DNA from: Sulfurovum sp. XGS-02
GTDB lineage: Bacteria > Campylobacterota > Campylobacteria > Campylobacterales > Sulfurovaceae
NCBI RefSeq assembly: GCF_023213175.1
Contig: NZ_CP093312.1
Location: 620,001-684,000 of the forward strand
Length of the DNA: 64,000 bases
Direction: 5' to 3'
The notes beneath the pieces were generated by a model. It did no database searches, was not told the DNA's origin, and saw only the letters and a list, made by a program, of their open reading frames with translations. The translations under genes and the position numbers were made by a program. This document shows positions 1 through 64,000 of the stretch, one piece after another. Every line of letters starts with the position of its first letter. Position 1 is the first letter of the stretch.

Positions 1-624
1 CACTTCAATGTTGGAAAATATTTCATTGAGTCTTGTTGTCATATCAGCTGTACTCTCTTGAGAAAGTTTGGAGTATTTACGCATTTTTTTAGCAAGTCTA
101 GAGAGAGGAAAGACTGCCAGCGGCATGATCACCAAAAAATAAAAGGCAAGTTTGGGGTTTTGATAAATGACATACCCCGTCAATGCAAGAATGGTCAATG
201 TTTCTCTAATGAGATCAGGAATGATATTGGCAACGACCATTTGGATACGTGCAATGTCATTGGTGACACGAGAGAGTATCTCTCCGGAGTGTGTTTTTCT
301 GAAAAATTCCATATCGAGGTAAGTGAGGTGGGAGACAAGCTGGTCACGCAGTTTCCTTACGACATCCTGTCCGATGTAAGAGGTATAGTAGGTTTGTATG
401 TACCTTCCTAACCCTTTGAGTGCAAAGACACCCACGAGGAAAAACGGCATAAGCAAGAGCATTTCCCTGTCTTTATTGATGAAGACATCATCCAGTACAG
501 GCTTAATGAGCTGTGCTGTTGCCGCAGTACCGACCGCAACAGCGATCATCCCCAGTATGGCAAAGAAAAATTGTCTTTTGTAGCCTGAAAGATAGGGGAG
601 ATACTGTCTGAGAAGGTCTTTCAT
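1..624 (-). CDS. msbA: MsbA-like lipid A/lipid flippase, N-terminal part (partial at window edge)
   Basis: The minus strand is open from an ATG at 624 to the window edge, giving 208 residues that begin MKDLLRQYLPYLSGYKRQFF. It shows hydrophobic helices and the typical exporter stretch around DMEFFRKTHSGEILSRVTND, which places it in the ABC-exporter transmembrane domain of the MsbA/lipid A family. These inner-membrane homodimers flip lipid A-core using ATP. The ATPase domain lies outside the window, so the substrate cannot be checked. The ATG overlaps the cysS stop codon by one base (TAATG), so the gene is probably translationally coupled to cysS. A general multidrug ABC exporter is the main alternative. 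Confidence 0.85.
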   Translation of the reverse strand, partial: MKDLLRQYLPYLSGYKRQFFFAILGMIAVAVGTAATAQLIKPVLDDVFINKDREMLLLMPFFLVGVFALKGLGRYIQTYYTSYIGQDVVRKLRDQLVSHLTYLDMEFFRKTHSGEILSRVTNDIARIQMVVANIIPDLIRETLTILALTGYVIYQNPKLAFYFLVIMPLAVFPLSRLAKKMRKYSKLSQESTADMTTRLNEIFSNIEV

Positions 625-2033
625 TACGCTTTTTCCCAGAGTGTGCCATCAGGGGTATCCATGATCGATATTCCCAAGGCTGTCAGTTCATCACGGATGG
701 CATCCGAACGTTCAAAGTTTTTCTCTTTTTTTGCCTCTGTACGTTCAGAGAGCAGTGTCTCTATCTGTGTTTTAAGGGTTTCATCCACACCGATCTGAAA
801 ATAGGAGAAAGGCTCTTTGCCGCCAAAGCCAAGCAGTGCATCGATAAATTCGATGTTTGCCAAAGTCTCTTTTTTGAGAGCTTTGTCTTTTGGATTGCTA
901 TCTAAGGCATCATTGGTTGTAGCGATCATTTCATCGATTACGGCAAGGGCTATGGAGATGTTGAGGTCATCCCCCATCGCATCAAGCAGTGCTTTTTTGA
1001 ATGTTTTATTGACCGCAGAAGCTTTTCCGGGACTGACACGTTTTTTCAGTCTGTAGAGCTTGTCGAGTCTTTTTTTAGAAGTGAGCAGATCTTCTTCATT
1101 GAAATTAAAGTCATTTCTGTAGTGTACAGAGTTGAGGTAGTAGCGCAGCACTTCCCCGTCGTAGACCTTGAGCGCATCCTTGAGAAAGAAACTGTTCCCC
1201 AGAGACTTGCTCATCTTTTCTCCATCTATCTGCACAAAACCGTTATGCATCCAGTACTTTGCCAGTTCATGTCCTGTCGCACATCGGCTTTGTGCAGCTT
1301 CATTCTCATGGTGAGGGAAAAGCAGGTCAGCACCGCCTGCATGGATGTCAATACTGTACTCTTGCGTACCGTGCTGCTTTGCAAAGTGTTTTTCTATCAT
1401 CGCTGAACACTCTATATGCCAGCCCGGACGGCCTGAAGAGAAGGGGGTATCAAAACAGATATCCTCACTGCCTTTACACGCTTTCCAGAGTGCAAAATCT
1501 TTTGGGTTTCTTTTCTCAGAAGTGTGTGCTACACGGCTCTGGTTGTCCTCATCTTCGCCTACCTGGTGTGATATCTCTCCATAGTGTGCATCTTTGCTTG
1601 TATCAAAGTAGACATCACCCGAGGAGATAACATAGGCTATGTCTTTGTCTATGAGGGTTTGTATCATATTCTCTATTGCCTGCAAGGACTCCGTGGCTTT
1701 TGGTTCGATATCAGCACGCTCTATGCCGAGGGCTCCCATCTCTTCAAGGTATCGGCCGATGTAAAAAGAGGTGATCTCTTCCATGCTTTTGCCCGTCTCT
1801 TCTACTTTTTTGATGATCTTGTCATCGATATCGGTGAAGTTCTTCCCCAGTGTGACTTTGTAGCCAAGGGCTTTGAGCGTGCGTGAGAGAAGGTCAAAAG
1901 AGAGGCTACTTCGTGCGTGGCCTAAATGCGCATCGTCATAAACAGTAGGTCCGCAGACATAAATGCTTACTTCTCCTTTACGGATGGGTTCAAAAGAGAG
2001 TTTGGTTTTTTGTACGCTGTCATAAATGTGCAT
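624..2033 (-). CDS. cysS: Cysteine--tRNA ligase
   Basis: This class I aminoacyl-tRNA synthetase (469 aa, normal length) charges tRNA-Cys in the cytosol. Visible signatures are the zinc ligand Cys27 in YVCGPTVYD, the HIGH-type motif HLGH at 36-39, the zinc site WHIECSAM and HHENE, and the KMSKS loop (EKMSKSLGN) near residue 273. The C-terminal domain ends LGISIMDTPDGTLWEKA. The stop overlaps the start of the msbA-like gene, so the two form an operon. The 200 bp upstream is shared with the divergent TonB receptor gene. Confidence 0.97.
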   Translation of the reverse strand: MHIYDSVQKTKLSFEPIRKGEVSIYVCGPTVYDDAHLGHARSSLSFDLLSRTLKALGYKVTLGKNFTDIDDKIIKKVEETGKSMEEITSFYIGRYLEEMGALGIERADIEPKATESLQAIENMIQTLIDKDIAYVISSGDVYFDTSKDAHYGEISHQVGEDEDNQSRVAHTSEKRNPKDFALWKACKGSEDICFDTPFSSGRPGWHIECSAMIEKHFAKQHGTQEYSIDIHAGGADLLFPHHENEAAQSRCATGHELAKYWMHNGFVQIDGEKMSKSLGNSFFLKDALKVYDGEVLRYYLNSVHYRNDFNFNEEDLLTSKKRLDKLYRLKKRVSPGKASAVNKTFKKALLDAMGDDLNISIALAVIDEMIATTNDALDSNPKDKALKKETLANIEFIDALLGFGGKEPFSYFQIGVDETLKTQIETLLSERTEAKKEKNFERSDAIRDELTALGISIMDTPDGTLWEKA

Positions 2034-2174
2034 AATAATCGCTGGACCTTTGTTTTATGTAGTGTTGTGATTATAGCCAAAAGTTGATTAGAAGAGATTA
2101 CCCTGAATTGTACAGGATGAAATGTAGGAGATAAAATGATTCGATTTTAATATTTTTTCTTTTTAGCATAAAGG

Positions 2175-2192
2175 TTAACACAAAATTAACAC
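2175..2192 (+). promoter_or_regulatory. Tandem heptamer TTAACAC-N4-TTAACAC upstream of the TonB receptor
   Basis: Two exact copies of TTAACAC lie 11 bp apart (2175-2181 and 2186-2192), followed by a -10-like TATAAA at 2199. The same heptamer pair with the same 4-bp spacing occurs at 10270-10287 upstream of the L,D-transpeptidase. An 11-bp direct repeat next to a -10 element is the usual geometry for OmpR/PhoB-family response regulators. Binding by such a regulator is inference. Confidence 0.55.
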
Positions 2193-2233
2193 TACACTTA
2201 TAAACTTTCCTCATTCAATTTAAAAGGGGAGAT

Positions 2234-4360
2234 ATGAAAATCAAATATTCGTTAATCACACTATTGGCATTATCGTCAATCAATGCTGAAGAGATAAATC
2301 TGGAAGCAGTCAGTGTTACGGCAACAAAGATTGCAACACCGACAAAGGACGTATCGCAATCGATCGCTGTTGTAGATGAACAAACGATAGAGGACAAGAA
2401 TATACTCAATATTCAAGAAGCGATAGAAAATATACCAGGAGTCAATGCAGAGTCATCGACCAATTCACCAAGTCCTAGACTGATCATCAGGGGAGCGGGA
2501 CTGAAGGCCAGATATGGTGTGAGAGAGATCATGGTTATGAAAGACGGTGTACCAATGACAGATCCGGATTCATTTACCAGATTTGATTTTATCGATATGC
2601 AGGATGTATCGAGTATAGAGGTTCAAAAGGGACCAGGTTCCATCAATGCGGCAAATACAACAGGCGGTGTAATCCAACTTGTCACAAAGTCTGTTTTTGA
2701 AGAGGGTGATGACAGAATTAAAATAGGTGTGGGTGATGACGGACAAAAGAATGTCAACCTCAAAGTACGTGGTCAAATTGGAGAAAACGATTTTGCCTCT
2801 TTGACGTTTTCTAAACGTGAAATTGACAATAACTGGAGAGACAACAACGACTTTGATGCAACACAAGTGAGTTTGAAACATGGGCATATCTTTGAAGATG
2901 AGTCTACTTTAGAGACAGAGTTTTCTTATACAGAGTCAAATATGAATATCCCAACCGATATGAATGCTACTGAATTTGCAATCTTCCAAGAAACAGGTGA
3001 ACAGCATAATACAAGTTCACAGTGGCAACATAGTGCCAGAGATTCTAAAATCTTTGCCATCAATACCAAGTATGAAAAAGAGATCGGTGATCTACTATTA
3101 AAACCAAGATTTTACTTTAATACATGGGATCATTTTCACCCTGTAACCGGTTTGATCAATGACAGTGATGACAACAGTGTGTATGGAACGGATTTGGAAC
3201 TTAATTATACGCATAAAGTATTCGATAAGGAAGCAACGCTTGTAGCGGGGGTAACCTATAAAACGGATATTACGAATGATGCAAAGAAGTATGAATATGC
3301 AGACTATACAACGCAGACAGTTACTCTTCCTTATTTTCCTTTTTCCCGTGAAGAAATTGTGCAAACAACATCAAACGAGAAAGGTGCTTTAGCACAAATT
3401 GAAGATAGTACTACGACACTTTATGGCATCTACCTGATGGAAACCTTCTCTCCAACTGAGGATTTCACCATAGATATGAGTACAAGAGTCGATAAGTTAA
3501 GTATAGATATCAGCGGAAACGAGATCACGGCTTATGATTATGGAGCAAAAAATTATGTACCGGGTGCAGGGCTTTACGAAATAGACAAGACCTACAATCT
3601 CTTCTCCGCAAAAATTGGAGCGATATATAGGTTAACGGATTCGACAAATATGTATGCAACCATTGCAACGGCAAATCAGGCACCTACGGGGAGTGAGATC
3701 GAAGCAGCACAAGATCAAGGCATTTCACTTGATAAAAGTACCAATGTGAACTATGAGGTCGGTCTTAAAAGCAGGATGAATAATCTATCACTTGATGTGG
3801 CGATCTATCAAAATGATGTGAGGGATGAGATCATCAAAACGACAGATGCAGACGGTAATGTGATTTATGATAATGCGGGGAAAACGCAAAAAAGAGGGTT
3901 AGAGTTCAATGGAGTCTACAGGGTTTCAAACGAATTAGACATAGGTGGTTCGTATGCCTACAGTGATTTTGAATTTGTTACATATGAAGAGCAGGTAGGT
4001 TACGGTGGTGGTGCAACATGGGTATCAAGAGATGGTAACGCTTTGCCTTATATCCCTAAAAACCAATACTCTCTGTTTGCAGCCTATAGAATGGAAAACG
4101 GTTTCAAAGCAAGAGTCACGACAAAAGGTTGGGGAAGTTACTATATGGACAATGCAAATACCCAAAAGTATGAAGGGTATGATTTTGTCACCGATTTGAT
4201 GCTAGGGTATGAGTATCAAGCACATAATATACAGTTGAATGTAAGAAACTTGACAGATGAATATTATGCAATGCAAGCGTCAAAAGATGCAAACGGAAAT
4301 GTCTCATATAAAGCAGCTGCACCTCAGAGTTTTATGGTGACGTATAGTTATACATTTTAA
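2234..4360 (+). CDS. TonB-dependent outer-membrane receptor
   Basis: This 708-aa protein has a signal peptide ending ALSSINA before EEINLEAVSVTATK, which resembles a TonB box. A plug domain follows (about 40-150, with PRLIIRGAGLKARYGVREIMVMKDGVP and a VQKGPGS/TTGGVIQLVTK stretch). The rest is a 22-strand-type beta barrel ending in aromatic residues (MVTYSYTF). Such receptors import metal chelates, haem or vitamins using TonB energy. The substrate is not readable here. A good ribosome site (AAGGGGAG) precedes the ATG. The polyferredoxin gene follows after 10 bp, so they are likely co-transcribed and may act together in metal or haem uptake. A tandem heptamer lies upstream. Confidence 0.93.
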   Translation: MKIKYSLITLLALSSINAEEINLEAVSVTATKIATPTKDVSQSIAVVDEQTIEDKNILNIQEAIENIPGVNAESSTNSPSPRLIIRGAGLKARYGVREIMVMKDGVPMTDPDSFTRFDFIDMQDVSSIEVQKGPGSINAANTTGGVIQLVTKSVFEEGDDRIKIGVGDDGQKNVNLKVRGQIGENDFASLTFSKREIDNNWRDNNDFDATQVSLKHGHIFEDESTLETEFSYTESNMNIPTDMNATEFAIFQETGEQHNTSSQWQHSARDSKIFAINTKYEKEIGDLLLKPRFYFNTWDHFHPVTGLINDSDDNSVYGTDLELNYTHKVFDKEATLVAGVTYKTDITNDAKKYEYADYTTQTVTLPYFPFSREEIVQTTSNEKGALAQIEDSTTTLYGIYLMETFSPTEDFTIDMSTRVDKLSIDISGNEITAYDYGAKNYVPGAGLYEIDKTYNLFSAKIGAIYRLTDSTNMYATIATANQAPTGSEIEAAQDQGISLDKSTNVNYEVGLKSRMNNLSLDVAIYQNDVRDEIIKTTDADGNVIYDNAGKTQKRGLEFNGVYRVSNELDIGGSYAYSDFEFVTYEEQVGYGGGATWVSRDGNALPYIPKNQYSLFAAYRMENGFKARVTTKGWGSYYMDNANTQKYEGYDFVTDLMLGYEYQAHNIQLNVRNLTDEYYAMQASKDANGNVSYKAAAPQSFMVTYSYTF

Positions 4361-4370
4361 AGGATAGTGT

Positions 4371-5870
4371 ATGGTAGAGTTCAAAGAAACTAGAGATAGA
4401 AACGATATATACGGCATGCCTGTATTGGGGTTTATGTTTAAAAACCAGACATTTTTGACAGGGTTGAAGATGGCAGTGCTTGCTCTATTCATCTATGGTG
4501 TCTACATGGGGTTCGTTGTTCCAGGTCATGAGAATATCTTTACGACCTATCTTTTCTGGGGACTCTTTTGGCCTGTTTTTATGGTCATTACCCTTGCCAC
4601 GTTTGGCAAGATCTTCTGCGGTATTTGCCCGCACGGATTTGTAGGGAAATACCTCACGAAATTCGGTCTTAAAAAAGAGATGCCGAAGTTTTTGAGAAAC
4701 AGGTATATCGGTATTTTGCTTCTCTTCTTTGGATGGTGGGGTATCTACTATTTTGTACCTGGTTTCTGGAGAGTACCGCTTACAACAGCTTGGCTTTTTC
4801 TTGGACTTACATTGATCGCATTTGTGATGTATTATCTCTATAAAGATATGAGTTACTGTAAATATATCTGTCCTATCGGGACCTTGACAAGAGTGTACGG
4901 AAAGGTCTCTTTTGCAGAACTAGGTACGTATAAAGAGGACTGTAACAGTTGTAAAACCTATGAGTGTGCCTCGGCATGTTCGTATAATCTCAAGCCATAC
5001 GCCTTTGATAACAAGAACTCGATGGATGACTGTACGCTCTGTATGGACTGCAGCAGTGCCTGTGACTCCGTAGCTTTTAGGTTTACAAAGCCTTCCAGAT
5101 CTCTTTTTGAGAAGTTTAAGTTCAACAAATCAGAGATTTGGGCACTGATCCTCATCACTGCAGCGATCACCATTACGATGAACTTTCACCATGCCTTGAG
5201 CCGTACTGCCATAGCTGATACCTTCATCTGGTCTCAGTCAGCAGCCTATGTGCAGCAGTATGTAGATTTTGGCAGATTTGATGCAGTAGGTCTTTTTGCC
5301 ATGTTCTATGCAACGGTATTTTCAATCGGAATCGTCTACATCGGTATGTTTGTGGCCTCTAAGATCTTAAAAGCATCGTTTGAAAAGACTTTTTATACTT
5401 TAGGGTATGCGTTTGTACCTCTCTTCATCATCGGAGGTTTGGCACACTTGATACACAGTATTTTTACACATCACTATGCAGATATAGGAAATGCCTTTAT
5501 TTACGGGTTTGGTCTGGATGCTGGACCGGTTGAGAATTTGGCTTCTAGAAGAGATGCTTGGTTAAGAGTTTTTGATGTGATCCCGTATCTCGCAGCTATC
5601 TGGGCATACCTGATTCTTGCAAAGAGAATAAAGTTCTTTGAATCATCTAAAATGAAGAAGGTCTTAGCCTTTGTGTTCGCCTCTTCACTTATCACATTTT
5701 ATCTGTCATTGAACCTCTACAGAGTGTATGCTTTTGCAACATACGGTGCGGCGAAGAGTGGTCATCATGGCAGTCATGGGAACCACGGTGCAGCTAAAGA
5801 GATCGATACGAAAAAACCTGTGATGAAATGTGAAGCGGGTAAATGCGGTGCTGCAATGAAAAAGCAGTAG
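4371..5870 (+). CDS. Membrane-bound 4Fe-4S polyferredoxin (NapH/NosR/CcoG-like) with a His/Cys-rich tail
   Basis: This 499-aa inner-membrane protein has about eight hydrophobic segments. Cysteine motifs lie at 83-86 (CGICPHG) and 163-167 (CKYICPIG), then two ferredoxin-type clusters at about 191-235 (CNSCKTYECASAC and CTLCMDCSSAC). This architecture is typical of electron-transferring membrane proteins such as NapH, NosR and CcoG. The C-terminus is unusual: a histidine-rich linker (HHGSHGNHG) leads to the tail MKCEAGKCGAAM, which looks metal-binding. It sits 10 bp after the TonB receptor gene, so a role in reducing imported metal or a cofactor is plausible but inferred. Transcription probably ends at the hairpin at 5887. 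Confidence 0.85.
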   Translation: MVEFKETRDRNDIYGMPVLGFMFKNQTFLTGLKMAVLALFIYGVYMGFVVPGHENIFTTYLFWGLFWPVFMVITLATFGKIFCGICPHGFVGKYLTKFGLKKEMPKFLRNRYIGILLLFFGWWGIYYFVPGFWRVPLTTAWLFLGLTLIAFVMYYLYKDMSYCKYICPIGTLTRVYGKVSFAELGTYKEDCNSCKTYECASACSYNLKPYAFDNKNSMDDCTLCMDCSSACDSVAFRFTKPSRSLFEKFKFNKSEIWALILITAAITITMNFHHALSRTAIADTFIWSQSAAYVQQYVDFGRFDAVGLFAMFYATVFSIGIVYIGMFVASKILKASFEKTFYTLGYAFVPLFIIGGLAHLIHSIFTHHYADIGNAFIYGFGLDAGPVENLASRRDAWLRVFDVIPYLAAIWAYLILAKRIKFFESSKMKKVLAFVFASSLITFYLSLNLYRVYAFATYGAAKSGHHGSHGNHGAAKEIDTKKPVMKCEAGKCGAAMKKQ

Positions 5871-5886
5871 TTTTATATACTTTAAC

Positions 5887-5922
5887 AAAAAAGTAAAAGA
5901 GTTTTTTCTTTTACTTTTTTTT
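5887..5922. terminator. Bidirectional Rho-independent terminator
   Basis: A 13-bp AT-rich stem (5887-5899 pairing with 5908-5920) is flanked by A-runs on one side and T-runs on the other. It sits between the converging polyferredoxin and murJ genes, so it can serve both strands. Confidence 0.75.
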
Positions 5923-5924
5923 AC

Positions 5925-7331
5925 TTAGCGAATATACTCCAGAAGATAGTCATTAACTCCATACAGCAAGATAGAAAAAAACAACACACTTATGATCCAA
6001 TAAAGTGATCTTTTTGATCGAATGATCTCCATAAACTTATCTGTACCCACCTCTTTTACCGTCAGTATAAAAAGTACCCATCCTCCGATACTTCCGGCCA
6101 AAGCTAGTCCGGATGCACCAAGAGGGTGCATGAGTATCAGTGATGCTGTTACTGAAGTGACAAGAGAATAGACAGCGATCTTGGCTGCTTTGAGATGCCT
6201 GTGTGAAGCATAAAGAAAAAGAGAAAAAAGTTTTGCCAGTCCAAAAGGAAGCAGACCTACCATATACATTTGAAGTACTTGAACTGTTTCAACTGTCTGA
6301 ACTACTGTGAACTTTCCTCTTTCAAAGAGAAGCCAGATGATAGGTTCAGCCAGCAAGATACCACCAACCATAGCCCCGCCTAACAAAAATGCAAGTAACC
6401 AAAAGGCCTGGTTGAGATTTTTATATGCGTCTGTTTCATTGTTGTTTTTCAGCGCTTTGGAAACAGCAGGAAAAAGTACCGTGGCAGTGGCGATGGCAAA
6501 GATGGCAAGCGGAAGCTGGAAGACACGATTGGCATAAAAGAGGTAGGAGACGGAACCTGTCACAAGGAATGTTGCCAAAAGCGTGTCGATGAACGCAGAG
6601 ATCTGGGGTGTGGAGTTTCCTAGTATACCGGGTAAAAAGAGAGACTGGAAATGCTTTTTCTCTTCATCGACATCTTTGCTGTTCCTGTATTTCCACCCGC
6701 CTATAAGGATCTTATGCAGACTCAGTTTATTGAGAGTGACAAGGTGCGCCAGTATCTGTAACCCTCCGCCGATGAGTACGGCAAAACTGAGTGCATAGGC
6801 CACTGTTTTCGGCTCTTCCTTCATATAGATGTAGAGTGCTGCGATCATAGAGATATTGAGCAGGGCTGTTGACATGGCTGTGGTGGCAAAATGGTTTTTG
6901 TATTGTAAGAGGGTGGCCAAAAATGTCACGATGAAGATCAGGTCCAAATACCAAAAATTGATGGCAGTCAAAGGTGCAGTTTTTGCTATCAGTTCACTCC
7001 CCCATCCCAATGCCAAAAGTTTAGTGATAGGTTCAGGAAAGAGAGTAATGAGCAGGGAGAATGCCATTAAAAAGAGCAGAAAGCGTAAAAAGATCGCTGT
7101 GGCAAAGACACCTTTATGTCTGCTCGCTACAAACGAAGGCATAAATGCCTGCGTGAATGCACCTTCTGCAAAGATACGGCGAAAAAGATTGGGGAGCTTG
7201 AAGGCGACAAAGAACATATCGCTCCACATGGATGCCCCTAAGGCCGAAGCCATAAGGACATCACGACCCAGACCGGTAACACGTGAAACCAGGATGCCAA
7301 AACTGTTTGTGAAGATAGATTTTAATTGCAT
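5925..7331 (-). CDS. murJ: Lipid II flippase MurJ (MviN)
   Basis: This 468-aa polytopic protein has the MOP-superfamily MurJ start: SFGILVSRVTGLGRDVLMASALG, then FRRIFAEGAFTQAFMPSF near residues 50-70. About 12-14 hydrophobic helices follow. It moves lipid II across the inner membrane during peptidoglycan synthesis. It is divergent from ruvA and convergent with the polyferredoxin. In Campylobacter I recall murJ/mviN next to cysS and msbA. Here two genes separate it from cysS. Confidence 0.95.
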   Translation of the reverse strand: MQLKSIFTNSFGILVSRVTGLGRDVLMASALGASMWSDMFFVAFKLPNLFRRIFAEGAFTQAFMPSFVASRHKGVFATAIFLRFLLFLMAFSLLITLFPEPITKLLALGWGSELIAKTAPLTAINFWYLDLIFIVTFLATLLQYKNHFATTAMSTALLNISMIAALYIYMKEEPKTVAYALSFAVLIGGGLQILAHLVTLNKLSLHKILIGGWKYRNSKDVDEEKKHFQSLFLPGILGNSTPQISAFIDTLLATFLVTGSVSYLFYANRVFQLPLAIFAIATATVLFPAVSKALKNNNETDAYKNLNQAFWLLAFLLGGAMVGGILLAEPIIWLLFERGKFTVVQTVETVQVLQMYMVGLLPFGLAKLFSLFLYASHRHLKAAKIAVYSLVTSVTASLILMHPLGASGLALAGSIGGWVLFILTVKEVGTDKFMEIIRSKRSLYWIISVLFFSILLYGVNDYLLEYIR

Positions 7332-7521
7332 AAGTCTCTTTAATGTTAAGTTGCAGCTATTTTAGCGTAATGTTGATATGAATTAAAAATATGTCAATTG
7401 TAGAGGTATGGATTTTTATCATATCGATATATTCTATAAATTATATGACAAAATGACATCTTTTTTACAGTTGCAATAAAATTCTTGATATACTTTGATA
7501 ACTAAATCAACAAGGGTAAAC

Positions 7522-8079
7522 ATGATAGTAGGCATAGAAGGTACAGTTGAAAGAAAAGAACCCACTTTTGTTCATTTGAATGTGAATGGACTAATCTATG
7601 AAGTGATGGTATCGCTTCATACATCAAATGCTATAACAGAGACAAGAGTCAAACTTTTTGTGACACAGGTCATACGCGAAGATGCGAATCTTCTTTTCGG
7701 GTTTATGGAAAGGAATGAACAAAAGATGTTTGATACGGTTTTGAAGATAAACGGCGTAGGACCAAAAGTGGGCTTGGCTATCTGTTCTACCTTCACACCC
7801 ACTACTTTTGCAAAAGTGGTTGCATCTAAAGATGTCAGTATGCTCAAACGTGTACCAGGCATAGGACCTAAGGCAGCAGGGCGTATCTTGGTTGATCTGG
7901 CTGACTTTATTGTAGACGGTCATGAGGAGAGTGAGAACAGTGGTGCTTTCAATGAAGCAACAATGGCCCTTGAAAGTTTAGGATTTAAAAAAGATGCCAT
8001 TCAAAAGGCACTGCACGGATGTAGCGGAGATACAAGTACCCTTGTAAAAGAGGGGTTGAAAAAGTTACAGAGATTGTAA
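7522..8079 (+). CDS. ruvA: Holliday junction branch migration protein RuvA
   Basis: The preferred start is the ATG at 7522 ([14 protein letters not shown], 185 aa), because a purine-rich AAGGG lies just upstream. A TTG at 7495 would add nine residues that are not family-like. The OB-fold is N-terminal. Two helix-hairpin-helix motifs follow ([13 protein letters not shown] and [14 protein letters not shown], about 75-120). A flexible link leads to the C-terminal RuvB-binding domain ([19 protein letters not shown]). RuvA tetramers hold Holliday junctions for RuvB. A weak terminator follows. Confidence 0.97.
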
Positions 8080-8080
8080 C

Positions 8081-8114
8081 AATATCTTTACACTCTTTTA
8101 GATATTAATTTTTT
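8081..8114 (+). terminator. Weak terminator-like hairpin after ruvA
   Basis: AATATCT (8081-8087) can pair with AGATATT (8100-8106) across a 12-nt loop, and a run of Ts follows (AATTTTTTG). The stem is short and AT-only, so the call is tentative. Confidence 0.4.
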
Positions 8115-8184
8115 GATGTTTTGTACTATCTCTTCTGCAACGACAGAGCGTTTTAGGACAAAAAGGAAATAGATGGGACATGAT

Positions 8185-8355
8185 CTAGTTAGAAAGAATG
8201 TAAATGAATACAAGGTAACTTATAAATCCACCTAACATCCAAGCAACTATATGTATGATTCTAACTTTACATTTTTCTTCATCTTCTTCAGCTAATTCAT
8301 TTATTTTTTTATTAGCAGCTTCCAACTCTTTTTCTAGTTCTTCAATTGTCTTCAT
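8185..8355 (-). CDS. Small coiled-coil membrane protein (56 aa), unknown function
   Basis: On the minus strand an ATG at 8355 opens a 56-codon frame. Residues 1-30 are a charged coiled coil (starting MKTIEELEKELEAANKK and rich in E and K). Residues 34-55 are one membrane helix (IIHIVAWMLGGFISYLVFIY). An AAAGG lies 11 bases upstream of the start. The order of features is ordered and protein-like, unlike the serine-rich frame on the other strand. It stands alone between ruvA and the cytochrome gene. The rest of the 8080-8620 gap shows nothing beyond the ruvA terminator. Confidence 0.6.
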   Translation of the reverse strand: MKTIEELEKELEAANKKINELAEEDEEKCKVRIIHIVAWMLGGFISYLVFIYILSN

Positions 8356-8620
8356 ATTTAGCCTTTGTTATGCAATTAATTATAGAGTATCGAGCTTTAA
8401 ATATTTTGTTTATCACTCATATACTTGGCTGATATTGATAAAGTAAAACAGCAGTAGTAAGACGTTTTTCTAAACACTATATTTAAATTTTATACTCATT
8501 GATTTCATAACAGTCTGAGTGTATGATATAGGATTTTTTATTAAATGTGAAAAGCTGTTTATAGATGATTTCATCCATATTTTTTTCTAAAATAGTATAA
8601 AAAATATGAATGAAGGGTTT

Positions 8621-8974
8621 TTAATGCACTGTTCCACAGAAGTTTGCATCACAGCCATTGACGGCACCGGAAAATTTGGAGTTGTCAATAAAGAATTTCA
8701 AAAGACGTTTTTTACGCTTCTGGAAAAGTGAATTTTTTAGATTGGCAAGTGCCTCTGGTTTATTTTTATGTATTTTTTCAAGTTTACCGGGAGTCTCAAA
8801 ATAGAAATCCCAGTCATCCTCATCTATCTGTTTAGCCATATAAAAGGGTGTACCATGACAGGAGGTACAGAGTTTTTGTACAGTCCGGAATGCCTTTGTA
8901 TCATACTTTTCTGCTGAGAAACCAAAAGATGTTAGAGAAGTAATGAGGAGTGGTAGAACAACGATTTTTTTCAT
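8621..8974 (-). CDS. Small periplasmic c-type cytochrome
   Basis: This 117-aa protein has a signal peptide (MKKIVVLPLLITSLTSFGFSA) and one haem-binding motif, CTSCH, at about residues 36-40. The family would carry a single covalently bound haem c and transfer electrons in the periplasm. The C-terminal part has two extra cysteines (GCDANFCG) that might form a disulfide. It is divergent from the flavoprotein gene at 9068. No partner is evident. Confidence 0.75.
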   Translation of the reverse strand: MKKIVVLPLLITSLTSFGFSAEKYDTKAFRTVQKLCTSCHGTPFYMAKQIDEDDWDFYFETPGKLEKIHKNKPEALANLKNSLFQKRKKRLLKFFIDNSKFSGAVNGCDANFCGTVH

Positions 8975-9055
8975 AAAAAGACCTTTTTTATGCGTATTGT
9001 AATATCTCTATGTGTAGTGTCTGTGTAGTTGTGAGTATATATTGTACGAATAGGA

Positions 9056-9061
9056 TATAAT
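9056..9061 (+). promoter_or_regulatory. Consensus -10 box (TATAAT) just upstream of the flavoprotein start
   Basis: TATAAT ends seven bases before the ATG at 9068. Initiation would then fall at or next to the start codon, suggesting a very short or leaderless mRNA. The only Shine-Dalgarno candidate (AGGA at 9052) is 12 bases from the ATG and overlaps the promoter. Confidence 0.5.
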
Positions 9062-9067
9062 ACGCAC

Positions 9068-10213
9068 ATGGATCATCATATCATCATTATAGGGGGAGGG
9101 GCAAGTGCACTGATGCTTGCATCTTTGCTCCCTAAAAATACGGCTACCATCATAGAGTCCAACCCCAAGCCGGGAGCGAAGATACTTGTCTCTGGCGGAG
9201 GTAAATGCAACATTACTAATAGCCGTATGGGAACAGAGTATTTCCTAGGTGATACTCACTTTGTACAGGAACCCTTAAAAAAATTCAATGAAAAAGCACT
9301 TTTAAGATGGCTGGAGAGACAAAATCTTCATCCTGTACTGAGGAAAGAGACACAGTATTTTTGTAAAGACTCAGCAAAAGAGTTATTGGATATTTTTTTA
9401 AAAGAGTGCAAGAAACAGACATTCTACACGTCCGAGAGAGTTCTGGAAGTCACAAAGCGAGATGATATCTTCTATGTCAAGACGAACAAAAAAACACATA
9501 CCGCTAAAGCAGTGGTAGTCGCTTCGGGTGGATTGAGTTTTCCTAGGATCGGTGCAAGCAGTATAGGGTACGAGATAGCAGAATCATTTGGACACAGCAT
9601 CGTGAGGACGGCACCTGCCCTGGTAGGATTTACTGTGCAAAAAGAGCAATTTTTTTTTAAAGAACTTTCCGGGGTTTCGACCGATGTGAAAATACATGTA
9701 GGAGATCATGTGTGTGAAGGCAGTATGCTTTTTGCTCACAAGGGATTGAGCGGCCCTGCGGTACTGGATGCTTCACTTTACTGGGAGAAGGGAAAGATCG
9801 AGATTGATTTTTTACCGTATTTTTCTTGGAAGAGCATACAGGGAAGCAAAAAACAGATCTCTTCACTTTTGCCTATGCCAAAGCGTGTTACCAAAGCATT
9901 TTTGCTACAATTCCGGGTAGAAGATAAACCTTTCCATCAACTTACAAAACAAGAACTGGAAATACTTCAAACGTTAAGTCATTACAGTTTTGCTCCTGCA
10001 GGAACCTTTGGTTATGCCAAGGCGGAGGTAACCAAGGGCGGTGTGGAGACATCTGAAGTGGACAGCAGTACCATGATGAGTAAGAAAGAGGAGGGGCTTT
10101 ACTTCATAGGTGAAGTCTTGGATGTAACAGGGAGACTTGGAGGTTACAATTTTCAGTGGGCATTTTCAAGTGCTTATAGTTGTGCCAAACATTTATCAAG
10201 AACATTATCGTAA
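9068..10213 (+). CDS. HI0933/YhiN-family FAD-dependent oxidoreductase
   Basis: This 381-aa protein has an N-terminal dinucleotide-binding fold (IIIGGGASALMLASLLP) and the family signature GAKILVSGGGKCNITN at about 37-52. A second FAD-contacting stretch is GGLSFPRIGASSIGY, and the C-terminus has FIGEVLDVTGRLGGYNFQWAFSSA. Members of this family bind FAD, but their substrates are mostly unknown. It appears to be a single-gene unit with its own promoter, and its stop codon is inside a perfect hairpin at 10201-10224. Confidence 0.88.
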   Translation: MDHHIIIIGGGASALMLASLLPKNTATIIESNPKPGAKILVSGGGKCNITNSRMGTEYFLGDTHFVQEPLKKFNEKALLRWLERQNLHPVLRKETQYFCKDSAKELLDIFLKECKKQTFYTSERVLEVTKRDDIFYVKTNKKTHTAKAVVVASGGLSFPRIGASSIGYEIAESFGHSIVRTAPALVGFTVQKEQFFFKELSGVSTDVKIHVGDHVCEGSMLFAHKGLSGPAVLDASLYWEKGKIEIDFLPYFSWKSIQGSKKQISSLLPMPKRVTKAFLLQFRVEDKPFHQLTKQELEILQTLSHYSFAPAGTFGYAKAEVTKGGVETSEVDSSTMMSKKEEGLYFIGEVLDVTGRLGGYNFQWAFSSAYSCAKHLSRTLS

Positions 10214-10224
10214 ACGATAATGTT
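10201..10224 (+). terminator. Perfect 10-bp hairpin overlapping the flavoprotein stop codon
   Basis: AACATTATCG (10201-10210) and CGATAATGTT (10215-10224) are exact complements around a TAAA loop that contains the stop codon. No T-run follows, so it may stabilise the 3' end or act as a weak terminator. Confidence 0.4.
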
Positions 10225-10269
10225 GTGAAGCAATGAATCCATAAGAGGCGTTGTACAATGATAATAGGA

Positions 10270-10287
10270 TTAACACAAATTTAACAC
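10270..10287 (+). promoter_or_regulatory. Tandem heptamer TTAACAC-N4-TTAACAC upstream of the L,D-transpeptidase
   Basis: Two exact TTAACAC copies (10270-10276 and 10281-10287) have the same spacing as the pair at 2175. An AT-rich -10-like region follows (TATTAT at 10299). The two sites suggest a shared direct-repeat regulator for two envelope genes. Confidence 0.55.
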
Positions 10288-10333
10288 GATTATTGCATAT
10301 TATTTTTTGAATTTAAATGTTAGGGGATTTAAA

Positions 10334-11593
10334 ATGAAAAAAATTATGATGTTGATATTTTCGGGAGTATCAGCGATTGTATTGAGTGGATGTGGTGTGG
10401 AGACACCGGATGCAGAGGGTTGGAGACCAGCTCAAAAAGAGGAGTTCTTAGAGATACTGGAAACAGACAAATATGCTTCCATCTGTAATCAGCAGGCACT
10501 TTATGAAAAGGTCAAAGAGAGTGAAAACTCCAAACTGATGTCCAAGTTACTTGTGTCGTATGCCAAGAACCTTGCCAATGGGTGTATAGATCTGGAAAGT
10601 TTCAATGCATCTCAAGAGAAAAGAGTAGAGCAGAAGGTCGCGACCTACTATGAAACCTATTTGCAAGAAGTGAAAGCATCGGACATCATGAGGCAACTCA
10701 AAGCAGGACAGAGTATAGAAGCCATATTAAAACCTTATGTACCTGAGTATGCGCAATTTTTTGATCTTCAAAAAAGATATAGACTTTTAGGAGGTGACAA
10801 AAACACTTCCAAAAAGACACTGCGTAAAATTCGACTTAACCTAGAAAGATTGAAACTGATGAAGCCGGGTCTCGGAGACAATTATGCTCTCGTCAATATA
10901 CCTGAGTATACGGTTCGTGTGATCGATGCTAACGGTACAGCAATGGCAATGGCGGTTGTAGTGGGTCAGAGAAAAATGCAAACACCTGTCTTTTCTGCAG
11001 ATCTCTCTTATGTAACACTGAATCCTCAATGGGGTGTCCCTGACAGTATCGCTAGAAACGAAGTGATTCCCAAACTCTTAGAAGATCCAAACTATTTGGT
11101 AAGCCACAATATGGTTATACGTAAATCCTATGATTTGAATACGCCGGAAGTAAGTCAGGATTCTGTAGATTGGGAAGCCTATCTGTTAGAGGAAAAGGAC
11201 AAAGAAGAGATGACCTATAAGTTTATAGAAGTACCTTCAAAGAAGAACGGTTTGGGTCGTGTCAAGTTCATCTTCCCGAACAAACACTCTGTTTATATGC
11301 ATGATACACAGTCAAAACATCTCTTTAAGCGTAAAGTACGTACCTACAGTCATGGATGTGTAAGACTCGAGAAACCGATGGCAATGTTAGAACATATTTC
11401 AAAGAACTATACTGAGAAAACTTCGGAGGAGGTCAAAGAGTGGTATGACTCTTTGGAAACGCACCATATGGGTCTGGTCAAGAAGTTGCCTGTACATACG
11501 GCATACTTGACAACGTATGTGGATGAGTGCGGGAAGCTGTTGGTATTTAACGATATTTATGGCTTTGACAAGTCACAAAAACTTAACTTCTAA
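10334..11593 (+). CDS. L,D-transpeptidase (YkuD family) lipoprotein
   Basis: The start at 10334 (419 aa) is chosen because it follows AGGGGATTTAAA and begins a clear lipoprotein signal, MKKIMMLIFSGVSAIVLSGC (lipobox LSGC). An upstream in-frame ATG at 10307 would add nine polar residues. The C-terminal YkuD domain has the catalytic motif SHGCVR at 339-344, with the expected upstream HDTQSKHLF. These enzymes crosslink or trim peptidoglycan stems. The N-terminal region is the scaffold type seen in LdtD/YcbB-like proteins. A tandem heptamer upstream may regulate it. Confidence 0.93.
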   Translation: MKKIMMLIFSGVSAIVLSGCGVETPDAEGWRPAQKEEFLEILETDKYASICNQQALYEKVKESENSKLMSKLLVSYAKNLANGCIDLESFNASQEKRVEQKVATYYETYLQEVKASDIMRQLKAGQSIEAILKPYVPEYAQFFDLQKRYRLLGGDKNTSKKTLRKIRLNLERLKLMKPGLGDNYALVNIPEYTVRVIDANGTAMAMAVVVGQRKMQTPVFSADLSYVTLNPQWGVPDSIARNEVIPKLLEDPNYLVSHNMVIRKSYDLNTPEVSQDSVDWEAYLLEEKDKEEMTYKFIEVPSKKNGLGRVKFIFPNKHSVYMHDTQSKHLFKRKVRTYSHGCVRLEKPMAMLEHISKNYTEKTSEEVKEWYDSLETHHMGLVKKLPVHTAYLTTYVDECGKLLVFNDIYGFDKSQKLNF

Positions 11594-11779
11594 AAATGCA
11601 GGGTATGGCTGAATTTAGCCGATATCCTCTTTCAAAACAACCTACCATGTAAAAATAAATTAAAATTCCATACAGCATAGATAGACTGAATGAGATTTTA
11701 ATTTATAAATATTTATCATACTCTATTTGTATTTTTTATTTTAATAATTTAAGTTTTTGTGATACAATTTAGAAATGGG

Positions 11780-11823
11780 CTAGAGGTGTGAATGAGATTC
11801 GACTCTAGATTCGTATCTCATTC
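11780..11823 (+). promoter_or_regulatory. Two interlocking hairpins in the leader of the 149-aa gene
   Basis: CTAGAG (11780-11785) can pair with CTCTAG (11803-11808). GAATGAGAT (11790-11798) can pair with ATCTCATTC (11815-11823). The stems interleave, so they form either a pseudoknot or two alternative structures, as in attenuators. The rest of the gap 11594-11885 shows only AT-rich sequence. A regulatory role is inference. Confidence 0.35.
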
Positions 11824-11885
11824 ATAGTAAAACTTGATGCTGATCACTAACAATGATAAGCGAGATAATTCTAGGAGAAATAATC

Positions 11886-12335
11886 ATGGAAAAAGTATAT
11901 CAAGAGAAACTGGAAGAAATTGTATTACTTCTGAATGATCCAGATGAAACTGTACTGATAAAAGAAGTGAAAGAGAAACTAGAAAACCTTCTAGCACTTG
12001 TAAAGAATCCAGAAAAAATTGAAAAAGAAAAAATAGAAAATAACAAAAAACTGGAAAAAGTGGTAGAATGTGTGCATAATGCAATGGCCAACCCGGACAT
12101 TGAGCTTGAATATTGTATACCTGAAGAAACAACCACAACAGACCCTTATGGTGTCGCTAACGATCCTTATATACACGTGAAGTATGCGTCTGGCGGGACA
12201 CATATCATGAACCAAAATGTACGTATTGGACCTATGTATCTATCAAAGACACCGGAAGATATAGCAAACCTTGTTACCTTCCATATCAAACAGTTCATTG
12301 AAGAGATCGATGCTACTGAGTATGGTGTACAATAA
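11886..12335 (+). CDS. Conserved-looking cytosolic protein of unknown function (149 aa)
   Basis: I do not recognise this protein. The start at 11886 is preferred over 11853 because AGGAGAAATAATC stands directly before it. Residues 1-60 are a charged, helical, coiled-coil-like region (KLEEIVLLLNDPDETVLIKEVKEKLENLL and a run of K and E). The C-terminal half is more globular (PEETTTTDPYGVANDPYIHVKYASGGTHI). No signal peptide or membrane helix is seen. It appears monocistronic, with a structured leader upstream and a perfect palindrome downstream. Confidence 0.6.
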   Translation: MEKVYQEKLEEIVLLLNDPDETVLIKEVKEKLENLLALVKNPEKIEKEKIENNKKLEKVVECVHNAMANPDIELEYCIPEETTTTDPYGVANDPYIHVKYASGGTHIMNQNVRIGPMYLSKTPEDIANLVTFHIKQFIEEIDATEYGVQ

Positions 12336-12353
12336 GCCTTTATCATAGAGTGC

Positions 12354-12375
12354 AGACTATAGATATCTATAGTCT
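12354..12375. repeat. Perfect 22-bp palindrome between two genes
   Basis: AGACTATAGAT at 12354-12364 is followed directly by its exact reverse complement to 12375. A pyrimidine-rich tail (ATCTCTTTAA) follows, so it could be a terminator hairpin for the 149-aa gene or a dimeric regulator site. Farther on, TTTGTAAC (12461) and GTTACAAA (12488) form another inverted pair. Nothing else is seen in 12336-12602. Confidence 0.5.
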
Positions 12376-12602
12376 ATCTCTTTAATACATACAGTCTCAA
12401 TGATAAGACTCCTCAAGATAAAAGTATGCAATTAAACACTTCGCTAAAACACCATTAAAATTTGTAACATAACATCTAAAGAGATTTGTTACAAACAACC
12501 TATTCTCATCAGTTCTCCTCAGCATAAACGATATTAAGGTGCATTTAACATGAATATAATTAGAATCCATAAAAGATTAAAATTCATAGAAAGAGGATTA
12601 TT

Positions 12603-12992
12603 ATGCGTATTTCAAAACTTTTTTTATCTGTCATATTAAGTATCTTATTGCTGACGCAGACTTCATGGGCACAGATGGCTTCTACTGAAGCACTTTTTGA
12701 ACATCCGGTAACACTGTCTTCAAAAGAGAAGGTCATACAATTTACTGAACGTGAAGATGTAGCCAAAATATTGAAACAGATGGATGTTGATTCGCAAATG
12801 ATCGAAGCTAGAGTTGCATCGATGACGGATGAGGAAGCATCACAGATCGTTCATAAGATCGACACAATGCCAGCTGGAAGCAGTGCAGTGGGTTCATTGA
12901 TCGGTGCAGTGGTTTTTGTTTTTGTGCTTCTTGTAATCACTGATATTCTAGGGTTTACAAAAGTGTTTGACTTTACTCGTTCTGTCCGTTAA
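12603..12992 (+). CDS. PA2779-family membrane protein
   Basis: This 129-aa protein has a signal sequence (MRISKLFLSVILSILLLTQTSWA) and a short soluble stretch with EREDVAKILKQMDVDSQMIEARVASMTDEEASQIVHKID. It ends with a glycine-containing membrane helix (VGSLIGAVVFVFVLLVITDILG). That layout matches the PA2779 family, which is found beside PA2778-type C39-like peptidases, as here. The family's function is not established; peptide export or processing has been suggested from context. RBS GAGG is present. Two bases separate its stop from the GTG of the next gene. Confidence 0.75.
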   Translation: MRISKLFLSVILSILLLTQTSWAQMASTEALFEHPVTLSSKEKVIQFTEREDVAKILKQMDVDSQMIEARVASMTDEEASQIVHKIDTMPAGSSAVGSLIGAVVFVFVLLVITDILGFTKVFDFTRSVR

Positions 12993-12993
12993 T

Positions 12994-13956
12994 GTGAGAT
13001 CAAAAAAAACTCTCTTTTTACTTTTTGTATGTACCGCTTGGATACTACTGAGCGGTTGTACACCCAAAGAGCCTTCTCCTCTGGATACTTATACTTACTA
13101 TCCATCTTCAACTATAAAAGTCCCTTTTGTACCTCCGCGTTCTGATCTTTGCGGTTCAACATCGATTGAAATGGTCTCCTCATATTGGCAGACAAGAACA
13201 TCTTTTGTCCCCCGTTTATCACGAAAAGAACTGGATCAGCGGACATTCATCCCTGCAAAAGGTGGTACGCTTCAGATAGAGCTTATCTCTACTGCACGGG
13301 CTAATGGTCTGCTCGTCTACCCTTTGGAACCGACCTTTGATGCACTTCTTACAGAATTGGAGGCACAACATCCTGTGATCGTACTGGTGAACCGCGGTTA
13401 CTCATGGTATCCGCTCTGGCATTATGCCCCTGTGACAGGGTATGATAAAGAGAATCGAACTGTTTTGATGCATTTTTCAGATCGGCCAAATGAAGCAATG
13501 TCCATTACTACCTTTATGGCACTCTGGAAACGGAGCGGTAACTGGGGAGTGGTTCTTCTTCCGCCTGCTAAATTGCCGGCATCCGCTTCACCGAAAGCGT
13601 TTTTACGTGCTGCCTATGATCTTGAAAAAACAGGCATGAGGGAAGATGCCATTATCGCTTACAGATCCGCGCTGCTGCGTTGGCCGAAAGATACCGATAC
13701 CTATTTTGCATTAGCCAATGCCTATTATCATGCGAATCAGTTCACTAAAGCGGAACAAAGCTATCATAAGCTTTTGTCTCTGGAACCGACACATACCATG
13801 GCGTTGAACAATTTGGCTGATCTTTTATGTCGGATGGGCAGACCCAAAGAGGCTTTCAGAGTGATCCGAAAGGCTGCGACAGATGATACCCGGATGCAAG
13901 CCATTCTAAACTCTACACAACAAGAGATCACTGAGGGGTGTCTTCCGAAAAATTAA
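12994..13956 (+). CDS. PA2778-family C39-like cysteine peptidase lipoprotein with TPR repeats
   Basis: The GTG at 12994 is chosen because it begins a clean lipoprotein signal (RSKKTLFLLFVCTAWILLSGC). A TTG at 12967 would overlap the upstream gene. The papain-like C39 domain shows a catalytic-type cysteine in SDLCGSTSIEMVSSYW and a histidine in LWHYAPVTGYD. The C-terminal third is TPR-like (DAIIAYRSALLRWPKDTDTYFALANAYY and a second unit). It pairs with PA2779. A processing role in the periplasm is inferred from the family and the lipobox. Confidence 0.8.
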   Translation: MRSKKTLFLLFVCTAWILLSGCTPKEPSPLDTYTYYPSSTIKVPFVPPRSDLCGSTSIEMVSSYWQTRTSFVPRLSRKELDQRTFIPAKGGTLQIELISTARANGLLVYPLEPTFDALLTELEAQHPVIVLVNRGYSWYPLWHYAPVTGYDKENRTVLMHFSDRPNEAMSITTFMALWKRSGNWGVVLLPPAKLPASASPKAFLRAAYDLEKTGMREDAIIAYRSALLRWPKDTDTYFALANAYYHANQFTKAEQSYHKLLSLEPTHTMALNNLADLLCRMGRPKEAFRVIRKAATDDTRMQAILNSTQQEITEGCLPKN

Positions 13957-14036
13957 AAGTGATACTATCATCTATCTGAAGCCAATGAATAGTAGCTTTA
14001 TGTTAGAATAAATCAATTTTTTAAGAACGGTGAAAC

Positions 14037-14768
14037 ATGGCATCTAAAGAGATACGCTACAAGGAACAGACTTTTAAACTCGCTTATGAATTAGTGAACC
14101 CTGCACAAGATAAGGTACTGCTTGTACTTCACGGATGGGGAAGCAATAAAGAGATCATGAGACAGGCCTTTGCTACTACGTTACCCGACTACAAACATAT
14201 CTATCTGGATATGCCGGGCTTTGGGAAAAGTACCAATGAAATGATATTGACTACTGCTGACTATGCAAAGATCGTAAAACTTTTTTTAGATGTATTAGGT
14301 GTCAGGGCAACCATAGCCATGGGACACTCTTTTGGTGGAAAAGTTGCTACACTCTTGAATACGCCCTGTTTGGTCCTTCTCTCTTCAGCAGGTATTGTGA
14401 CAGTGAAGCCTTGGTCTGTCAAAGTGAAGATCGCTACCTTTAAGCTTCTCAAGCCTTTGGGTATGAAGAAGATACGTGAACTTTTTGTCTCCCCTGATGC
14501 ACAGGGTATGAGCCATGAGATGTATGAAACATTTAAAAATGTCGTGGATGAGGATTTTGAAGAAGAGTTTGCAAAAAGTCAAAGCAAAGCGCTCTGTTTT
14601 TGGGGGAAAGAAGATACGGCAACACCGCTCTATACAGGAGAGAAGATAGCAGGACTCATAGAGAACAGTGTGTTTTATCCGCTGGATGGAGACCATTATT
14701 TTTTCTTGACACACAAAGATTTTATTGCTAAATCAATCACAGAACACTGTAAGGAGAGCACAAAATGA
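14037..14768 (+). CDS. Alpha/beta-fold hydrolase
   Basis: This 243-aa protein has the alpha/beta-hydrolase signatures: oxyanion-side LHGWGSNKE at about 31-39, the nucleophile elbow GHSFGG at 96-101 (Ser98), and a C-terminal histidine in GDHYFFLTH. Its natural substrate is unknown. The stop overlaps the murF start (ATGA), so the two are coupled. I recall the same pairing in Helicobacter pylori and Campylobacter, where this hydrolase precedes murF. A role linked to cell-wall synthesis is therefore likely. Confidence 0.88.
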   Translation: MASKEIRYKEQTFKLAYELVNPAQDKVLLVLHGWGSNKEIMRQAFATTLPDYKHIYLDMPGFGKSTNEMILTTADYAKIVKLFLDVLGVRATIAMGHSFGGKVATLLNTPCLVLLSSAGIVTVKPWSVKVKIATFKLLKPLGMKKIRELFVSPDAQGMSHEMYETFKNVVDEDFEEEFAKSQSKALCFWGKEDTATPLYTGEKIAGLIENSVFYPLDGDHYFFLTHKDFIAKSITEHCKESTK

Positions 14769-16219
14769 CACTACTGAACTCTATTTTCTACGCATTTTTC
14801 ATTGTAGCGATAGGCTATTATTTTATTACCAACCTGCAGTGGTACAGCTATAAGCTCAACCGTGTGCTGTTCCATCATACGAAAACATGGTGGCACTTTG
14901 TCTATTTTCTGGTACCGTTCGCACTGTATGCTTTTGTGGATGGTATGGGTGAGTACGGTTTTGTTGTGGTCATTACGTATCTGGCACTCCTCTTCCAGTG
15001 GTATAGAGGACTTGATAAACCTTTGGTATTCACAGGTAGAGTGAAACGTTTCTATACGGCACTTGTGCTCTTTGCACTTTTCATTGCTGTAGTATTTAAG
15101 CACTTTGCTGTAGTCTTACCGCTCTTTTTAGCCTATTTTGTTTCCATGTTCATCGAAAAGATGCTTTTCAACGGCTTTAAAGTGAAAGCACAAAAGAAGA
15201 TAGAAGCGATGGAAGATCTTATCGTAGTGGGTATCACAGCGAGTTACGGAAAGACGAGTATTAAAAACTATATAGAGCATTTACTCAAAGCCAAATATAA
15301 AACCTACGCTACGCCGCGTTCTGTCAACACACTTGGTGGAGTGATGAAAGATGTCAATGATGATCTGCCTGCTGATACTGAAGTTTATGTAGTTGAGATG
15401 GGTGCAAGGGGTGAGGGTGACATCGGTGAGATCAGTACCTTTGTAAACCCTCATTATGTGGTAGTGGGTAAGATAGGACCTGCGCATATAGAGTACTTTA
15501 AAACGATGGAGAACATCCGTAACACAAAGATGGAAATACTCAAAACAGAAAGGCTCAAAGAGGCGTGGGTACACGAAAGTGCCAGAGTCAAACCAGAGTC
15601 GAACGTACATACTTTCGGTACGAAAGAGAATTTGGACATACGTACCATCGAAGCTGCACCTGAGTATGTCATAGAAAATATCCAGGCAACACTGGAGAGT
15701 ACAAGCTTTACACTCGATGGGGTAAAGTACTCGGCAAGTATCCTGGGGGCATTTAACGCGATGAATTTAGCAGCGGCAGTCCTAGTGGCCAAAGAACTGG
15801 GCCTCAGTGATGATCAGATACAAGAAGGCCTTTCTACACTCAAAGCAGTGGATCATAGACTACAGCGTATCGATTCCGGCGGAAAAGTGATCCTTGATGA
15901 CAGTTTCAACGGGAATATCGATGGTATGATGGCCTCTTTTGATTTGGCCACTACCTACGAAGGACGTAAAGTGGTGATCACTCCAGGCCTTGTTGAAGTA
16001 GATGATGATCTGAACGTGCAAGTGGCACAAAGAGCCAATGAAGTGTTTGATGTCGTTGTGGTGACAGGAGATTTGAACTATGCGATATTTAAAGAGTATG
16101 TAGACCCTGACAAGTTAGTGAAACTCGCCAGCAAAAGCGAGATGGAAGCGATGCTTGTAGAACAAACACGCCCGGGAGACTTGATACTCTTTGCAAATGA
16201 TGCTCCGAGTTTCGTCTAA
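14765..16219 (+). CDS. murF: UDP-N-acetylmuramoyl-tripeptide--D-alanyl-D-alanine ligase (MurF), with N-terminal membrane segments
   Basis: This 484-aa protein adds D-Ala-D-Ala to the UDP-MurNAc tripeptide. The Mur-ligase P-loop is GITASYGKTSIKN (about 157-169), followed by TLGGVMKDVND and VEMGARGEGDIGE. The C-terminal domain has DHRLQRIDSGGKVILDDSFNGN. Unlike E. coli MurF it carries about 130 extra N-terminal residues with four hydrophobic helices, which suggests membrane attachment. This appears normal for the phylum. It is coupled by a 4-base overlap to the hydrolase. Confidence 0.93.
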   Translation: MTLLNSIFYAFFIVAIGYYFITNLQWYSYKLNRVLFHHTKTWWHFVYFLVPFALYAFVDGMGEYGFVVVITYLALLFQWYRGLDKPLVFTGRVKRFYTALVLFALFIAVVFKHFAVVLPLFLAYFVSMFIEKMLFNGFKVKAQKKIEAMEDLIVVGITASYGKTSIKNYIEHLLKAKYKTYATPRSVNTLGGVMKDVNDDLPADTEVYVVEMGARGEGDIGEISTFVNPHYVVVGKIGPAHIEYFKTMENIRNTKMEILKTERLKEAWVHESARVKPESNVHTFGTKENLDIRTIEAAPEYVIENIQATLESTSFTLDGVKYSASILGAFNAMNLAAAVLVAKELGLSDDQIQEGLSTLKAVDHRLQRIDSGGKVILDDSFNGNIDGMMASFDLATTYEGRKVVITPGLVEVDDDLNVQVAQRANEVFDVVVVTGDLNYAIFKEYVDPDKLVKLASKSEMEAMLVEQTRPGDLILFANDAPSFV

Positions 16220-16223
16220 GCGC

Positions 16224-16655
16224 TTAGGAGCTCATCCATTTTAAAAAGAGCTCATGGCTTGCACTCTTTATAAGGATGCCTTCGACACCGTTTTGCTTTG
16301 CTTTGGTGACAGTAAAACCTTCTTTTACGGTTTTATGTAATCGTTTGCGTACATAGCGGTGTATGGATTGTCTGCATTCACTGGGTGTTGTAGAAAGTTT
16401 TGAAAAGATACGTGTATCGGCGCTTTTTTTCAGCTCACCTGAGATAGGATTACATCCATCAAAACCGCTTAATTTCATATGCTTTGCATCAAAATCTAAA
16501 ATGGCTCTTGCTTTACGTACCTCTTTCCCATCCATGGTACGTAGGTGCCAGTTCCCGTTAAGGTCATCGAGATCAAGCGTCTTTGTTTGGGCTGTGAGAT
16601 AACTGGTACATAATGATACCCATAGTGTAGTAATAAGTGTTTTTCTATAAAGCAT
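16224..16655 (-). CDS. META/HslJ-like domain secreted protein
   Basis: This 143-aa protein has a signal peptide (MLYRKTLITTLWVSLCTSYLTAQ), then a META-like domain: LNGNWHLRTMDGKEV, the central GFDGCNPISGELK stretch, and STTPSECRQ. META/HslJ domains are small beta-rich modules in outer-membrane or periplasmic proteins of uncertain function, linked in E. coli to novobiocin tolerance. It converges with murF, with only four bases between stops, and is divergent from the next gene. Confidence 0.72.
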   Translation of the reverse strand: MLYRKTLITTLWVSLCTSYLTAQTKTLDLDDLNGNWHLRTMDGKEVRKARAILDFDAKHMKLSGFDGCNPISGELKKSADTRIFSKLSTTPSECRQSIHRYVRKRLHKTVKEGFTVTKAKQNGVEGILIKSASHELFLKWMSS

Positions 16656-16718
16656 GTATAACTCCCCATATTATATAGTATAATGAGATTTTACATTGAA
16701 ATGATTAACGGAGTATGT

Positions 16719-17525
16719 ATGAGAACGATTTTATATTTTATTTCACTACTATTGCTGTTGCAGTCGGGACTTTTTGCTACAGATATCAAGCTCACAGAGA
16801 AACAGGCCAATTACATCGCCCAGAAAGTATGGCAGAATGAAGGTGCAGGGCTTGACAAGTATCTAGTGCATTGGAATGATGGTGAAGATTTTGCCTCTGT
16901 AGGTATAGGACACTTTATCTGGTTCTCTAAGGGGCATACAGAACGTTTCAGAGAGGTTTTCCCGATGGTACTGGCCTTTATGGAAGAGAAGGGTGTCGTG
17001 ATGCCCGATTGGCTTGATTCCAAGACAGCTCTGCCGTGGGATACCAAAGAGGCATTTTACGAGGCTAAGAGATCACAGAGCAAAACGTATGTAGAGTTGT
17101 TCACATTCCTTAAAAATACCATGCCAGAACAGGCAGCTTTTATGGCGCATCGTTTAAGTGAGGCATTGCCTGAAATGCTCGCGACCATCGAAAGTCCTGA
17201 AAAGCAGGAGCGTATCAAAACACGTTTTAGTGAAGTGATGCATCATCAGGATGGCTCGGTCAACGAAAGAGGACTTTATGTTCTCTTGGACTATACCAAC
17301 TTCAAAGGTGAAGGAACACTCAAGAGTGAACGCTACAAAGGTCAGGGATGGGGACTCTTGCAGGTGCTTGAACATATGGATCCGGATGAACCGAACAGAC
17401 TCAAAGCGTTTGCCGAGTCTGCCAAGGCGATGTTAAGCAGACGTATCAAGAACTCTCCTCCTGCACGCGGTGAAGAGCGTTGGAGAAAAGGGTGGAATGT
17501 CCGGCTGGATACCTATTGGAAATGA
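16719..17525 (+). CDS. Secreted lysozyme-like or unknown protein (268 aa)
   Basis: The ATG at 16719 follows GGAG by seven bases and begins a signal peptide (MRTILYFISLLLLLQSGLFA). An upstream ATG at 16683 would place 12 residues before it. The mature part begins with QANYIAQKVWQNEGAGLDKYLVHWNDGEDFASVGIGHFIWF. A glutamate about 20 residues ahead of G-I-G-H resembles the active-site pattern of phage-type lysozymes. That is inference from pattern only. RYKGQGWGLLQVLEHM near residue 210 is also enzyme-like. Secretion is well supported; the activity is not. Confidence 0.6.
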   Translation: MRTILYFISLLLLLQSGLFATDIKLTEKQANYIAQKVWQNEGAGLDKYLVHWNDGEDFASVGIGHFIWFSKGHTERFREVFPMVLAFMEEKGVVMPDWLDSKTALPWDTKEAFYEAKRSQSKTYVELFTFLKNTMPEQAAFMAHRLSEALPEMLATIESPEKQERIKTRFSEVMHHQDGSVNERGLYVLLDYTNFKGEGTLKSERYKGQGWGLLQVLEHMDPDEPNRLKAFAESAKAMLSRRIKNSPPARGEERWRKGWNVRLDTYWK

Positions 17526-17526
17526 C

Positions 17527-18471
17527 TTAGAGTTCGATGGTATACTTTTTAAATTTGTGCAGTTTTTTCTGGGCTTTGTGCAGTAACTTTTTTTGCTTCT
17601 TGGATGTTTTAACCAGGAGTCTCTTCTCAAGTTTCTCACAGTGGGCTATACTTTTCTTCTTTGATTTAAAATAGTCGTGTAGGAGTTCGTTCTGATTTAC
17701 CATATCATTGAAATCCCCAAGTATGGTTTGCAGTTTTTTACCCTTTTCGATCATCTTTTCGATCTTTTTTTCACCAAAGATATGTTGGAACTCTTCAAGG
17801 AGATAACGAAATTTTTTCAGTGCTATCCTGATCTTATGGAGTTTTTTATCACTAAAGTGCTTTTCCAAAGCATCGATCCTCTGTATGATCTTCAGGTGTA
17901 GATCTTTGATCACCTTTTTGGCGGTTTCTTTGATGGTACCGATCACATTATCCGGAGTGCGGAGGGTATCATTTTGCAGGGAAAGTTGGTATTCATACAC
18001 AAAATCTTCAAATGTTTTTCCGTTGAACATCTCTTCGATAAGGTGCTGTTCATGTGCCTGTTGGGCTTTGATATCCTCTTGAATAAGCTCATGCTCTCTA
18101 TCTACCTCTTTCAAACGTTCCTTGATCACATCAAGATCACGTTTCCTGTTCGTCTGCGTCGCAAAGTCGCTGAGGTTTTGATAGAAGTATGCAAGTCGGT
18201 CTTCGGGAAAGAGAAAACTGAACTCTTTTAAAAAAGCTCTGGATTTTCTGATATTGACCCTCAGTTGGTGTAGGTCCTCTGCCTCATCATATAAGAGGAT
18301 GCGTTCTTTGTAAAAGAGTATAGAGAGAAGAAATTTATACAGGATCACGCGAAGGGCATCAATGGGGGGTAGATCAGGGATAAAATAGGCATCAAGTTCA
18401 TCCATACTTTTTGCCTCAAGTGCTTTAAAGACGGAGTCATTAAGCAGATACTTTTTCTTTATCTCTTTCAT
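17527..18471 (-). CDS. CHAD-domain protein
   Basis: This 314-aa all-helical, strongly basic protein has the CHAD pattern of paired conserved histidines and lysines: DLHQLRVNIRKSRAFLKEF (about 68-86) and KLHKIRIALKKFRYLLEEF (about 215-233), with RDLDV between. CHAD domains bind polyphosphate, and some members sit on polyphosphate granules. No CYTH triphosphatase domain is fused. Its end lies one base from the stop of the converging secreted-protein gene. Confidence 0.85.
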   Translation of the reverse strand: MKEIKKKYLLNDSVFKALEAKSMDELDAYFIPDLPPIDALRVILYKFLLSILFYKERILLYDEAEDLHQLRVNIRKSRAFLKEFSFLFPEDRLAYFYQNLSDFATQTNRKRDLDVIKERLKEVDREHELIQEDIKAQQAHEQHLIEEMFNGKTFEDFVYEYQLSLQNDTLRTPDNVIGTIKETAKKVIKDLHLKIIQRIDALEKHFSDKKLHKIRIALKKFRYLLEEFQHIFGEKKIEKMIEKGKKLQTILGDFNDMVNQNELLHDYFKSKKKSIAHCEKLEKRLLVKTSKKQKKLLHKAQKKLHKFKKYTIEL

Positions 18472-18499
18472 GTGCTTTCCTGACTAAGCGCCTGTCTAT

Positions 18500-18763
18500 T
18501 TATTTTTTTAATTTAAAGACAGAAGGATCTTCCACCCCTATAAATATATTATAAGAAGGACCATGCTCGCCAGCAATTTCAAATTCATGTTTACAATCCA
18601 GGCCGAGGTTATTTGCATAGGATTCTATAAGTTCAACGACCTCTTTTTTTTTGGTAATGAATTCAAGTACTTTGTCACCCTCATACCCTAAGAAGCTCTT
18701 AATATAATCGATGTCAAGTTCAATCGCATACTTAATGACACTCTTCATATCTGCCTGCAACAT
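18500..18763 (-). CDS. Small acidic protein of unknown function (87 aa)
   Basis: I do not recognise this protein. The start at 18763 has AAGGA seven bases upstream, better than the internal ATG six codons later. The sequence is helical in the first half (MKSVIKYAIELDIDYIKSFLGYEGDKVLEF), with a likely beta-rich end (HEFEIAGEHGPSYNIFIGVEDPSV). It is cytosolic by appearance. It lies upstream of the CHAD gene on the same strand with a 28-bp gap and may share its transcript. Confidence 0.6.
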   Translation of the reverse strand: MLQADMKSVIKYAIELDIDYIKSFLGYEGDKVLEFITKKKEVVELIESYANNLGLDCKHEFEIAGEHGPSYNIFIGVEDPSVFKLKK

Positions 18764-18912
18764 AGAAATCCTTTTTTATCAATTGTATCATAATTTATTC
18801 GATATATATATTTTACTTTAGGGAGTAGATAAGAGGGATAGTTATGATGTCAAGCAACCCCTCATCACAAAAAAGATAAAATTTAAAAAAATATTCAAAA
18901 GAGGCACTTTAT

Positions 18913-20805
18913 ATGTACCTTCAATCTTCCTACTATCTGGATCGTATCTCTAAATATGCAGGGTCCATCGCAGCATTTCTGGTGGTTCTTCTCTCTTTTT
19001 TGGTAGCTTACGATGCAGCGATGCGTTACCTTTTTTCAGAAGGTTCGATAGCACTTCAGGAGATAGAATGGCATATGTTTGATGTGATATTTCTACTGGG
19101 GTTGACCTATGCTCTTAAACATGACAAACATGTAAGAGTAGACATTTTTTTTGAGCGTTACTCTAAAGAGAGCAGGGATATTGTACAGATACTCTCAATG
19201 CTCTGTCTGGTGGTCCCTTTTTCTTTGGTTTTTCTCTCTGATGCTATAGAGATGCTGATACAGAGTTATCTCCAACATGAGATATCCAGTGATCCTGGCG
19301 GGTTGACACATCGTTACCTTATCAAGGGGGTGTTGGTGCTCTCTTTCATACTGCTTATACTACAGGCACTTAGTGAAGTGCTGAAAGCCTTTGGCAGATT
19401 GGAGAGTAAAAAAACATTGCTGGGTGTTTTGGGAATGGTGATGGTACTCGGCGGACTTATCTATACAGCGGATCATTATGATATGGCCTATTGGTTTGAT
19501 CCTATAGTGTTAATGTTCGCTTTAACACTGTTCCTGCTGATGGCCGGTTTTCAAGTCGCTTTTGTATTTGCCGGCGTGGCACTGCTTTTTGCTACGATCT
19601 CCAATGAAGTGGGGTTGAGGGTACTTGAAATGCTCCCTTACAGAACCTACGGTATCATGGGCAATGCTACACTGATGGCTGTCCCTCTTTTCATCTTTAT
19701 GGGCTTGATACTTGAAAAGTCCAAGATGGCAGAAGGTTTGTTGCTCTCTATGGGTAAACTTTTTGGTTCGATCAGAGGGGGATTGGCGATCTCTGTAGTC
19801 CTGGTAGGGGCGATACTCGCTGCAAGTACAGGTATCGTTGGTGCATCGGTGGTAATGATGAGTCTCATCGCGCTTCCCTTGATGCTTAAACATCACTACT
19901 CTCCGGCATTGGCTTCGGGGTCTATCGCTGCGAGCGGTACACTTGGGCAGCTTATCCCTCCCTCTATCATTCTCATTATTCTAGGGGATCAGATGCATCT
20001 CTCTGTAGGTGACCTTTTTCGTGCAGCAGTAGTGCCGGGGCTTTTGCTTATTGGTCTCTATATCATCTATATTCTTTTCATCTCATATCTGAACAAAGAG
20101 AGCGCACCTGCGATTGTCTCAGAAGAAGCATATGGTAAAGTGTTGAAAGAGGCATGTAAAGAGATCATTCCTCCTCTGTTGCTCATAGGTGTAGTACTGG
20201 GTTCCATCTTCGCCGGTATCGCTTCTCCTTCAGAATCGGCTGCCATAGGCGTTTTGGGTGCGATGCTACTGGCATGGGGTAAAAAGAATTTTTCGTATGA
20301 AACACTGCGCTATGCAGCGATAGAGACAGTCAAACTCACCGCGATGATCTTTATGATACTCATAGGGGCCACAGCTTTTTCACTGGTCTTCAACGAGCTT
20401 GGGGGCGGAGATATGGCGATGGCATTCTTTTCATCTGACGGGGGATTTGGAGAGATGGACGACAAGTGGATGTTCATCCTTATTGCCATGCTGGTTATTT
20501 TCTTGTTGGGTTTCTTTATCGATTTTATTGAGATCGCTTTTGTGGTTGTACCTATTTTAGTGCCTATCGTGGCATCTTTGGCTATAGACCCTGTGTGGTT
20601 TGCCATACTTATAGCGATGAACCTGCAGGCATCATTCTTGACACCTCCATTCGGTTTCGCACTTTTTTACCTTAAGGGTGCTGCAGGGAACAAAGTAACT
20701 ACCGGATCCATATACAAGGGTGTCATACCTTTTATAGGATTACAGCTCTTGGCACTGATGATCATCCTCTTTTATCCGGATCTGATCTATCTGTTCGGGA
20801 AGTAG
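18913..20805 (+). CDS. Fused TRAP transporter permease (DctQ-DctM)
   Basis: This 630-aa inner-membrane protein fuses the small and large permease subunits of a TRAP transporter. Residues 1-170 are the DctQ part (four helices, with QEIEWHMFDVIFLLGLTYALKHDKHVRVD). The remainder is DctM: GNATLMAVPLFIFMGLILEKS, IVGASVVMMSLIALPLM, GSIAASGTLGQLIPPSI and TPPFGFALFYLKG. TRAP systems take up organic acids with a periplasmic binding protein. No dctP gene is visible in the window, so the substrate is unknown. Confidence 0.93.
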   Translation: MYLQSSYYLDRISKYAGSIAAFLVVLLSFLVAYDAAMRYLFSEGSIALQEIEWHMFDVIFLLGLTYALKHDKHVRVDIFFERYSKESRDIVQILSMLCLVVPFSLVFLSDAIEMLIQSYLQHEISSDPGGLTHRYLIKGVLVLSFILLILQALSEVLKAFGRLESKKTLLGVLGMVMVLGGLIYTADHYDMAYWFDPIVLMFALTLFLLMAGFQVAFVFAGVALLFATISNEVGLRVLEMLPYRTYGIMGNATLMAVPLFIFMGLILEKSKMAEGLLLSMGKLFGSIRGGLAISVVLVGAILAASTGIVGASVVMMSLIALPLMLKHHYSPALASGSIAASGTLGQLIPPSIILIILGDQMHLSVGDLFRAAVVPGLLLIGLYIIYILFISYLNKESAPAIVSEEAYGKVLKEACKEIIPPLLLIGVVLGSIFAGIASPSESAAIGVLGAMLLAWGKKNFSYETLRYAAIETVKLTAMIFMILIGATAFSLVFNELGGGDMAMAFFSSDGGFGEMDDKWMFILIAMLVIFLLGFFIDFIEIAFVVVPILVPIVASLAIDPVWFAILIAMNLQASFLTPPFGFALFYLKGAAGNKVTTGSIYKGVIPFIGLQLLALMIILFYPDLIYLFGK

Positions 20806-20841
20806 TATCATAGATGGTAAAGCATAAGGGAGAAGGATAAT

Positions 20842-21810
20842 ATGACGGCAAGAGAAGCGATTAAAATATTGGAAGATAGAATGAATGCAGCTGTGCTAGG
20901 GCAGGAGCATATCATTTCGAGATTGATCATGGCACTGCTTGCTGACGGTAATATACTTGTAGAAGGGTTGCCGGGACTGGCGAAGACCAGGGCTGTACGT
21001 GCGATGGCAGATGCAATAGAAGGGAAGTTTTCACGTATACAGTTCACGCCTGACCTACTTCCTTCAGATGTGATAGGATCTCAATTATTACAAAATGAGG
21101 AGGGGAAACAAACTTTCCATTTTCACCCGGGTCCGATCTTCGGAAATATCATTCTGGCAGATGAGATCAACCGTGCCCCTGCCAAAATACAATCAGCCAT
21201 GCTTGAAGCGATGGAAGAACGGCAGGTGACCGTGGCTGGAAAAACCTATAAACTTCCTGAACTCTTTATCGTGATGGCCACACAGAATCCTTTGGAACAG
21301 GAAGGAACTTTCCCCTTGTCAGAGGCACAGAAAGACCGGTTTTTTATGCATGTGAAGATCGACTATGCGAAAATGGATGCAGAATTTCAAATGATCAAAA
21401 TGATACAAGACGAGAGGTTCAGTGACCCTGCCCCTCAAACAAAGATCTCCCAGGAGAGGATCTTTGCGGCACGCCGTGAGGTTGCGCAAGTCAAATTCAG
21501 TGATGCACTTGGTCATTACATGGTAGAGTTGGTCTTTGCAACACGTTATCCGCTCAGGTACAGTAAACAGCTTGATGTAATGATCGATGTGGGGGTAAGC
21601 CCGCGTGCAACCCTAGCATTGACACAGTGTGCACAAGCCAATGCATGGATGCATGGCAGAGATGAAATGAGAGTAGAAGATATAAAAGCTGTCATCCATG
21701 ATGTGTTCCATCATCGTCTGGTCATCAGTGAACATGCCCTTCAGAATAAAAGAACACCAGAAGGGATCATAGATATTATCCTGGAGCAGGTACCATTCCC
21801 AAAGCATTAG
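20842..21810 (+). CDS. MoxR-family AAA+ ATPase
   Basis: This 322-aa protein has Walker A GLPGLAKT (about 42-49), Walker B ILADEINRAPAK (about 104-115) and sensor 1 VMATQNPLEQEGTFPLSEAQKDRF. The C-terminal lid ends RVEDIKAVIHDVFHHR. MoxR ATPases remodel protein complexes, often with a DUF58 or VWA partner beside them. None is encoded here: the next gene is on the other strand. A strong RBS (GGAGAAGGA) precedes the ATG, 36 bp after the TRAP gene. Confidence 0.92.
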   Translation: MTAREAIKILEDRMNAAVLGQEHIISRLIMALLADGNILVEGLPGLAKTRAVRAMADAIEGKFSRIQFTPDLLPSDVIGSQLLQNEEGKQTFHFHPGPIFGNIILADEINRAPAKIQSAMLEAMEERQVTVAGKTYKLPELFIVMATQNPLEQEGTFPLSEAQKDRFFMHVKIDYAKMDAEFQMIKMIQDERFSDPAPQTKISQERIFAARREVAQVKFSDALGHYMVELVFATRYPLRYSKQLDVMIDVGVSPRATLALTQCAQANAWMHGRDEMRVEDIKAVIHDVFHHRLVISEHALQNKRTPEGIIDIILEQVPFPKH

Positions 21811-21855
21811 GTAAAGAGTCGACTGAAGAGTGATCCCTGTTTAAAGAGAAATAGT

Positions 21856-22245
21856 TTATCCTAATCTTGGTTCCCAACGGTTAGGTAAGAGTTCATTTAG
21901 AGTCATATATGTTTCTTCAGAGAGATATACTTTGGTATGGATATTCTTCTTATCGATTTGAAACATCAATTCTCTGCATCGTCCACATGGCGGCCTGATG
22001 GAGTCTGAACTTACAGCCACGATCATTTCGATCTGTGTCTCTCTGTACTTTAGCATTTGGGCAATCGCCGAATGTTCTGCACAAAACCCGATACCACAGG
22101 CTATATCAATGTTAATACCTGTGTAAAGATTTCCCTGACTTGTCAAAAGTGCAGCAGCAACGGATCCTGCAGAATAGTTATCGCTACTTAGCGTATATTC
22201 TCCGAGTATCTTGTGTGCCTCTTCAATCAATTTTTTTGCGTTCAC
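21856..22245 (-). CDS. Cytidine/blasticidin-deaminase-like zinc enzyme
   Basis: This 129-aa protein has the deaminase zinc site: CAEH at 55-58 (the glutamate is the proton shuttle) and PCGRC at 86-90. That matches tetrameric cytidine deaminases. N45 in YTGINID also fits substrate binding. Cytidine salvage is the simplest role, but blasticidin-S deaminase-like and other nucleoside deaminases look the same. It converges with moxR and is divergent from the 72-aa gene. Confidence 0.82.
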   Translation of the reverse strand: MNAKKLIEEAHKILGEYTLSSDNYSAGSVAAALLTSQGNLYTGINIDIACGIGFCAEHSAIAQMLKYRETQIEMIVAVSSDSIRPPCGRCRELMFQIDKKNIHTKVYLSEETYMTLNELLPNRWEPRLG

Positions 22246-22345
22246 ACTACCCCTTTGTATGTGTAGTTCTTCTCTTGGCAGTATATCAAAATATTCGTAC
22301 TATTTAAAAAAGAAGAAAACAGAGTTCTTACAGTAAAATACATAC

Positions 22346-22564
22346 ATGGAACAACATATAAAATTAGAACTTAAACAAACTACTGTAGAAAATCTCAAGA
22401 GTTTTTCTGAGATACTCAACAAAGACATCAACACAATGCTTGAAGAGGCATTGGAAGAGTACTTCGAGTCTCAGCAGCAGAAGCTTATGGAGAAAAATCT
22501 TTTCGATGAGAATGCCATGACGAACCTGGACTTCGATGAATTTTGGGATGATCTGGATATTTAG
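22346..22564 (+). CDS. Small acidic protein, ribbon-helix-helix-like N-terminus (72 aa)
   Basis: The protein is short and acidic at the C-terminus (NLDFDEFWDDLDI). Its first 45 residues (KLELKQTTVENLKSFSEILNKDINTMLEEALEEYF) look like a strand followed by two helices, as in ribbon-helix-helix proteins. There is no toxin gene beside it. Its stop touches the GTG start of the kinase-like gene, so it is coupled to it. An antitoxin-like or regulatory role is only a guess. Confidence 0.55.
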   Translation: MEQHIKLELKQTTVENLKSFSEILNKDINTMLEEALEEYFESQQQKLMEKNLFDENAMTNLDFDEFWDDLDI

Positions 22565-23410
22565 GTGAAAGAGGCACTCAGTGAAGTTTTAGGCCAGGAT
22601 GTAAAACGTTTGGACCTGCTGCAGCAAGGCCAGATCGGAAGCATATACGTTGCCAGTGTAGAAGATCGGCGTTATGTCGTAAAGCATTCTGAACAGACAG
22701 AAAAACTGGCTATAGAAGCACATATGCTTGAGGATCTGTATGCAGCTAAGATACGTGTGCCCCGTGTGATCATCTCTAAAGGACCTTTTTTAGTACTTGA
22801 GCATATTGAAACCATTGATCAACCTAAAGTGACACAAGAGATAGAAGCTGCAACGCTTTTAAGCAGACTGCACACTGAAACCAACGAAAGTCGTATGTAT
22901 GGCTACTATTACGACACGACCATCGGTCCATTCCCCCAAAAAAATGAGCAAACCCAATACAACTGGACACTTTTCCTGGGACAGATGCGTATTATGCCCA
23001 TGGCACGGCACTGTTACGACAAAGGGAAAATACCAAAGCAGATGGTTGACCGATTGGAAGGTCTGTGTCGAGATCTCTATAAACGGATAGATATGTGTAC
23101 CATTTATCCTTCATTGCTGCATGGTGATGTCTGGAGCGGGAATGTGCTTTTTGAGAAAGAGGGGGCTTGCCTCATCGATCCTGCCATTTACTATGGGGAC
23201 AAAGAGATGGAGTTGGCTTTTATACTGCTCTTTGGTACGTTTGGAGAGACGTTTTTTAATGCCTACCGGGAGATACACACTCTCAGTGACGATTTTTATG
23301 AAAATAAAGTACCGATCTATCAGATATACCCGCTTTTGGTACATGTTGCATTGTATGGTGGCAGTTATGTAGGAGAACTAGAACGTACACTTAAAAGGTT
23401 AAAGATATGA
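22565..23410 (+). CDS. Fructosamine/ketosamine-3-kinase family protein
   Basis: This 281-aa protein uses a GTG start directly after the preceding stop. The aminoglycoside-phosphotransferase fold shows VVKHSE (ATP-binding lysine), then the catalytic loop HGDVWSGN at 186-193 and the metal-binding LIDPAIYYGDKEMELAF. In this family the enzyme phosphorylates sugar-amine adducts on proteins (deglycation). Its stop overlaps the start of the TlpA-like gene, so the intact ancestor was probably a three-gene unit ending in that gene. Confidence 0.88.
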   Translation: MKEALSEVLGQDVKRLDLLQQGQIGSIYVASVEDRRYVVKHSEQTEKLAIEAHMLEDLYAAKIRVPRVIISKGPFLVLEHIETIDQPKVTQEIEAATLLSRLHTETNESRMYGYYYDTTIGPFPQKNEQTQYNWTLFLGQMRIMPMARHCYDKGKIPKQMVDRLEGLCRDLYKRIDMCTIYPSLLHGDVWSGNVLFEKEGACLIDPAIYYGDKEMELAFILLFGTFGETFFNAYREIHTLSDDFYENKVPIYQIYPLLVHVALYGGSYVGELERTLKRLKI

Positions 23411-23622
23411 ACAAATGGAAGATAAAATCCACAATCAAAGAGATCACTATCGCCTTGGTACTTTTGTTTATAGTGAGCAGTATCATCAGTTATATTCGTG
23501 CCCCTGATCTCGGATCAAACCAGCTGCCCCAGATAGAAGCAACACTTGTAGATGGCAGTATTTTTAGCATTAGGAAAGGGAAACCGTTACTCATCCATTT
23601 TTGGTCAACATCCTTTTTGTGA
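23407..23622 (+). pseudogene. 5' fragment of a membrane-anchored TlpA/thioredoxin-like gene, cut by the island
   Basis: The frame begins with a membrane anchor (ITIALVLLFIVSSIISYI) and a thioredoxin-type start. It reaches KPLLIHFWSTS and then runs into element DNA, ending two codons later (F-L-stop). The expected Cys-x-x-Cys is missing. It resumes at about 41335 as PSCPACELEAPNIE. Host sequence ends about 23613; the last codons come from the island. The gene overlaps the kinase stop (ATGA). It has the same design as the intact copy at 30785. Confidence 0.88.
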
Positions 23623-23643
23623 AAAAAATAAATAAGTACAATC
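23616..23643 (+). repeat. Left terminal inverted repeat (28 bp)
   Basis: It reads from TTTGTGAAAAA to AAGTACAATC. Its reverse complement matches 41304-41331 at 24 of 28 positions, including an exact GATTGTACTT inner end. A weaker similar sequence, inverted, occurs at 23664-23684. Confidence 0.75.
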
Positions 23644-23714
23644 AATGAAGTAAATATCTATTTTTGTAAAATTTTAAAAGTATAATTAAATGAATATTTT
23701 ATAAAGGAAATTAA

Positions 23715-24527
23715 ATGATTTATCCTAAGAAGTCAGCAACAGGACAAGCAGGTGAACACTACTTTTCTTATTGGGTACTTAAGAATTTCCAGTGGCCTTG
23801 TAGATTATTTGATATAGATCTAGGTATTGATGCCCAAGTTGAAATTTTAGATAATAATAATCACACAACAGGTAACTTTATAGCTGTTCAAATTAAAACA
23901 ACTGACTCAACAAAAACTAGTGTACCAGTCAAGGTGGAGAATCTTAAATATTGGGAATCGATAGATGATGCAGTAGTTTTGGTATTAATATGTATGAAGA
24001 AAAAGCCTAAAATTTATTGGAAGCTTATTAATGATAAAGAAATTTCTAAATATATTAAGAAGGCTAAAGTCACAAATCAGAAATCAATTTCTATTAAATT
24101 TTCAAAAGAGAATAAATTATCTAAAATGGATAAAAGTGATTTTTCAATATTACCTTATAAAGGAGACTACTATTATTTAGGAGCACTTTTAACAGAAATT
24201 AAAGATCAATGCAAAGAAATAAAACAAGACATAAAGCATGATTGTGACACTGTGTGTCTTCAGAGTATACTAGAAACCTTTAATAGTATTTGTTTTACTT
24301 TTGATGAAGTTGACCAGTTAATATTTAAATATCCAAAAATAAATTTTTATTCAATAAATATTGAAGATGTAAAAAAGTTATATCAAGAAGTGAAGGAAAT
24401 CCTTCATGAGATTTTATGGCAAATGTTTGATGCGAATCCTGAAACCAAATCAGATATGGATAAAGACTACAATAATTCAAGTTATCATAAAGAACTAAGA
24501 GCCATGATTGAAAGTAGATATTTATAA
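23715..24527 (+). CDS. DUF4365-domain protein, PD-(D/E)XK nuclease-like
   Basis: This 270-aa protein begins MIYPKKSATGQAGEHYFSYWV. Residues 36-65 show a nuclease-like core, DIDLGIDAQVEI followed by FIAVQIKTT, which fits the D...E-x-K/Q-x-K pattern of DUF4365 enzymes. These domains are common in defence islands. The C-terminal half is lysine-rich and contains no domain I recognise. It lies first in the island, 92 bp from the left terminal repeat, separated from the recombinases by 331 bp. It may be cargo or have a role at the ends. Confidence 0.75.
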   Translation: MIYPKKSATGQAGEHYFSYWVLKNFQWPCRLFDIDLGIDAQVEILDNNNHTTGNFIAVQIKTTDSTKTSVPVKVENLKYWESIDDAVVLVLICMKKKPKIYWKLINDKEISKYIKKAKVTNQKSISIKFSKENKLSKMDKSDFSILPYKGDYYYLGALLTEIKDQCKEIKQDIKHDCDTVCLQSILETFNSICFTFDEVDQLIFKYPKINFYSINIEDVKKLYQEVKEILHEILWQMFDANPETKSDMDKDYNNSSYHKELRAMIESRYL

Positions 24528-24858
24528 TTTCAATTAGTAAGAATACAAAATTTATTACAGATATTAAAACAAATAGGTAACATTTAGCTAAATCCAGTTA
24601 CATTCAAATTAAAGGCCCATTTTACGTATAGTAGTAGTTTACATAGTTTTTTATTTATGATATAATATAATTTATTTTTATAAAAAATACTTTTTTATAA
24701 AAAAACCTTTACTTTTTCCTCATTTTCCCAATATAATTTTAAAGTAAAACATTAAAAATTAGTCACCTTTTTATTTTGATATATGGCTAAAAAACTTTTA
24801 TGAGTTATTCAATGTTGCAAATATATTTTATTGTCGAAAGGGAAAAAAGAAGTATATA
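24528..24858. other. 331-bp AT-rich gap between the DUF4365 gene and the recombinases
   Basis: No gene is seen. Two adjacent copies of the palindrome TTTTTTATAAAAAA type lie at 24676-24705, separated by TAC. These could be a terminator for the DUF4365 gene, a regulator site or part of the promoter for the recombinase operon. The last 30 bp before the ATG hold a weak purine-rich RBS (GGGAAAAAAGAAG). Confidence 0.45.
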
Positions 24859-26988
24859 ATGGGAAAATTAAAAGAGTTAAAGTTTCCAACTATACAGTTA
24901 GATGAAAGAAACGATAATAGACGTATCCATTTTGATTATGTAGATGATCTATATGCCAAAAAACATTATGGAGAATACATTATCGTAAAACATTCTGAAG
25001 CAGAGAATATTTCTACATCAAGAGTTTATCTCTCAAATGATGCCCAAGTTGAATATTATTTAGGTAGAAAAAAACGTGGTGATAAACTATTCAATTGTGT
25101 ACCTGCAGTAGGTAAAGTTAATCTTTTTGATCTGTTTCCTCAATATAAAACCTTTATCAAAAGTACAATATCTTACATAATACAAGATAGACAACATTCT
25201 TCTACAGTTATGCATTATTTAATTGGTTTTAATATCTTTTTATCAGCATTGAAATCTCATGACATTGTGATAAACGAATTTAAAGAAATTACAAATGAGC
25301 ACCATGCTTTAACCTACAATTATATAAAAGTAACTGAAGGTACAAACAACTACACCATGAGGAATGTACGCAGTTTTTTTGGTGTGGTAGAACTAAATTT
25401 AGAGCATTTTATTACAACTCGTATACCTCGTTTGGGAATAGACAATTCTATTTTAGCTCTTTCATCAACTGTATCATTTCAGATTTCTTATTTTTCAGAA
25501 GTAGAGATATCAAAAATTATTAAACGAGTAAATGAATATAAAGAGTGGATGAAAGAATATGAGAATATAGAATTATTTAGTTTAAAAAATTTAGCAAAAA
25601 CATACTATGAATCACAAGGAAGTACCGAGAAAAGGCCTTTTGGTGTAACTGTTAATAGTATTTGTATTGATTTACATGGTATTAATCTAAAGTATTGGAT
25701 ACGTAGATCTAGACGAGAATATGTATATAAAAACTTATATCAAAAAAAAATGCATGAAGAGATGCTAGAGTACTGCAAAGATGGAACAAATATTGACGTT
25801 GTCGATGAAAAAATGTATGCATTTTGGCATAAAGAAATTTATCCTGATTGGCCTTTTACTAGAACTTTAGCAAAAAAATTTGACTCATCACAAATAAAAT
25901 ATTTTAGATATAGATATGCAGAAAAATTAGGGATAGATCTAAATAATTTTGATTCTCGTATTTATCCATCAGGAGCTGAAATTTATCCTCTTATTTTATT
26001 ACTATTGATATGGGAAGGAATGAATACAGAAGTTTTAAAAAATTGGAGAGTGAAAAAAAATAAGAAAGGCGAATTCAAAATTGGAAATGAGACAAGTATA
26101 GGTTTATTGATTGAAAGTACGAAAGCACGATCTAACTCAATTCAAGCAAATGTTCTTAGTAATTCGTCTAATTTTAAAAAGTATATTGATTTTTATTTGA
26201 AATGGCTTACACCTATTTATGAAAATTCTGGAAAAGATAATTTTTTTCAGTATATCTATCTGAAAGATAAAGAAGAGCCTCTAAGAATATGGAAGAGCAG
26301 TGCATTTTTTAATAATCTGAAACATTCAAAAGACTCTTTATTCGCTAAATATGAGATTTTAGAAACAAGCGGTACTAAAGTTCAGTATATTGACCATAGA
26401 CGGATAAGACCATATACAAACTATAGAGATGCCATGGCAGATTATAGTGAATTTAAAAGGCAAATGAAAAAGGGGCATGAAAATATAGATACCCTAAAAC
26501 ATTATGAAAATTCAAAAGAATGGATAGGAGATAAGAAACATAGGATCGCAAGAACACAGAATTTAATAGTGAAAATCCTAAGAGATGATGAAGATAAATA
26601 TGAAGAAAAAATTCAAAACTTATTTAATGGTCCATTAGCAGATTGTGAAGATCCTAAAAAACCAGACCATCCAGATGCTTTAACTCTTAAAAAGAATGAA
26701 ATTTGTAGTGATTGGTTTAAGTGTTTAACAATGTGTGGGAAAGCTAATGTTGTTCCCAAAGTACATGGCCCAGTAATTTATGCTTGGATTTTATATATGG
26801 AAGAAGAATATGAAAATTATTTTAGTTATGCAGACTGGGAGAAAGAATATTCAATGGATTATATGGCAGCAGTAAATACTTTTGGAGGGTTTACATTTCA
26901 TGAAAAGAATTATTCTGAAGAAAATGCATATAAGCATGAAGAGTTTGTAAAAAGAAAATTTAAACGTAAAATGAAAATAAGAGCTTGA
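24859..26988 (+). CDS. Tyrosine-recombinase-like protein with degenerate catalytic residues (709 aa)
   Basis: This 709-aa protein looks like an enlarged tyrosine recombinase. The C-terminal region has DHRRIRP at about 512-518 in the place of the usual H-x-L-R motif, then GHENIDTLKHYEN at 539-551 with a candidate tyrosine at 549. The first catalytic arginine motif is missing: EGMNTEVLKNWRVKK occupies its usual place, with N for R. The rest is unusually long, with DNA-binding-like basic patches. It may be a regulatory or structural subunit rather than a nuclease. It starts a tight operon, with three bases to the next gene. Confidence 0.72.
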   Translation: MGKLKELKFPTIQLDERNDNRRIHFDYVDDLYAKKHYGEYIIVKHSEAENISTSRVYLSNDAQVEYYLGRKKRGDKLFNCVPAVGKVNLFDLFPQYKTFIKSTISYIIQDRQHSSTVMHYLIGFNIFLSALKSHDIVINEFKEITNEHHALTYNYIKVTEGTNNYTMRNVRSFFGVVELNLEHFITTRIPRLGIDNSILALSSTVSFQISYFSEVEISKIIKRVNEYKEWMKEYENIELFSLKNLAKTYYESQGSTEKRPFGVTVNSICIDLHGINLKYWIRRSRREYVYKNLYQKKMHEEMLEYCKDGTNIDVVDEKMYAFWHKEIYPDWPFTRTLAKKFDSSQIKYFRYRYAEKLGIDLNNFDSRIYPSGAEIYPLILLLLIWEGMNTEVLKNWRVKKNKKGEFKIGNETSIGLLIESTKARSNSIQANVLSNSSNFKKYIDFYLKWLTPIYENSGKDNFFQYIYLKDKEEPLRIWKSSAFFNNLKHSKDSLFAKYEILETSGTKVQYIDHRRIRPYTNYRDAMADYSEFKRQMKKGHENIDTLKHYENSKEWIGDKKHRIARTQNLIVKILRDDEDKYEEKIQNLFNGPLADCEDPKKPDHPDALTLKKNEICSDWFKCLTMCGKANVVPKVHGPVIYAWILYMEEEYENYFSYADWEKEYSMDYMAAVNTFGGFTFHEKNYSEENAYKHEEFVKRKFKRKMKIRA

Positions 26989-26991
26989 TGA

Positions 26992-28908
26992 ATGAAACAT
27001 ATAAAAAAATATCTTAATCAATTAAAGAGTTGTCTTACAGAAGAAGAGGTTTGGGATTTGATGAAAGGTCGAGTTTTTCCTGGGTCAGACAATTCAAGAT
27101 TTGAAGAAGATATGATACAGTTGCCCACAAGTACAGGATACTATAGTGGTGTATCTATTAATGTGGATAATAAACTTTTAGATTTGGCTTGTAGGGTAAT
27201 CCTTTTTTTGAAGTTGGACGGGGAAATATCAAATCTACCAAGAAATTCGGGGAAGAAAACTTATGCATCACATATAAGATATTTTTTGAGTAATATGTCT
27301 GATCTACACAACAATATACTGAGTTTAGATGATCTTAACGGGAATGACATGGATTTTCTGATTAATCAGCATAAAAATAACTCAAAAGAACTTGTATCCA
27401 CAACTTTATGTGCAAAATTGGGTAGGCTTGAAGAATGGATTATATTTGCAAATCATAAATTACCATTGTTTTTACAGTTAAATGAAACTCTTTTTTTAAA
27501 CTCGAAGCATTATATGGAATTCTATGAACAGTGTAGACAAAGAAAACGTGAAACTGCTATGATAGGTGGTCCGAAAGAACCATACCCACTTAATAAGCTT
27601 AAATATCTTGTTAAGGAAGCAATGCTATATCTTGAAGAATACTCCCAAGACTGTTTATATGCTGCAAAAATATATATAGAAACAAAAAGTTTTAAAAGTC
27701 TGTCTGAAAAATATAATCATGTATTAAATTATTTCAAAACAGTAGCACATAAGTTTACCGAACCTGCTCTTTTGGGGCTTCAAAAAAAATGTCAGGAAAG
27801 CGATAGTGCATTTATAGATGTAAATGGAAAGCAACAAAGAAGTGTTAGAATGGGTGATGGTTTAGTCGAGGAGTGCATCAGTGCTGCAAAAAGACTAGAA
27901 GGTGCTTGTGTCACTATTATTCTAATGCTGACTGCAATGCGCAGACAAGAATTAGCCCGTTTAGAACGTCATCCAGTAATTGAGGAAGGTGAATATCTAA
28001 ATTTTAAAAGATTTATTTACAAAACTGCGCATACTGAAAATGGTGATTTACTTGAAATCCCTATTCCTCCAATTGTCCAAAGTGCCCTAGAATCATTATC
28101 ACGAATTTCAGAAATAAAAGACGGTAAGACAACTGGTCCAATTATAGTCAGTGATTTTAGATTTAGTGAAGGTTGTAATGATAATAGGGTACAAGCTTCC
28201 ATAAGATATTTTTCTAAATCTATCAACTTAGAGAATCCTCCTACACCACATCAGTTAAGACATGCAATGGCTTTTTTGGTTGCTTTCTTAAATGAAAAGG
28301 ATGGTTTAGAGTTGGCCAGATTACTATTAGGTCATGACACAATTCTGATGACTCTTTGGTACATGGGGCACTATAGTCCACTGATTAAAGAAGTGGTTTC
28401 CGAACAATTGATCAAAAAGTCAAAACAACTTGTTGATGTTATTGGGAAAGAGCTTAATTCAGGTAAATTACTGTTTGGACCAAAGGGAAAATTGATAATG
28501 GAGAATTATGAATTTTCGGGTAGTTATGTAGAAGAATTTTCCAGTATCTTATCCGAAACCATGATCACTCTGATAGAAAAAGGACAGGCTGTTCTTATAC
28601 AAAACCCAATTTGTTTCTGTTTTCATGATATGTCAAAAGGAACTGAAATGTCTTGTCAACGCGGGCTTGGAATGTCAGATTTAACAGGTGCTCTTCCATT
28701 ACCCTCAAGATGTAATGGCTATGATTGCGAAAGTGCCATCTTTACAGAAGAATATATCCAAAGATTAGATAATACAATGATAGATTCAGAATTGGAAAAA
28801 AGACTTTTGGGAAATACCTATTTTGTTGACTTTGGTGGTTTTGATGCAATTGATCCATCTAGAAGTATTGTGAATGATTATATTATGACAAAACAAAGGA
28901 TGGGTTAG
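26992..28908 (+). CDS. Tyrosine recombinase, active-type residues (638 aa)
   Basis: This 638-aa protein has a complete C-terminal catalytic set: R317 in LTAMRRQELARL, H420-Q-L-R423 in TPHQLRHAM, G447-H448, and a nucleophile candidate Y457 (LLGHDTILMTLWYMGH). The length and position resemble TnpB of Tn554, which is about 630 aa. A cysteine-rich C-terminal segment (CFCFHDMSKGTEMSC, then RCNGYDCES) may bind metal. This should be the catalytic partner that moves the island. Confidence 0.85.
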   Translation: MKHIKKYLNQLKSCLTEEEVWDLMKGRVFPGSDNSRFEEDMIQLPTSTGYYSGVSINVDNKLLDLACRVILFLKLDGEISNLPRNSGKKTYASHIRYFLSNMSDLHNNILSLDDLNGNDMDFLINQHKNNSKELVSTTLCAKLGRLEEWIIFANHKLPLFLQLNETLFLNSKHYMEFYEQCRQRKRETAMIGGPKEPYPLNKLKYLVKEAMLYLEEYSQDCLYAAKIYIETKSFKSLSEKYNHVLNYFKTVAHKFTEPALLGLQKKCQESDSAFIDVNGKQQRSVRMGDGLVEECISAAKRLEGACVTIILMLTAMRRQELARLERHPVIEEGEYLNFKRFIYKTAHTENGDLLEIPIPPIVQSALESLSRISEIKDGKTTGPIIVSDFRFSEGCNDNRVQASIRYFSKSINLENPPTPHQLRHAMAFLVAFLNEKDGLELARLLLGHDTILMTLWYMGHYSPLIKEVVSEQLIKKSKQLVDVIGKELNSGKLLFGPKGKLIMENYEFSGSYVEEFSSILSETMITLIEKGQAVLIQNPICFCFHDMSKGTEMSCQRGLGMSDLTGALPLPSRCNGYDCESAIFTEEYIQRLDNTMIDSELEKRLLGNTYFVDFGGFDAIDPSRSIVNDYIMTKQRMG

Positions 28909-28912
28909 GTAA

Positions 28913-29371
28913 ATGGCTGCATTGTCAGAAGAAGAAAAGTCTTTAAAAGTAAGATTGAGTTGGGAAGCTTTTTATGAACTGTGTGATCAATCAGTTCTTG
29001 AAAATTATGTAACTCCTAAAAAGATTGCTAGTGCGGTCAACTCGTCAGAGTATGCAAAAAGTTTTGAGACACAACTTCATTACAATTCATTAAAGCAGCC
29101 AGGTTCAACAGAGTTTAAAAAGCTAAAAAAAGCAATTGATGATTTTAGGGTTGAGTTTAAAAAAAGAAAACTACTTGTTGATAAAAAAATAAAAGAAGAA
29201 ATTGCTAATTTGAATGAACAAATTGATAACCTAACAATACAAAATACACAGCTGATTCACCTGAAGAGAGAGTCAGAAAATGAAAAGAATGAGACTAGTA
29301 AATCTTTAGATAAATATAAAAAAGAAAATAAAGAGCTTCGAGATCAAATTGTTCAGTTGAGAAAAAAATAA
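28913..29371 (+). CDS. Small coiled-coil accessory protein (TnpC/GmtX-like by position)
   Basis: This 152-aa protein has a globular N-terminus (about 1-75, KVRLSWEAFYELCDQSVLENYVTPKKIASAV). Residues 80-152 are a long coiled coil (EEIANLNEQIDNLTIQNTQLIHLKRESENEK). It lies between the second and third recombinases and overlaps the third start by one base (TAATG). Tn554 has a small third protein, TnpC, that helps orient recombination, and Gamma-Mobile-Trio islands have a small third protein. Equivalence is inferred from position and size only. Confidence 0.65.
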   Translation: MAALSEEEKSLKVRLSWEAFYELCDQSVLENYVTPKKIASAVNSSEYAKSFETQLHYNSLKQPGSTEFKKLKKAIDDFRVEFKKRKLLVDKKIKEEIANLNEQIDNLTIQNTQLIHLKRESENEKNETSKSLDKYKKENKELRDQIVQLRKK

Positions 29372-30756
29372 TGACTATTACTTATAAGACATATCCTCAT
29401 CCTGATTCAGATATAAAAAGAAATCTTACTGTTATTTTTGTGAATAATAAACTTGATATTCCATCTACTGAATTTTTATTGAATGAGGTGAGGCATGGAG
29501 GAAGGTGTGGTGGAGTTGCAGCCGAGTCTGTTCACAGGGATAAAGCAATTAAAATCGGTGAAATGTATAGACATCTTCATTCTATAGGAAAAGATTGGAG
29601 AAGTGCATTTGAAATTGATTTTATAAGGATTAGAAATGCAATGTTGTGTTGGGATGCTAATGACAATAAAGCATATGATGACTATGAATATAAACATATA
29701 AGCAACAATGCGATGAATAGTAAAATCAACATATGGTACAAGTTTTATAAATATATGGAAAATATTGATGAGCCATTTGATTTAGTGATGACAACTAAAA
29801 AAGTAAAAGTTAAAAAAAGACATGGTGGGGTGCTGAAACATTTAGATGATGAGTATGAAATAATAGAGATCTGGACGATTAAAGTTAAACCTGATCCAGA
29901 AAAATATGTCTATCATGCTCTTCCTAGGTTTGATTATCATCATTTTGAAAAAGAATTAGAGAAAATTGATATCGTATATGCGATGATTGCACATTTTATG
30001 GTTGAAACTGGATTGCGAATAAAACCAACAGTAAAAGTAAGAGAAGATAGTTTTAGAAATTATTTAATTGATATTAATAAGGGTAAATCAATTGACGAAA
30101 AAAGATCTCACCTACAAGATAACTTTAGAAAAATGAGTTACGTGGCCAAAGGTGGTTTAGTGAAAAATTGTGATCTCCCAATAAGAACTATAATTAATAT
30201 AAAAGAAAAATACCTTTCACGTGTTTATCCTATTCGAAAAAAATTACATAGTGATAAGTATAGTGATCGTCCTGAAAAGCTTGATGAAAATGCAATGTGG
30301 ATACTTGAAAATGGGCGAATAGTAAATGAAGGTGATATTAGAAGGGCATTTAAACAAGCTTCAGAAGTAATTGGGTACACAGTTGAAGTTATTACTCCCC
30401 ATTGGCTAAGACATACGTTTGCAACTTGGATACTAATAGATTACTTTCAAAAGATGGAAATTCCCTTTACAGGTACAGGGGTAACCCCAGATGTTATGGC
30501 TATGGGAATATTGGCAGAAAAGCTCGGTCAGGTAAATCCTGAAACAGCTCTAATATATACAAGAACAGCCTTTAAAATGATGGTCGGTATGACAAGTAAA
30601 GGACCTATTATGTCTTTTAGGAATTTCAGCAAAGATAAAAGGGCTCAAGAAATTGTTGAATGCCTAGCAAGAGATGAATTTGGTAAAGATTTTGATACTG
30701 AAATATTTGATGTCTTCAAATATGCAGAATCTAAAGGTATAGTGGTAGACTATTAA
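29371..30756 (+). CDS. Third tyrosine recombinase (461 aa)
   Basis: This 461-aa protein has R216 in VETGLRIKPTV, the box H344-W-L-R-H348 in TPHWLRHTFA, G386-Q387 where most members have G-H, and Y396 (ETALIYTRTAF) as nucleophile. The motif spacing is regular, so it is probably active. The N-terminal 200 residues form a core-binding region. It ends the four-gene recombination operon, 28 bp before the thioredoxin-like gene, which probably belongs to the same transcript. Confidence 0.85.
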   Translation: MTITYKTYPHPDSDIKRNLTVIFVNNKLDIPSTEFLLNEVRHGGRCGGVAAESVHRDKAIKIGEMYRHLHSIGKDWRSAFEIDFIRIRNAMLCWDANDNKAYDDYEYKHISNNAMNSKINIWYKFYKYMENIDEPFDLVMTTKKVKVKKRHGGVLKHLDDEYEIIEIWTIKVKPDPEKYVYHALPRFDYHHFEKELEKIDIVYAMIAHFMVETGLRIKPTVKVREDSFRNYLIDINKGKSIDEKRSHLQDNFRKMSYVAKGGLVKNCDLPIRTIINIKEKYLSRVYPIRKKLHSDKYSDRPEKLDENAMWILENGRIVNEGDIRRAFKQASEVIGYTVEVITPHWLRHTFATWILIDYFQKMEIPFTGTGVTPDVMAMGILAEKLGQVNPETALIYTRTAFKMMVGMTSKGPIMSFRNFSKDKRAQEIVECLARDEFGKDFDTEIFDVFKYAESKGIVVDY

Positions 30757-30784
30757 AAAATATTCTCATTATAAAGGCATGTAT

Positions 30785-31303
30785 ATGCAAAAATTCAACT
30801 TGAAAATAAAAAAACTTTTTCAAGAAATAGTTTTGGCACTACTTATAATTTTTGTTGTAAGCAATATCATAAGTTATATACGTAAACCAGCACTACCTAG
30901 TGAAGAAATACCTACCATTGAATTGAAAACGATTCATGGACAAAGTGTTGATATGGCGTCATATAGTGGAAAGCCATTAATAATACATATTTGGGCTACC
31001 TGGTGTCCGACTTGTCGTATGGAAAACTCTAATATTGAGCAGATATCAAGTAAGTATAATGTGTTGACTATTGCAGTGAAGTCAGGCAGTAATGAGAAAC
31101 TACAAAAATATATGACTGAGAATAAGTTTTCTTTTCTAGTTGTTAATGACAGTAATGGGGACTTAGCGTCAAAATTGAACATTGAAGTGTTTCCCACAAC
31201 TTTGATATACGACAGTGAACATAAATTAAAATTTATTGAGACGGGTTATACAACAACAGCTGGATTGTTAGCCCGCATGGCGTATTTAAATAATGTTGAT
31301 TAG
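30785..31303 (+). CDS. Membrane-anchored TlpA/thioredoxin-like protein, intact homologue of the interrupted host gene
   Basis: The start at 30785 (172 aa) has AAAGG at seven bases, better than the ATG at 30779. It has a membrane anchor (IVLALLIIFVVSNIISYI) and the redox motif CPTC in IHIWATWCPTCRMEN. The C-terminus (IEVFPTTLIYD, GYTTTAGLLARM) matches the split host protein. By eye the two are similar throughout, roughly half identical. It could substitute for the disrupted gene. The role would be periplasmic disulfide reduction or maturation of cytochromes or copper proteins. Confidence 0.88.
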   Translation: MQKFNLKIKKLFQEIVLALLIIFVVSNIISYIRKPALPSEEIPTIELKTIHGQSVDMASYSGKPLIIHIWATWCPTCRMENSNIEQISSKYNVLTIAVKSGSNEKLQKYMTENKFSFLVVNDSNGDLASKLNIEVFPTTLIYDSEHKLKFIETGYTTTAGLLARMAYLNNVD

Positions 31304-31387
31304 ATATTAGGAGTAGTTGTATAGGTAAAAGTAAATAAAGATAAGATACAATTAATCTAATCTTAAAGTGGGAAGGTAGAGCTATAT

Positions 31388-32944
31388 ATGGTCAAAAAAC
31401 TTGATTTAGAAACTTTAGAGTCCTGGTTATGGGATTCTGCAAATTTACTGCGTGGACACATTGACAGCTCCGATTTTAAAAACTACATTTTTGGTCTTCT
31501 TTTTTTAAAACGTGCTAGTGATCAGTTTTTTGAAGAGGCAGAGATTGCTGCTAATGAAGAAGGGATCACTGTTGAGGAAGCGATTGAAGATGAAGATTTT
31601 CACCGTTTTTTTATTCCTCAAGTTGCCTGGTGGCGTGAGATAACTAAGAAGACTGAGAATATTGGTCAGACTATCGATAAAGCTTTTTCAGCTATTGAAG
31701 AGTATAACAGTTCTCTTGAAGGTGTAATGACAGCAGTTCACTTTGGGGATAGTGAAAAGCTTCCTGATAAACTACTTTCTCGTTTGTTGCAACACTTTAA
31801 TAAGCATTCCCTTGCAAATTCGAATCTTGAGAATCCTGATATTCTTGGTAATGCCTATGAGTACTTGATCCGAGAGTTTGCTGATGATGCTGGGAAAAAG
31901 GGTGGAGAGTTTTATACACCTAAGGAAGTTGTGCAGCTATTGGTGAAATTGATCAAGCCCGAAGCTGGTAATTCGATCTATGATCCTACGTGTGGCTCTG
32001 GTGGTATGCTGATTCAATCAGCACACTACATTGCTGAACATGGTGGAATGGTTGGCGAGTTTGTTGACTGTACTCTTAAAGGACAAGAAAAGAACCTTGG
32101 AACGTGGGCGATCTGTAAAATAAATATGATTGTACATAACTTCAAAGATTCAGATATCAGGAAAGGTGATACTCTTGGATCCCCAAAGCATATTGTCAAT
32201 GGTGAACTTGAAACCTTTGATAGGGTAATTGCCAATCCGCCGTTCAGTTTGAGCCAATGGTGGGAAGCTGCAGAAGTAGATGTTAAAACAGATGCAAAAG
32301 GGAAGCCTATCTCCCCAAAATATAATGATATTGTGAGTGACGAGTATGGACGCTTTAAGTATGGTATTCCTCCACGTGGATATGGGGATATGGCCTTCTT
32401 GCAGCACATGATTAGTGTGTTGAAACACGACGGGAAAATGGGGGTCGTTCTTCCACATGGAGTTCTTTTTAGAAGTGGCAGTGAAGGCAAGATTCGTGAT
32501 GGCCTTTTAAAAGACGATCTAATCGAAGCGATTGTGGGGCTTCCAGAAAAGCTTTTTTATAATGCTGGTATTGCAGCAAGTATTATTATAATTAATAAAT
32601 CAAAGCCTAAATCATTGAAAGATAAGGTGATTTTCATTGATGCTTCGAATGAGTATAAAGAGGGATCAAATCAAAACACACTAATGACTGAGAATATCGA
32701 AAAGATTGTAAGCTCATATGATGCACTTGAGGATATTGATAGATATATGCGTATCGTACCAATGGATGAGATTGTTAAGAATGATTGTAATCTTAATATC
32801 CCCCGTTACATTGATACCTCTGAAGACGAAGATATAGTTGATATCGAAGAGACACTTGGACATATTGAAGAACTTAAGACGATAGAGAAAGAGATTGATG
32901 AAAAACTCAACACTTACCTAAAAGAGCTAGGGTTTGTTTTATGA
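31388..32944 (+). CDS. hsdM: Type I restriction-modification methyltransferase subunit HsdM
   Basis: This 518-aa protein has the N-6 adenine methyltransferase signatures: FYTPKEVVQLL, the SAM site DPTCGSGG (199-206) and NPPF at 283-286. The N-terminal HsdM domain (LETLESWLWDSANLLRGHIDSSDFKNYIFGLLFLKR) is typical. It pairs with HsdS to methylate the recognition sequence. The gene starts a six-gene operon where every junction overlaps by 1-4 bases. An 84-bp gap upstream holds a likely promoter (TACAAT-type -10) and AAGGTAGAG RBS. Confidence 0.97.
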   Translation: MVKKLDLETLESWLWDSANLLRGHIDSSDFKNYIFGLLFLKRASDQFFEEAEIAANEEGITVEEAIEDEDFHRFFIPQVAWWREITKKTENIGQTIDKAFSAIEEYNSSLEGVMTAVHFGDSEKLPDKLLSRLLQHFNKHSLANSNLENPDILGNAYEYLIREFADDAGKKGGEFYTPKEVVQLLVKLIKPEAGNSIYDPTCGSGGMLIQSAHYIAEHGGMVGEFVDCTLKGQEKNLGTWAICKINMIVHNFKDSDIRKGDTLGSPKHIVNGELETFDRVIANPPFSLSQWWEAAEVDVKTDAKGKPISPKYNDIVSDEYGRFKYGIPPRGYGDMAFLQHMISVLKHDGKMGVVLPHGVLFRSGSEGKIRDGLLKDDLIEAIVGLPEKLFYNAGIAASIIIINKSKPKSLKDKVIFIDASNEYKEGSNQNTLMTENIEKIVSSYDALEDIDRYMRIVPMDEIVKNDCNLNIPRYIDTSEDEDIVDIEETLGHIEELKTIEKEIDEKLNTYLKELGFVL

Positions 32945-34200
32945 GTGTCCGTGAAGGGTATAAAAATACTGAGCTTGGCGAGATTCCAGATAATTGGGAA
33001 ATAGTTACTTTGGAATCTGTACTTGAAAGGTTTCAAAATGGTTGTGCTTTTTCTTCAGAAGGTTATGTTGAAAGTGGCATTCCTATAGTGTCAATGGCAA
33101 ATATTTCTTTAAAGGGAATATTCCAATACGACTATACAAAAGCAAAATATTGGAATGAGTCTGAACTAGATAGGTTAACACAATATCAACTGAAAAAAGG
33201 TTCATTATTAATAGCTATGACAGATGTCACTCCTGATAAAAATTTAATTGGACGCATGGCTGTTATAGATATTGACGATCTGTTTCTTTTAAATCAACGA
33301 GTTGGCTTATTGCAAACAAAACCAAATATAAATCGAAAGTTTTTATCTGAATATGGAAATTTTTCAATCTGGAGAAAATATTGTAAAAATGTAGCTGCTT
33401 CAGGTGCTCAAGCAAATATTTCTACAAAAGATATTAAAAATGGACTAATCCCAGTTCCTCCTCTCAAGGAACAGCAAAAAATTGCTGATATCCTAAGTAC
33501 TGTTGATCAAAAAATTAATTTGATTAATACTAAGATTAAAGAGGCTGAAATCTTGAAAAAAGGGCTTATGCAGAAGCTTTTGTCAGAAGGAATCGGGCAT
33601 ATTAAGTTTAAGGAAAGTGAGATTGGGCAGGTCCCTATTGAGTGGGAAGTATTGGCATTAAGTGAATTTGCTAAGATCAATATGGGACAATCTCCAGTTT
33701 CGAAATTTGTAAATGAAGAAGGTGAAGGCATCCCTTTTGCACAAGGTAATTCTGAATTTACACAAAAATACTTCACGCACACAAGCAAATATTGTATACA
33801 GCCAAAAAAGGTGGCACAACAAGGAGATATCCTTTTTAGTGTTCGTGCACCAGTGGGTGACATTAACATTGCAGCGTTTGATATATGTATAGGGCGGGGT
33901 TTAGCTAGTTTAAGAGCAAAAAATAATGAGCAAGAATATCTCTATCAACTTCTGATGAAATTGGCTCAAAGATTGAATCAATCTGCTCAAGGAAGTACAT
34001 TCACAGCAATCAATAAATCAGATCTTGAAAAGCTAAAAATTGCTGTCCCACCTCTTGAAGAGCAAAAGAGAATTGCAGACATTCTTTTTACAGCCGATAA
34101 AAAAATTGAAACACTTCGAACAAAAAAAGAATTATTTGGAGCACTAAAGAAAGGACTTGTACAAAAACTTATAACAGGCGAAGTGAGGGTAAATAGTTAA
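32941..34200 (+). CDS. hsdS: Type I restriction-modification specificity subunit HsdS
   Basis: This 419-aa protein has two target-recognition domains, beginning KNTELGEIPDNWEIVTL and ESEIGQVPIEWEVLALS. They are separated by a conserved coiled coil (PPLKEQQKIADILSTVDQKI) and end with a second one (PPLEEQKRIADILFTADKKI). That is the standard bipartite type I arrangement. The recognised sequence is not predictable. Start overlaps hsdM by four bases (ATGA); its end overlaps the SIR2-like gene by one (TAATG). Confidence 0.96.
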   Translation: MSVREGYKNTELGEIPDNWEIVTLESVLERFQNGCAFSSEGYVESGIPIVSMANISLKGIFQYDYTKAKYWNESELDRLTQYQLKKGSLLIAMTDVTPDKNLIGRMAVIDIDDLFLLNQRVGLLQTKPNINRKFLSEYGNFSIWRKYCKNVAASGAQANISTKDIKNGLIPVPPLKEQQKIADILSTVDQKINLINTKIKEAEILKKGLMQKLLSEGIGHIKFKESEIGQVPIEWEVLALSEFAKINMGQSPVSKFVNEEGEGIPFAQGNSEFTQKYFTHTSKYCIQPKKVAQQGDILFSVRAPVGDINIAAFDICIGRGLASLRAKNNEQEYLYQLLMKLAQRLNQSAQGSTFTAINKSDLEKLKIAVPPLEEQKRIADILFTADKKIETLRTKKELFGALKKGLVQKLITGEVRVNS

Positions 34201-35240
34201 TGGCTTCTTTACCTGCGACAAATGGGAAAAATGTAATTGCGCCGCACACTGTCATCTTGGGAGCTGGAGCAAGTATTGCAATGACAAGATTAAATGCAGA
34301 AAAATTTGGAAAAGAATTGCCTTCTATGGATAATTTAGTAGAAAAGGTTGGACTTGCTCCACTACTTGATAAGAATGGTATTGATTATTATGGCAAAAAC
34401 TTTGAGTCACTTTTTTCGGAGATTAAAGAAGATCTTTCAAAAGAGGAAATTGCACAACAAATTGAAAAACAAATTTATGACTATTTTGCAAATATGGAAA
34501 TTTCTGATGAACTTACAATTTATGATTATTTAGTCATGTCTTTAAGCAATAATGATGCGATCGCTACATTTAATTGGGATCCTTTTCTGATTCAAGCATT
34601 AGCCCGTTGCAGTAGGTTTACTCATAATTTACCTAGAGTAATTCATTTACACGGAAATACGGGTCTTGGCGTATGCTATGATGACAGTGTAGTTGGACAT
34701 ATAAATGCATTATGTAGTACTTGTAAAAACCCTTTTGAACCTACTAAACTACTGTACCCTATAGGGAAAAAAGACTATACATCTGATCCATTGATTAAAA
34801 ATGAATGGGAGATATTAAAAGCCTATATAGAAGAATCTTTTTATATAACAATTTTTGGATATAGCGCTCCTGTTTCTGATATTGAAGCAAAAACCTTATT
34901 ATTAGAGGTTTGGGAAAAAAATGCTTCAAAAGGACTTGCACAAATTGAGATAGTTGATATTAAGTCTAAAGAAGATCTTTATGAAACATGGCAAGATTTT
35001 ATAGTACGTGACCACTATTATGTTTCGAATAATATATTTGATAGTTATTTATTTCGATATCCTAGACGGTCATGCGCAGCTTTTTTTGAAATGGTGGGAA
35101 TGCTAAGACCAAAAAAACCAAATCCATTTCCAAAATTAATGACTGTTGAAGAACTTTATCATTGGGCCAAACCATTAATTGATGAAGAAGAAAGTGGTGT
35201 TAAGTATAGTTTTAATGTTTTAAAAGGGGAGACAAAATGA
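34200..35240 (+). CDS. SIR2-like NADase-type protein, embedded in the restriction operon
   Basis: This 346-aa protein shows the SIR2 nucleotide-binding start VILGAGASIA (GAGAS at 21-25), FNWDP near 124, HLHGN at 149-153 (candidate catalytic histidine) and FGYSAPVSD, as in defence SIR2 domains that break down NAD+. It has no classical deacetylase zinc set; only one CxxC pair (CSTC) is visible. Both junctions overlap neighbours, so it is translated with hsdS and the ATPase gene. Together with the next gene it is likely an abortive-infection-type module. The trigger is unknown. Confidence 0.8.
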   Translation: MASLPATNGKNVIAPHTVILGAGASIAMTRLNAEKFGKELPSMDNLVEKVGLAPLLDKNGIDYYGKNFESLFSEIKEDLSKEEIAQQIEKQIYDYFANMEISDELTIYDYLVMSLSNNDAIATFNWDPFLIQALARCSRFTHNLPRVIHLHGNTGLGVCYDDSVVGHINALCSTCKNPFEPTKLLYPIGKKDYTSDPLIKNEWEILKAYIEESFYITIFGYSAPVSDIEAKTLLLEVWEKNASKGLAQIEIVDIKSKEDLYETWQDFIVRDHYYVSNNIFDSYLFRYPRRSCAAFFEMVGMLRPKKPNPFPKLMTVEELYHWAKPLIDEEESGVKYSFNVLKGETK

Positions 35241-36997
35241 TTAAAATCAAGAAGGTTCATATAAAGCGATTCCGATCAATAATGGATTTAAAAATAGAAA
35301 TTGATCAAAATAATAATTTCATTACAATATGTGGTGAAAATAATTCAGGTAAAACAAATACATTAAGAGCAATGAATATTTTTTTTAATCCTGAACAGTA
35401 TGATTATGAAAAAGATACACCATTCCATAAGCTTGAAGGTTCTCAAGGCGGTAAAGTATTCCCAAATATTGTTATTGAATTTTCTGACGATTCGAAGGTT
35501 TATAAAATAGAACGAAACTTTGAAAAGGATCAATATAAACTAAGTGGTCAAAAAATTGAAAGTGGAAGTAGTGAGGAACTTACAGAAAAACAGTGCATAG
35601 CTATCTTAAATAAAATTCACTTTTTTTATATTGAATCAATAAATGTTTCGTATCCAAAATTAATTAATAATTTGATTGATACTGTTTTTGAAGTTGCTTT
35701 TGCAAAATCAAGATTTTCTGGTGGGAAAAAAGCATTGAAGACAGCATATGAAGCATATACTAAAGGGCTTTTAGAAGTTTTACAGAACCTTTCTAAAGAT
35801 ATAAACCCGTTATTCCAAGAATATAAAGAAAACTGGGAAGTTGAATTTGACTTAGACAGTGATATTAAAAAGTTCAGAGATATTATTACAGATGATATAG
35901 AATTTTTCATTAATGATAGTTCAAATAAACATATAGACTCTAAAGGTTCTGGATTACAAAGGTTGGCTTATATTTTATTGCATTTTAAAATTATTGAGAA
36001 GTTGAAGAAAAATACAATTTTAGTGATTGATGAACCTGACATATTTTTGCATCAGTCTTTACAGAAAACACTACATAAGCATATGCAACAGGTTAAAAGC
36101 TCTGCCCAAATATTTATTACAACACATTCCCCTGTTTTTATAGATAGTTACACATTAAATAATGTCTTTTTGCTTGACCTAGAAATAACAGAAAAATATT
36201 ATCAACGTCGTAAAAGAACATACAATGAATTAAAAACAAAACTTGTTAATATTTCTGGAGTTAACGGTGATCATAAAATTAAAGAGTATCTTGGTATAGA
36301 TAATAAGGATTTTGAAGTTTTACGTAATTACAACATTCTTGTTGAAGGTGAAAGTGATTTGATTTATCTTAGTGAGCTTGGTAAATATTTCGGTATGGAA
36401 GTCCCAAATATTATACCTTTGGGTGGAGTAGATAATGCAACAAGAGAACTCAGCTTTTATAATAATTTTTATCATGACACAGGAGTTAAACCAAAAGTTG
36501 TTTTACTAGTAGATAATGATCGAGCTGGTAGAGATGTTTTTGATAAAGTTGTAAAAAATAAATCAAAAAGTCATTATAATAATCTTGATTTGAAAATTGA
36601 GTTGTTGCCTAATGTACTAGGTGAGAATACTAAAGAAAGTGCAAAAAATAATGAAGTGGAAGATTTTGTATACCCGGAAATTATTGTTGAGTTGGTTAAT
36701 AAGGTTTTAGCAAAAAAATCGTTGAGAAAGATCATACCTGCGAGAATAGAGACAAAAATTTCTCAAGCAGCATTTAAAAATAGTGGAATATTAACACTTG
36801 TCGAAAACGAAAAAAATGAAAGAAACCCTGAAGATGGAGGTTCAATTAATATTGCATCAGAAAGTGTTAAAAATAGTATGTCAAAGTTTTTTAAGATTGA
36901 AGGTAATACAAGACTTATAAAACTTCTTGAAGTAAATGATCAAAAATTTCCAGAAGTTAGGTCTTATCTTTATAAACTCTTTGAAGGTAACTTATGA
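35237..36997 (+). CDS. OLD-family protein: AAA ATPase plus TOPRIM nuclease domain
   Basis: This 586-aa protein has an N-terminal ABC/SMC-like ATPase: Walker A GENNSGKT at 33-40, signature-like GSGLQR, and Walker B LVIDEPDIFLH (D265-E266). It is followed by a TOPRIM domain with VEGESD (369-374) and VDNDRAGRD (D426, D428). That arrangement is typical of OLD nucleases such as GajA. The gene overlaps both the SIR2-like gene and hsdR by four bases. It may sense or cut DNA while the SIR2 partner depletes NAD+. There is no UvrD-like partner, so it is not a Gabija pair. Confidence 0.87.
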   Translation: MIKIKKVHIKRFRSIMDLKIEIDQNNNFITICGENNSGKTNTLRAMNIFFNPEQYDYEKDTPFHKLEGSQGGKVFPNIVIEFSDDSKVYKIERNFEKDQYKLSGQKIESGSSEELTEKQCIAILNKIHFFYIESINVSYPKLINNLIDTVFEVAFAKSRFSGGKKALKTAYEAYTKGLLEVLQNLSKDINPLFQEYKENWEVEFDLDSDIKKFRDIITDDIEFFINDSSNKHIDSKGSGLQRLAYILLHFKIIEKLKKNTILVIDEPDIFLHQSLQKTLHKHMQQVKSSAQIFITTHSPVFIDSYTLNNVFLLDLEITEKYYQRRKRTYNELKTKLVNISGVNGDHKIKEYLGIDNKDFEVLRNYNILVEGESDLIYLSELGKYFGMEVPNIIPLGGVDNATRELSFYNNFYHDTGVKPKVVLLVDNDRAGRDVFDKVVKNKSKSHYNNLDLKIELLPNVLGENTKESAKNNEVEDFVYPEIIVELVNKVLAKKSLRKIIPARIETKISQAAFKNSGILTLVENEKNERNPEDGGSINIASESVKNSMSKFFKIEGNTRLIKLLEVNDQKFPEVRSYLYKLFEGNL

Positions 36998-39981
36998 GCC
37001 AAAATACCCCTGAATATCTTCAAAGTGAATTACCAGCGATTGAATTGTTTCAAAAGCTTGGCTTTGATTATTTTGATGCTGGAGTTGAAGATCCAAGAAG
37101 CTCGATTAATGATGTTATCCTTTTAGATAGACTAACTTATTCACTTCAAGCAATCAATCCATGGCTCAAGGGTAACGTCCTTGAGAAGGTAATCCGAACT
37201 GTTTCTAATATTCAGGCTTCTTCACTCATGGAGGCCAATCAATATGTATATGACCTCATTACAAAAAAAGATGCCATTACAGAAAAACCTACACCTGATG
37301 CAAAGCCTCAACCTGTTTTTTTGATTGACTATGAAAACATTGAAAACAATGATTTTCTGATAGTCAATCAAATGAAATATCATGGTTCTGGGAATAATTC
37401 AATTCCTGATATTGTTGTCTATGTAAACGGCTTACCATTGGCTGTAATAGAAGCCAAGTCTCCAAAGGTAAGTATTACTGATGCAATCAGTGACTTAGAG
37501 TATTATCAAAATAATTCACCAAAGCTTTTCCATTACAATCAGATATGTATCGGAATCAATAAGGGTAAAGCTTTGTATGGAACTATTGGAGCAAGTTTTA
37601 CTCACTATTCCAAATTTAGATCTGAGGATACAATAGCACTAAAAGAGTTAATTGATCGTGAGCCAACAGTTCAGGATATCTTGATCTATTCACTTTTTCA
37701 AAAAGAGGTCTTTTTAGATATTGTGCGTAATTTCACCATTTTTGAAGTGGAGCAGGGACGAACAATCAAAAAGCTTCCTCGTTATCAGCAATTAAGAGCT
37801 ACGAATAAGATTCTAAATAAACTTCAGGATGAAGATAAAGGTGGTGTTGTTTGGCATACACAAGGATCGGGTAAATCGATTACTATGATCTACTTAGCTA
37901 CGAAGCTACGTCGTGAAGAAGCAGGATTTGACAACCCTACCATTCTAGTGGTAACGGATCGGATTGATCTAGATAATCAGATCAGCTCTACATTTCGGCG
38001 TGTAGGATTTGACAACCCTCAGCAAGCTAGCAGTATTTCTCATCTCAAAGAGCTGTTAAGAGATACTTATGGTAAAACTCTTATGACAACCATTCATAAG
38101 TTTCAGGAGAAGGCTGAAGAGCAGCGTGATAGTGTTGAAGTGCTTTCTGAGAAGAAGAATGTTTTTGTACTCATTGATGAGGCACATAGAGGCCAATATG
38201 GTATGACAGCTGCCTATATGCGTAGTGCGTTGCCAAATGCCAAGTTTATTGCCTTTACGGGTACGCCAATAGACAAAGAGGAGCGTTCGACACTTCGTGA
38301 ATTTTATGGTGGGGACTATATTGACAAGTATACGATAAAACAATCCGTTGAAGATGGTAATACCCTTGCAATCCGTTATCAAACTGGAATGCCAAATTAT
38401 TTCATAGAAAAAGAGTTGATGAATGAGGTCTTTACTGCTACCTTTGGCAATGAAAGTGAAGAGAAACAGGCTAAGCTGAAAAGTAAAGCAGCAAGCCTTG
38501 ATACATTCTTACTAGCAAAACGTCGTGTTGAAGAGATTGCAAAACATATCATCAATCACTTTAAAGAGAAGATCTATCCTAATCGATACAAAGCCATGCT
38601 GGTCTGCCATAATCGTTATCAGGCTATTGCCTATCAAAAGGCCTTTGAGAAGCTTTCCCAACAAGGATTGAATACTTTTAAGACCAGGGTTATCATGAGT
38701 TTTGATAACAAAAAAGATCCTACTGAATTTAAAGAGTTAGCAACACCTGAGGATCAAGTCAAACAAGCCATTGAAGATTTCAAATTACCATTTGGAAATG
38801 AAGGCGATCTCAGTAAGGGTGGAAAGAGGCAGTTTGATAATACTGCAATTCTAATTGTGTCAGATATGCTACTGACAGGATATGATGCGCCTATTATTCA
38901 ATGCATGTATATCGATAAGCTTTTAAAAGAACATAATCTACTTCAAGCTATTGCAAGGGTTAATCGAACGAAAAGTGGTAAGGAGTATGGACTGGTGGTT
39001 GATTATGCTGGAATCACTCAATATCTTTCTGATGCACTTAAGATCTTTAGTGGTGATCTTGAAACCAGTGATGTCATGACGGATTTGGAAAATGAGAAAA
39101 CGATTCTCGAAAATCGTCATGCAAAAATGCTTGCCTTCTTTAACCATATTAAAATTGATCGCCATAAAGAACGAGATAAGTTTGTTGATGCTTGTGTTCT
39201 CTATCTTGAGCCAGAAGATCTTCGTGATAAATTTATTGAATTGGTAAAAAGCTTTAATAAGTCAATGGATATTGTGTTGCCAGATAGCTTCGCGATTACA
39301 TATGAGTATGACTTAAAGCTTTTCAATGATATCAAGCTAGAAGCCGTCAATACACACTCTCCAGATAAACTCTATATCACCCGTGAAGAGACGAAGAAGA
39401 TCCAAATGATTATTGACGAGCATTTAAGGGCAACAGGTGTCAATTATCTGCTTTCTGAAGCGGTAGACATCACTGATTCAAAACGCTTTGAAGAAGAACT
39501 TGCTAGAAAAGGTGGAAAGACAAAAGAGTTAACTATAGCAAACCGGATAAAACATACGATTCAGGCTAACAAAAAAGAGAATCCAGAGTTTTATGAAGAC
39601 CTTGCTAAACGGCTTGAACGTTTGATCAAGGATCGTGAGGAGGATCGTATCGATCAAGCACAACTTCTATTGGAGTTTAACAAAATTCAAGAAGAAATCA
39701 AAAATTCAAAAGAAGAGTGGAAACGTCTTGGTCTTGTAGCACCGGAACAATTCCCAGTTTATAAATCTCTTGAAAAAGCTTTAGAAAACCCTAAAGATTA
39801 TACGCTGGTGATCTTTGATAAGATTGGTGTCTATCTTCAAAAGGCAGATTGGCAAGATCACGATGATATTAAAAAAACTATGCGAAAAGAGGTTAAGTCA
39901 CTGCTGCGTAGTGCAGGAGTTGACAAAGAGTTGGTAAATTCATTGCCGATTGATATACTTGAGATTTTAGAGAATCAATGA
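36994..39981 (+). CDS. hsdR: Type I restriction endonuclease subunit HsdR
   Basis: This 995-aa protein has an N-terminal PD-(D/E)XK nuclease (IPDIVVYVNG, then VIEAKSP, E153-x-K155). The superfamily 2 translocase follows, with Walker A QGSGKS (about 290) and DEAH at 395-398. Motif VI-like QAIARVNRTKSGK is visible. It cuts DNA lacking the HsdMS methylation after translocation. Start overlaps the OLD gene and the end overlaps the metallopeptidase, each by ATGA. Confidence 0.96.
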   Translation: MSQNTPEYLQSELPAIELFQKLGFDYFDAGVEDPRSSINDVILLDRLTYSLQAINPWLKGNVLEKVIRTVSNIQASSLMEANQYVYDLITKKDAITEKPTPDAKPQPVFLIDYENIENNDFLIVNQMKYHGSGNNSIPDIVVYVNGLPLAVIEAKSPKVSITDAISDLEYYQNNSPKLFHYNQICIGINKGKALYGTIGASFTHYSKFRSEDTIALKELIDREPTVQDILIYSLFQKEVFLDIVRNFTIFEVEQGRTIKKLPRYQQLRATNKILNKLQDEDKGGVVWHTQGSGKSITMIYLATKLRREEAGFDNPTILVVTDRIDLDNQISSTFRRVGFDNPQQASSISHLKELLRDTYGKTLMTTIHKFQEKAEEQRDSVEVLSEKKNVFVLIDEAHRGQYGMTAAYMRSALPNAKFIAFTGTPIDKEERSTLREFYGGDYIDKYTIKQSVEDGNTLAIRYQTGMPNYFIEKELMNEVFTATFGNESEEKQAKLKSKAASLDTFLLAKRRVEEIAKHIINHFKEKIYPNRYKAMLVCHNRYQAIAYQKAFEKLSQQGLNTFKTRVIMSFDNKKDPTEFKELATPEDQVKQAIEDFKLPFGNEGDLSKGGKRQFDNTAILIVSDMLLTGYDAPIIQCMYIDKLLKEHNLLQAIARVNRTKSGKEYGLVVDYAGITQYLSDALKIFSGDLETSDVMTDLENEKTILENRHAKMLAFFNHIKIDRHKERDKFVDACVLYLEPEDLRDKFIELVKSFNKSMDIVLPDSFAITYEYDLKLFNDIKLEAVNTHSPDKLYITREETKKIQMIIDEHLRATGVNYLLSEAVDITDSKRFEEELARKGGKTKELTIANRIKHTIQANKKENPEFYEDLAKRLERLIKDREEDRIDQAQLLLEFNKIQEEIKNSKEEWKRLGLVAPEQFPVYKSLEKALENPKDYTLVIFDKIGVYLQKADWQDHDDIKKTMRKEVKSLLRSAGVDKELVNSLPIDILEILENQ

Positions 39982-40676
39982 AAAATGTTCAATATGGAAC
40001 TCGAACTATTGAATATGAGATAGTTCGAAACAATAGGATTAAGCATATTTACATCACTGTGGAAAGAGATAAAGGTGTGTTAGTGAAAGCTGCTGATTCA
40101 GTAAGTGTCAAAGAGATAAACAAACTAGTAAAACACAAATCTGCATGGATAGTTAAAAAGCTTGAGTCGATTGGTAAATCAGTAGATTTTGGAGAGATTG
40201 TAACTGGATCACGACTTTTTTACCTGGGTAAGAGCTATTATGTAAATCTGATCAAAGAAGAGCGTGAAGATATTGAAGTTGAGTTCATTCATTCAAAGTT
40301 TAAAATTAAAGCCCCTACAAAATATTCACAGGAATCCTTGCAAGAAGCGATTGATCAGTTTTATCAATTTAAGGCTCAAGAAAAAATCACAAAGCTTGTT
40401 CGAAAGTGGAGTAATGTGATGCAGCTTTTTCCAGAGCATATAGCTTTCCGGAAGTCAAAAACTAAATGGGGTAGTTGTTCTCCAAGAAATCGACTTTCAT
40501 TTAATCCTGAGCTTATGAAGCTCTCCTCTTCATTAATAGAGTATGTAGTAGTTCATGAACTTGCACATATTGTCTATAAAAACCATTCTAAAGAGTTTTG
40601 GGCATTGATAAAAAAGTTTATTCGTAATTATTCTCAGAAAGAAGAAGAGTTAAAAGTTTTTGAGAGAAAATTATGA
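39978..40676 (+). CDS. YgjP/DUF45-type zinc metallopeptidase
   Basis: This 232-aa protein has the zinc-peptidase motif HELAH at 193-197 with a third histidine at 203 (HELAHIVYKNHSKEF). The N-terminal half (RNNRIKHIYITVERDKGVLVKAA) is the WIK-type domain. YgjP-like peptidases are repeatedly found after hsdR in type I systems. The role there is not settled. It is the last gene of the operon, coupled by ATGA to hsdR. About 630 bp of non-coding DNA follows. Confidence 0.9.
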   Translation: MKNVQYGTRTIEYEIVRNNRIKHIYITVERDKGVLVKAADSVSVKEINKLVKHKSAWIVKKLESIGKSVDFGEIVTGSRLFYLGKSYYVNLIKEEREDIEVEFIHSKFKIKAPTKYSQESLQEAIDQFYQFKAQEKITKLVRKWSNVMQLFPEHIAFRKSKTKWGSCSPRNRLSFNPELMKLSSSLIEYVVVHELAHIVYKNHSKEFWALIKKFIRNYSQKEEELKVFERKL

Positions 40677-40857
40677 AAAAACTGAAGATGCACAATGAAT
40701 TATGATAGCCTGTTTTTAGTAAACTATTTTGGTGAAAATAATTATCGCATAGCCTTTGGTCACAACTATACAATTTAGAGCAGAATAGACACTTTTTTTG
40801 ACTGGAATCGTTAGAATTTAGCTCATTTTGGAGAAAATCAGTGCAATTTCCTACCTT

Positions 40858-40939
40858 TTGTGACCAATATTACTATTTTTTAGAGTAATTGTGACAGTTG
40901 TTACTATTTTTCTGAAGTGTTATGACCAAAACTACTAAC
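40858..40939 (+). repeat. Three direct repeats with exact 31-bp period
   Basis: Copies start at 40858, 40889 and 40920. The first two share 19 of 23 bases (TTGTGAC...TTACTATTTTT). The third is looser (about 15 of 20). The core TTGTGACCAAA also occurs inverted at 40755-40765. A 31-bp period is close to three helical turns, so proteins would bind one face of the DNA. Confidence 0.6.
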
Positions 40940-40948
40940 ACTAACTCA

Positions 40949-41158
40949 AAACTTCCCATATTGAGGACTCGAATCAATTTGCTAAAGGAATCAAATTAAA
41001 AATTTACCAAAAGTGGGATACCACTTCCTATTTGGAGGACTCATTTGACTTTTGGAACTAAAAACAAGTATAAAATAGGCATAAAACTTGGTCCAAGTCC
41101 CACTTTTGGTAAATATATTACCACTTTTGGTAAATCGTGTCCTCAATATGGGAAGTTT
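40949..41158. repeat. Nested perfect inverted repeats forming a large potential hairpin
   Basis: Outer arms of 20 bp (40949-40968 and 41139-41158; core CTTCCCATATTGAGGAC) are perfect. Inner arms of 16 bp (41003-41018 and 41098-41113; TTTACCAAAAGTGGGA) are also perfect. A diverged copy of the outer motif lies at 41025-41042 in direct orientation, and further ACCACTTTTGGTAAAT copies occur at 41120. Relation to mobility is inferred. Confidence 0.7.
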
Positions 41159-41177
41159 CTAACTGTTGCTAATTATG

Positions 41178-41202
41178 TTGTACTTTTTTAATTTTATAAC
41201 AA
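41178..41202 (+). repeat. Second copy of the right terminal repeat, 126 bp inside
   Basis: TTGTACTTTTTTAATTTT is identical to part of the right terminal repeat at 41305, and the next seven bases differ at two positions. It may be a subterminal recombinase site or the remnant of an older end. A nearby inverted form lies at 41222-41240 (ATTGTAC-N5-GTACAAT). Confidence 0.65.
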
Positions 41203-41303
41203 TTGAAAATAAACAAGTATGATTGTACTTTTTGTACAATATTTGTATCGTCATGCTATTTATTGTATTTATGTAGAAAAGCCCACATTTTCCGAGTTTA
41301 AAC

Positions 41304-41331
41304 GATTGTACTTTTTTAATTTTTAAACAAA
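41304..41331 (+). repeat. Right terminal inverted repeat (28 bp)
   Basis: It starts with GATTGTACTT and ends with AACAAA; the left repeat (23616-23643) is its imperfect reverse complement. Host coding sequence resumes within six bases. Confidence 0.75.
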
Positions 41332-41334
41332 CCG

Positions 41335-41628
41335 AGCTGTCCTGCTTGTGAACTGGAAGCCCCCAATATAGAAACCGTCTCAAAAGAGCATGAAGTGTTG
41401 ACGATCGCTATCAATTCAGGAAGTAATGAAAATGTGTTGTCATACATGAAAGCGCATGGATTGGGTTTTAATGTGCTTAATGATACTGATGGAGTTTGGG
41501 CAAGGGCGTTTAAAATTGAAGTCTTTCCCACAACATTCATCTATGATGCTAAAGGTAAGTTGAGGTTTACAGAAGTAGGTTATACGACAACTGCAGGATT
41601 ATTGGCACGGCTGGAATGGATAGAGTGA
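41335..41628 (+). pseudogene. 3' fragment of the interrupted TlpA/thioredoxin-like gene
   Basis: The frame reads SCPACELEAPNIETVSKEH from the boundary, with the redox Cys pair, then IEVFPTTFIYD and GYTTTAGLLARLEWIE. An in-frame stop in element DNA (41317) lies just upstream. A GTG at 41395 could start a truncated peptide lacking the redox cysteines. Its match to the intact island copy is clear. With the 5' fragment at 23407 it makes a complete ancestral protein of about 170 residues. Confidence 0.88.
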
Positions 41629-41723
41629 TAGATATTATCGTATGAAAAAATATTATAAGATCAATCCATCGTAACAGGTATTGACATGCTTTATATATTT
41701 AAGTATACAACGCTATAATTTTC

Positions 41724-41745
41724 GTTATATATATTGGTATATAAG
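41724..41745. promoter_or_regulatory. ModE-type operator
   Basis: An exact inverted repeat, TTATATA-N6-TATATAA with flanking G and G, sits 8 bp upstream of modE. It matches the ModE box pattern (TATATA-N6-TATATA) known from E. coli. A similar half-site CGCTATAAT lies just before it. It implies molybdate-dependent self-regulation of the operon. Confidence 0.7.
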
Positions 41746-41752
41746 GAAAGAG

Positions 41753-42532
41753 ATGGAACTTACATCAAAGCTTACTTTGGAAATGTTAGGTAAACCTTTT
41801 TTGCTTGAGAAACGTATAGAACTGCTTCATGCCATTGAAGAACACGGATCCATTTCTAAAGCGGCAAAAGCTGTGCCCATGAGTTATAAAAGTGCATGGG
41901 AAGCGGTGGATACCATGAATGCACTTTCCCCTGAACCGATCGTATGTAGAGAGACAGGAGGCAAGGACGGCGGCGGTACTACGATCACAGCATATGGTCA
42001 ACAACTTTTAAAAAACTACGCCGTACTAAAAGAGGAACACGGACGTTTTTTAACGAGACTGTCAGAATTGACGGATATAGAAAGTGGATCTTTTAAGACT
42101 ATTGGACGATTAGCCATGCAAATTTCTGCAAGAAATCAGATACAAGCAGAGGTTGTTTCCATAGACTCTCAAAATGTCAATGCAAACATATTTTTAAAGC
42201 TCAAAAGCGGGAAAGAACTTCTCTCTACGATCACCAAAGAAGCAGTAGAAAATTTGCATATTGATAAGGATCAAACGGTGGTAGCGATATTTAAATCCAA
42301 TACAGTGTTGCTCACTAAGAGTGCAGGTGAGAAAAGCAACGAGAACAGACTCGAAGGCATCGTGAGTAAGATAGACAAAGATGTAGAGAATACTAAAGTA
42401 CTGGTAGATATAGGGGACCATGATACCATCGTATCTGTCATACCTACAGCTGTGTTAGACAAGATGGAACTCATCGAAGGAAGTTCTGTGATCGCTATGA
42501 TTAAAGCCAATGATATTATGATAGGGAAGTAA
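41753..42532 (+). CDS. modE: Molybdate-responsive regulator ModE with tandem Mop domains
   Basis: The start at 41753 (259 aa) follows AAGGAAAGAG; the frame is open upstream to 41681, but that part lacks an RBS. N-terminal winged helix: HGSISKAAKAVPMSYKSAWEAVDTMN. The C-terminal half has two Mop/TOBE repeats starting ISARNQIQAEVVSID and NRLEGIVSKIDK. When molybdate binds, ModE represses mod genes. It leads the modEABC operon and overlaps modA (TAATG). Confidence 0.93.
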   Translation: MELTSKLTLEMLGKPFLLEKRIELLHAIEEHGSISKAAKAVPMSYKSAWEAVDTMNALSPEPIVCRETGGKDGGGTTITAYGQQLLKNYAVLKEEHGRFLTRLSELTDIESGSFKTIGRLAMQISARNQIQAEVVSIDSQNVNANIFLKLKSGKELLSTITKEAVENLHIDKDQTVVAIFKSNTVLLTKSAGEKSNENRLEGIVSKIDKDVENTKVLVDIGDHDTIVSVIPTAVLDKMELIEGSSVIAMIKANDIMIGK

Positions 42533-42537
42533 TGTTT

Positions 42538-43284
42538 ATGAAAAAGATCGTATTAGGTATAGTATTAAGTTTCGTTCTGTTAAGTGCAGGAGAGATCAAG
42601 ATCGCTGTTGCTGCAAATGTAAGTTACGCCATAGAACCACTCAAGAAAGCCTTTTATGCGCTATATCCGAAGACAAATATAGAAGTGATCCTGGGAAGCT
42701 CCGGAAAACTTACCGCACAGATAAAGAATGGTGCGCCTTATGAACTGTTTATGTCGGCAAATATGAAATACCCGGAAGTACTTTATAAAGAGGGAATAGC
42801 CATTACCAAACCTATCGTCTATGCACAGGGGGCCTTAGCTTACTTATCTGTAGATCCACAGGACTTTACACAAGGTATGAGGCTTTTAACCGATGATAAG
42901 ATCGCAAAAATAGCCATTGCAAACCCTAAAACGGCACCTTACGGTGTTGCAGCTGTAGAGGCTTTGAAATGTGCCAATGTCTATGATGCAGTCAAAAAGA
43001 AGTTTGTCTATGGTGAATCCATTTCACAGACCGTGACCTATGCAATGACTGCAGCAGATATCGGATTTATAGCAAAATCTTCACTTTTCAGTCCACAAAT
43101 GGCACATCTTAAAGAGGGGGTGAACTGGAGTGATGTTGATGCATCTCTCTATACGCCAATAGACCAGGGAATGGTCATTTTGAAAAAAGCTGAAGCTAAT
43201 CCTGAAGTAAAAAATTTTTATGATTTTCTCTTAAGTGAAAAAGCCAAAGAGATATTGCAAAATTTCGGCTATAAGGTAGAGTAA
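42538..43284 (+). CDS. modA: Molybdate ABC transporter substrate-binding protein ModA
   Basis: The ATG at 42538 (248 aa) has better spacing from GGAAG than the one at 42532. Signal peptide MKKIVLGIVLSFVLLSAG precedes the mature start EIKIAVAANVSYAIEPL. The family pattern VILGSSGKLTAQIKNGAPYELFMSAN and NPKTAPYG is present. It binds molybdate or tungstate in the periplasm and delivers it to ModB. It is third-party regulated by the ModE site. Confidence 0.94.
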   Translation: MKKIVLGIVLSFVLLSAGEIKIAVAANVSYAIEPLKKAFYALYPKTNIEVILGSSGKLTAQIKNGAPYELFMSANMKYPEVLYKEGIAITKPIVYAQGALAYLSVDPQDFTQGMRLLTDDKIAKIAIANPKTAPYGVAAVEALKCANVYDAVKKKFVYGESISQTVTYAMTAADIGFIAKSSLFSPQMAHLKEGVNWSDVDASLYTPIDQGMVILKKAEANPEVKNFYDFLLSEKAKEILQNFGYKVE

Positions 43285-43971
43285 ATGTTAGAAAACTTAG
43301 ATATCGTACCTTTTATTCTTTCATTTAAACTCGCAGCGGTGACCACAGTGATTCTGTTTATACTTTCTCTGCCTTTGGCGTGGTATCTCTCCCAAAGCAC
43401 TGCAAAGAAAAAACCTTTTTTAGAAGCCGTTACAGCATTGCCGATCGTGCTTCCTCCCTCTGTGTTGGGGTTTTATATTTTGGTCGTACTCTCTCCGAAC
43501 TCTGTAGTGGGAGCTTTTTTTGAAACTCTTTTTGGTGTGAAATTGGTCTTCTCTTTTACCGGTTTGGTCGTGGCAAGTTGTTTTTATTCACTTCCTTTTA
43601 TGGTACAGCCTTTACAAAGCGGATTTGAGTCTTTGAACAAACATATGTTGGAGGCATCCTACCTTGCAGGAAAGAGCAGGTTGCAGACAGTTTTCCGTAT
43701 CGCACTGCCAAATATAAAACCGTCACTCGTCACGGCATTGATCATTACATTTGCACATACGGTCGGTGAGTTCGGTGTAGTGCTCATGGTAGGGGGAAGT
43801 ATCCCCGGTGAGACGAAAGTGGCTTCGGTGGCTATTTATGAGATGGTTGAGGTAATGGAGTATGGTACAGCACATATATATAGTGCCGTTATGGTTTTGA
43901 TGAGTTTTATCGTACTCTTGTCCGTATACATCTTTAATCATACTCAGCGTAAAATAGGTCTGCCTTCATGA
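43285..43971 (+). CDS. modB: Molybdate ABC transporter permease ModB
   Basis: This 228-aa inner-membrane protein has five to six helices and the ABC-permease EAA loop: [26 protein letters not shown] (about 117-142). [17 protein letters not shown] is typical of ModB. It overlaps the modC start by four bases (ATGA), so they are coupled. No GTP or regulatory site is seen. Confidence 0.94.
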
Positions 43972-44654
43972 TACAGATAGAGATACATAAAAGACTGCAT
44001 GGTGCATATGGTGATATGGATCTTGATGTCAACCTGGAGATACAAAAGGGTGAATTTATTGCATTGATAGGTGAAAGCGGTTCTGGTAAAACAACACTGC
44101 TAAGGATCTTGGCTGGCCTCGAAAAAGCAGTGGGCACTATTAAAGTAGAAGATCTGCTTTGGTTAGGTGGTCAGAAAATGCTTCCTCCACAACAAAGAGA
44201 GATAGGGTTTATATTTCAGGATTATGCACTGTTTGAACATATGAATGTAGAAGAAAACTTGCTCTTTGTCAAGAAGGACAAGGGTTTGGCTCAAAGGCTT
44301 CTTGCGATGACAGAACTGAGCAGATTGTCACACCGTAATGTAAAAGGTCTCAGCGGTGGACAGAAACAAAGGGTCAGTCTTTGTCGTGCCTTGATGAAAC
44401 AGCCAAAGCTTTTACTGATGGATGAACCTCTTTCAGCACTTGATCCTGCAATGCGTACAAAATTACAAGAAGAGATACTCAGAATGCATAAAACGTTTGG
44501 TATCACAACCATTATGGTAAGCCATGATACTGATGCTTCTTATCAGCTTGCTGATCGTATAGTGGTCCTTGATCATGGAAAGGTCATAGCAGATGGTCGC
44601 CCTGAAGAGATATTTGTCAAGACAACCAAAGAGGTATATACGCTTTGTAGATGA
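43968..44654 (+). CDS. modC: Molybdate ABC transporter ATP-binding protein ModC, short form
   Basis: This 228-aa protein has Walker [10 protein letters not shown], signature [15 protein letters not shown] and Walker [14 protein letters not shown], then a switch histidine (VSHDTDAS). E. coli ModC is about 350 aa with a C-terminal TOBE/Mop domain. That domain is absent here, so molybdate sensing is left to ModE. It ends the operon. A short hairpin (ATCTAGA-TCAT-TCTAGAT, 44710-44727) overlaps the converging kinase end. Confidence 0.9.
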
Positions 44655-44721
44655 AGCGTTGACCTTTAGTATCATTTGAAGATCATTGAACTATTAAGTC
44701 CTTTTAACTATCTAGATCATT

Positions 44722-47340
44722 CTAGATGATCCTATCCTCAAAATAGGTTTGAAAGAGTTGGTTCAAAGCCTCAAGGTCTATAGGTTTTGAAAGGTAACTA
44801 TCCATACCTGCACTCATATATTTTTCTCTATCACCCGCAAGTGCATTTGCAGTCAAAGCAACGATCGGTATATGCGGTTTATGATTTTTTCTTTCATAGC
44901 TGATGATCTGACCCGTCGCTTCCATACCACCCATGACAGGCATTTCGATATCCATAAATATCATATCATACTCATTTCTCATACGGTGTTCAAGTGCCTC
45001 TTGACCATTATTGGCGATAGTGACATCTATACCGAGTCGACTGAGTACATTGAGTATCAACTTTTGGTTGATTTTGTTATCTTCAGCAACCAGTATATGT
45101 ACATTTTTAAAGGTAAGATTCTCTTTTGTCTCCGAACTGTCCGCTTTATCACTCAGCATTCGAAGTGTTTTTGTAAAGTTCACAGGCTTATAGAGTATCT
45201 TATCGATCTGTGATGAGTATCGCTTTAGATTTTTTTTCTGGTCTCCTGTTGATACCACAATGATCTTTGTATCAAGGTCTAGGAACGGCTTTAGTTCATC
45301 ATCTCTCTGACGGAATTTATGGTCAATAAAAAGAATATCGGGAAGTTGGGAAGTACCTTTTAGCGCTAATATTGATTCATCGGTATAACGCTTGATATTC
45401 GCACCAGTGTAAGCGATATATGTTTCAAGGTTTTCGTTAATGTAATACTCTGTATCGATATGTGAATTAAGAATACCAACAGTGTAAGCACGCATATCAT
45501 TCACTTCTCTTTTTATCGCACTCATAGGTTTATCAAGTGCCAGGGTGAAATAGAAGGTAGAGCCTTCATCTTTGACACTTCTAATGCTCAGTTTCCCTCC
45601 CATATGCTCTATGAATTTACCGGATATTGAGAGTCCCAGACCTGTACCCCCATACTTTCTGCTTGTACTGACATCTGCTTGTGAAAATGCTTCAAATATT
45701 TTTCCCTGTTGCTCTTTGGTAAGACCAATACCCGTATCAGAAACCTCAAAAGTAACGTTTACTTTATCGTTACTTTCAAAGATCTTTTTGATCGATACGC
45801 TCACTTCACCGTTTTTGGAGGTAAATTTAATGGCATTACTCACAAGGTTCACGAGCACTTGAGAGATCTTTGTAGGATCCCCTATCAGTGCTGTAGGCAG
45901 TGTCGGATCCAAAAAGATATTGAAGTCAATATGGTTTTCTGCCGCTTTGGCCGCATAGGATTCAACGGCAGATTCAAAGGCATCAACCGGATCAAACTCT
46001 ATCGCTTCGAGTTCTATTTTCTGTGCTTTGATCTTAGAGAGGTCAAGGATATCATTGACGATGGTCAAAAGATTTTCTCCACTCTTCTCTATCACTGCAA
46101 TAAATTCGGCTTGTTCTTCTGAAAGATCAGACTCTTTGAGCAGTTGGGTAAATCCAAGGATACCATTCAGAGGGGTACGTATCTCATGGGACATACTGGC
46201 AAGAAAGAGGTCTTTGGTCTGATTCCCGTCCTTAATGGTTTTGAGCAAGAACCTATAGATATGATCAACTTTTCCGTTACGGATCAATCTTTGAAGCTCA
46301 CTTTGTTGGTTTTCATTCAATACCAGTTTGATATCTTTTAATGTCTCTTCAGAAATCTGTGTATTATCCTCTATCTTGGAAACTACACTAAAAAGTTTAA
46401 GCAGTATAAGCAATAGGATCAATGTTGACCCTCCATACCATGCGAGGACCTCTTTATGTTTTGTGACAGCTTCTTTATTGATCGTTTGAACCTGGTCACG
46501 AAGCAGGGATTCTACTTTTTTGAAATAATCCATCTTTATATCTATTTGGTTTGACCAACCAAGAGGGGAGACGGAGTATCTTCCCGATCTTGATTCATAG
46601 GAGATCATGTCACGTTCGTCAGAGATGATCGTGTTGAACTTTTCTACCGAAAGCAGTTCGCTGAGTTTCAAGGATACGGCATTGTCTGCAAGGGTATAAA
46701 ACTGAGGTAAGGTATCTTTTTGTATAAGCTGTTCCCAAAGTGCTCTCTCTTCATAGCTTATGCTTCGGGATCCAAGCAAAATAGATGAGATCAGTATATG
46801 TTCCTGTACCGTGTTCTCCTTAAGTGCCGTATACTTTTGGTACATCATCAGGTAGCTTTTCTTCTCTTCGGATTTTTCTGCAGCTGTAACTTCTTGCAGC
46901 ATGTTGAACAATGGGGTGAAGACCTTATCATGGTACATCTCGCTAACGTTACCACGCGAACGGTCTACATCTCTACGAACAATCTCTAATGCTTCAGTAG
47001 CTTGTTTCGCGTAACTTTGATAGCGTGTAAACTGAACGTGCTGTTTGGTAAATGCATCTAATCCCAACAGGTCCTGATCGCTCTTAATACGTGTCTCTTT
47101 CAGTTTTTTTAAGTCCTCTGTATGTTGTGTGACGAGGTAGGTAGCACTCTGTATTCTTTCATCTGTGATATTTTTCATGACAGACTCAAAATGCTCTATA
47201 AACAAAGAAACCTGTGCATTGTTTTGTGCCGATGTATATCTCTGATAAGAGAGATAGGTAGAATATGATGTAACGCCTGATATCCCTATAATGATAAGTA
47301 TAAGCAGGGTAAGTATAAATTTGTTTTTCAATATCTTCAT
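44722..47340 (-). CDS. Hybrid sensor histidine kinase with NIT-type sensor and receiver domain
   Basis: This 872-aa membrane protein has one N-terminal helix and a periplasmic helical domain (about 35-300) with DERIQSATYLVTQ, like nitrate/nitrite-sensing NIT domains. A second helix lies near 315. The histidine kinase follows: phosphoacceptor H385 in MSHEIRTPLNG, N box NLVSNAIKF, G boxes GLSISG. A degenerate receiver-like stretch is followed by a true receiver with D797 (MDIEMPVMGG). It would sense a nitrogen oxyanion or a similar signal. No cognate regulator gene lies beside it. Confidence 0.9.
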   Translation of the reverse strand: MKILKNKFILTLLILIIIGISGVTSYSTYLSYQRYTSAQNNAQVSLFIEHFESVMKNITDERIQSATYLVTQHTEDLKKLKETRIKSDQDLLGLDAFTKQHVQFTRYQSYAKQATEALEIVRRDVDRSRGNVSEMYHDKVFTPLFNMLQEVTAAEKSEEKKSYLMMYQKYTALKENTVQEHILISSILLGSRSISYEERALWEQLIQKDTLPQFYTLADNAVSLKLSELLSVEKFNTIISDERDMISYESRSGRYSVSPLGWSNQIDIKMDYFKKVESLLRDQVQTINKEAVTKHKEVLAWYGGSTLILLLILLKLFSVVSKIEDNTQISEETLKDIKLVLNENQQSELQRLIRNGKVDHIYRFLLKTIKDGNQTKDLFLASMSHEIRTPLNGILGFTQLLKESDLSEEQAEFIAVIEKSGENLLTIVNDILDLSKIKAQKIELEAIEFDPVDAFESAVESYAAKAAENHIDFNIFLDPTLPTALIGDPTKISQVLVNLVSNAIKFTSKNGEVSVSIKKIFESNDKVNVTFEVSDTGIGLTKEQQGKIFEAFSQADVSTSRKYGGTGLGLSISGKFIEHMGGKLSIRSVKDEGSTFYFTLALDKPMSAIKREVNDMRAYTVGILNSHIDTEYYINENLETYIAYTGANIKRYTDESILALKGTSQLPDILFIDHKFRQRDDELKPFLDLDTKIIVVSTGDQKKNLKRYSSQIDKILYKPVNFTKTLRMLSDKADSSETKENLTFKNVHILVAEDNKINQKLILNVLSRLGIDVTIANNGQEALEHRMRNEYDMIFMDIEMPVMGGMEATGQIISYERKNHKPHIPIVALTANALAGDREKYMSAGMDSYLSKPIDLEALNQLFQTYFEDRII

Positions 47341-47836
47341 GTTAATCCTTTAGCAGCTTCTACTACGATAAATCGTTAGTGGTATGTGTATCAATAAAGA
47401 GGATCAAGATAGATGTTTTATTATGTTTTTGACACTTATGATCCATAGGAGACCCCTTTATTTTTTAAAAGTATTGAAGCATAAAGTGTAGATAGAATTA
47501 AGTAGAATAGTCCACAGGTATATTCTATTGTGTAGTCTGGCGATCTTTTTCATAAAAGACCCATGACTTTCTGTCCTTGCTTCACAACAAGTTTAGCTTT
47601 TCAATCTTTTTACCTTTATGGATTATACTCAGTAAAGATTTAAAAAGAGTTATAAGTTATCATTTTAATTTTTGATTTAAATCATTTAATACAGAGAAGG
47701 TGTCAAATAAAACCATATATTTTGTTAGTAAAGGTTGGAGATAACATATTTTAGACCCTGAAAAATAGAGCTTTTTTGGGCTAGATTAAAACTAATAGAG
47801 TAAAATATCGACTCTTATAGAGAGCAAAGGAAAAAA
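47341..47836. other. 496-bp intergenic region with divergent promoters
   Basis: No gene is supported. It must hold the promoters of the minus-strand kinase and of the PhnA-like gene. For the latter I see TAAAAT (about 47800) and an AAAGGAAAA RBS. The rest is AT-rich with no strong repeat that I can defend. Confidence 0.5.
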
Positions 47837-48376
47837 ATGAGCATAGATAAAGCATTAATGGAAAGAAGCGGTGGAAAATGTGAGTTATGTGGTTCTGAAG
47901 AGGGACTTACAGCTTACGCAGTTGCACCAAAAGATGAATCTATAGTGATCTGTAGCACGTGTGCAGCCTCTATAGATGATCCGACAAACGATGAAAAACA
48001 TTGGAACTGTCTTCATGACAGTATGTGGAGTACAGAGCCTGCAGTACAAGTGATGGCATTCAGACTCCTTACACAGCTTGGCGCGCAGGATCAACTTGAT
48101 ATGATGTATCTTGAAGATGATGTAAGAGCATGGGCAGAGGAAGGTATGGCCACTGAAGAACAAGAGCCTACACGTGATGCTAATGGTACGATCTTACAAG
48201 AGGGTGATTCTGTGAGCATTATTAAAGATCTGCCGGTAAAAGGTGCAGGTTTTACCGCTAAGCAGGGAACAACTGTGAAAAATATCCGTATGGTACCAGG
48301 TGACCCTACCCATATACAAGGTCGTGTGAACGGAACGATGATTTTTATCATTTCGGCATTTTTAAAAAAACTGTAG
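47837..48376 (+). CDS. PhnA/YjdM-like zinc-ribbon protein
   Basis: This 179-aa protein starts with a CxxC pair (GGKCELCGSE, C15/C18) and a second (VICSTCAAS). Together they form a zinc ribbon. The end has the PhnA-type domain: RDANGTILQEGDSVSIIKDLPVKGAGFTAKQGT. PhnA/YjdM was named for phosphonate use, but it is not a phosphonate enzyme and its role is unclear. It stands alone; the RND gene starts 71 bp on. RBS AAAGGAAAAAA is visible. Confidence 0.8.
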   Translation: MSIDKALMERSGGKCELCGSEEGLTAYAVAPKDESIVICSTCAASIDDPTNDEKHWNCLHDSMWSTEPAVQVMAFRLLTQLGAQDQLDMMYLEDDVRAWAEEGMATEEQEPTRDANGTILQEGDSVSIIKDLPVKGAGFTAKQGTTVKNIRMVPGDPTHIQGRVNGTMIFIISAFLKKL

Positions 48377-48447
48377 AATTTTTTTGTGTATATCACTATA
48401 ATTTACATCACAAGCATATAATTTAAGACGTTCAATAAGGATACATC

Positions 48448-51400
48448 ATGATGAGGATCATTCATTACTTTATAGAGAATAAAAGTCTTAATTATGTGTT
48501 GCTCATTTTTATCCTTTTTTTGGGCATAAACTCCTATTACAATATTCCTAAAGAACTTTTTCCTGAAATTGCCTTGGATAAGATCGCTATCAGGGGCGCT
48601 TATGCTGGGGCCAGTGCTGACAACCTTGATAAAATGGCAGTGCGTGACATCGAAGATGAACTAGGCAATATACAGGGTATAGAGAAGATAGAGACAGTCA
48701 TCAAGTCAGGTACTTTTTCTATCGTCCTCGATCTTAACGAGGGATCGGACAAAACAGATGCACTCAATAAAGCCAAGGATGCCATCGCACGTAGCAGACA
48801 ATATCTTCCTTCAGATATGACGGAACCTACGGCAGAGTTACTGATGCACAATCGACCGCTTATCAGACTTTCTCTCTCCTCTGAGCATATGACCAAAGGC
48901 CAACTGATAGAAACGGCTAAAGAGGTGAAATCCAAAATTGCCAGAAATCCTTACGTCAGTGAAGTTCAGATCTACGGTGATGCAGATCAGGAAGTCTCTG
49001 TTCAGATCAATGAAGAGGCTGTAAGAGCCTATGGCTTGGACCCTGCTACGCTTATTGATGCGATCTCAAAAACCTCTTATATCTATCCCATCGGGGATAT
49101 CAAACAAAGCGGAAATTATATTTTTCTCTCTACGGTAAACGGTAAAGAGAGTAAAGAAGAGTGGGAATCTGCACTGATTAAAATAGGAGAGAAGCAGTTG
49201 AGGCTCGGTGATGTTGCCCAAGTCGATATCACTTATCCTCAAGATACCACACTTTCGACCTTTAACGGACGGAATAACATTACACTGGTCATCTCAAAAG
49301 GGCCTGAGGGGAATGCGATACATATCTCCAGAGATCTGCAAACCTATGCAAAAGAGAAACTCACCAAAGAGTTTCCAGACGTCTATTTCGATTTTTACCA
49401 GGACAGTTCCAAACCGGTCGAAGACAGGCTCAATACGGTCATATCAAACCTGATGTTCGGACTGGTTCTAGTATTCCTCTCTATGGCATTGCTGATCAAT
49501 GTGCGTATCGCATCTATTGTGGTGATGGGTATCCCTATATCTTTTGCCATAGGGGTCATGTTCCTTTATTTTACAGGATACTCTATCAATATCGTTTCTT
49601 TGCTTGGAGGGCTGATCGTCATAGGTATCGTCGTCGATGATGCGATTGTTGTTTCTGAGAATATCCAGCGCCATATCAATGAGGGTATGGAGAGAAAAGA
49701 GGCTGTCTATCAAGGACTCAAAGAGATGGTCCTGCCCGTCACCTTGGCAACACTGACAACCATCGCCGCTTTTCTTCCTCTGTTTATGCTCACCGGAGAG
49801 ATCAAAAACTTCATTATCCTTATTCCTATCACCGTGATTATGATCCTTTTGGGATCACTTCTTGAAAGTTTTTTCTTTCTGCCCTTACATGCGGACGAGC
49901 TTCTCAAAAAGCAGAAGAATTTTATCAATTGGGAACCCTTGCAGAACGCATATGAGACGTTGCTGCATCTTGTGATCCGTTTTAAATATATCTTTCTATT
50001 TACTTTTGTCATAGTGATACCTATTTTGACCATACTTACGATCAAGATGCTCAATTTTCAGTTTTTCCCTAGTTTTGACGGTAACTATCTCTACATTACA
50101 GGGAAAAGTAATATGGATACTACCATAGAAGAGACAGATAAGATAGCCAAAGAGTTGGAAAAGCATGTACTTACAAAAAAAGAGACCTATGCACTTAAAT
50201 CCACTTCTACCGTTGTGGGGTACAGAAGGTCACTTGCGGGGGCAGATGAAAATGGAGACAATATGCTCTACATCACTATGGAGCTTTATGATATGGAGCC
50301 TCAGAGTTTTATCGATGCCTATATCAATCCTATTTTGAATTTCAGTTTTCTCTTCAACGATCCTGAGAAGATCAGAAAGAAACATACCTATGACCTTGCA
50401 CAGCAACTGAGAGAAGAGATCGCACCTATGATGGAAAAGTATCAGCTTGAAGAGCTTGGCGTACTTGAAGACAAACCCGGCCTGATCAAAAATGACATAC
50501 AGATCAATCTGTCGGGCAAGGATAGTGAACAGATCGCAAAGGCAATGCAAAGAATTGAAGAGAACCTTTCAGCGATTCCATATGTGAAAGATGTAGGTAA
50601 TAATGCACAGCTTGGAAAGATGGAGTACAAGTTACGTATTAATGCCTATGGTGAACAGCTGGGCATGAGTGAAGTAGGCATAGCACAGACACTTTCGGGC
50701 TATTTCCTTGACAGCCGTAAAGCGATGACCTTCAGTCAGAACGGTGTGATGGAGATCAGAACAAAATCCATCATGAAGGATACTGAAAAGACACTCATGA
50801 ACTTTATGATCCCTACACCTTCAGGAAGTGTGGTGAAATTGACCGATGTGGTGGATATCGAAAAGATAAGGGCGTACGAAAAGATCGAAAAAAGAGATGG
50901 TAATACAGTCAAGTCGGTCTTTGCAAACATAGACAAGAAAAAAACAACGGCTGTGGATGTACTTAAACAGGTCAGGCCTCTGCTTGATACGATCCAGGAA
51001 GAAGGTATTGACGTCAGTCTTTTAGGAGAGCAGGAAAAAAACCAGCAATTTAAAAATGATATGATACGCTCTTTGATCATCGCAGTCTTTTTGATCTTGA
51101 TCACACTCCTTTTTATCTTTCCGAAGATCCGTTATGCATTGATGGTGATGTCCGTCATACCATTCAGTCTATTGGGTGCATTGATGGGGCATATGCTGGT
51201 CGGGGTCAACCTTTCCATGCCTTCGGTCATAGGTATGTTAGGGCTCGCAGGGGTTGTGATCAATGATGGTATCATCATGCTTGATTTCCTGCATGGTACG
51301 CATAATGCAGATACATTCTATGAAAGGGCGAAGTTAAGGCTCCGTCCTATTCTGATCACTTCGATCACGACATTCCTTGGGCTTTTCACCCTGATCTTTT

Positions 51401-51543
51401 ATGCAACAGGACAGGCAGTGATCCTTCAGCCTATCGCTATTTCGATAGGATTCGGTCTTATCTGGGGTACGGTCTTGAACCTCGTCTACCTGCCGTCACT
51501 GTATGCAGTGGTCAATAAGATCCAACCGGGAAGAGAAGGTTAG
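48448..51543 (+). CDS. RND-family efflux permease
   Basis: This 1031-aa inner-membrane protein has 12 helices and two large periplasmic loops, as in AcrB-like pumps. The first helix is followed by YYNIPKELFPEIALDKI. Proton-relay-type positions lie in helix 4 (LLGGLIVIGIVVDDAIVVSENIQ). The second half starts near IIAVFLILITLLF. Substrate is unknown. No membrane-fusion or outer-membrane partner gene is beside it, so the full tripartite pump must be built from genes elsewhere or it acts alone. Confidence 0.92.
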   Translation: MMRIIHYFIENKSLNYVLLIFILFLGINSYYNIPKELFPEIALDKIAIRGAYAGASADNLDKMAVRDIEDELGNIQGIEKIETVIKSGTFSIVLDLNEGSDKTDALNKAKDAIARSRQYLPSDMTEPTAELLMHNRPLIRLSLSSEHMTKGQLIETAKEVKSKIARNPYVSEVQIYGDADQEVSVQINEEAVRAYGLDPATLIDAISKTSYIYPIGDIKQSGNYIFLSTVNGKESKEEWESALIKIGEKQLRLGDVAQVDITYPQDTTLSTFNGRNNITLVISKGPEGNAIHISRDLQTYAKEKLTKEFPDVYFDFYQDSSKPVEDRLNTVISNLMFGLVLVFLSMALLINVRIASIVVMGIPISFAIGVMFLYFTGYSINIVSLLGGLIVIGIVVDDAIVVSENIQRHINEGMERKEAVYQGLKEMVLPVTLATLTTIAAFLPLFMLTGEIKNFIILIPITVIMILLGSLLESFFFLPLHADELLKKQKNFINWEPLQNAYETLLHLVIRFKYIFLFTFVIVIPILTILTIKMLNFQFFPSFDGNYLYITGKSNMDTTIEETDKIAKELEKHVLTKKETYALKSTSTVVGYRRSLAGADENGDNMLYITMELYDMEPQSFIDAYINPILNFSFLFNDPEKIRKKHTYDLAQQLREEIAPMMEKYQLEELGVLEDKPGLIKNDIQINLSGKDSEQIAKAMQRIEENLSAIPYVKDVGNNAQLGKMEYKLRINAYGEQLGMSEVGIAQTLSGYFLDSRKAMTFSQNGVMEIRTKSIMKDTEKTLMNFMIPTPSGSVVKLTDVVDIEKIRAYEKIEKRDGNTVKSVFANIDKKKTTAVDVLKQVRPLLDTIQEEGIDVSLLGEQEKNQQFKNDMIRSLIIAVFLILITLLFIFPKIRYALMVMSVIPFSLLGALMGHMLVGVNLSMPSVIGMLGLAGVVINDGIIMLDFLHGTHNADTFYERAKLRLRPILITSITTFLGLFTLIFYATGQAVILQPIAISIGFGLIWGTVLNLVYLPSLYAVVNKIQPGREG

Positions 51544-51551
51544 CGTGTTTT

Positions 51552-53420
51552 TTACTCTGTCTCGTCGTTTTTGAGTTCACTTTGTTCTTGTTTGGATGCA
51601 TTTTTTTTGACATGCAGATCCAGTTGAGGGAAAGGAATCTCAATATGGTGTTTGTTGAGCGTAGCATAAATGAATTTTAGAAAATCCGATTTGGTCCCTG
51701 CAGGTTTTAGGGTGGATTGTCCTCTGACCCAGACAACAAGTTCGTAATCTACTGAACTTGATCCCATAGCGGTCATCCAAATAAGCGTAGGATATTTGGC
51801 ATTTTTTTTCACATAATTGATAGAACTGTTCCTTAGCTCTTCAAGGATCACTTTTTCCACTTTATCATTGCTTGTGCCGTACGCAACAGAGAAAGGGATA
51901 TGTATACGTCTGATATCATTCTCTAATGTCCAGTTGATGACATTGTTTTGGATAAAAGAGGAGTTGGGAATGACGACATCAATATTGTCATTGGTCGTGA
52001 CGGTGGTTGAGCGCATTCTCATATCGCTGACCGTACCACGGATGGTATCAGAGATCTCTATATAATCCCCCAAACGGATAGTACGCTCAAACATGAGGAT
52101 GATCCCCGCCGCAAAATTGGAAACAAGTGTTTGGAGACCAAAACCGATACCAATAGAGAGTGCCCCTGCAACCAGTCCAAGGTTGGAAAGATCCAATCCG
52201 ATACTTTTAAGTGCAACAAGCAAAGTGATAAATACAAGAATATAGTAGCCGGCATTGGAGATCGCTTTTGCGGATGAAAGTGAGATCTTTTCTCGTTGCG
52301 TAGCGAGATTCACGATCTTCCGTTTGTAAAATGCAGCGATCATAAATCCTAGAACAATGATCAACACGACTTTGAGGATATCAAGAATTGAAATCCCTTT
52401 TTCATTAAATACAAAAAGGGCTTCGGTAAGCTTGCTATAGGTAAAATCATAGATACTTTCAGCACTCTGCTCTACATTTGAAAGGGCCAGTGCTACATTA
52501 CCTGCCACCTCTTTGAACACTGTCTTGAGAATAGTACGCTTGTTTGTATAGTAATCCCTGAGATCCGGCGTGAGTCTCTGTAACTCTTCTGTATCGGCAT
52601 TGAAAAGGTCGAGGGCTTTTTCGGTCTCTTTTTTTTGTAAATAAGCCAGAGAGAGTATGAGGGTTTGATCGATCTTTGTGGTGATGAGACTCATCATATC
52701 CATATCGTTGGAAAGAAATTTTTTACTTAATGTATCTGAAATTGTTTCACGGACGATTAGTTCACGCTCTTTTGCCAGTTTGAGTGCAACGGCTTCTTGT
52801 TCCACAGGAGAAAATTTTGTATTGATCCGTGTCAGTTTCTTTTCGAGTGCAGGAATATCAAATGTGACCTGGTTTAGTTTCTGTTTGAAGCGCTCTTCTC
52901 CCTGGGTGATTAAAGTCTCATAGGCTTTTATCGTTCGTTCCTGGTTGTCCCCTTTCAGTTTATAAAATGCGTACTGCAATTGGTAAAGCAGCAGGTTCTT
53001 TTTATCTTCAACGGTAATATCATTGATACTTTGTCTCAAGTAATGCCGCTTGGATTGCATAGCAGACTGTTCTTTTTTTAACGTATCGATCTTTGCGTAC
53101 GTAGCTGTCAGTGCATTGAGATAGGACTCATAGTTTTCACTGCTTATGTTTTTATCATCAGGAAGAAGTGCATCAGGCATAGGATCCACCTTCAAGGTAA
53201 AAGAGAGCATATTTGCAAGTTTTCCTAAGATCATTCGCTCTGTAGCGATACGTTCTGTATCTTCTTTAGTGATGTTCTGATCTGATTTTTGTTCGCTCTC
53301 AATACGTTTTTCAATCTCTTCAAGATAGCTTTTAGTATTGTTTCCGTCATAGAGTTTTGTATCTATTTCAGCCGACCACAAAGAGAGAGATAAAGAGAAC
53401 AGGAGTAAGAATGATTTCAT
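51552..53420 (-). CDS. Large MscS-family mechanosensitive channel
   Basis: This 622-aa protein has a signal peptide (MKSFLLLFSLSLSLWSA) and a long helical periplasmic region to about 350. Membrane helices follow, including the pore-lining type NLGLVAGALSIGIGFGLQTLVSNFAAGIILMFERTIRLGDYI (about 430-470). The C-terminal cytosolic part has the MscS fold. Large K-type MscS channels release solutes at osmotic downshift. The RND gene converges, eight bp away. No partner gene is needed. Confidence 0.9.
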   Translation of the reverse strand: MKSFLLLFSLSLSLWSAEIDTKLYDGNNTKSYLEEIEKRIESEQKSDQNITKEDTERIATERMILGKLANMLSFTLKVDPMPDALLPDDKNISSENYESYLNALTATYAKIDTLKKEQSAMQSKRHYLRQSINDITVEDKKNLLLYQLQYAFYKLKGDNQERTIKAYETLITQGEERFKQKLNQVTFDIPALEKKLTRINTKFSPVEQEAVALKLAKERELIVRETISDTLSKKFLSNDMDMMSLITTKIDQTLILSLAYLQKKETEKALDLFNADTEELQRLTPDLRDYYTNKRTILKTVFKEVAGNVALALSNVEQSAESIYDFTYSKLTEALFVFNEKGISILDILKVVLIIVLGFMIAAFYKRKIVNLATQREKISLSSAKAISNAGYYILVFITLLVALKSIGLDLSNLGLVAGALSIGIGFGLQTLVSNFAAGIILMFERTIRLGDYIEISDTIRGTVSDMRMRSTTVTTNDNIDVVIPNSSFIQNNVINWTLENDIRRIHIPFSVAYGTSNDKVEKVILEELRNSSINYVKKNAKYPTLIWMTAMGSSSVDYELVVWVRGQSTLKPAGTKSDFLKFIYATLNKHHIEIPFPQLDLHVKKNASKQEQSELKNDETE

Positions 53421-53576
53421 GGCAATGTCACTTTTTTTTCAGATTATAGCATAGATGTGACAGGAAGATTCATGTAACAATGTTGAGTTTTTACATGATG
53501 TGTGAAGGTTGAGAAGTACGCTTTATAATAGTTTATGAGTATAATCATAACAGAATATCATTTTTGAGGAGCATAC

Positions 53577-54893
53577 ATGTATGATATCATTTATATTGGA
53601 GGTGGTCTCAATTATGCCGGTGCGATCATTGCCGCAAAAAAAGGGCTTAAAGTGGCACTGGTTGAAACTTCACTAGGTCAATTAGGCGGTGCTTGTGTAC
53701 ATAAAGGGTGTATCCCCTCTAAAATGTTTCTGCATTATGCAAATACACTGCGTCAAAGCAAAGAAAGTATTTTTAATGGAAGTATTATGCTTGATATGCA
53801 ACGACTCAGTGAAAAAAAATCCAAAATTATTGCAAATATTACTAAGAATATCACAGCACAATGTAAAGAGGTTGAACTGATTGAAGGTAAAGGGCATCTG
53901 ATTGCACCTCATAAGGTTGAGGTGGAAGGAGAAGTCTATGAAGCAGAGCATATTGTCATAGGTACCGGATCTTCTCCTTTTATCCCTGAGGGAATAGTAT
54001 ATGATGCAAAGGCCATTATCACAAGTGATGATGTACTTGAACTCCAGGAATTACCTAAAAATATAGCCATTTATGGAGATGGTGCTATTGGGTTGGAGAT
54101 GGCAAGTTTTTTTGCCTCCTCTGGGGTGGAGGTAACTTTGATCTCACGCAGTGGCAGGCTCTTAAAGAGATCACATCCACTGATGCAAAGTGCCATGGAA
54201 AAAGAGATGGAAAAATTGGGTATCAATCACTTGAAAAACCACGCTGTTTCCACTGCTGAATATACTTCGGAGGGTGTACATGTTACATTTGACGATGGCA
54301 CTTCTGCGTATTATGAACAGATGCTTGTGGCTACAGGACGTCAGCCCAATACGGAGGTGATCGCTACAGATGAGATCAGGGTAAACAGAGGTATTGAAAC
54401 AAATGCATTTTTTCAAACAACACTTGCCAAACATTATGCCATAGGCGATTGTAACGGTAAACTGCAATTGGCACATGCAGCAAGAGCACAGGCTTTGAAT
54501 GTAACGATGCAGATACTGGGTAAGAACCCCAAAAAACTTAATCATGACCATGTCGTAAAATTTATCCATACCTTACCGATGAGTTATGCCACTGTAGGAG
54601 AAAACAAAGATTCGCTTGAGAAGAAATCCATCGCTTATAAAGAGAGTATTTTGACACTCGATCATTTTGGGGGTTCCGCATTTCATGATTCCCAAAACGG
54701 TGCAATGATTGTCTATGCGGATGAAAATGGTTTGATTCTGGGTGCTGAAATCATGTCACCTGATGCGGAAGAGATCATCTCTTCCATAGCTATGGCACTG
54801 GTAGGCGAGATGAGTATCTCTGAAGCCAGCAATACCATCATGGCACACCCTACGTTTTCTGAAGTACTGCAAAGAACCTATGCTAGATTATAA
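53577..54893 (+). CDS. Pyridine nucleotide-disulfide oxidoreductase (lipoamide dehydrogenase/mercuric reductase-like)
   Basis: This 438-aa protein has an FAD Rossmann start (IIYIGGGLNYAGAIIAAKKG), redox cysteines C40 and C45 in GGACVHKGCIPSK, and an NAD-binding region IAIYGDGAIGLEMASFFASSGVEV. The dimerisation domain ends TIMAHPTFSEVLQRTYARL with the usual H-P. It transfers electrons from NAD(P)H to a disulfide. The motif in Lpd is C-x4-C, as here. No 2-oxoacid dehydrogenase genes lie nearby, so a mercuric or trypanothione-type or other role cannot be excluded. Confidence 0.88.
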   Translation: MYDIIYIGGGLNYAGAIIAAKKGLKVALVETSLGQLGGACVHKGCIPSKMFLHYANTLRQSKESIFNGSIMLDMQRLSEKKSKIIANITKNITAQCKEVELIEGKGHLIAPHKVEVEGEVYEAEHIVIGTGSSPFIPEGIVYDAKAIITSDDVLELQELPKNIAIYGDGAIGLEMASFFASSGVEVTLISRSGRLLKRSHPLMQSAMEKEMEKLGINHLKNHAVSTAEYTSEGVHVTFDDGTSAYYEQMLVATGRQPNTEVIATDEIRVNRGIETNAFFQTTLAKHYAIGDCNGKLQLAHAARAQALNVTMQILGKNPKKLNHDHVVKFIHTLPMSYATVGENKDSLEKKSIAYKESILTLDHFGGSAFHDSQNGAMIVYADENGLILGAEIMSPDAEEIISSIAMALVGEMSISEASNTIMAHPTFSEVLQRTYARL

Positions 54894-54908
54894 TGAGAGA
54901 AGTAAGTC

Positions 54909-55526
54909 TCAAAGGCCCTTCATTACAATCTCAAAAAGATAATCCACTTCATGATCTTCCAAGAAGACAGTCTTTTTACTCTTAAAAAAATCAAGTACTT
55001 TTTTGGTAGGAAGGGCGGGTGTGTAGATACATGCCGGGTGCACTGGGATGAACGACTGCATGAGGGCGATCTCTTCTTCTATACGGTTTTCACATATATA
55101 GCAGTGCTCATCATGATGCAGTCTTCCTTCATATTCGAGCAGCGTGATGTAAGACTCACAGACGATGCGTTTTGGGTTTTGTTTGTCCCACTTTTTGGCT
55201 GCAGAAAGAAGCAGGTCAAAGTAAAAAGAGTCTATCTCTTCGGCATCTTTGAGATGCGGTTCAAAGCGTTTGATGAAGTTATGCCAGAGCAGAAGTCTGT
55301 TTTTGTCAAAGAGCCAGGGAAACCCCATATGAGAGAGAGAACGCAGTCTGGGAAGAAAGCTTCCACCTTCCCCTTCTACTTCAAAATCTATCAGGTTACC
55401 AAGCTGTAAAATGGAGTGTCTTGCACCAAAAAAACGGTAATAGGTTCTTACTTCTGTAGGACTCAGTACAAGTGCTATCGTGTCTTCATTTTTGGCTTTT
55501 CTGACAGAAAGTATAAAACCTTTGAT
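54909..55526 (-). CDS. recO: DNA repair protein RecO, apparently with an ATC start codon
   Basis: The reading frame from 55526 gives 205 residues that look like RecO: an OB-fold start (KGFILSVRKAKNEDTIALVLSPTEVRTYYRFF), then a helical domain and cysteines (HCYICENRI). The frame is closed by a TAG 21 bases upstream of the chosen codon (positions 55545-55547). No ATG, GTG or TTG exists before the internal ATG at 55328, which would delete the OB-fold. An AAGGA sits six bases upstream of ATC at 55524-55526, so initiation at ATC is likely. RecO loads RecA at gaps. It is divergent from gltB. Confidence 0.78.
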   Translation of the reverse strand: MKGFILSVRKAKNEDTIALVLSPTEVRTYYRFFGARHSILQLGNLIDFEVEGEGGSFLPRLRSLSHMGFPWLFDKNRLLLWHNFIKRFEPHLKDAEEIDSFYFDLLLSAAKKWDKQNPKRIVCESYITLLEYEGRLHHDEHCYICENRIEEEIALMQSFIPVHPACIYTPALPTKKVLDFFKSKKTVFLEDHEVDYLFEIVMKGL

Positions 55527-55635
55527 GGTGATTCCTTTACTTTTTGCCTAAATTATAGACAAAAGCAAGTTAAAATATCCAAATATCCTCTTAGTGAGGC
55601 TAGCGTTGGTAAACTAAGCTTAACAACCTTTTAGC

Positions 55636-55641
55636 TATAAT
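55636..55641 (+). promoter_or_regulatory. Consensus -10 (TATAAT) upstream of gltB
   Basis: TATAAT lies 66 bp before the gltB ATG. No good -35 box is visible, as is usual in this phylum. The leader then contains a small frame at 55666-55692. Confidence 0.5.
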
Positions 55642-55665
55642 CCCTCCAATTACGAGGAGCGCTAT

Positions 55666-55692
55666 ATGATGTTCCGATTAGATTATTTTTAA
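55666..55692 (+). CDS. Possible 8-residue leader peptide before gltB
   Basis: ATG at 55666 follows GAGGAG by six bases and reads MMFRLDYF then TAA. The stop lies nine bases from the gltB start, next to its RBS (AAGGT). Such a short frame could couple or attenuate gltB translation. It is too short to judge from composition. Confidence 0.3.
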   Translation: MMFRLDYF

Positions 55693-55701
55693 GGTTGGTA
55701 T

Positions 55702-58700
55702 ATGCAAGATTTATTTACTTCATTTAAGGACAACTGTGGGTTTGGGCTCTTAGCCTCTATCGATAACACACCTTCACACAAAAATTTGGAAGATGCCATT
55801 ACATCTCTTTCACGTATGATGCATAGAGGAGCGGTAGCTGCTGATGGTAAAACAGGAGATGGTGCAGGTTTGCTTCTCTCTATGCCAAAGTCATTCTTTG
55901 CTAAAGAAGCGACAGCCAATGGTGTACACCTACCGGAGAATTATGCTGTTGCGATGGTATTCTCAAACAATCCAGCTGATTTTGATGTCATCAACAAGAT
56001 CTGTGACAACAATGACCTTAAGATCATCTACACACGTACCGTACCAGTAGATACCAATGCACTCGGTAAACAGGCACTTGCTTCACTTCCAACCATAAAG
56101 CAAGTATTTGTTGCACCTAATTCACCTGTGGCGATCAACCGTTTTGAAGCACTTGTATATCTCTCTCGTAAAGAGATCGAAGCAGCATTGATAGAAGATA
56201 AGACGTTCTATATCCCTTCATTCTCAACCTCTGTGATCTCTTATAAAGGGCTTGTCATGCCTACCCATATCAAAGAGTTCTACAAAGACCTTGCCGATGA
56301 GGATTTTGAGATCTCTTTCTGTCTTTTCCATCAACGTTTCTCAACTAACACATTGCCACAGTGGAAACTTGCACAGCCGTTCAGAATGATCGCCCACAAT
56401 GGTGAGATCAACTCTGTGACTGCGAACAGATTTAATGTAAAAGCGAAAATGGCAGCAGCGAAATCGGTGATATATACGGATGAAGAGATGGATAGACTGA
56501 GAAATGTCATTCAAGATGATATGTCAGATTCAGCGAGTCTGGATAACTTTATGGAGTTCCTACGTGTGAATGGCGTAGATTTCTTTAAAGCGGCACGTTC
56601 ATTGATACCTGCACCTTGGCATAACGATCCACAGATGGATACGGAACTTAGAGCATTCTACGAGTATGCAAGTGCAACATTTGAAGCCTGGGATGGTCCA
56701 GCGGCAGTCAGTATGACAGATGGCCGTTATATCGGTTGTGTCCTTGACAGAAATGGATTGAGACCTTCAAAATATATCAGAACAAAAGACAACAGGCTGC
56801 TTATCTCTTCAGAATATGGTGTGCTTAAGTTACCTGATGAAGAGATCGTTGAGCGTGGAAGACTTCAGTCTGGTGAGATGATGGGAATTGACCTGAAGCA
56901 TGGAAAGGTACTTACAAACAGTGATATCAATGATTATCTCAAAGCAGGGAATGCATATGATAAGTGGTTGACTGCAAATCTCTCTTATCTGCAAGAACAT
57001 GTGCCAAATACAGATGTAAGTACTTCTGAAGTGAATTATGGCGATATGACTGCTAAACAGCGTTACTTTAACTTTACTTCTGAAGTGATCAGAGAAGTGA
57101 TCAGACCGATGATCAACGAAGGTAAAGAAACAACAGGTGCCATGGGTGATGATACACCGCTTGCGGCGTTCTCAACAGAACAGCGTAACTTCACTGATTT
57201 CTTCAAACAGAAGTTCGCTCAGGTCACCAACCCACCGATCGACCCGATCCGTGAAAAGACGGTGATGAGTCTTAACACAGGTTTTGGTGAGAGTCACAAT
57301 GTTTTAAGTGACAGTCCGGAGCATGCAAAGCGTCTTAAAACAGTACTTCCACTCATGTCTGCAGAGAAGTTCTCTCTTCTTCAGGAGTTTGGTACCAAAG
57401 GGAATGAGAAGTATGACCCGAGCTATAAAGCTGAGAAATATGATACAACCTATAAAGGTGATCTAAAAGAGAGCCTCTATGCACTGACTGAACGCATCAT
57501 TGAAGATGTAAGAAGAAATGACGTTAGAACCATTATCCTGGACGATAGAAATCTCAATGCAGAGAATAAAGTGATCCCAATGCTTATGGTTGTAGGACGT
57601 CTTAATCAAGAGCTTCTCAAAGCAAATATCAGACATTTGACCAGTATTGTGGCAGTGACCGGTGAAGTATTTGATCCGCACTCTGCAGCCTGTCTTCTTA
57701 GTTTTGGTGCTGCGGCGATCTTCCCTTACTTACTCTACTATACAGTGGAAGAGTTGGAAGCGGGTAATGAAGCGATCAAACCTCTTTTAAAGCAATTTAG
57801 AAGATCTATGGGTGCAGGACTGATGAAGATCATGTCCAAAATGGGTATCTCTACACTTGCATCCTATCGAAACTCAAGACTCTTTGATGTGATCGGTCTA
57901 AGTACAGAGATCGTTGATGATTGTTTCTCTGGTGCAACAGGTCTGCTCCCAGGTCTAGGGTATGAAGATATCGATGTCCGTCTTAATTCAAACCATGAAC
58001 GTGCCTTTACGGATGCATTTGAAGGTAAGAAGAATTCACTCTACAAAGGTGGTTTCTATAAATATAAAAAAGGTGAAGAGTTCCATGACTTCTCTCGTCC
58101 AACGATTTCTGCTATGCAAAAAGCTTCAGAGAGCGGAAAAGCTGAAGATTATGCAGAGGTCAAGAAGCTTGTTAATGAACGTGACAAAAAGTTTATACGT
58201 GACTTCTATGAGCTTAAAAGTGATAGAGAACCGATTAGTATTGACGAAGTTGAGCCACTCAGTGAGATTTTTAAACGTTTCTCAACAGCAGCGATGTCTA
58301 TGGGGTCTATCTCCCAGGAGGCACATGAGACACTTGCAGTAGCAATGAACAGAATCGGTGCAAAGTCAAACTCAGGTGAGGGTGGAGAGTCTCCATTGCG
58401 TTACGGTACAGAGAAAAACTCAAGTATCAAGCAGGTGGCTTCAGGACGTTTCGGTGTAACACCAGAGTACTTAAGATCTGCGACAGAACTTCAGATCAAA
58501 GTGGCACAAGGGGCAAAACCGGGTGAAGGTGGACAGCTTCCAGGAAGTAAAGTCTCTCCGTTGATCGCAGAACTGAGATTTACGAAACCGGGAGTCACAT
58601 TGATCTCACCACCACCGCACCATGATATTTACTCTATCGAGGATCTGGCACAGCTTATCTTCGACTTGAAGCAGGTGAACCCGCATGCAAGAGTTGCAGT

Positions 58701-60117
58701 GAAACTTGTATCAACTGCAGGTGTAGGTACGATCGCTGCAGGTGTAGCGAAATCATATGCAGATAAGATCATTATCTCCGGAGCGGATGGTGGTACAGGT
58801 GCTGCACCGATCGGTTCTATAAGATTTGCAGGTAACTCTTGGGAGTTAGGTCTTATTGAAGCACATAATGCATTGAAAGCAAACCACTTAAGAGGTCAAG
58901 TCACTGTTGAGACCGACGGTGGACTTAAAACAGGTCTTGATATTGTTAAAGCAGCTATTATGGGTGCAGAAGAGTATGCATTTGGTACAGGTGCACTGGT
59001 ACTTGTCGGTTGTATCATGCTGCGTGTATGTCACTTGAATACCTGTGGTGTAGGTGTTGCGACACAAGATGAACACTTGAGAAAAAGATTCACAGGAAAT
59101 GTGGAAAAAGTGGTCAATTACTTTACATTGGTAGCAACGGAAGTAAGAGAGATCCTCGCCCAACTTGGGTACAGATCACTCGAAGAGATCATTGGACAGA
59201 ATAAGTTGCTTAAAGTGATAGATGATGAGTTCGCAAAGAAGTTTAACTTTGATGAATTGCTTTATGATATCGAAGGTAATAACACATGTCAGGTGCCGTT
59301 CAATGAACCGTATGATCAAAATGAGTATGAGAAAGAGATCTTAGAAGAAGTGATGGAAACGATCAAAGATCCGAGACAAAAGATCGTACTGAACAAAGAG
59401 ATCTCAAACCTCAATAGAAGTTTTGCAACCCGTATTTCAGGAGAAATTGCTGCACTTCACGGAAATGCAGGTTTACCGGATGGTACGATCACACTGAATG
59501 TAAAAGGTACGACAGGACAGTCTCTTGGTGCATTCCTGGCACAAGGTATCAACATCAATGTACATGGTGCTGGAAATGACTATATCGGTAAAGGTATGAG
59601 CGGTGGTCAGATCGTGATCACTTCTGACAATGCAGGGCATGAGTTTGCACTTGGTGGAAACACCTGTCTGTATGGTGCAACAGGTGGAACACTCTATATT
59701 CACGGTAAAGTAGGTGAGCGTTTTGGTGTACGTAACTCTGGTGCAACAACGGTGGTTGAAGGTACGGGTGACCATCCATGTGAATATATGACCGGTGGGG
59801 TTGCTGTGATCCTCGGTGAGACAGGTGTGAACTTTGGTGCAGGTATGACAGGTGGTAAGGCATTTGTCTATGACATGGAAGGTCATTTTTACGAAAAGGT
59901 AAATCCTGAGCTTGTTGAACCACTGCGTATCGATACGGATGAATGGGATTCAGAGATGTTTGAACTCAAAGCACTTCTGAAAGACTATGTCGCAAAGACA
60001 GGAAGTAAAAGAGCAGCCTATATCCTCAATAACTTCAGAAGTGAAATACGTAAGTTCTGGATGGTAGCGCCACGTGGTATTAAACCTACCATTGTTACGG
60101 GTGCAAAAGGCGAATAA
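55702..60117 (+). CDS. gltB: Glutamate synthase (NADPH/ferredoxin) large subunit
   Basis: This 1471-aa enzyme makes glutamate from glutamine and 2-oxoglutarate. The nucleophile of the glutaminase domain is C12 in NCGFGLLA, exposed after removal of an 11-residue propeptide. The central and FMN domains include GAKSNSGEGGES and PHHDIYSIEDLAQL. A 3Fe-4S cluster site is C1104, C1110 and C1115 (CIMLRVCHLNTCGVGVAT). The C-terminal beta-helix (GANxxG-type repeats) follows. No gltD lies in the window, so its reductase partner is elsewhere. Confidence 0.97.
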   Translation: MQDLFTSFKDNCGFGLLASIDNTPSHKNLEDAITSLSRMMHRGAVAADGKTGDGAGLLLSMPKSFFAKEATANGVHLPENYAVAMVFSNNPADFDVINKICDNNDLKIIYTRTVPVDTNALGKQALASLPTIKQVFVAPNSPVAINRFEALVYLSRKEIEAALIEDKTFYIPSFSTSVISYKGLVMPTHIKEFYKDLADEDFEISFCLFHQRFSTNTLPQWKLAQPFRMIAHNGEINSVTANRFNVKAKMAAAKSVIYTDEEMDRLRNVIQDDMSDSASLDNFMEFLRVNGVDFFKAARSLIPAPWHNDPQMDTELRAFYEYASATFEAWDGPAAVSMTDGRYIGCVLDRNGLRPSKYIRTKDNRLLISSEYGVLKLPDEEIVERGRLQSGEMMGIDLKHGKVLTNSDINDYLKAGNAYDKWLTANLSYLQEHVPNTDVSTSEVNYGDMTAKQRYFNFTSEVIREVIRPMINEGKETTGAMGDDTPLAAFSTEQRNFTDFFKQKFAQVTNPPIDPIREKTVMSLNTGFGESHNVLSDSPEHAKRLKTVLPLMSAEKFSLLQEFGTKGNEKYDPSYKAEKYDTTYKGDLKESLYALTERIIEDVRRNDVRTIILDDRNLNAENKVIPMLMVVGRLNQELLKANIRHLTSIVAVTGEVFDPHSAACLLSFGAAAIFPYLLYYTVEELEAGNEAIKPLLKQFRRSMGAGLMKIMSKMGISTLASYRNSRLFDVIGLSTEIVDDCFSGATGLLPGLGYEDIDVRLNSNHERAFTDAFEGKKNSLYKGGFYKYKKGEEFHDFSRPTISAMQKASESGKAEDYAEVKKLVNERDKKFIRDFYELKSDREPISIDEVEPLSEIFKRFSTAAMSMGSISQEAHETLAVAMNRIGAKSNSGEGGESPLRYGTEKNSSIKQVASGRFGVTPEYLRSATELQIKVAQGAKPGEGGQLPGSKVSPLIAELRFTKPGVTLISPPPHHDIYSIEDLAQLIFDLKQVNPHARVAVKLVSTAGVGTIAAGVAKSYADKIIISGADGGTGAAPIGSIRFAGNSWELGLIEAHNALKANHLRGQVTVETDGGLKTGLDIVKAAIMGAEEYAFGTGALVLVGCIMLRVCHLNTCGVGVATQDEHLRKRFTGNVEKVVNYFTLVATEVREILAQLGYRSLEEIIGQNKLLKVIDDEFAKKFNFDELLYDIEGNNTCQVPFNEPYDQNEYEKEILEEVMETIKDPRQKIVLNKEISNLNRSFATRISGEIAALHGNAGLPDGTITLNVKGTTGQSLGAFLAQGININVHGAGNDYIGKGMSGGQIVITSDNAGHEFALGGNTCLYGATGGTLYIHGKVGERFGVRNSGATTVVEGTGDHPCEYMTGGVAVILGETGVNFGAGMTGGKAFVYDMEGHFYEKVNPELVEPLRIDTDEWDSEMFELKALLKDYVAKTGSKRAAYILNNFRSEIRKFWMVAPRGIKPTIVTGAKGE

Positions 60118-60124
60118 AAGCTCT

Positions 60125-60850
60125 ATGACCCCTTTTATTCAAGCCTGTATCAGAGCAAATGAAGAGATCAGCTCTGCTATAAAAGAGGGCTTTGATACTT
60201 CCTGGTTTGAAAAGACCGAAGTGGGTGCTGGTGGTGATATCAGTTCAAAACTTGACCTTTTTGCCGAAGAGATATTTGTTAAGCACTTAAGTGCTTTTGG
60301 ACAAATAGAGTCTGAAGAGAGCGGTATCATAGGTGAGGGTGAAGAGAAGATCATTATCGACCCTATAGACGGTTCAGCCAATGCCCTTTCCCTCTTTCCA
60401 TTTTACGGTACCTCTGTTGCAAAAGTGAATGCGGAAGGTATTTTGGATGCTGCAGTGGTCTGTAATCTTGCCAATAGAGATATCTTTTTCAAATCTTCCA
60501 CAAGTAAAATACAACAGGGTAAACTTTTTTCAGATAGATATCATGACCCGTATCGCAGTGAAAAGGCTGAGATAGGACTCTTCGAAAAAGCCTATGCAAA
60601 TCCAGGCTTGGTTGCAGCACTGGACAAAGAAAAGTTGAAGTTCAGGTCACCCGGTGCCATAGCACTCTCATTGGCGTATGCCCATACTGTGAGTTATGTA
60701 CTTTTTATGGGGGAGTTTCGAATTTACGATTTTGCCGCAGGTTTAGCACTTTGTGAAGGCTTAGAAGTAATTGTTGAGGCGGATTATGTTATAGTATCGA
60801 AAGAAAAAAGCATAGCAATGCGAATAGAATCATTAATCACTAAACTATAG
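60125..60850 (+). CDS. Inositol-monophosphatase-family phosphatase
   Basis: The start at 60125 is preferred, as the earlier ATG at 60074 lies inside gltB. The 241-aa protein has the metal-binding motif EEIxxx... IIDPIDGSANAL (about 78-91) and ends with a RIYDFAAGLALCEGLE motif II. Family members remove phosphate from inositol or sugar phosphates, or from 3'-phosphoadenosine compounds. Seven bp separate it from gltB, and accD follows after 16 bp, so the three may share a transcript. Confidence 0.85.
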   Translation: MTPFIQACIRANEEISSAIKEGFDTSWFEKTEVGAGGDISSKLDLFAEEIFVKHLSAFGQIESEESGIIGEGEEKIIIDPIDGSANALSLFPFYGTSVAKVNAEGILDAAVVCNLANRDIFFKSSTSKIQQGKLFSDRYHDPYRSEKAEIGLFEKAYANPGLVAALDKEKLKFRSPGAIALSLAYAHTVSYVLFMGEFRIYDFAAGLALCEGLEVIVEADYVIVSKEKSIAMRIESLITKL

Positions 60851-60866
60851 GCATGCAGGAGTAAGA

Positions 60867-61706
60867 ATGTTTGGAAATATTTTTAAAAAAGCCACAACAG
60901 TATCAACACAAGAAACACTCAATCAGTGGATAAAATGTCCAAAATGTACCTCTTTGATGTATTATAAAGAGGTAGAAGCTCAGCAAAATGTATGTCCTAA
61001 ATGTAACCATCATTTCCGAATCTCTGCTGAAAAGCGTATAGCCTCTATCGTAGATGAAGGATCTTTTGTAGAGTGTGATGCTACTTTGGCACCTGTAGAT
61101 CCTTTAAAGTTTTCCGATAAAAAGACATATAAAAAGCGTATAGAAGATGCCAAAGCACAAACAGGTAAAACCTCTTCTGTCATGAGCGGTTCTTGTACGA
61201 TCGGCGGTCAACCCGTTGAGATCGCAGTATTTGACTTCTCATTTATGGGTGGTAGCTTGGGGTCAGTCGAAGGTGAGAAGATCGTTCGCGGTATCAACAG
61301 AGCTATTGAGAAAGAGTGCGGATTTATCATTGTTTCTGCTTCCGGGGGTGCACGTATGCAAGAGAGTACCTACTCGCTGCTTCAAATGAGCAAAACATCT
61401 GCGGCACTCAACAGACTGCACCAGAAAGGTTTGCCTTTCATCTCTATTTTGACAGACCCTACGATGGGTGGTGTATCTGCATCCTTTGCTATGCTGGGTG
61501 ATATCATCATGGCAGAACCGGGTGCACTTATAGGATTTGCAGGTCAAAGGGTTATCAAACAAACTGTTGGTGTTGATCTTCCTGAAGGTTTCCAGCGTTC
61601 GGAATTCCTACTGGAGCACGGACTTATCGATATGATCGTAAATCGTCCTGACATGCATCAAACACTTTCTGACCTCTTCAAACTTTTTAACAAGAAGGTA
61701 AGTTAG
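60867..61706 (+). CDS. accD: Acetyl-CoA carboxylase carboxyltransferase subunit beta
   Basis: This 279-aa protein has the N-terminal zinc ribbon C24-C27 and C43-C46 (CPKC...CPKC), then the carboxyltransferase domain with SGSCTIGGQPVEIAVFDF and SASGGARMQES (oxyanion loop). It joins AccA to make malonyl-CoA for fatty acid synthesis. RBS GGAGT precedes ATG. Confidence 0.97.
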   Translation: MFGNIFKKATTVSTQETLNQWIKCPKCTSLMYYKEVEAQQNVCPKCNHHFRISAEKRIASIVDEGSFVECDATLAPVDPLKFSDKKTYKKRIEDAKAQTGKTSSVMSGSCTIGGQPVEIAVFDFSFMGGSLGSVEGEKIVRGINRAIEKECGFIIVSASGGARMQESTYSLLQMSKTSAALNRLHQKGLPFISILTDPTMGGVSASFAMLGDIIMAEPGALIGFAGQRVIKQTVGVDLPEGFQRSEFLLEHGLIDMIVNRPDMHQTLSDLFKLFNKKVS

Positions 61707-61715
61707 AACACGCGT

Positions 61716-62285
61716 ATGATCTATGCACTGGTTGACAAAGAGACACTGAAGCAAAGGGGTGTCTCTCTACAAATACTTCTTCAACATATCTCTACATTCC
61801 CTAATATACCCATACTTCAATACCGCAATAAAGGGGCTTCACTCGAAGAAAAAAAAGAGGATCTGGAGATCATCCGAGCACTTTATGACGGCATACTCAT
61901 TATCAATGATACGATTGAACTTATAGCCTATGCGGACGGCTTGCATCTTGGGCAAGAGGACCTTCGTGAATACAGTCATGATCTGAAAGAAGCAGTGAAG
62001 TTGGTGCGTCAAAAGATAGGAACCAAGGTCCTGGGACTCTCAACACATGATAAAGAGGAGATACTCGAGGCAAATGCCTTGGACCTTGATTATATTGGTT
62101 TAGGGGCTTATAGAGCTACGAACACGAAAAGTGAAGCCCATGTCGGAGGAGAGACACTCCTTGATGCCGCTACATACTCCAAGCACCCGGTGGGTATCAT
62201 AGGCGGTGTGCGTATGGATGACAGTTTTGAAGCACCTATTGTCTATAAAGTGATAGGCAGTGGACTCTACAACGGGTTAATGTAG
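61716..62285 (+). CDS. ThiE/TenI-family thiamine-phosphate synthase-like protein
   Basis: This 189-aa TIM-barrel protein is slightly shorter than ThiE (about 210). Visible motifs: PILQYRNKGASLEEK, IINDTIELIAYADGLHLGQEDL, GLSTHDKEEI, DYIGLGAYRATNTKSEA and GIIGGVRMDD. ThiE joins the thiazole and pyrimidine units of thiamine. The usual catalytic context (LGQEDL and S-T-H) fits. TenI-like non-enzymatic members cannot be excluded. It follows accD by nine bp. Confidence 0.82.
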   Translation: MIYALVDKETLKQRGVSLQILLQHISTFPNIPILQYRNKGASLEEKKEDLEIIRALYDGILIINDTIELIAYADGLHLGQEDLREYSHDLKEAVKLVRQKIGTKVLGLSTHDKEEILEANALDLDYIGLGAYRATNTKSEAHVGGETLLDAATYSKHPVGIIGGVRMDDSFEAPIVYKVIGSGLYNGLM

Positions 62286-62362
62286 TGCACGAGGATTTTT
62301 TAAAAGAGATACTTTGGAATGCTCTTCAAGTCAAGAAGAGAACCTCCTAACCGATTTAGTGT

Positions 62363-62368
62363 TATAAT
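62363..62368 (+). promoter_or_regulatory. Consensus -10 (TATAAT) for the downstream cluster
   Basis: TATAAT lies 29 bp before the ATG at 62398. It separates the ThiE-like gene from the unrecognised cluster at the window end. The leader also has GAAGAAGAG as RBS. Confidence 0.55.
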
Positions 62369-62397
62369 GCGCCCAAAAAAGAAGTGAGAAGAAGAGT

Positions 62398-63192
62398 ATG
62401 GTAGAAAAAGATGAGAATTATGCATTTCCATGGGGATTTCATATAGGAGATCTACACAAAGATAATGATAGTATTCCTTTGTATACGCTCAGCAGTGATG
62501 GTGGATTCTGTCTCTTGTATGATGATGTCTCTGAAGCAAAGGCTGACAAACTGCTGGAGAGTCTTTGTTTGGAACTGCTCTCTACCATGCCGCATGAGAG
62601 TTTAAAAGTGGATCTTTTTGATGTGGGTAGAAAGAAGTTTTATAATCTTTCGCCCCTACAGTATATTCAGCTCTATAGAACAGCCTATGATCCGAAGATG
62701 ATGTCAGCGCTTTTTGAAGAGCTTGAAGAGACAGTGATCTCTCGTCATAAAGAGTTGCTGTGCTGCAACAGGCCAACCATCAGTGAACATAATCAAAAAT
62801 CCAAACTGAGACAGATGTATCATCTGGTACTGATCAATTTAGAAAACTTCCCTACAGAAGAAGTTGAGTTGAGAAGGATCAAAAATTTTGTGGAGTCAGC
62901 TGTCCAGGCGGGTGTCTATATTATTGCATTTGGCAATCAAAAGATAGAAGAGAGTGAAAGTCAAACCATGCAGACCATTTTGGAACATTTTAAAAAGCTA
63001 AGGGTCACCGAAGGTGAGTTTGCGATTACTAAAGAGATCTTTGAATTTGTTGAACTTCTGGAGGATCACCAGTTCAAGTCACTTGACCTTGACAAAGGTT
63101 CCCTCATGCAGAAAACACTTACGAATGCAGACATTGAAAGCCTTATCAACCCTGAGAATATCAAACTCGAAGAGAATACAAAAGTCAAATAA
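62398..63192 (+). CDS. Unrecognised protein with FtsK/SpoIIIE-like N-terminal character (264 aa)
   Basis: I cannot name this with confidence. The middle part (GGFCLLYDDVSEAKADKLLESLCLELLSTMPHESLKVDLFDVGRKKFYNLSPL) resembles the non-ATPase strand-helix core of FtsK/SpoIIIE-like proteins found with Ter or stress-type clusters. HLVLINLENFPTEEVELRRIKNFVESAVQAGVYIIAFG continues that fold. No Walker A motif is visible, so if it is related it has lost the ATPase. It starts a cluster with the hydrolase-like gene, after a clear promoter. Confidence 0.55.
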   Translation: MVEKDENYAFPWGFHIGDLHKDNDSIPLYTLSSDGGFCLLYDDVSEAKADKLLESLCLELLSTMPHESLKVDLFDVGRKKFYNLSPLQYIQLYRTAYDPKMMSALFEELEETVISRHKELLCCNRPTISEHNQKSKLRQMYHLVLINLENFPTEEVELRRIKNFVESAVQAGVYIIAFGNQKIEESESQTMQTILEHFKKLRVTEGEFAITKEIFEFVELLEDHQFKSLDLDKGSLMQKTLTNADIESLINPENIKLEENTKVK

Positions 63193-63250
63193 CAGGTTTC
63201 TTGGTGTCGATTGATAGATCAATGAGATTTAAAACAGGAGTAGCGTAACA

Positions 63251-63853
63251 ATGGGTAATGAAGAGATTTTAACTATTGAAGATGATAAGAATCAAAAACT
63301 CTTTTACCGTTTTACCCCCGCAGCTTTAATTTCTAACTTCGTGCCCTTGATCGTTATCTTAGATGAGAAAGCAACACACTTTGAACATAAGATGTGGAAT
63401 GTACTCACGCCTCTGGATCATTTTGGATCTGAAAACAAAGCTCTTTTACAAAAACTGATAGAACAGATCGCCGAAGAGTATGAGTGTGAAGATCATATCT
63501 ATCTCTATGGGAGCGGTATGGGTGGTTATGACGCTCTTTTACAGGGAATTTTGTGCAGGGCAAATGCCGTCTATGCAGATGCACCTCGTATAAGACTGGA
63601 AGAGACAAAGGGTACAAATACACCCGCTAAAGAAAATGATCTGACCAATTTTTTAAATGGTACGGATGCCTTTCCTGTTTTTTACCTGTGTAAGAATGAA
63701 AATGTGTTGGAAGATGAAACGGCATATTTTGCAGATGCCTGTAAAGAATATGATATCAATGTCCATCTGGACTTTTGTCCAAAGTCAGAAGATGAAACCC
63801 AGATCATAAAAGAGGTTTTGGGTTTCTTTGAAAAGATGGCTTCTGAAGGATAA
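63251..63853 (+). CDS. Alpha/beta-hydrolase-like protein (200 aa), Asp2-like core
   Basis: This 200-aa protein has YLYGSGMGGYDALLQGILCRANAVYADAPRIRL near residues 85-120. G-S-G-M-G-G resembles a nucleophile elbow, here with Ser at the expected place. Its overall length is short for a full hydrolase. The end DAFPVFYLCKNENVLEDETAYFADACKEYDINVHLDF fits a Rossmann-like fold. It lies 58 bp after the previous gene. Related proteins are sometimes annotated with three-Y or Asp2 names. Activity is unproven. Confidence 0.55.
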   Translation: MGNEEILTIEDDKNQKLFYRFTPAALISNFVPLIVILDEKATHFEHKMWNVLTPLDHFGSENKALLQKLIEQIAEEYECEDHIYLYGSGMGGYDALLQGILCRANAVYADAPRIRLEETKGTNTPAKENDLTNFLNGTDAFPVFYLCKNENVLEDETAYFADACKEYDINVHLDFCPKSEDETQIIKEVLGFFEKMASEG

Positions 63854-63902
63854 AGAGGATATGAATGAGTATTAATGTAAACTTTTATAAAAAAGGATAT
63901 TC

Positions 63903-64000
63903 ATGGATATGAGTATGCACATGGAACCGATCAATCTGGTCAAGTCATTGAGTGGCACCTACAAACAAGCAGATAAAGAGATGGTGGTAGAGGTACTTAA
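63903..64000 (+). CDS. Start of a further gene of the terminal cluster (partial)
   Basis: An ATG at 63903 after AAGGATATTC opens a frame MDMSMHMEPINLVKSLSGTY that runs past the window edge (32 complete residues visible). Several ATGs follow each other, so the exact start is uncertain (63903, 63909, 63915 or 63921). No family can be named from this fragment. Confidence 0.5.
   Translation, partial: MDMSMHMEPINLVKSLSGTYKQADKEMVVEVL

Follow-up and report, generated by a model that had tools for sequence, protein, structure and literature searches.

An integrative element interrupts a tlpA-like gene just before its CxxC codons in Sulfurovum sp. XGS-02 and carries an intact homologue of its target

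How can a genomic island sit in the active-site codons of a thioredoxin-like gene, and what then becomes of the function of that gene? The question is raised by a locus of Sulfurovum sp. XGS-02, studied here in a window of 64,000 nucleotides (contig NZ_CP093312.1, positions 620,001 to 684,000; all coordinates below are those of the window). A TlpA-like gene spanning 23407-41628 is split between its HFWSTS and CPAC codons by a 17,718-bp element at 23614-41331. Both parts lie on the + strand and were delimited from the reading frame and by comparison with empty sites. The 5′ half (MNKWK...HFWSTS, 23407-23613) reads ...KPLLIHFWSTS up to 23613, enters the element and meets a stop at 23622. The 3′ part (CPACELE..., 41338-41628) picks up the host frame at 41338 with TGT CCT GCT TGT, i.e. 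CPAC, and ends at 41628. A previous, sequence-only reading of this DNA had proposed that an island splits a thioredoxin-like gene at its active-site codons, the two parts being 17.7 kb apart, and it was right on both counts. It also had the frame stop after HFWSTS and resume as SCPAC. The stop and the CPAC are as described, but the leading S (AGC) belongs to a footprint, CCGAGC, which is foreign to the gene.

Orthologous loci without the island were found in two relatives, G003 (L018) and G027 (L025), with the same neighbours at 84-99% identity. The neighbours shared by the three loci are cytidine deaminase, p72, a kinase, TlpA, ModE and ModA. The uninterrupted genes read HFWAISCPAC in G003 and HFWAISCPIC in G027, and comparison with them gives a reconstructed empty site TGGTCA[ACATCC]TGTCCTGCTTGT, no host bases being lost. 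The ends of the element fall where the sequence-only reading had placed them. Once joined, the host halves are 79% identical to the intact gene of G027 and 77% to that of G003, and group with both in a tree. To scan conservation along the gene, the joined host gene was aligned by codons with 27 relatives, 28 genes in all. Of 461 segments of 18 bp, the one that spans the cut (-15 to +3) is the most conserved (0.80 vs a mean of 0.62), in agreement with the proposal that the junction lies in the most conserved DNA of the gene.

Close to the left end, 3′ of a gene for a DUF4365 protein (270 aa, 23715-24527, +, recognised by domain scan), lies a tight run of four genes: R709, R638, C152 and R461, all on the + strand. 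R638 (26992-28908) is a tyrosine recombinase with a full catalytic set, all of whose residues are kept in 11 elements, and a C-terminal Cys cluster. R461 (29371-30756) is a second tyrosine recombinase, and both proteins match Phage_integrase in Pfam. At residue ~387 of R461, before the catalytic Tyr, the window copy reads LGQ, whereas ten relatives have LGH. As this Gln stands where the relatives have the usual His, the window copy of R461 may be impaired or inactive. C152 (28913-29371) is a small, coiled-coil-like helper in the position of GinD, TnpC and Srap.

The first gene, R709 (24859-26988), encodes a recombinase-fold protein of the GinC/Tfp-like kind, as judged from alignment and a structure model. 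It has no Pfam match above threshold, and the alignment shows invariant His, Arg and Tyr in recombinase order; in our reading of that alignment, the first catalytic Arg appears to be missing. The AlphaFold model (pLDDT 75, pTM 0.50) aligned best with XerA, XerH, Cre and the Tn1549 integrase, at Z 8-9, against Z < 5 for entries beyond the recombinase/topoisomerase IB group. Foldseek matches were weak (best E 0.6), and the VIA alignment, which re-examines the same list as Foldseek, favours the recombinase fold. Membership of the gamma-mobile-trio was considered and set aside, as NCBIfam gave generic Xer-type models only for R638 and R461, and nothing relevant for R709.

Relatives of the block were sought in whole genomes of the class, of the genus and of two other lineages, and by a scan of a contig collection, which gave three loci only. 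The block was found in nine further genomes, plus a partial case (G308) and two named records, and its gene order is constant wherever it is whole. No relatives of R461 were found in viral contigs and phage records. The related recombinases (~35-47% identity) insert in other genes, as read at the left junctions. Glutathione peroxidase (GPx) is cut between GF and PCNQFG in G227, G246 and G364, HsdM between DPA and CGSGG in G599, and ComM within FGELG in G311. A secretin is the target in G585 and a CPXCG-type cysteine-rich protein in G618; in G292, the cut falls in a MutS-like protein and immediately precedes the first Cys of the HNH domain at its C-terminus (MutS-HNH). HsdM was checked with Pfam; the ComM, secretin, CPXCG, MutS and GPx assignments are our own reading of the sequences, and G246, G311, G585, G599 and G618 are counted for their left junction only.

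The three GPx cutters come from two host families and use a site that is the same to the base; the tree built from the three recombinases unites them in a single clade (100% support), which argues that target choice follows the recombinase lineage. As read from these sequences, each lineage has its own target, mostly the codons of a conserved motif in a protein gene. The sequence-only reading had pictured a recombinase that aims at the CxxC codon region and so finds a target in many hosts. As the relatives cut other genes, TlpA is not the target of the whole family, and the CxxC codons would at most be the target of the window lineage, for which a single TlpA insertion was found. By the refuting condition which that reading had named, relatives inserting at unrelated sequences, the narrow claim fails for the family. 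The broader idea behind it, that these recombinases aim at conserved codons, survives, carried by the GPx cutters with their common codons and common clade. Among the relatives, the blocks of G240 (L044, chromosomal) and of the Aliarcobacter cryaerophilus plasmid pM830MA (L095) are closely similar, with R709 and R638 broken into several frames in the latter; their likeness points to a transfer from one replicon to another and later decay.

The ends of the window element are imperfect terminal inverted repeats, delimited by repeat comparison with shuffles: 23614-23643 on the left (+), ending in GTACAATC, and 41304-41331 on the right (-). A GTACAATC box lies about 20-22 bp inside either end, and none of 2000 shuffles gave as good a terminal match. 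Both ends could be defined in four elements. A GTAYAAT-type box is present at both ends of G364, G227 and G292 as well; by repeat score alone, G364 and G292 are not above shuffles of such AT-rich DNA. At the left junction of the window element, the 6-bp spacer of the empty site, ACATCC, is kept (23608-23613, +), and the right junction holds the foreign 6-bp footprint CCGAGC (41332-41337, +), absent from the empty gene. The same arrangement of a native left and a different right spacer is seen in G364 (GGATTT/GGTGTG) and G227 (GGCTTC/GATAGT). The right spacers of the window element and of G364 fit the coding frame of their own motif (PS-CPAC and GV-PCNQF), which hints that their earlier insertion sites may also have been TlpA- and GPx-like genes; that of G227 shows no such fit. 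A search for the donor of CCGAGC, with the pattern W-[A/S]-P-S-C-P-x-C and the exact spacer, was positive in 0 of 397 genomes. The AT-rich right end also contains nested inverted repeats (40949-41158; 24 nt at 96% and 17 nt at 100%), possibly regulatory or recombinase-binding.

The locus could also result from chance insertion by a low-specificity integrase, such as that of an ICE, an IME or a prophage, which would make the position in the motif meaningless. Such elements typically have tyrosine recombinases, and only a single TlpA insertion is known. We nevertheless hold this account to be very improbable: among the island proteins scanned with Pfam, NCBIfam and PADLOC, none was recognised as a relaxase, a conjugation protein or a phage structural protein, the block and the asymmetric 6-bp spacers fit elements of the SE, GInt and Tn554 types, and base-exact site choice by the GPx clade in two host families is hard to reconcile with low specificity.

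The sequence-only reading had missed a further gene of the island. Directly behind the recombinase genes, 22 bp 3′ of R461, lies an intact TlpA-like gene of 174 aa (30779-31303, +), a homologue of the broken target. It is complete, with the same membrane anchor as the host gene and an intact CxxC. Its identity with the broken host gene is 50%; the tree places it outside the host clade, and its GC content is island-like (0.32, against 0.40-0.41 for the host tlpA halves). No other intact member of this TlpA subfamily was found in the host genome, where the next match, besides the two broken halves, is at 24%. In relatives, the carried TlpA was matched in 51 of 60 genomes, near full length and with 44-56% identity in most genomes of the genus, and weaker thiol-redox homologues occur in most relatives. 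The conserved stretch around the cut is almost intact in the carried copy, which speaks against sequence immunity to its own recombinase.

The rest of the cargo (31388-40676, +) consists of the type I restriction-modification genes hsdM, hsdS and hsdR, a 346-aa protein, an OLD-type ATPase and a YgjP-like protein, the 346-aa protein and the ATPase being placed between hsdS and hsdR (34200-36997). The 346-aa protein has a GAGAS motif near its start and looks SIR2-like by eye, but no PADLOC model matched it; the ATPase matches the AriA/Old/GajA models of PADLOC.

The reading that we favour, with a probability of about 0.8, is that of an integrative element which is moved by the four-gene block, cuts tlpA before the CxxC codons, and brings an intact copy so that the host keeps the function. 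Three tyrosine-recombinase-type proteins and the small helper would be the movers. The joined ends of the element would have recombined with the codons just before CxxC in the host tlpA, the 6-bp host spacer being kept on the left and six foreign bases, probably from the previous site, being left on the right. Since the cut destroys the host tlpA, the island would carry its own intact version, with which the host would retain the function. Read in the DNA itself are the four-gene block and both ends of the element, the footprint and the empty site, as well as the carried copy and the target-copy pairs presented below. We infer three things: activity of the block, movement of the element through a strand-biased circle like those of SEs, and a carried copy that is expressed and makes up for the broken gene.

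The carried TlpA gene could also be ordinary cargo, useful in itself and similar to the target by coincidence. In favour of this explanation, these genomes commonly hold thiol-redox genes. The copy and the target, however, are of one membrane-anchored subfamily, the copy stands directly behind the recombinases, and similar pairings recur with two other targets. In G364, where GPx is cut, a full GPx gene (195 aa), the only whole one in that genome, is carried just inside the right end. It reads PSNQFG instead of PCNQFG. Since Ser occurs naturally at this position of GPx, we do not claim that the change protects the copy from the recombinase of the element. In G292, a 91-aa HNH protein encoded on the opposite strand is 48% identical to the severed part of the MutS-HNH target. 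A related 114-aa HNH gene directly follows R461 in L056, a short Sulfurimonas contig.

When TlpA, GPx and MutS-HNH were searched against all islands, matches were obtained only in islands cutting the gene in question, and in L056, which has no assigned target. Counted over the four fully delimited islands and the three target families, own-target combinations were positive in 3 of 4 cases and the others in 0 of 8 (hypergeometric p ~0.02). The exceptions speak for ordinary cargo: in G227, the GPx halves are 36 kb apart and no GPx copy was found in the island or in the genome, meaning that a replacement is not obligatory, and HsdM-like genes are present in the window element and in G292, islands that do not cut hsdM, where they look like ordinary restriction cargo. 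All in all, we find a coincidental likeness unlikely. In G246, GPx is also broken by the element and no intact GPx was found; the 3′ half was not found in the genome either.

A less probable alternative still is that the carried homologues are leftovers of former targets, acquired through imprecise excision or recombination at earlier sites. The domain-sized HNH pieces of G292 and L056 would be consistent with such an origin. The window TlpA and the G364 GPx, on the other hand, are complete and lie inside the element rather than beside the att site, and the island composition of the TlpA copy, together with its position outside the genus clade, points to a long residence in the island. In the wider family, as in the favoured reading of the window element, some islands would bring a matching replacement, be it a gene or a domain.

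By inserting in tRNA genes or at gene ends, islands usually leave their host unharmed. The block family cuts protein genes in the middle, at conserved motifs, and several of its islands bring a replacement along, which looks like a way of using very conserved target sites without harm to the host. Whether breaking and replacing is a general strategy, in which each lineage targets the most conserved codons of a gene, finds its site in many hosts and carries the replacement, is a tentative proposal that we consider possible rather than probable. Under this proposal, if excision leaves no empty site, as in SEs, the host gene would be broken for good, and the carried copy would bind the host to its island in the manner of an addiction module. 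The family offers a natural set of recombinases with differing conserved coding targets, and a testable idea of what makes such islands hard to lose.

The idea of breaking and replacing is already known from two precedents. SE-6283 cuts bcp and carries bcp (PMC9345347), and Nonaka et al. described bcp directly after the four core genes in pSEA1. Wan et al. (2025) reported tgl, for target-gene-like, in Tn552-II and suggested a rescue role for it (PMC12486829). SEs were reported from Gammaproteobacteria only (PMC10214605). With the present elements, the case of bcp and SE-6283 reaches beyond Gammaproteobacteria to Campylobacterales and takes in further thioredoxin-fold genes; what makes them interesting is that target-copy pairs recur with different targets, and that the choice of conserved codons follows the recombinase lineage.

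Among the closest known systems are the strand-biased circularizing integrative elements (SEs), SE-6283 above all. Both it and the window element have three recombinase-type proteins and a small one, imperfect terminal inverted repeats, a native 6-bp spacer on the left and a foreign one on the right, a thioredoxin-fold target, and a copy of the target gene directly after four core genes. SE and Tn554-type circles bring along the left spacer of their former site, which is how a differing pair of spacers arises in those elements (PMC9345347, PMC12486829). The window element thus shows the end structure that defines SEs, but its gene order is different: intA-tfp-intB-srap in SEs, against Tfp-like, IntB-like, small and IntA-like here. 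Relatedness to Tfp and Srap was not detected by hhalign (probability 1.4% for R709-Tfp and 0.1% for C152-Srap), and the kinship of IntA and IntB with the window recombinases is at the general recombinase level only. The hosts differ as well, Gammaproteobacteria for SEs and Campylobacterales for the window element.

By their description, GInts (ginABCD, PMC5385486) are also alike: they have a small helper and three recombinases, of which two are full and one lacks the first Arg, as R709 appears to; these genes lie at the 5′ end of the island, the cargo is variable and the right end AT-rich. Their order is ginA-ginB-ginC-ginD, whereas in the window the gene resembling the third recombinase comes first and a full recombinase last, and GInts are described at gene ends, at 5′ ends or in intergenic positions, without a replacement gene. 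Tn552-II, of the Tn554 family, shares an intragenic target site and a target homologue behind the transposition genes, and the foreign right spacer of the window element may correspond to the spacer that Tn552-II brings from its donor site; it differs, again by description, in having three transposition genes, tnpA-tnpB-tnpC, against four in another order here, and a 7-bp spacer (PMC12486829). We would place the window element in the SE/GInt/Tn554 kind rather than within any one of the three, as judged for GInt and Tn554 from their descriptions.

A distant likeness was found in the Pseudomonas aeruginosa megaplasmid pPUV-7 (L096), which has the same order by size (784, 700, 314 and 435 aa), three of the four proteins being detectably homologous at ~20-22% identity. 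Downstream of the pPUV-7 block there is a predicted efflux resistance gene.

Follow-up and report, generated by a model that had tools for sequence, protein, structure and literature searches.

A type I restriction-modification operon in Sulfurovum sp. XGS-02 carries two additional genes between hsdS and hsdR, one for a SIR2-like protein and one for an OLD-like ATPase, and their position raises the question of whether they act as a pair, answer to the restriction enzyme, or simply share a site. The operon lies within the 64,000-nucleotide stretch of DNA that was analysed, here called the window (Table 1). A sequence-only reading of this DNA had proposed that the two genes form a suicide module backing up restriction. 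We conclude that they are probably two independent, separately acquired phage-defence genes, stacked in a cargo slot of the hsd operon and translationally coupled to it.

Table 1. The hsd operon and the genes directly upstream of it (positions in the window).
Feature	Position	Strand	Evidence
Two Phage_integrase (tyrosine-recombinase) genes, directly upstream of the operon	26992-30756		
hsdM, type I N6-adenine methyltransferase, 518 aa	31388-32944	+	N6_Mtase 1.5e-101, HsdM_N; TIGR00497 above cut-off
hsdS, specificity subunit, 419 aa	32941-34200	+	Methylase_S 3.6e-54, two stretches (two target-recognition domains)
SIR2-fold probable NADase, slot cargo 1, 346 aa	34200-35240	+	predicted fold; invariant N125, D127, H151
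OLD-like ABC ATPase + TOPRIM, slot cargo 2, 586 aa	35237-36997	+	AAA_15 7e-27, AAA_21
hsdR, type I restriction/translocase subunit, 995 aa	36994-39981	+	SWI2_SNF2 1.6e-76, HSDR_N 1.4e-40; TIGR00348
YgjP/M48-like metallopeptidase, 232 aa	39978-40676	+	YgjP-like 2e-52

The placement of both genes between hsdS and hsdR, with overlaps of one to four bases, had been part of that reading and is borne out by the reading-frame coordinates, which give an overlap of 1 or 4 bases at each junction (4, 1, 4, 4 and 4 in succession from hsdM to the YgjP gene). The hsdS/SIR2 junction has the sequence TAATG and all other junctions in the operon have ATGA, and the starts of the SIR2 gene, the OLD gene and hsdR are each preceded by a purine-rich stretch resembling a Shine-Dalgarno sequence. 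A scan of the locus for promoters and terminators gave no excess over shuffled sequences. The hsdR gene is the only one in the genome with an HSDR_N domain.

The SIR2 protein carries the motifs LGAGAS, ATFNWD and HLHGN, and N125, D127 and H151 do not vary among 62 relatives from many phyla, nor do residues of the glycine-rich loop. We take these three to be catalytic, NAD-pocket residues, carrying over their roles from ThsA and DSR2. Searches of Pfam, PADLOC and NCBIfam gave this protein no meaningful match, and a search of PDB sequences with a profile of the family returned zero matches. Its AlphaFold (AF2) model (pLDDT 86.7) is closest to 8wld, the SIR2 protein of SIR2/HerA (best Z 15.4, 4.1 Å over 247 residues; Foldseek/VIA-align), followed by KomBC and ThsA (Z 14.0 by the same method). 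The model thus has a SIR2 Rossmann fold that resembles the defence SIR2 NADases, and the protein probably hydrolyses NAD+. An assignment to AbiH was rejected: PF14253 was matched by just 2 of 65 relatives, with a best E of 1.2e-5, and gave no match to the window protein itself. Like the SIR2 proteins of SIR2-HerA (NezHa), KomC, ThsA and DSR2, this one would combine the SIR2 NADase fold with a catalytic asparagine and histidine; unlike members of that group it carries no additional fused sensor domain, and in contrast to SIR2-HerA and KomC it has no adjoining HerA or KomB gene and belongs to a family that Pfam, PADLOC and NCBIfam do not recognise. Because the family is absent from all three, scans that use Pfam, NCBIfam or the PADLOC defence library miss it. 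What makes the locus most interesting is this uncatalogued family, which is intact in many phyla and turns up repeatedly in restriction operons and phage contigs. No relative was found in a named phage.

The OLD protein is the more familiar of the two. It contains the motifs LVEGESD and VDNDRAGRD, and its closer relatives keep Walker A, the SKGSG signature, the DEP of Walker B, the THS H-loop and the E/DxD residues of TOPRIM; the acidic residues E370, D426 and D428, which follow the ATPase, are kept in four of four aligned proteins. All of the SIR2, Walker and TOPRIM motifs quoted in the sequence-only reading are therefore present, and because they are conserved among the SIR2 relatives and the closer OLD relatives they are more than chance resemblances. 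In Pfam the matches to Toprim_2 and OLD-like_TOPRIM are weak, with the TOPRIM match below the cut-off. PADLOC matches the protein to AriA, Old, GajA and the ATPase-Toprim of retron I-B, and its PDB matches are GajA and OLD chains. A model built by AF2 from four sequences was of low confidence (pLDDT 55) and was left unused. With its ABC ATPase and TOPRIM joined in that order in a single chain, the protein resembles P2 Old, GajA, the retron I-B/Eco8 effectors and AriA of PARIS. The named systems that use such proteins do not fit the locus. Gabija was rejected since the neighbours are SIR2 and hsdR, with no GajB UvrD-like helicase beside the OLD gene; a type I-B/Eco8 retron since the OLD gene is flanked by SIR2 and hsd genes and no reverse transcriptase is annotated nearby, nor was an RT domain found in the upstream integrases or in an unassigned 709-aa protein upstream; and PARIS since a single fused ATPase-TOPRIM chain stands here in place of a separate AriB, with no match to DUF4435.

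A different reading would make the two proteins an obligate system comparable to SIR2-HerA or KomB-KomC, with the OLD ATPase sensing DNA and turning on the SIR2 NADase, or vice versa. The genes do adjoin, with a four-base overlap, and the SIR2 fold is nearest to the SIR2 of SIR2/HerA and KomC. The relatives, however, are mostly found apart. Relatives of the SIR2 gene occur at 256 loci in GTDB contigs sampled at one genome per species, of which 80 were fetched, and in nearly all loci seen the gene is alone or has other partners: at 41 of 88 loci there is no co-directional neighbour of at least 100 aa within 120 bp, although some contigs end nearby, and elsewhere the partners include HEPN_LA2681, HerA-like, Mrr and AlbA_2 proteins and a second SIR2. 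The OLD relatives are likewise without SIR2: one that is 41% identical lies behind an Eco57I-like type IIG enzyme, and two that are about 30% identical are single genes, one in a Vibrio tailless-phage genome and one in a viral contig; none was found on plasmids at E 1e-20. The pair was not found again when SIR2 was searched across the phylum (397 genomes) and the genus (78 genomes), nor when OLD was searched in the same 397 genomes and 388 of another phylum, and none of 12 SIR2-bearing genomes had a match to the window OLD protein. A weak hint of pairing comes from Halomonas (L007), where a SIR2 relative is followed, after 106 bp, by an OLD-like gene of another OLD subfamily; among 221 genomes of that family there was no second SIR2 copy and so no second such neighbourhood. 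Within the sampled genomes and the 80 of 256 SIR2 loci that were fetched, a specific, conserved SIR2-OLD system is not supported, and we regard an obligate partnership as unlikely. The suggested two-gene suicide module is not supported by this comparison, which comes close to finding the two genes together only here; what stands of the proposal is that both are most likely defence cargo of a type I operon.

In four related hsd operons of the phylum (L100-L103), whose HsdR proteins are 60-81% identical, the space between hsdS and hsdR holds other contents: only a 71-aa ORF, a Schlafen-AlbA_2 gene, DUF3800/IrrE genes or a RelE-type toxin pair. The hsdS-hsdR junction is thus a cargo slot whose contents differ between related operons. 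That defence genes occupy this position is already known: DarTG2 occupies the hsdS-hsdR junction of another type I operon, at a site called a potential recombination hotspot (PMC12255303), and PrrC with EcoprrI and the rlo inserts of Campylobacter jejuni are carried within type I hsd loci (PMC2610378). Our literature search, with bioRxiv preprints outside its scope, turned up no case of SIR2 or OLD as cargo at the hsdS-hsdR junction. The DarTG2 locus likewise has foreign defence genes in this position and an M48-type gene nearby, but its cargo is an ADP-ribosyltransferase toxin-antitoxin pair under the control of RptR (PMC12255303), whereas the Sulfurovum cargo consists of SIR2 and OLD, with no RptR-like gene seen at the locus. 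The likeness to PrrC and rlo lies in a probable suicide effector or ATPase encoded inside a type I hsd locus; PrrC and RloC are, however, ABC-ATPase and HEPN anticodon nucleases, which neither cargo protein is, the OLD protein having TOPRIM and no PrrC/RloC-type (AAA_13) match in Pfam.

PrrC also supplies the precedent for cargo that would back up a blocked restriction enzyme. It accompanies a type IC hsd system; EcoprrI keeps it silent and the phage peptide Stp activates it (PMC2610378). By analogy, one or both cargo proteins might be kept in check by the HsdRMS complex and set free once restriction is blocked or altered by a phage, with loss of NAD+ or cutting of DNA as the outcome. The overlap at every junction of the operon favours co-translation, and two other SIR2 copies are coupled to hsd genes: in a member of the Phycisphaerales (Planctomycetota; L070) SIR2 alone separates hsdS from hsdR and overlaps each of them by ATGA, and at another locus (L063) it is the sole gene between hsdR and the YgjP gene. 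Most SIR2 relatives, on the other hand, have no hsd genes within the fetched stretch, and the family therefore needs no Hsd proteins in cis; the unrelated kinds of cargo in related operons argue against a dedicated Hsd interface; and RloC relatives are rarely linked to restriction-modification, despite their kinship with PrrC (PMC2610378). We consider such guarding possible but rather improbable. A narrower version, in which the SIR2 family is a single-gene abortive-infection NADase that the restriction complex silences in the three type I operons (the window, L070 and L063) and that fires when phages block restriction, seems to us distinctly doubtful; if true, it would add the first example of a restriction enzyme guarded by an NADase. 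It is very improbable that the two genes have no defence function and are merely carried along by a mobile element, whether decaying or neutral. The integrase genes next to the operon and the low GC3 of SIR2 (0.19) and OLD (0.18), as against 0.32 for hsdM and 0.31 for hsdR, would suit that reading, yet base composition, which would also fit the independent-cargo reading, is weak evidence because hsdS, at 0.23, is nearly as low; and both reading frames are intact, the catalytic residues are kept across phyla and the start/stop coupling is precise.

As independent cargo, SIR2 and OLD would form a second line of defence behind restriction as the first. Most likely the SIR2-fold enzyme would stand alone, sensing infection and hydrolysing NAD+ to bring about abortive infection, and the single-chain OLD-family ABC ATPase/TOPRIM nuclease would cut DNA once its ATPase domain is switched on; the two proteins would then act independently inside the cell. 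Among the related operons the cargo of a single slot has, in effect, been exchanged by nature, and such a series could show whether genes embedded in this way rely on the restriction enzyme, like PrrC, or only have a promoter in common with it.

The YgjP gene that closes the operon, absent from the sequence-only reading, is a recurrent companion of hsd genes and a recurring last gene of such operons. It also follows hsdR in L070 and L100-L103, and follows SIR2 in L063.

The type I restriction operon of the window differs from four related operons of the same phylum, probably Campylobacterota (HsdR identity 81, 75, 62 and 60%) at exactly the hsdS-hsdR interval. This slot is 2.8 kb long in the window and is occupied by a SIR2-like and an OLD-like gene, whilst in the related operons (L100 to L103) it holds, in turn, a 71-aa ORF within 237 bp, a Schlafen-AlbA_2 protein, a set of small genes including DUF3800 and XRE/IrrE, and a RelE-type toxin gene paired with a small partner; in L103 a PemK-like gene additionally separates hsdM from hsdS. 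In L101 the hsdR gene has an in-frame TAA stop (L101:1422-4415) and the methyltransferase is intact, so that restriction may be switched off there.

The sequence-only reading had described both window genes as lying between hsdS and hsdR with overlapping junctions, and the coordinates and overlaps are confirmed: from hsdM to the YgjP gene, successive junctions overlap by 4, 1, 4, 4 and 4 bases. Purine-rich stretches resembling Shine-Dalgarno sequences precede the SIR2, OLD and hsdR starts, and the 2.19-Mb genome has no HSDR_N gene other than this hsdR. GC3 is 0.19 for SIR2 and 0.18 for OLD, against 0.32 for hsdM and 0.31 for hsdR, with hsdS also low (0.23). Upstream, at 24859-30756, there are four co-directional genes: one for a 709-aa protein, two for Phage_integrase proteins of 638 and 461 aa and, between those two, a 152-aa gene. 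The run looks like a multi-recombinase mobile element beside the defence operon.

Genes of the hsd operon in the window
Gene	Position	Strand	Remark
hsdM	31388-32944	+	clear type I subunit
hsdS	32941-34200	+	clear type I subunit
SIR2-like gene	34200-35240	+	
OLD-like gene	35237-36997	+	
hsdR	36994-39981	+	clear type I subunit
YgjP/M48-like peptidase gene	39978-40676	+	

The SIR2 protein and its relatives gave no meaningful model match in Pfam, PADLOC or NCBIfam, and a PDB sequence search with a profile of 65 relatives returned nothing. AlphaFold2, given 62 sequences, produced a good model (pLDDT 86.7, pTM 0.87), and Foldseek ranked the SIR2 of SIR2/HerA first (E 1.9e-8). Counting VIA-align Z gaps below 1 as ties, the model scored 15.4 to that protein, 14.0 to both KomBC and ThsA and roughly 13-14 to DSR2, with sirtuin deacetylases slightly below the defence SIR2s at 12-13. 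N125, D127, H151 and some glycine-loop residues are invariant in the alignment; in ThsA and DSR2, such residues carry out the cleavage of NAD+, and we infer that the window protein is an NADase. The OLD protein combines an N-terminal ABC ATPase (AAA_15, 7e-27) with a C-terminal TOPRIM domain for which Pfam support is weak. PADLOC ranked AriA, Old and GajA models, and the protein is related to PDB chains of GajA, an OLD nuclease, PtuA, AriA and retron ATPases. Closer relatives retain the Walker, signature and H-loop motifs, and E370, D426 and D428 are kept in all four aligned proteins; a poor four-sequence structure model (pLDDT 55) was left unused.

The hsdS-hsdR site is already known as a collector of defence genes. 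In EPEC it holds DarTG2 and was termed a potential recombination hotspot (PMC12255303), C. jejuni hsd loci carry rlo genes as inserts (PMC2610378), and HEPN genes embedded in R-M operons, epsilonproteobacteria included, were described in 2013 (PMC3710099). A literature search, made without the guilt-by-embedding preprint of Payne et al. cited by PMC12255303, found no SIR2 or OLD gene named in this slot. What is new at this locus is the SIR2 family, which is uncatalogued, widespread and often stand-alone. It comprises 256 loci in one-genome-per-species contigs, and the best 80 of these span many phyla. In a Phycisphaerales genome (L070) a lone relative sits between hsdS and hsdR with an ATGA overlap on each side, and in Flavisolibacter (L063) one lies between hsdR and the YgjP gene. 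In the SIR2 tree, L063 falls in a separate Bacteroidota clade and L070 outside the 16-row set containing the window copy; these different positions suggest that the family was captured more than once.

The two window genes are probably independent defence cargo, stacked in a slot of known type. The sequence-only reading had taken them for a two-gene suicide module backing up restriction, and such a specific pair is not borne out. Among 88 SIR2 loci, 41 have no co-directional neighbour of at least 100 aa within 120 bp (some contigs end nearby), and the neighbours elsewhere are mixed: in streptococci HEPN_LA2681, in other loci a HerA-like ATPase, Mrr-type nucleases, Schlafen-AlbA_2, a second SIR2-like gene or a type IIG enzyme. 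An OLD-like gene adjoins a SIR2 relative only in Halomonas (L007), 106 bp downstream and of a different subfamily (~18% identity), and 221 genomes of the Halomonas family yielded no second such neighbourhood. OLD relatives occur without SIR2 behind an Eco57I-like type IIG enzyme (41%, genome G124) and as lone genes in tailless phages of Vibrio (30%) and in one viral contig. Each family is present in 2 of 397 phylum genomes, and the window's genome alone has both. An obligate pair seems quite improbable. Control of the kind seen in PrrC, which its linked EcoprrI silences and the T4 peptide Stp sets free (PMC2610378), would have the restriction complex keep the cargo silent until a phage blocks restriction; we consider this unlikely, and independent stacked cargo the best reading.

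At L092:6066-11587 a member of the window's OLD subfamily immediately follows an Eco57I-like type IIG enzyme, with a gap of 2 bp, so that this OLD may travel with restriction systems generally. A second R-M-linked cargo stack is present in Sulfuricurvum (L023:5876-12691), where a type IIG enzyme, a 317-aa gene, a SIR2 relative and Schlafen-AlbA_2 form a single run. On a Pseudoalteromonas plasmid (L003:8992-11252) two such genes stand in a row, a SIR2 relative and then a SIR2-like gene with a SIR2_2 domain, apparently beside transposase genes, and on an Enterococcus faecalis multiresistance plasmid a fragment of a SIR2-family gene is flanked by the resistance genes spw and apmA (L006:9001-9294). 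In six streptococcal loci (L036, L042, L052, L054, L055 and L073, ~10001-12500) the SIR2 relative overlaps a gene of one family by 20 bases as a conserved two-gene pair, the partner in L036 being TPR plus HEPN_LA2681.
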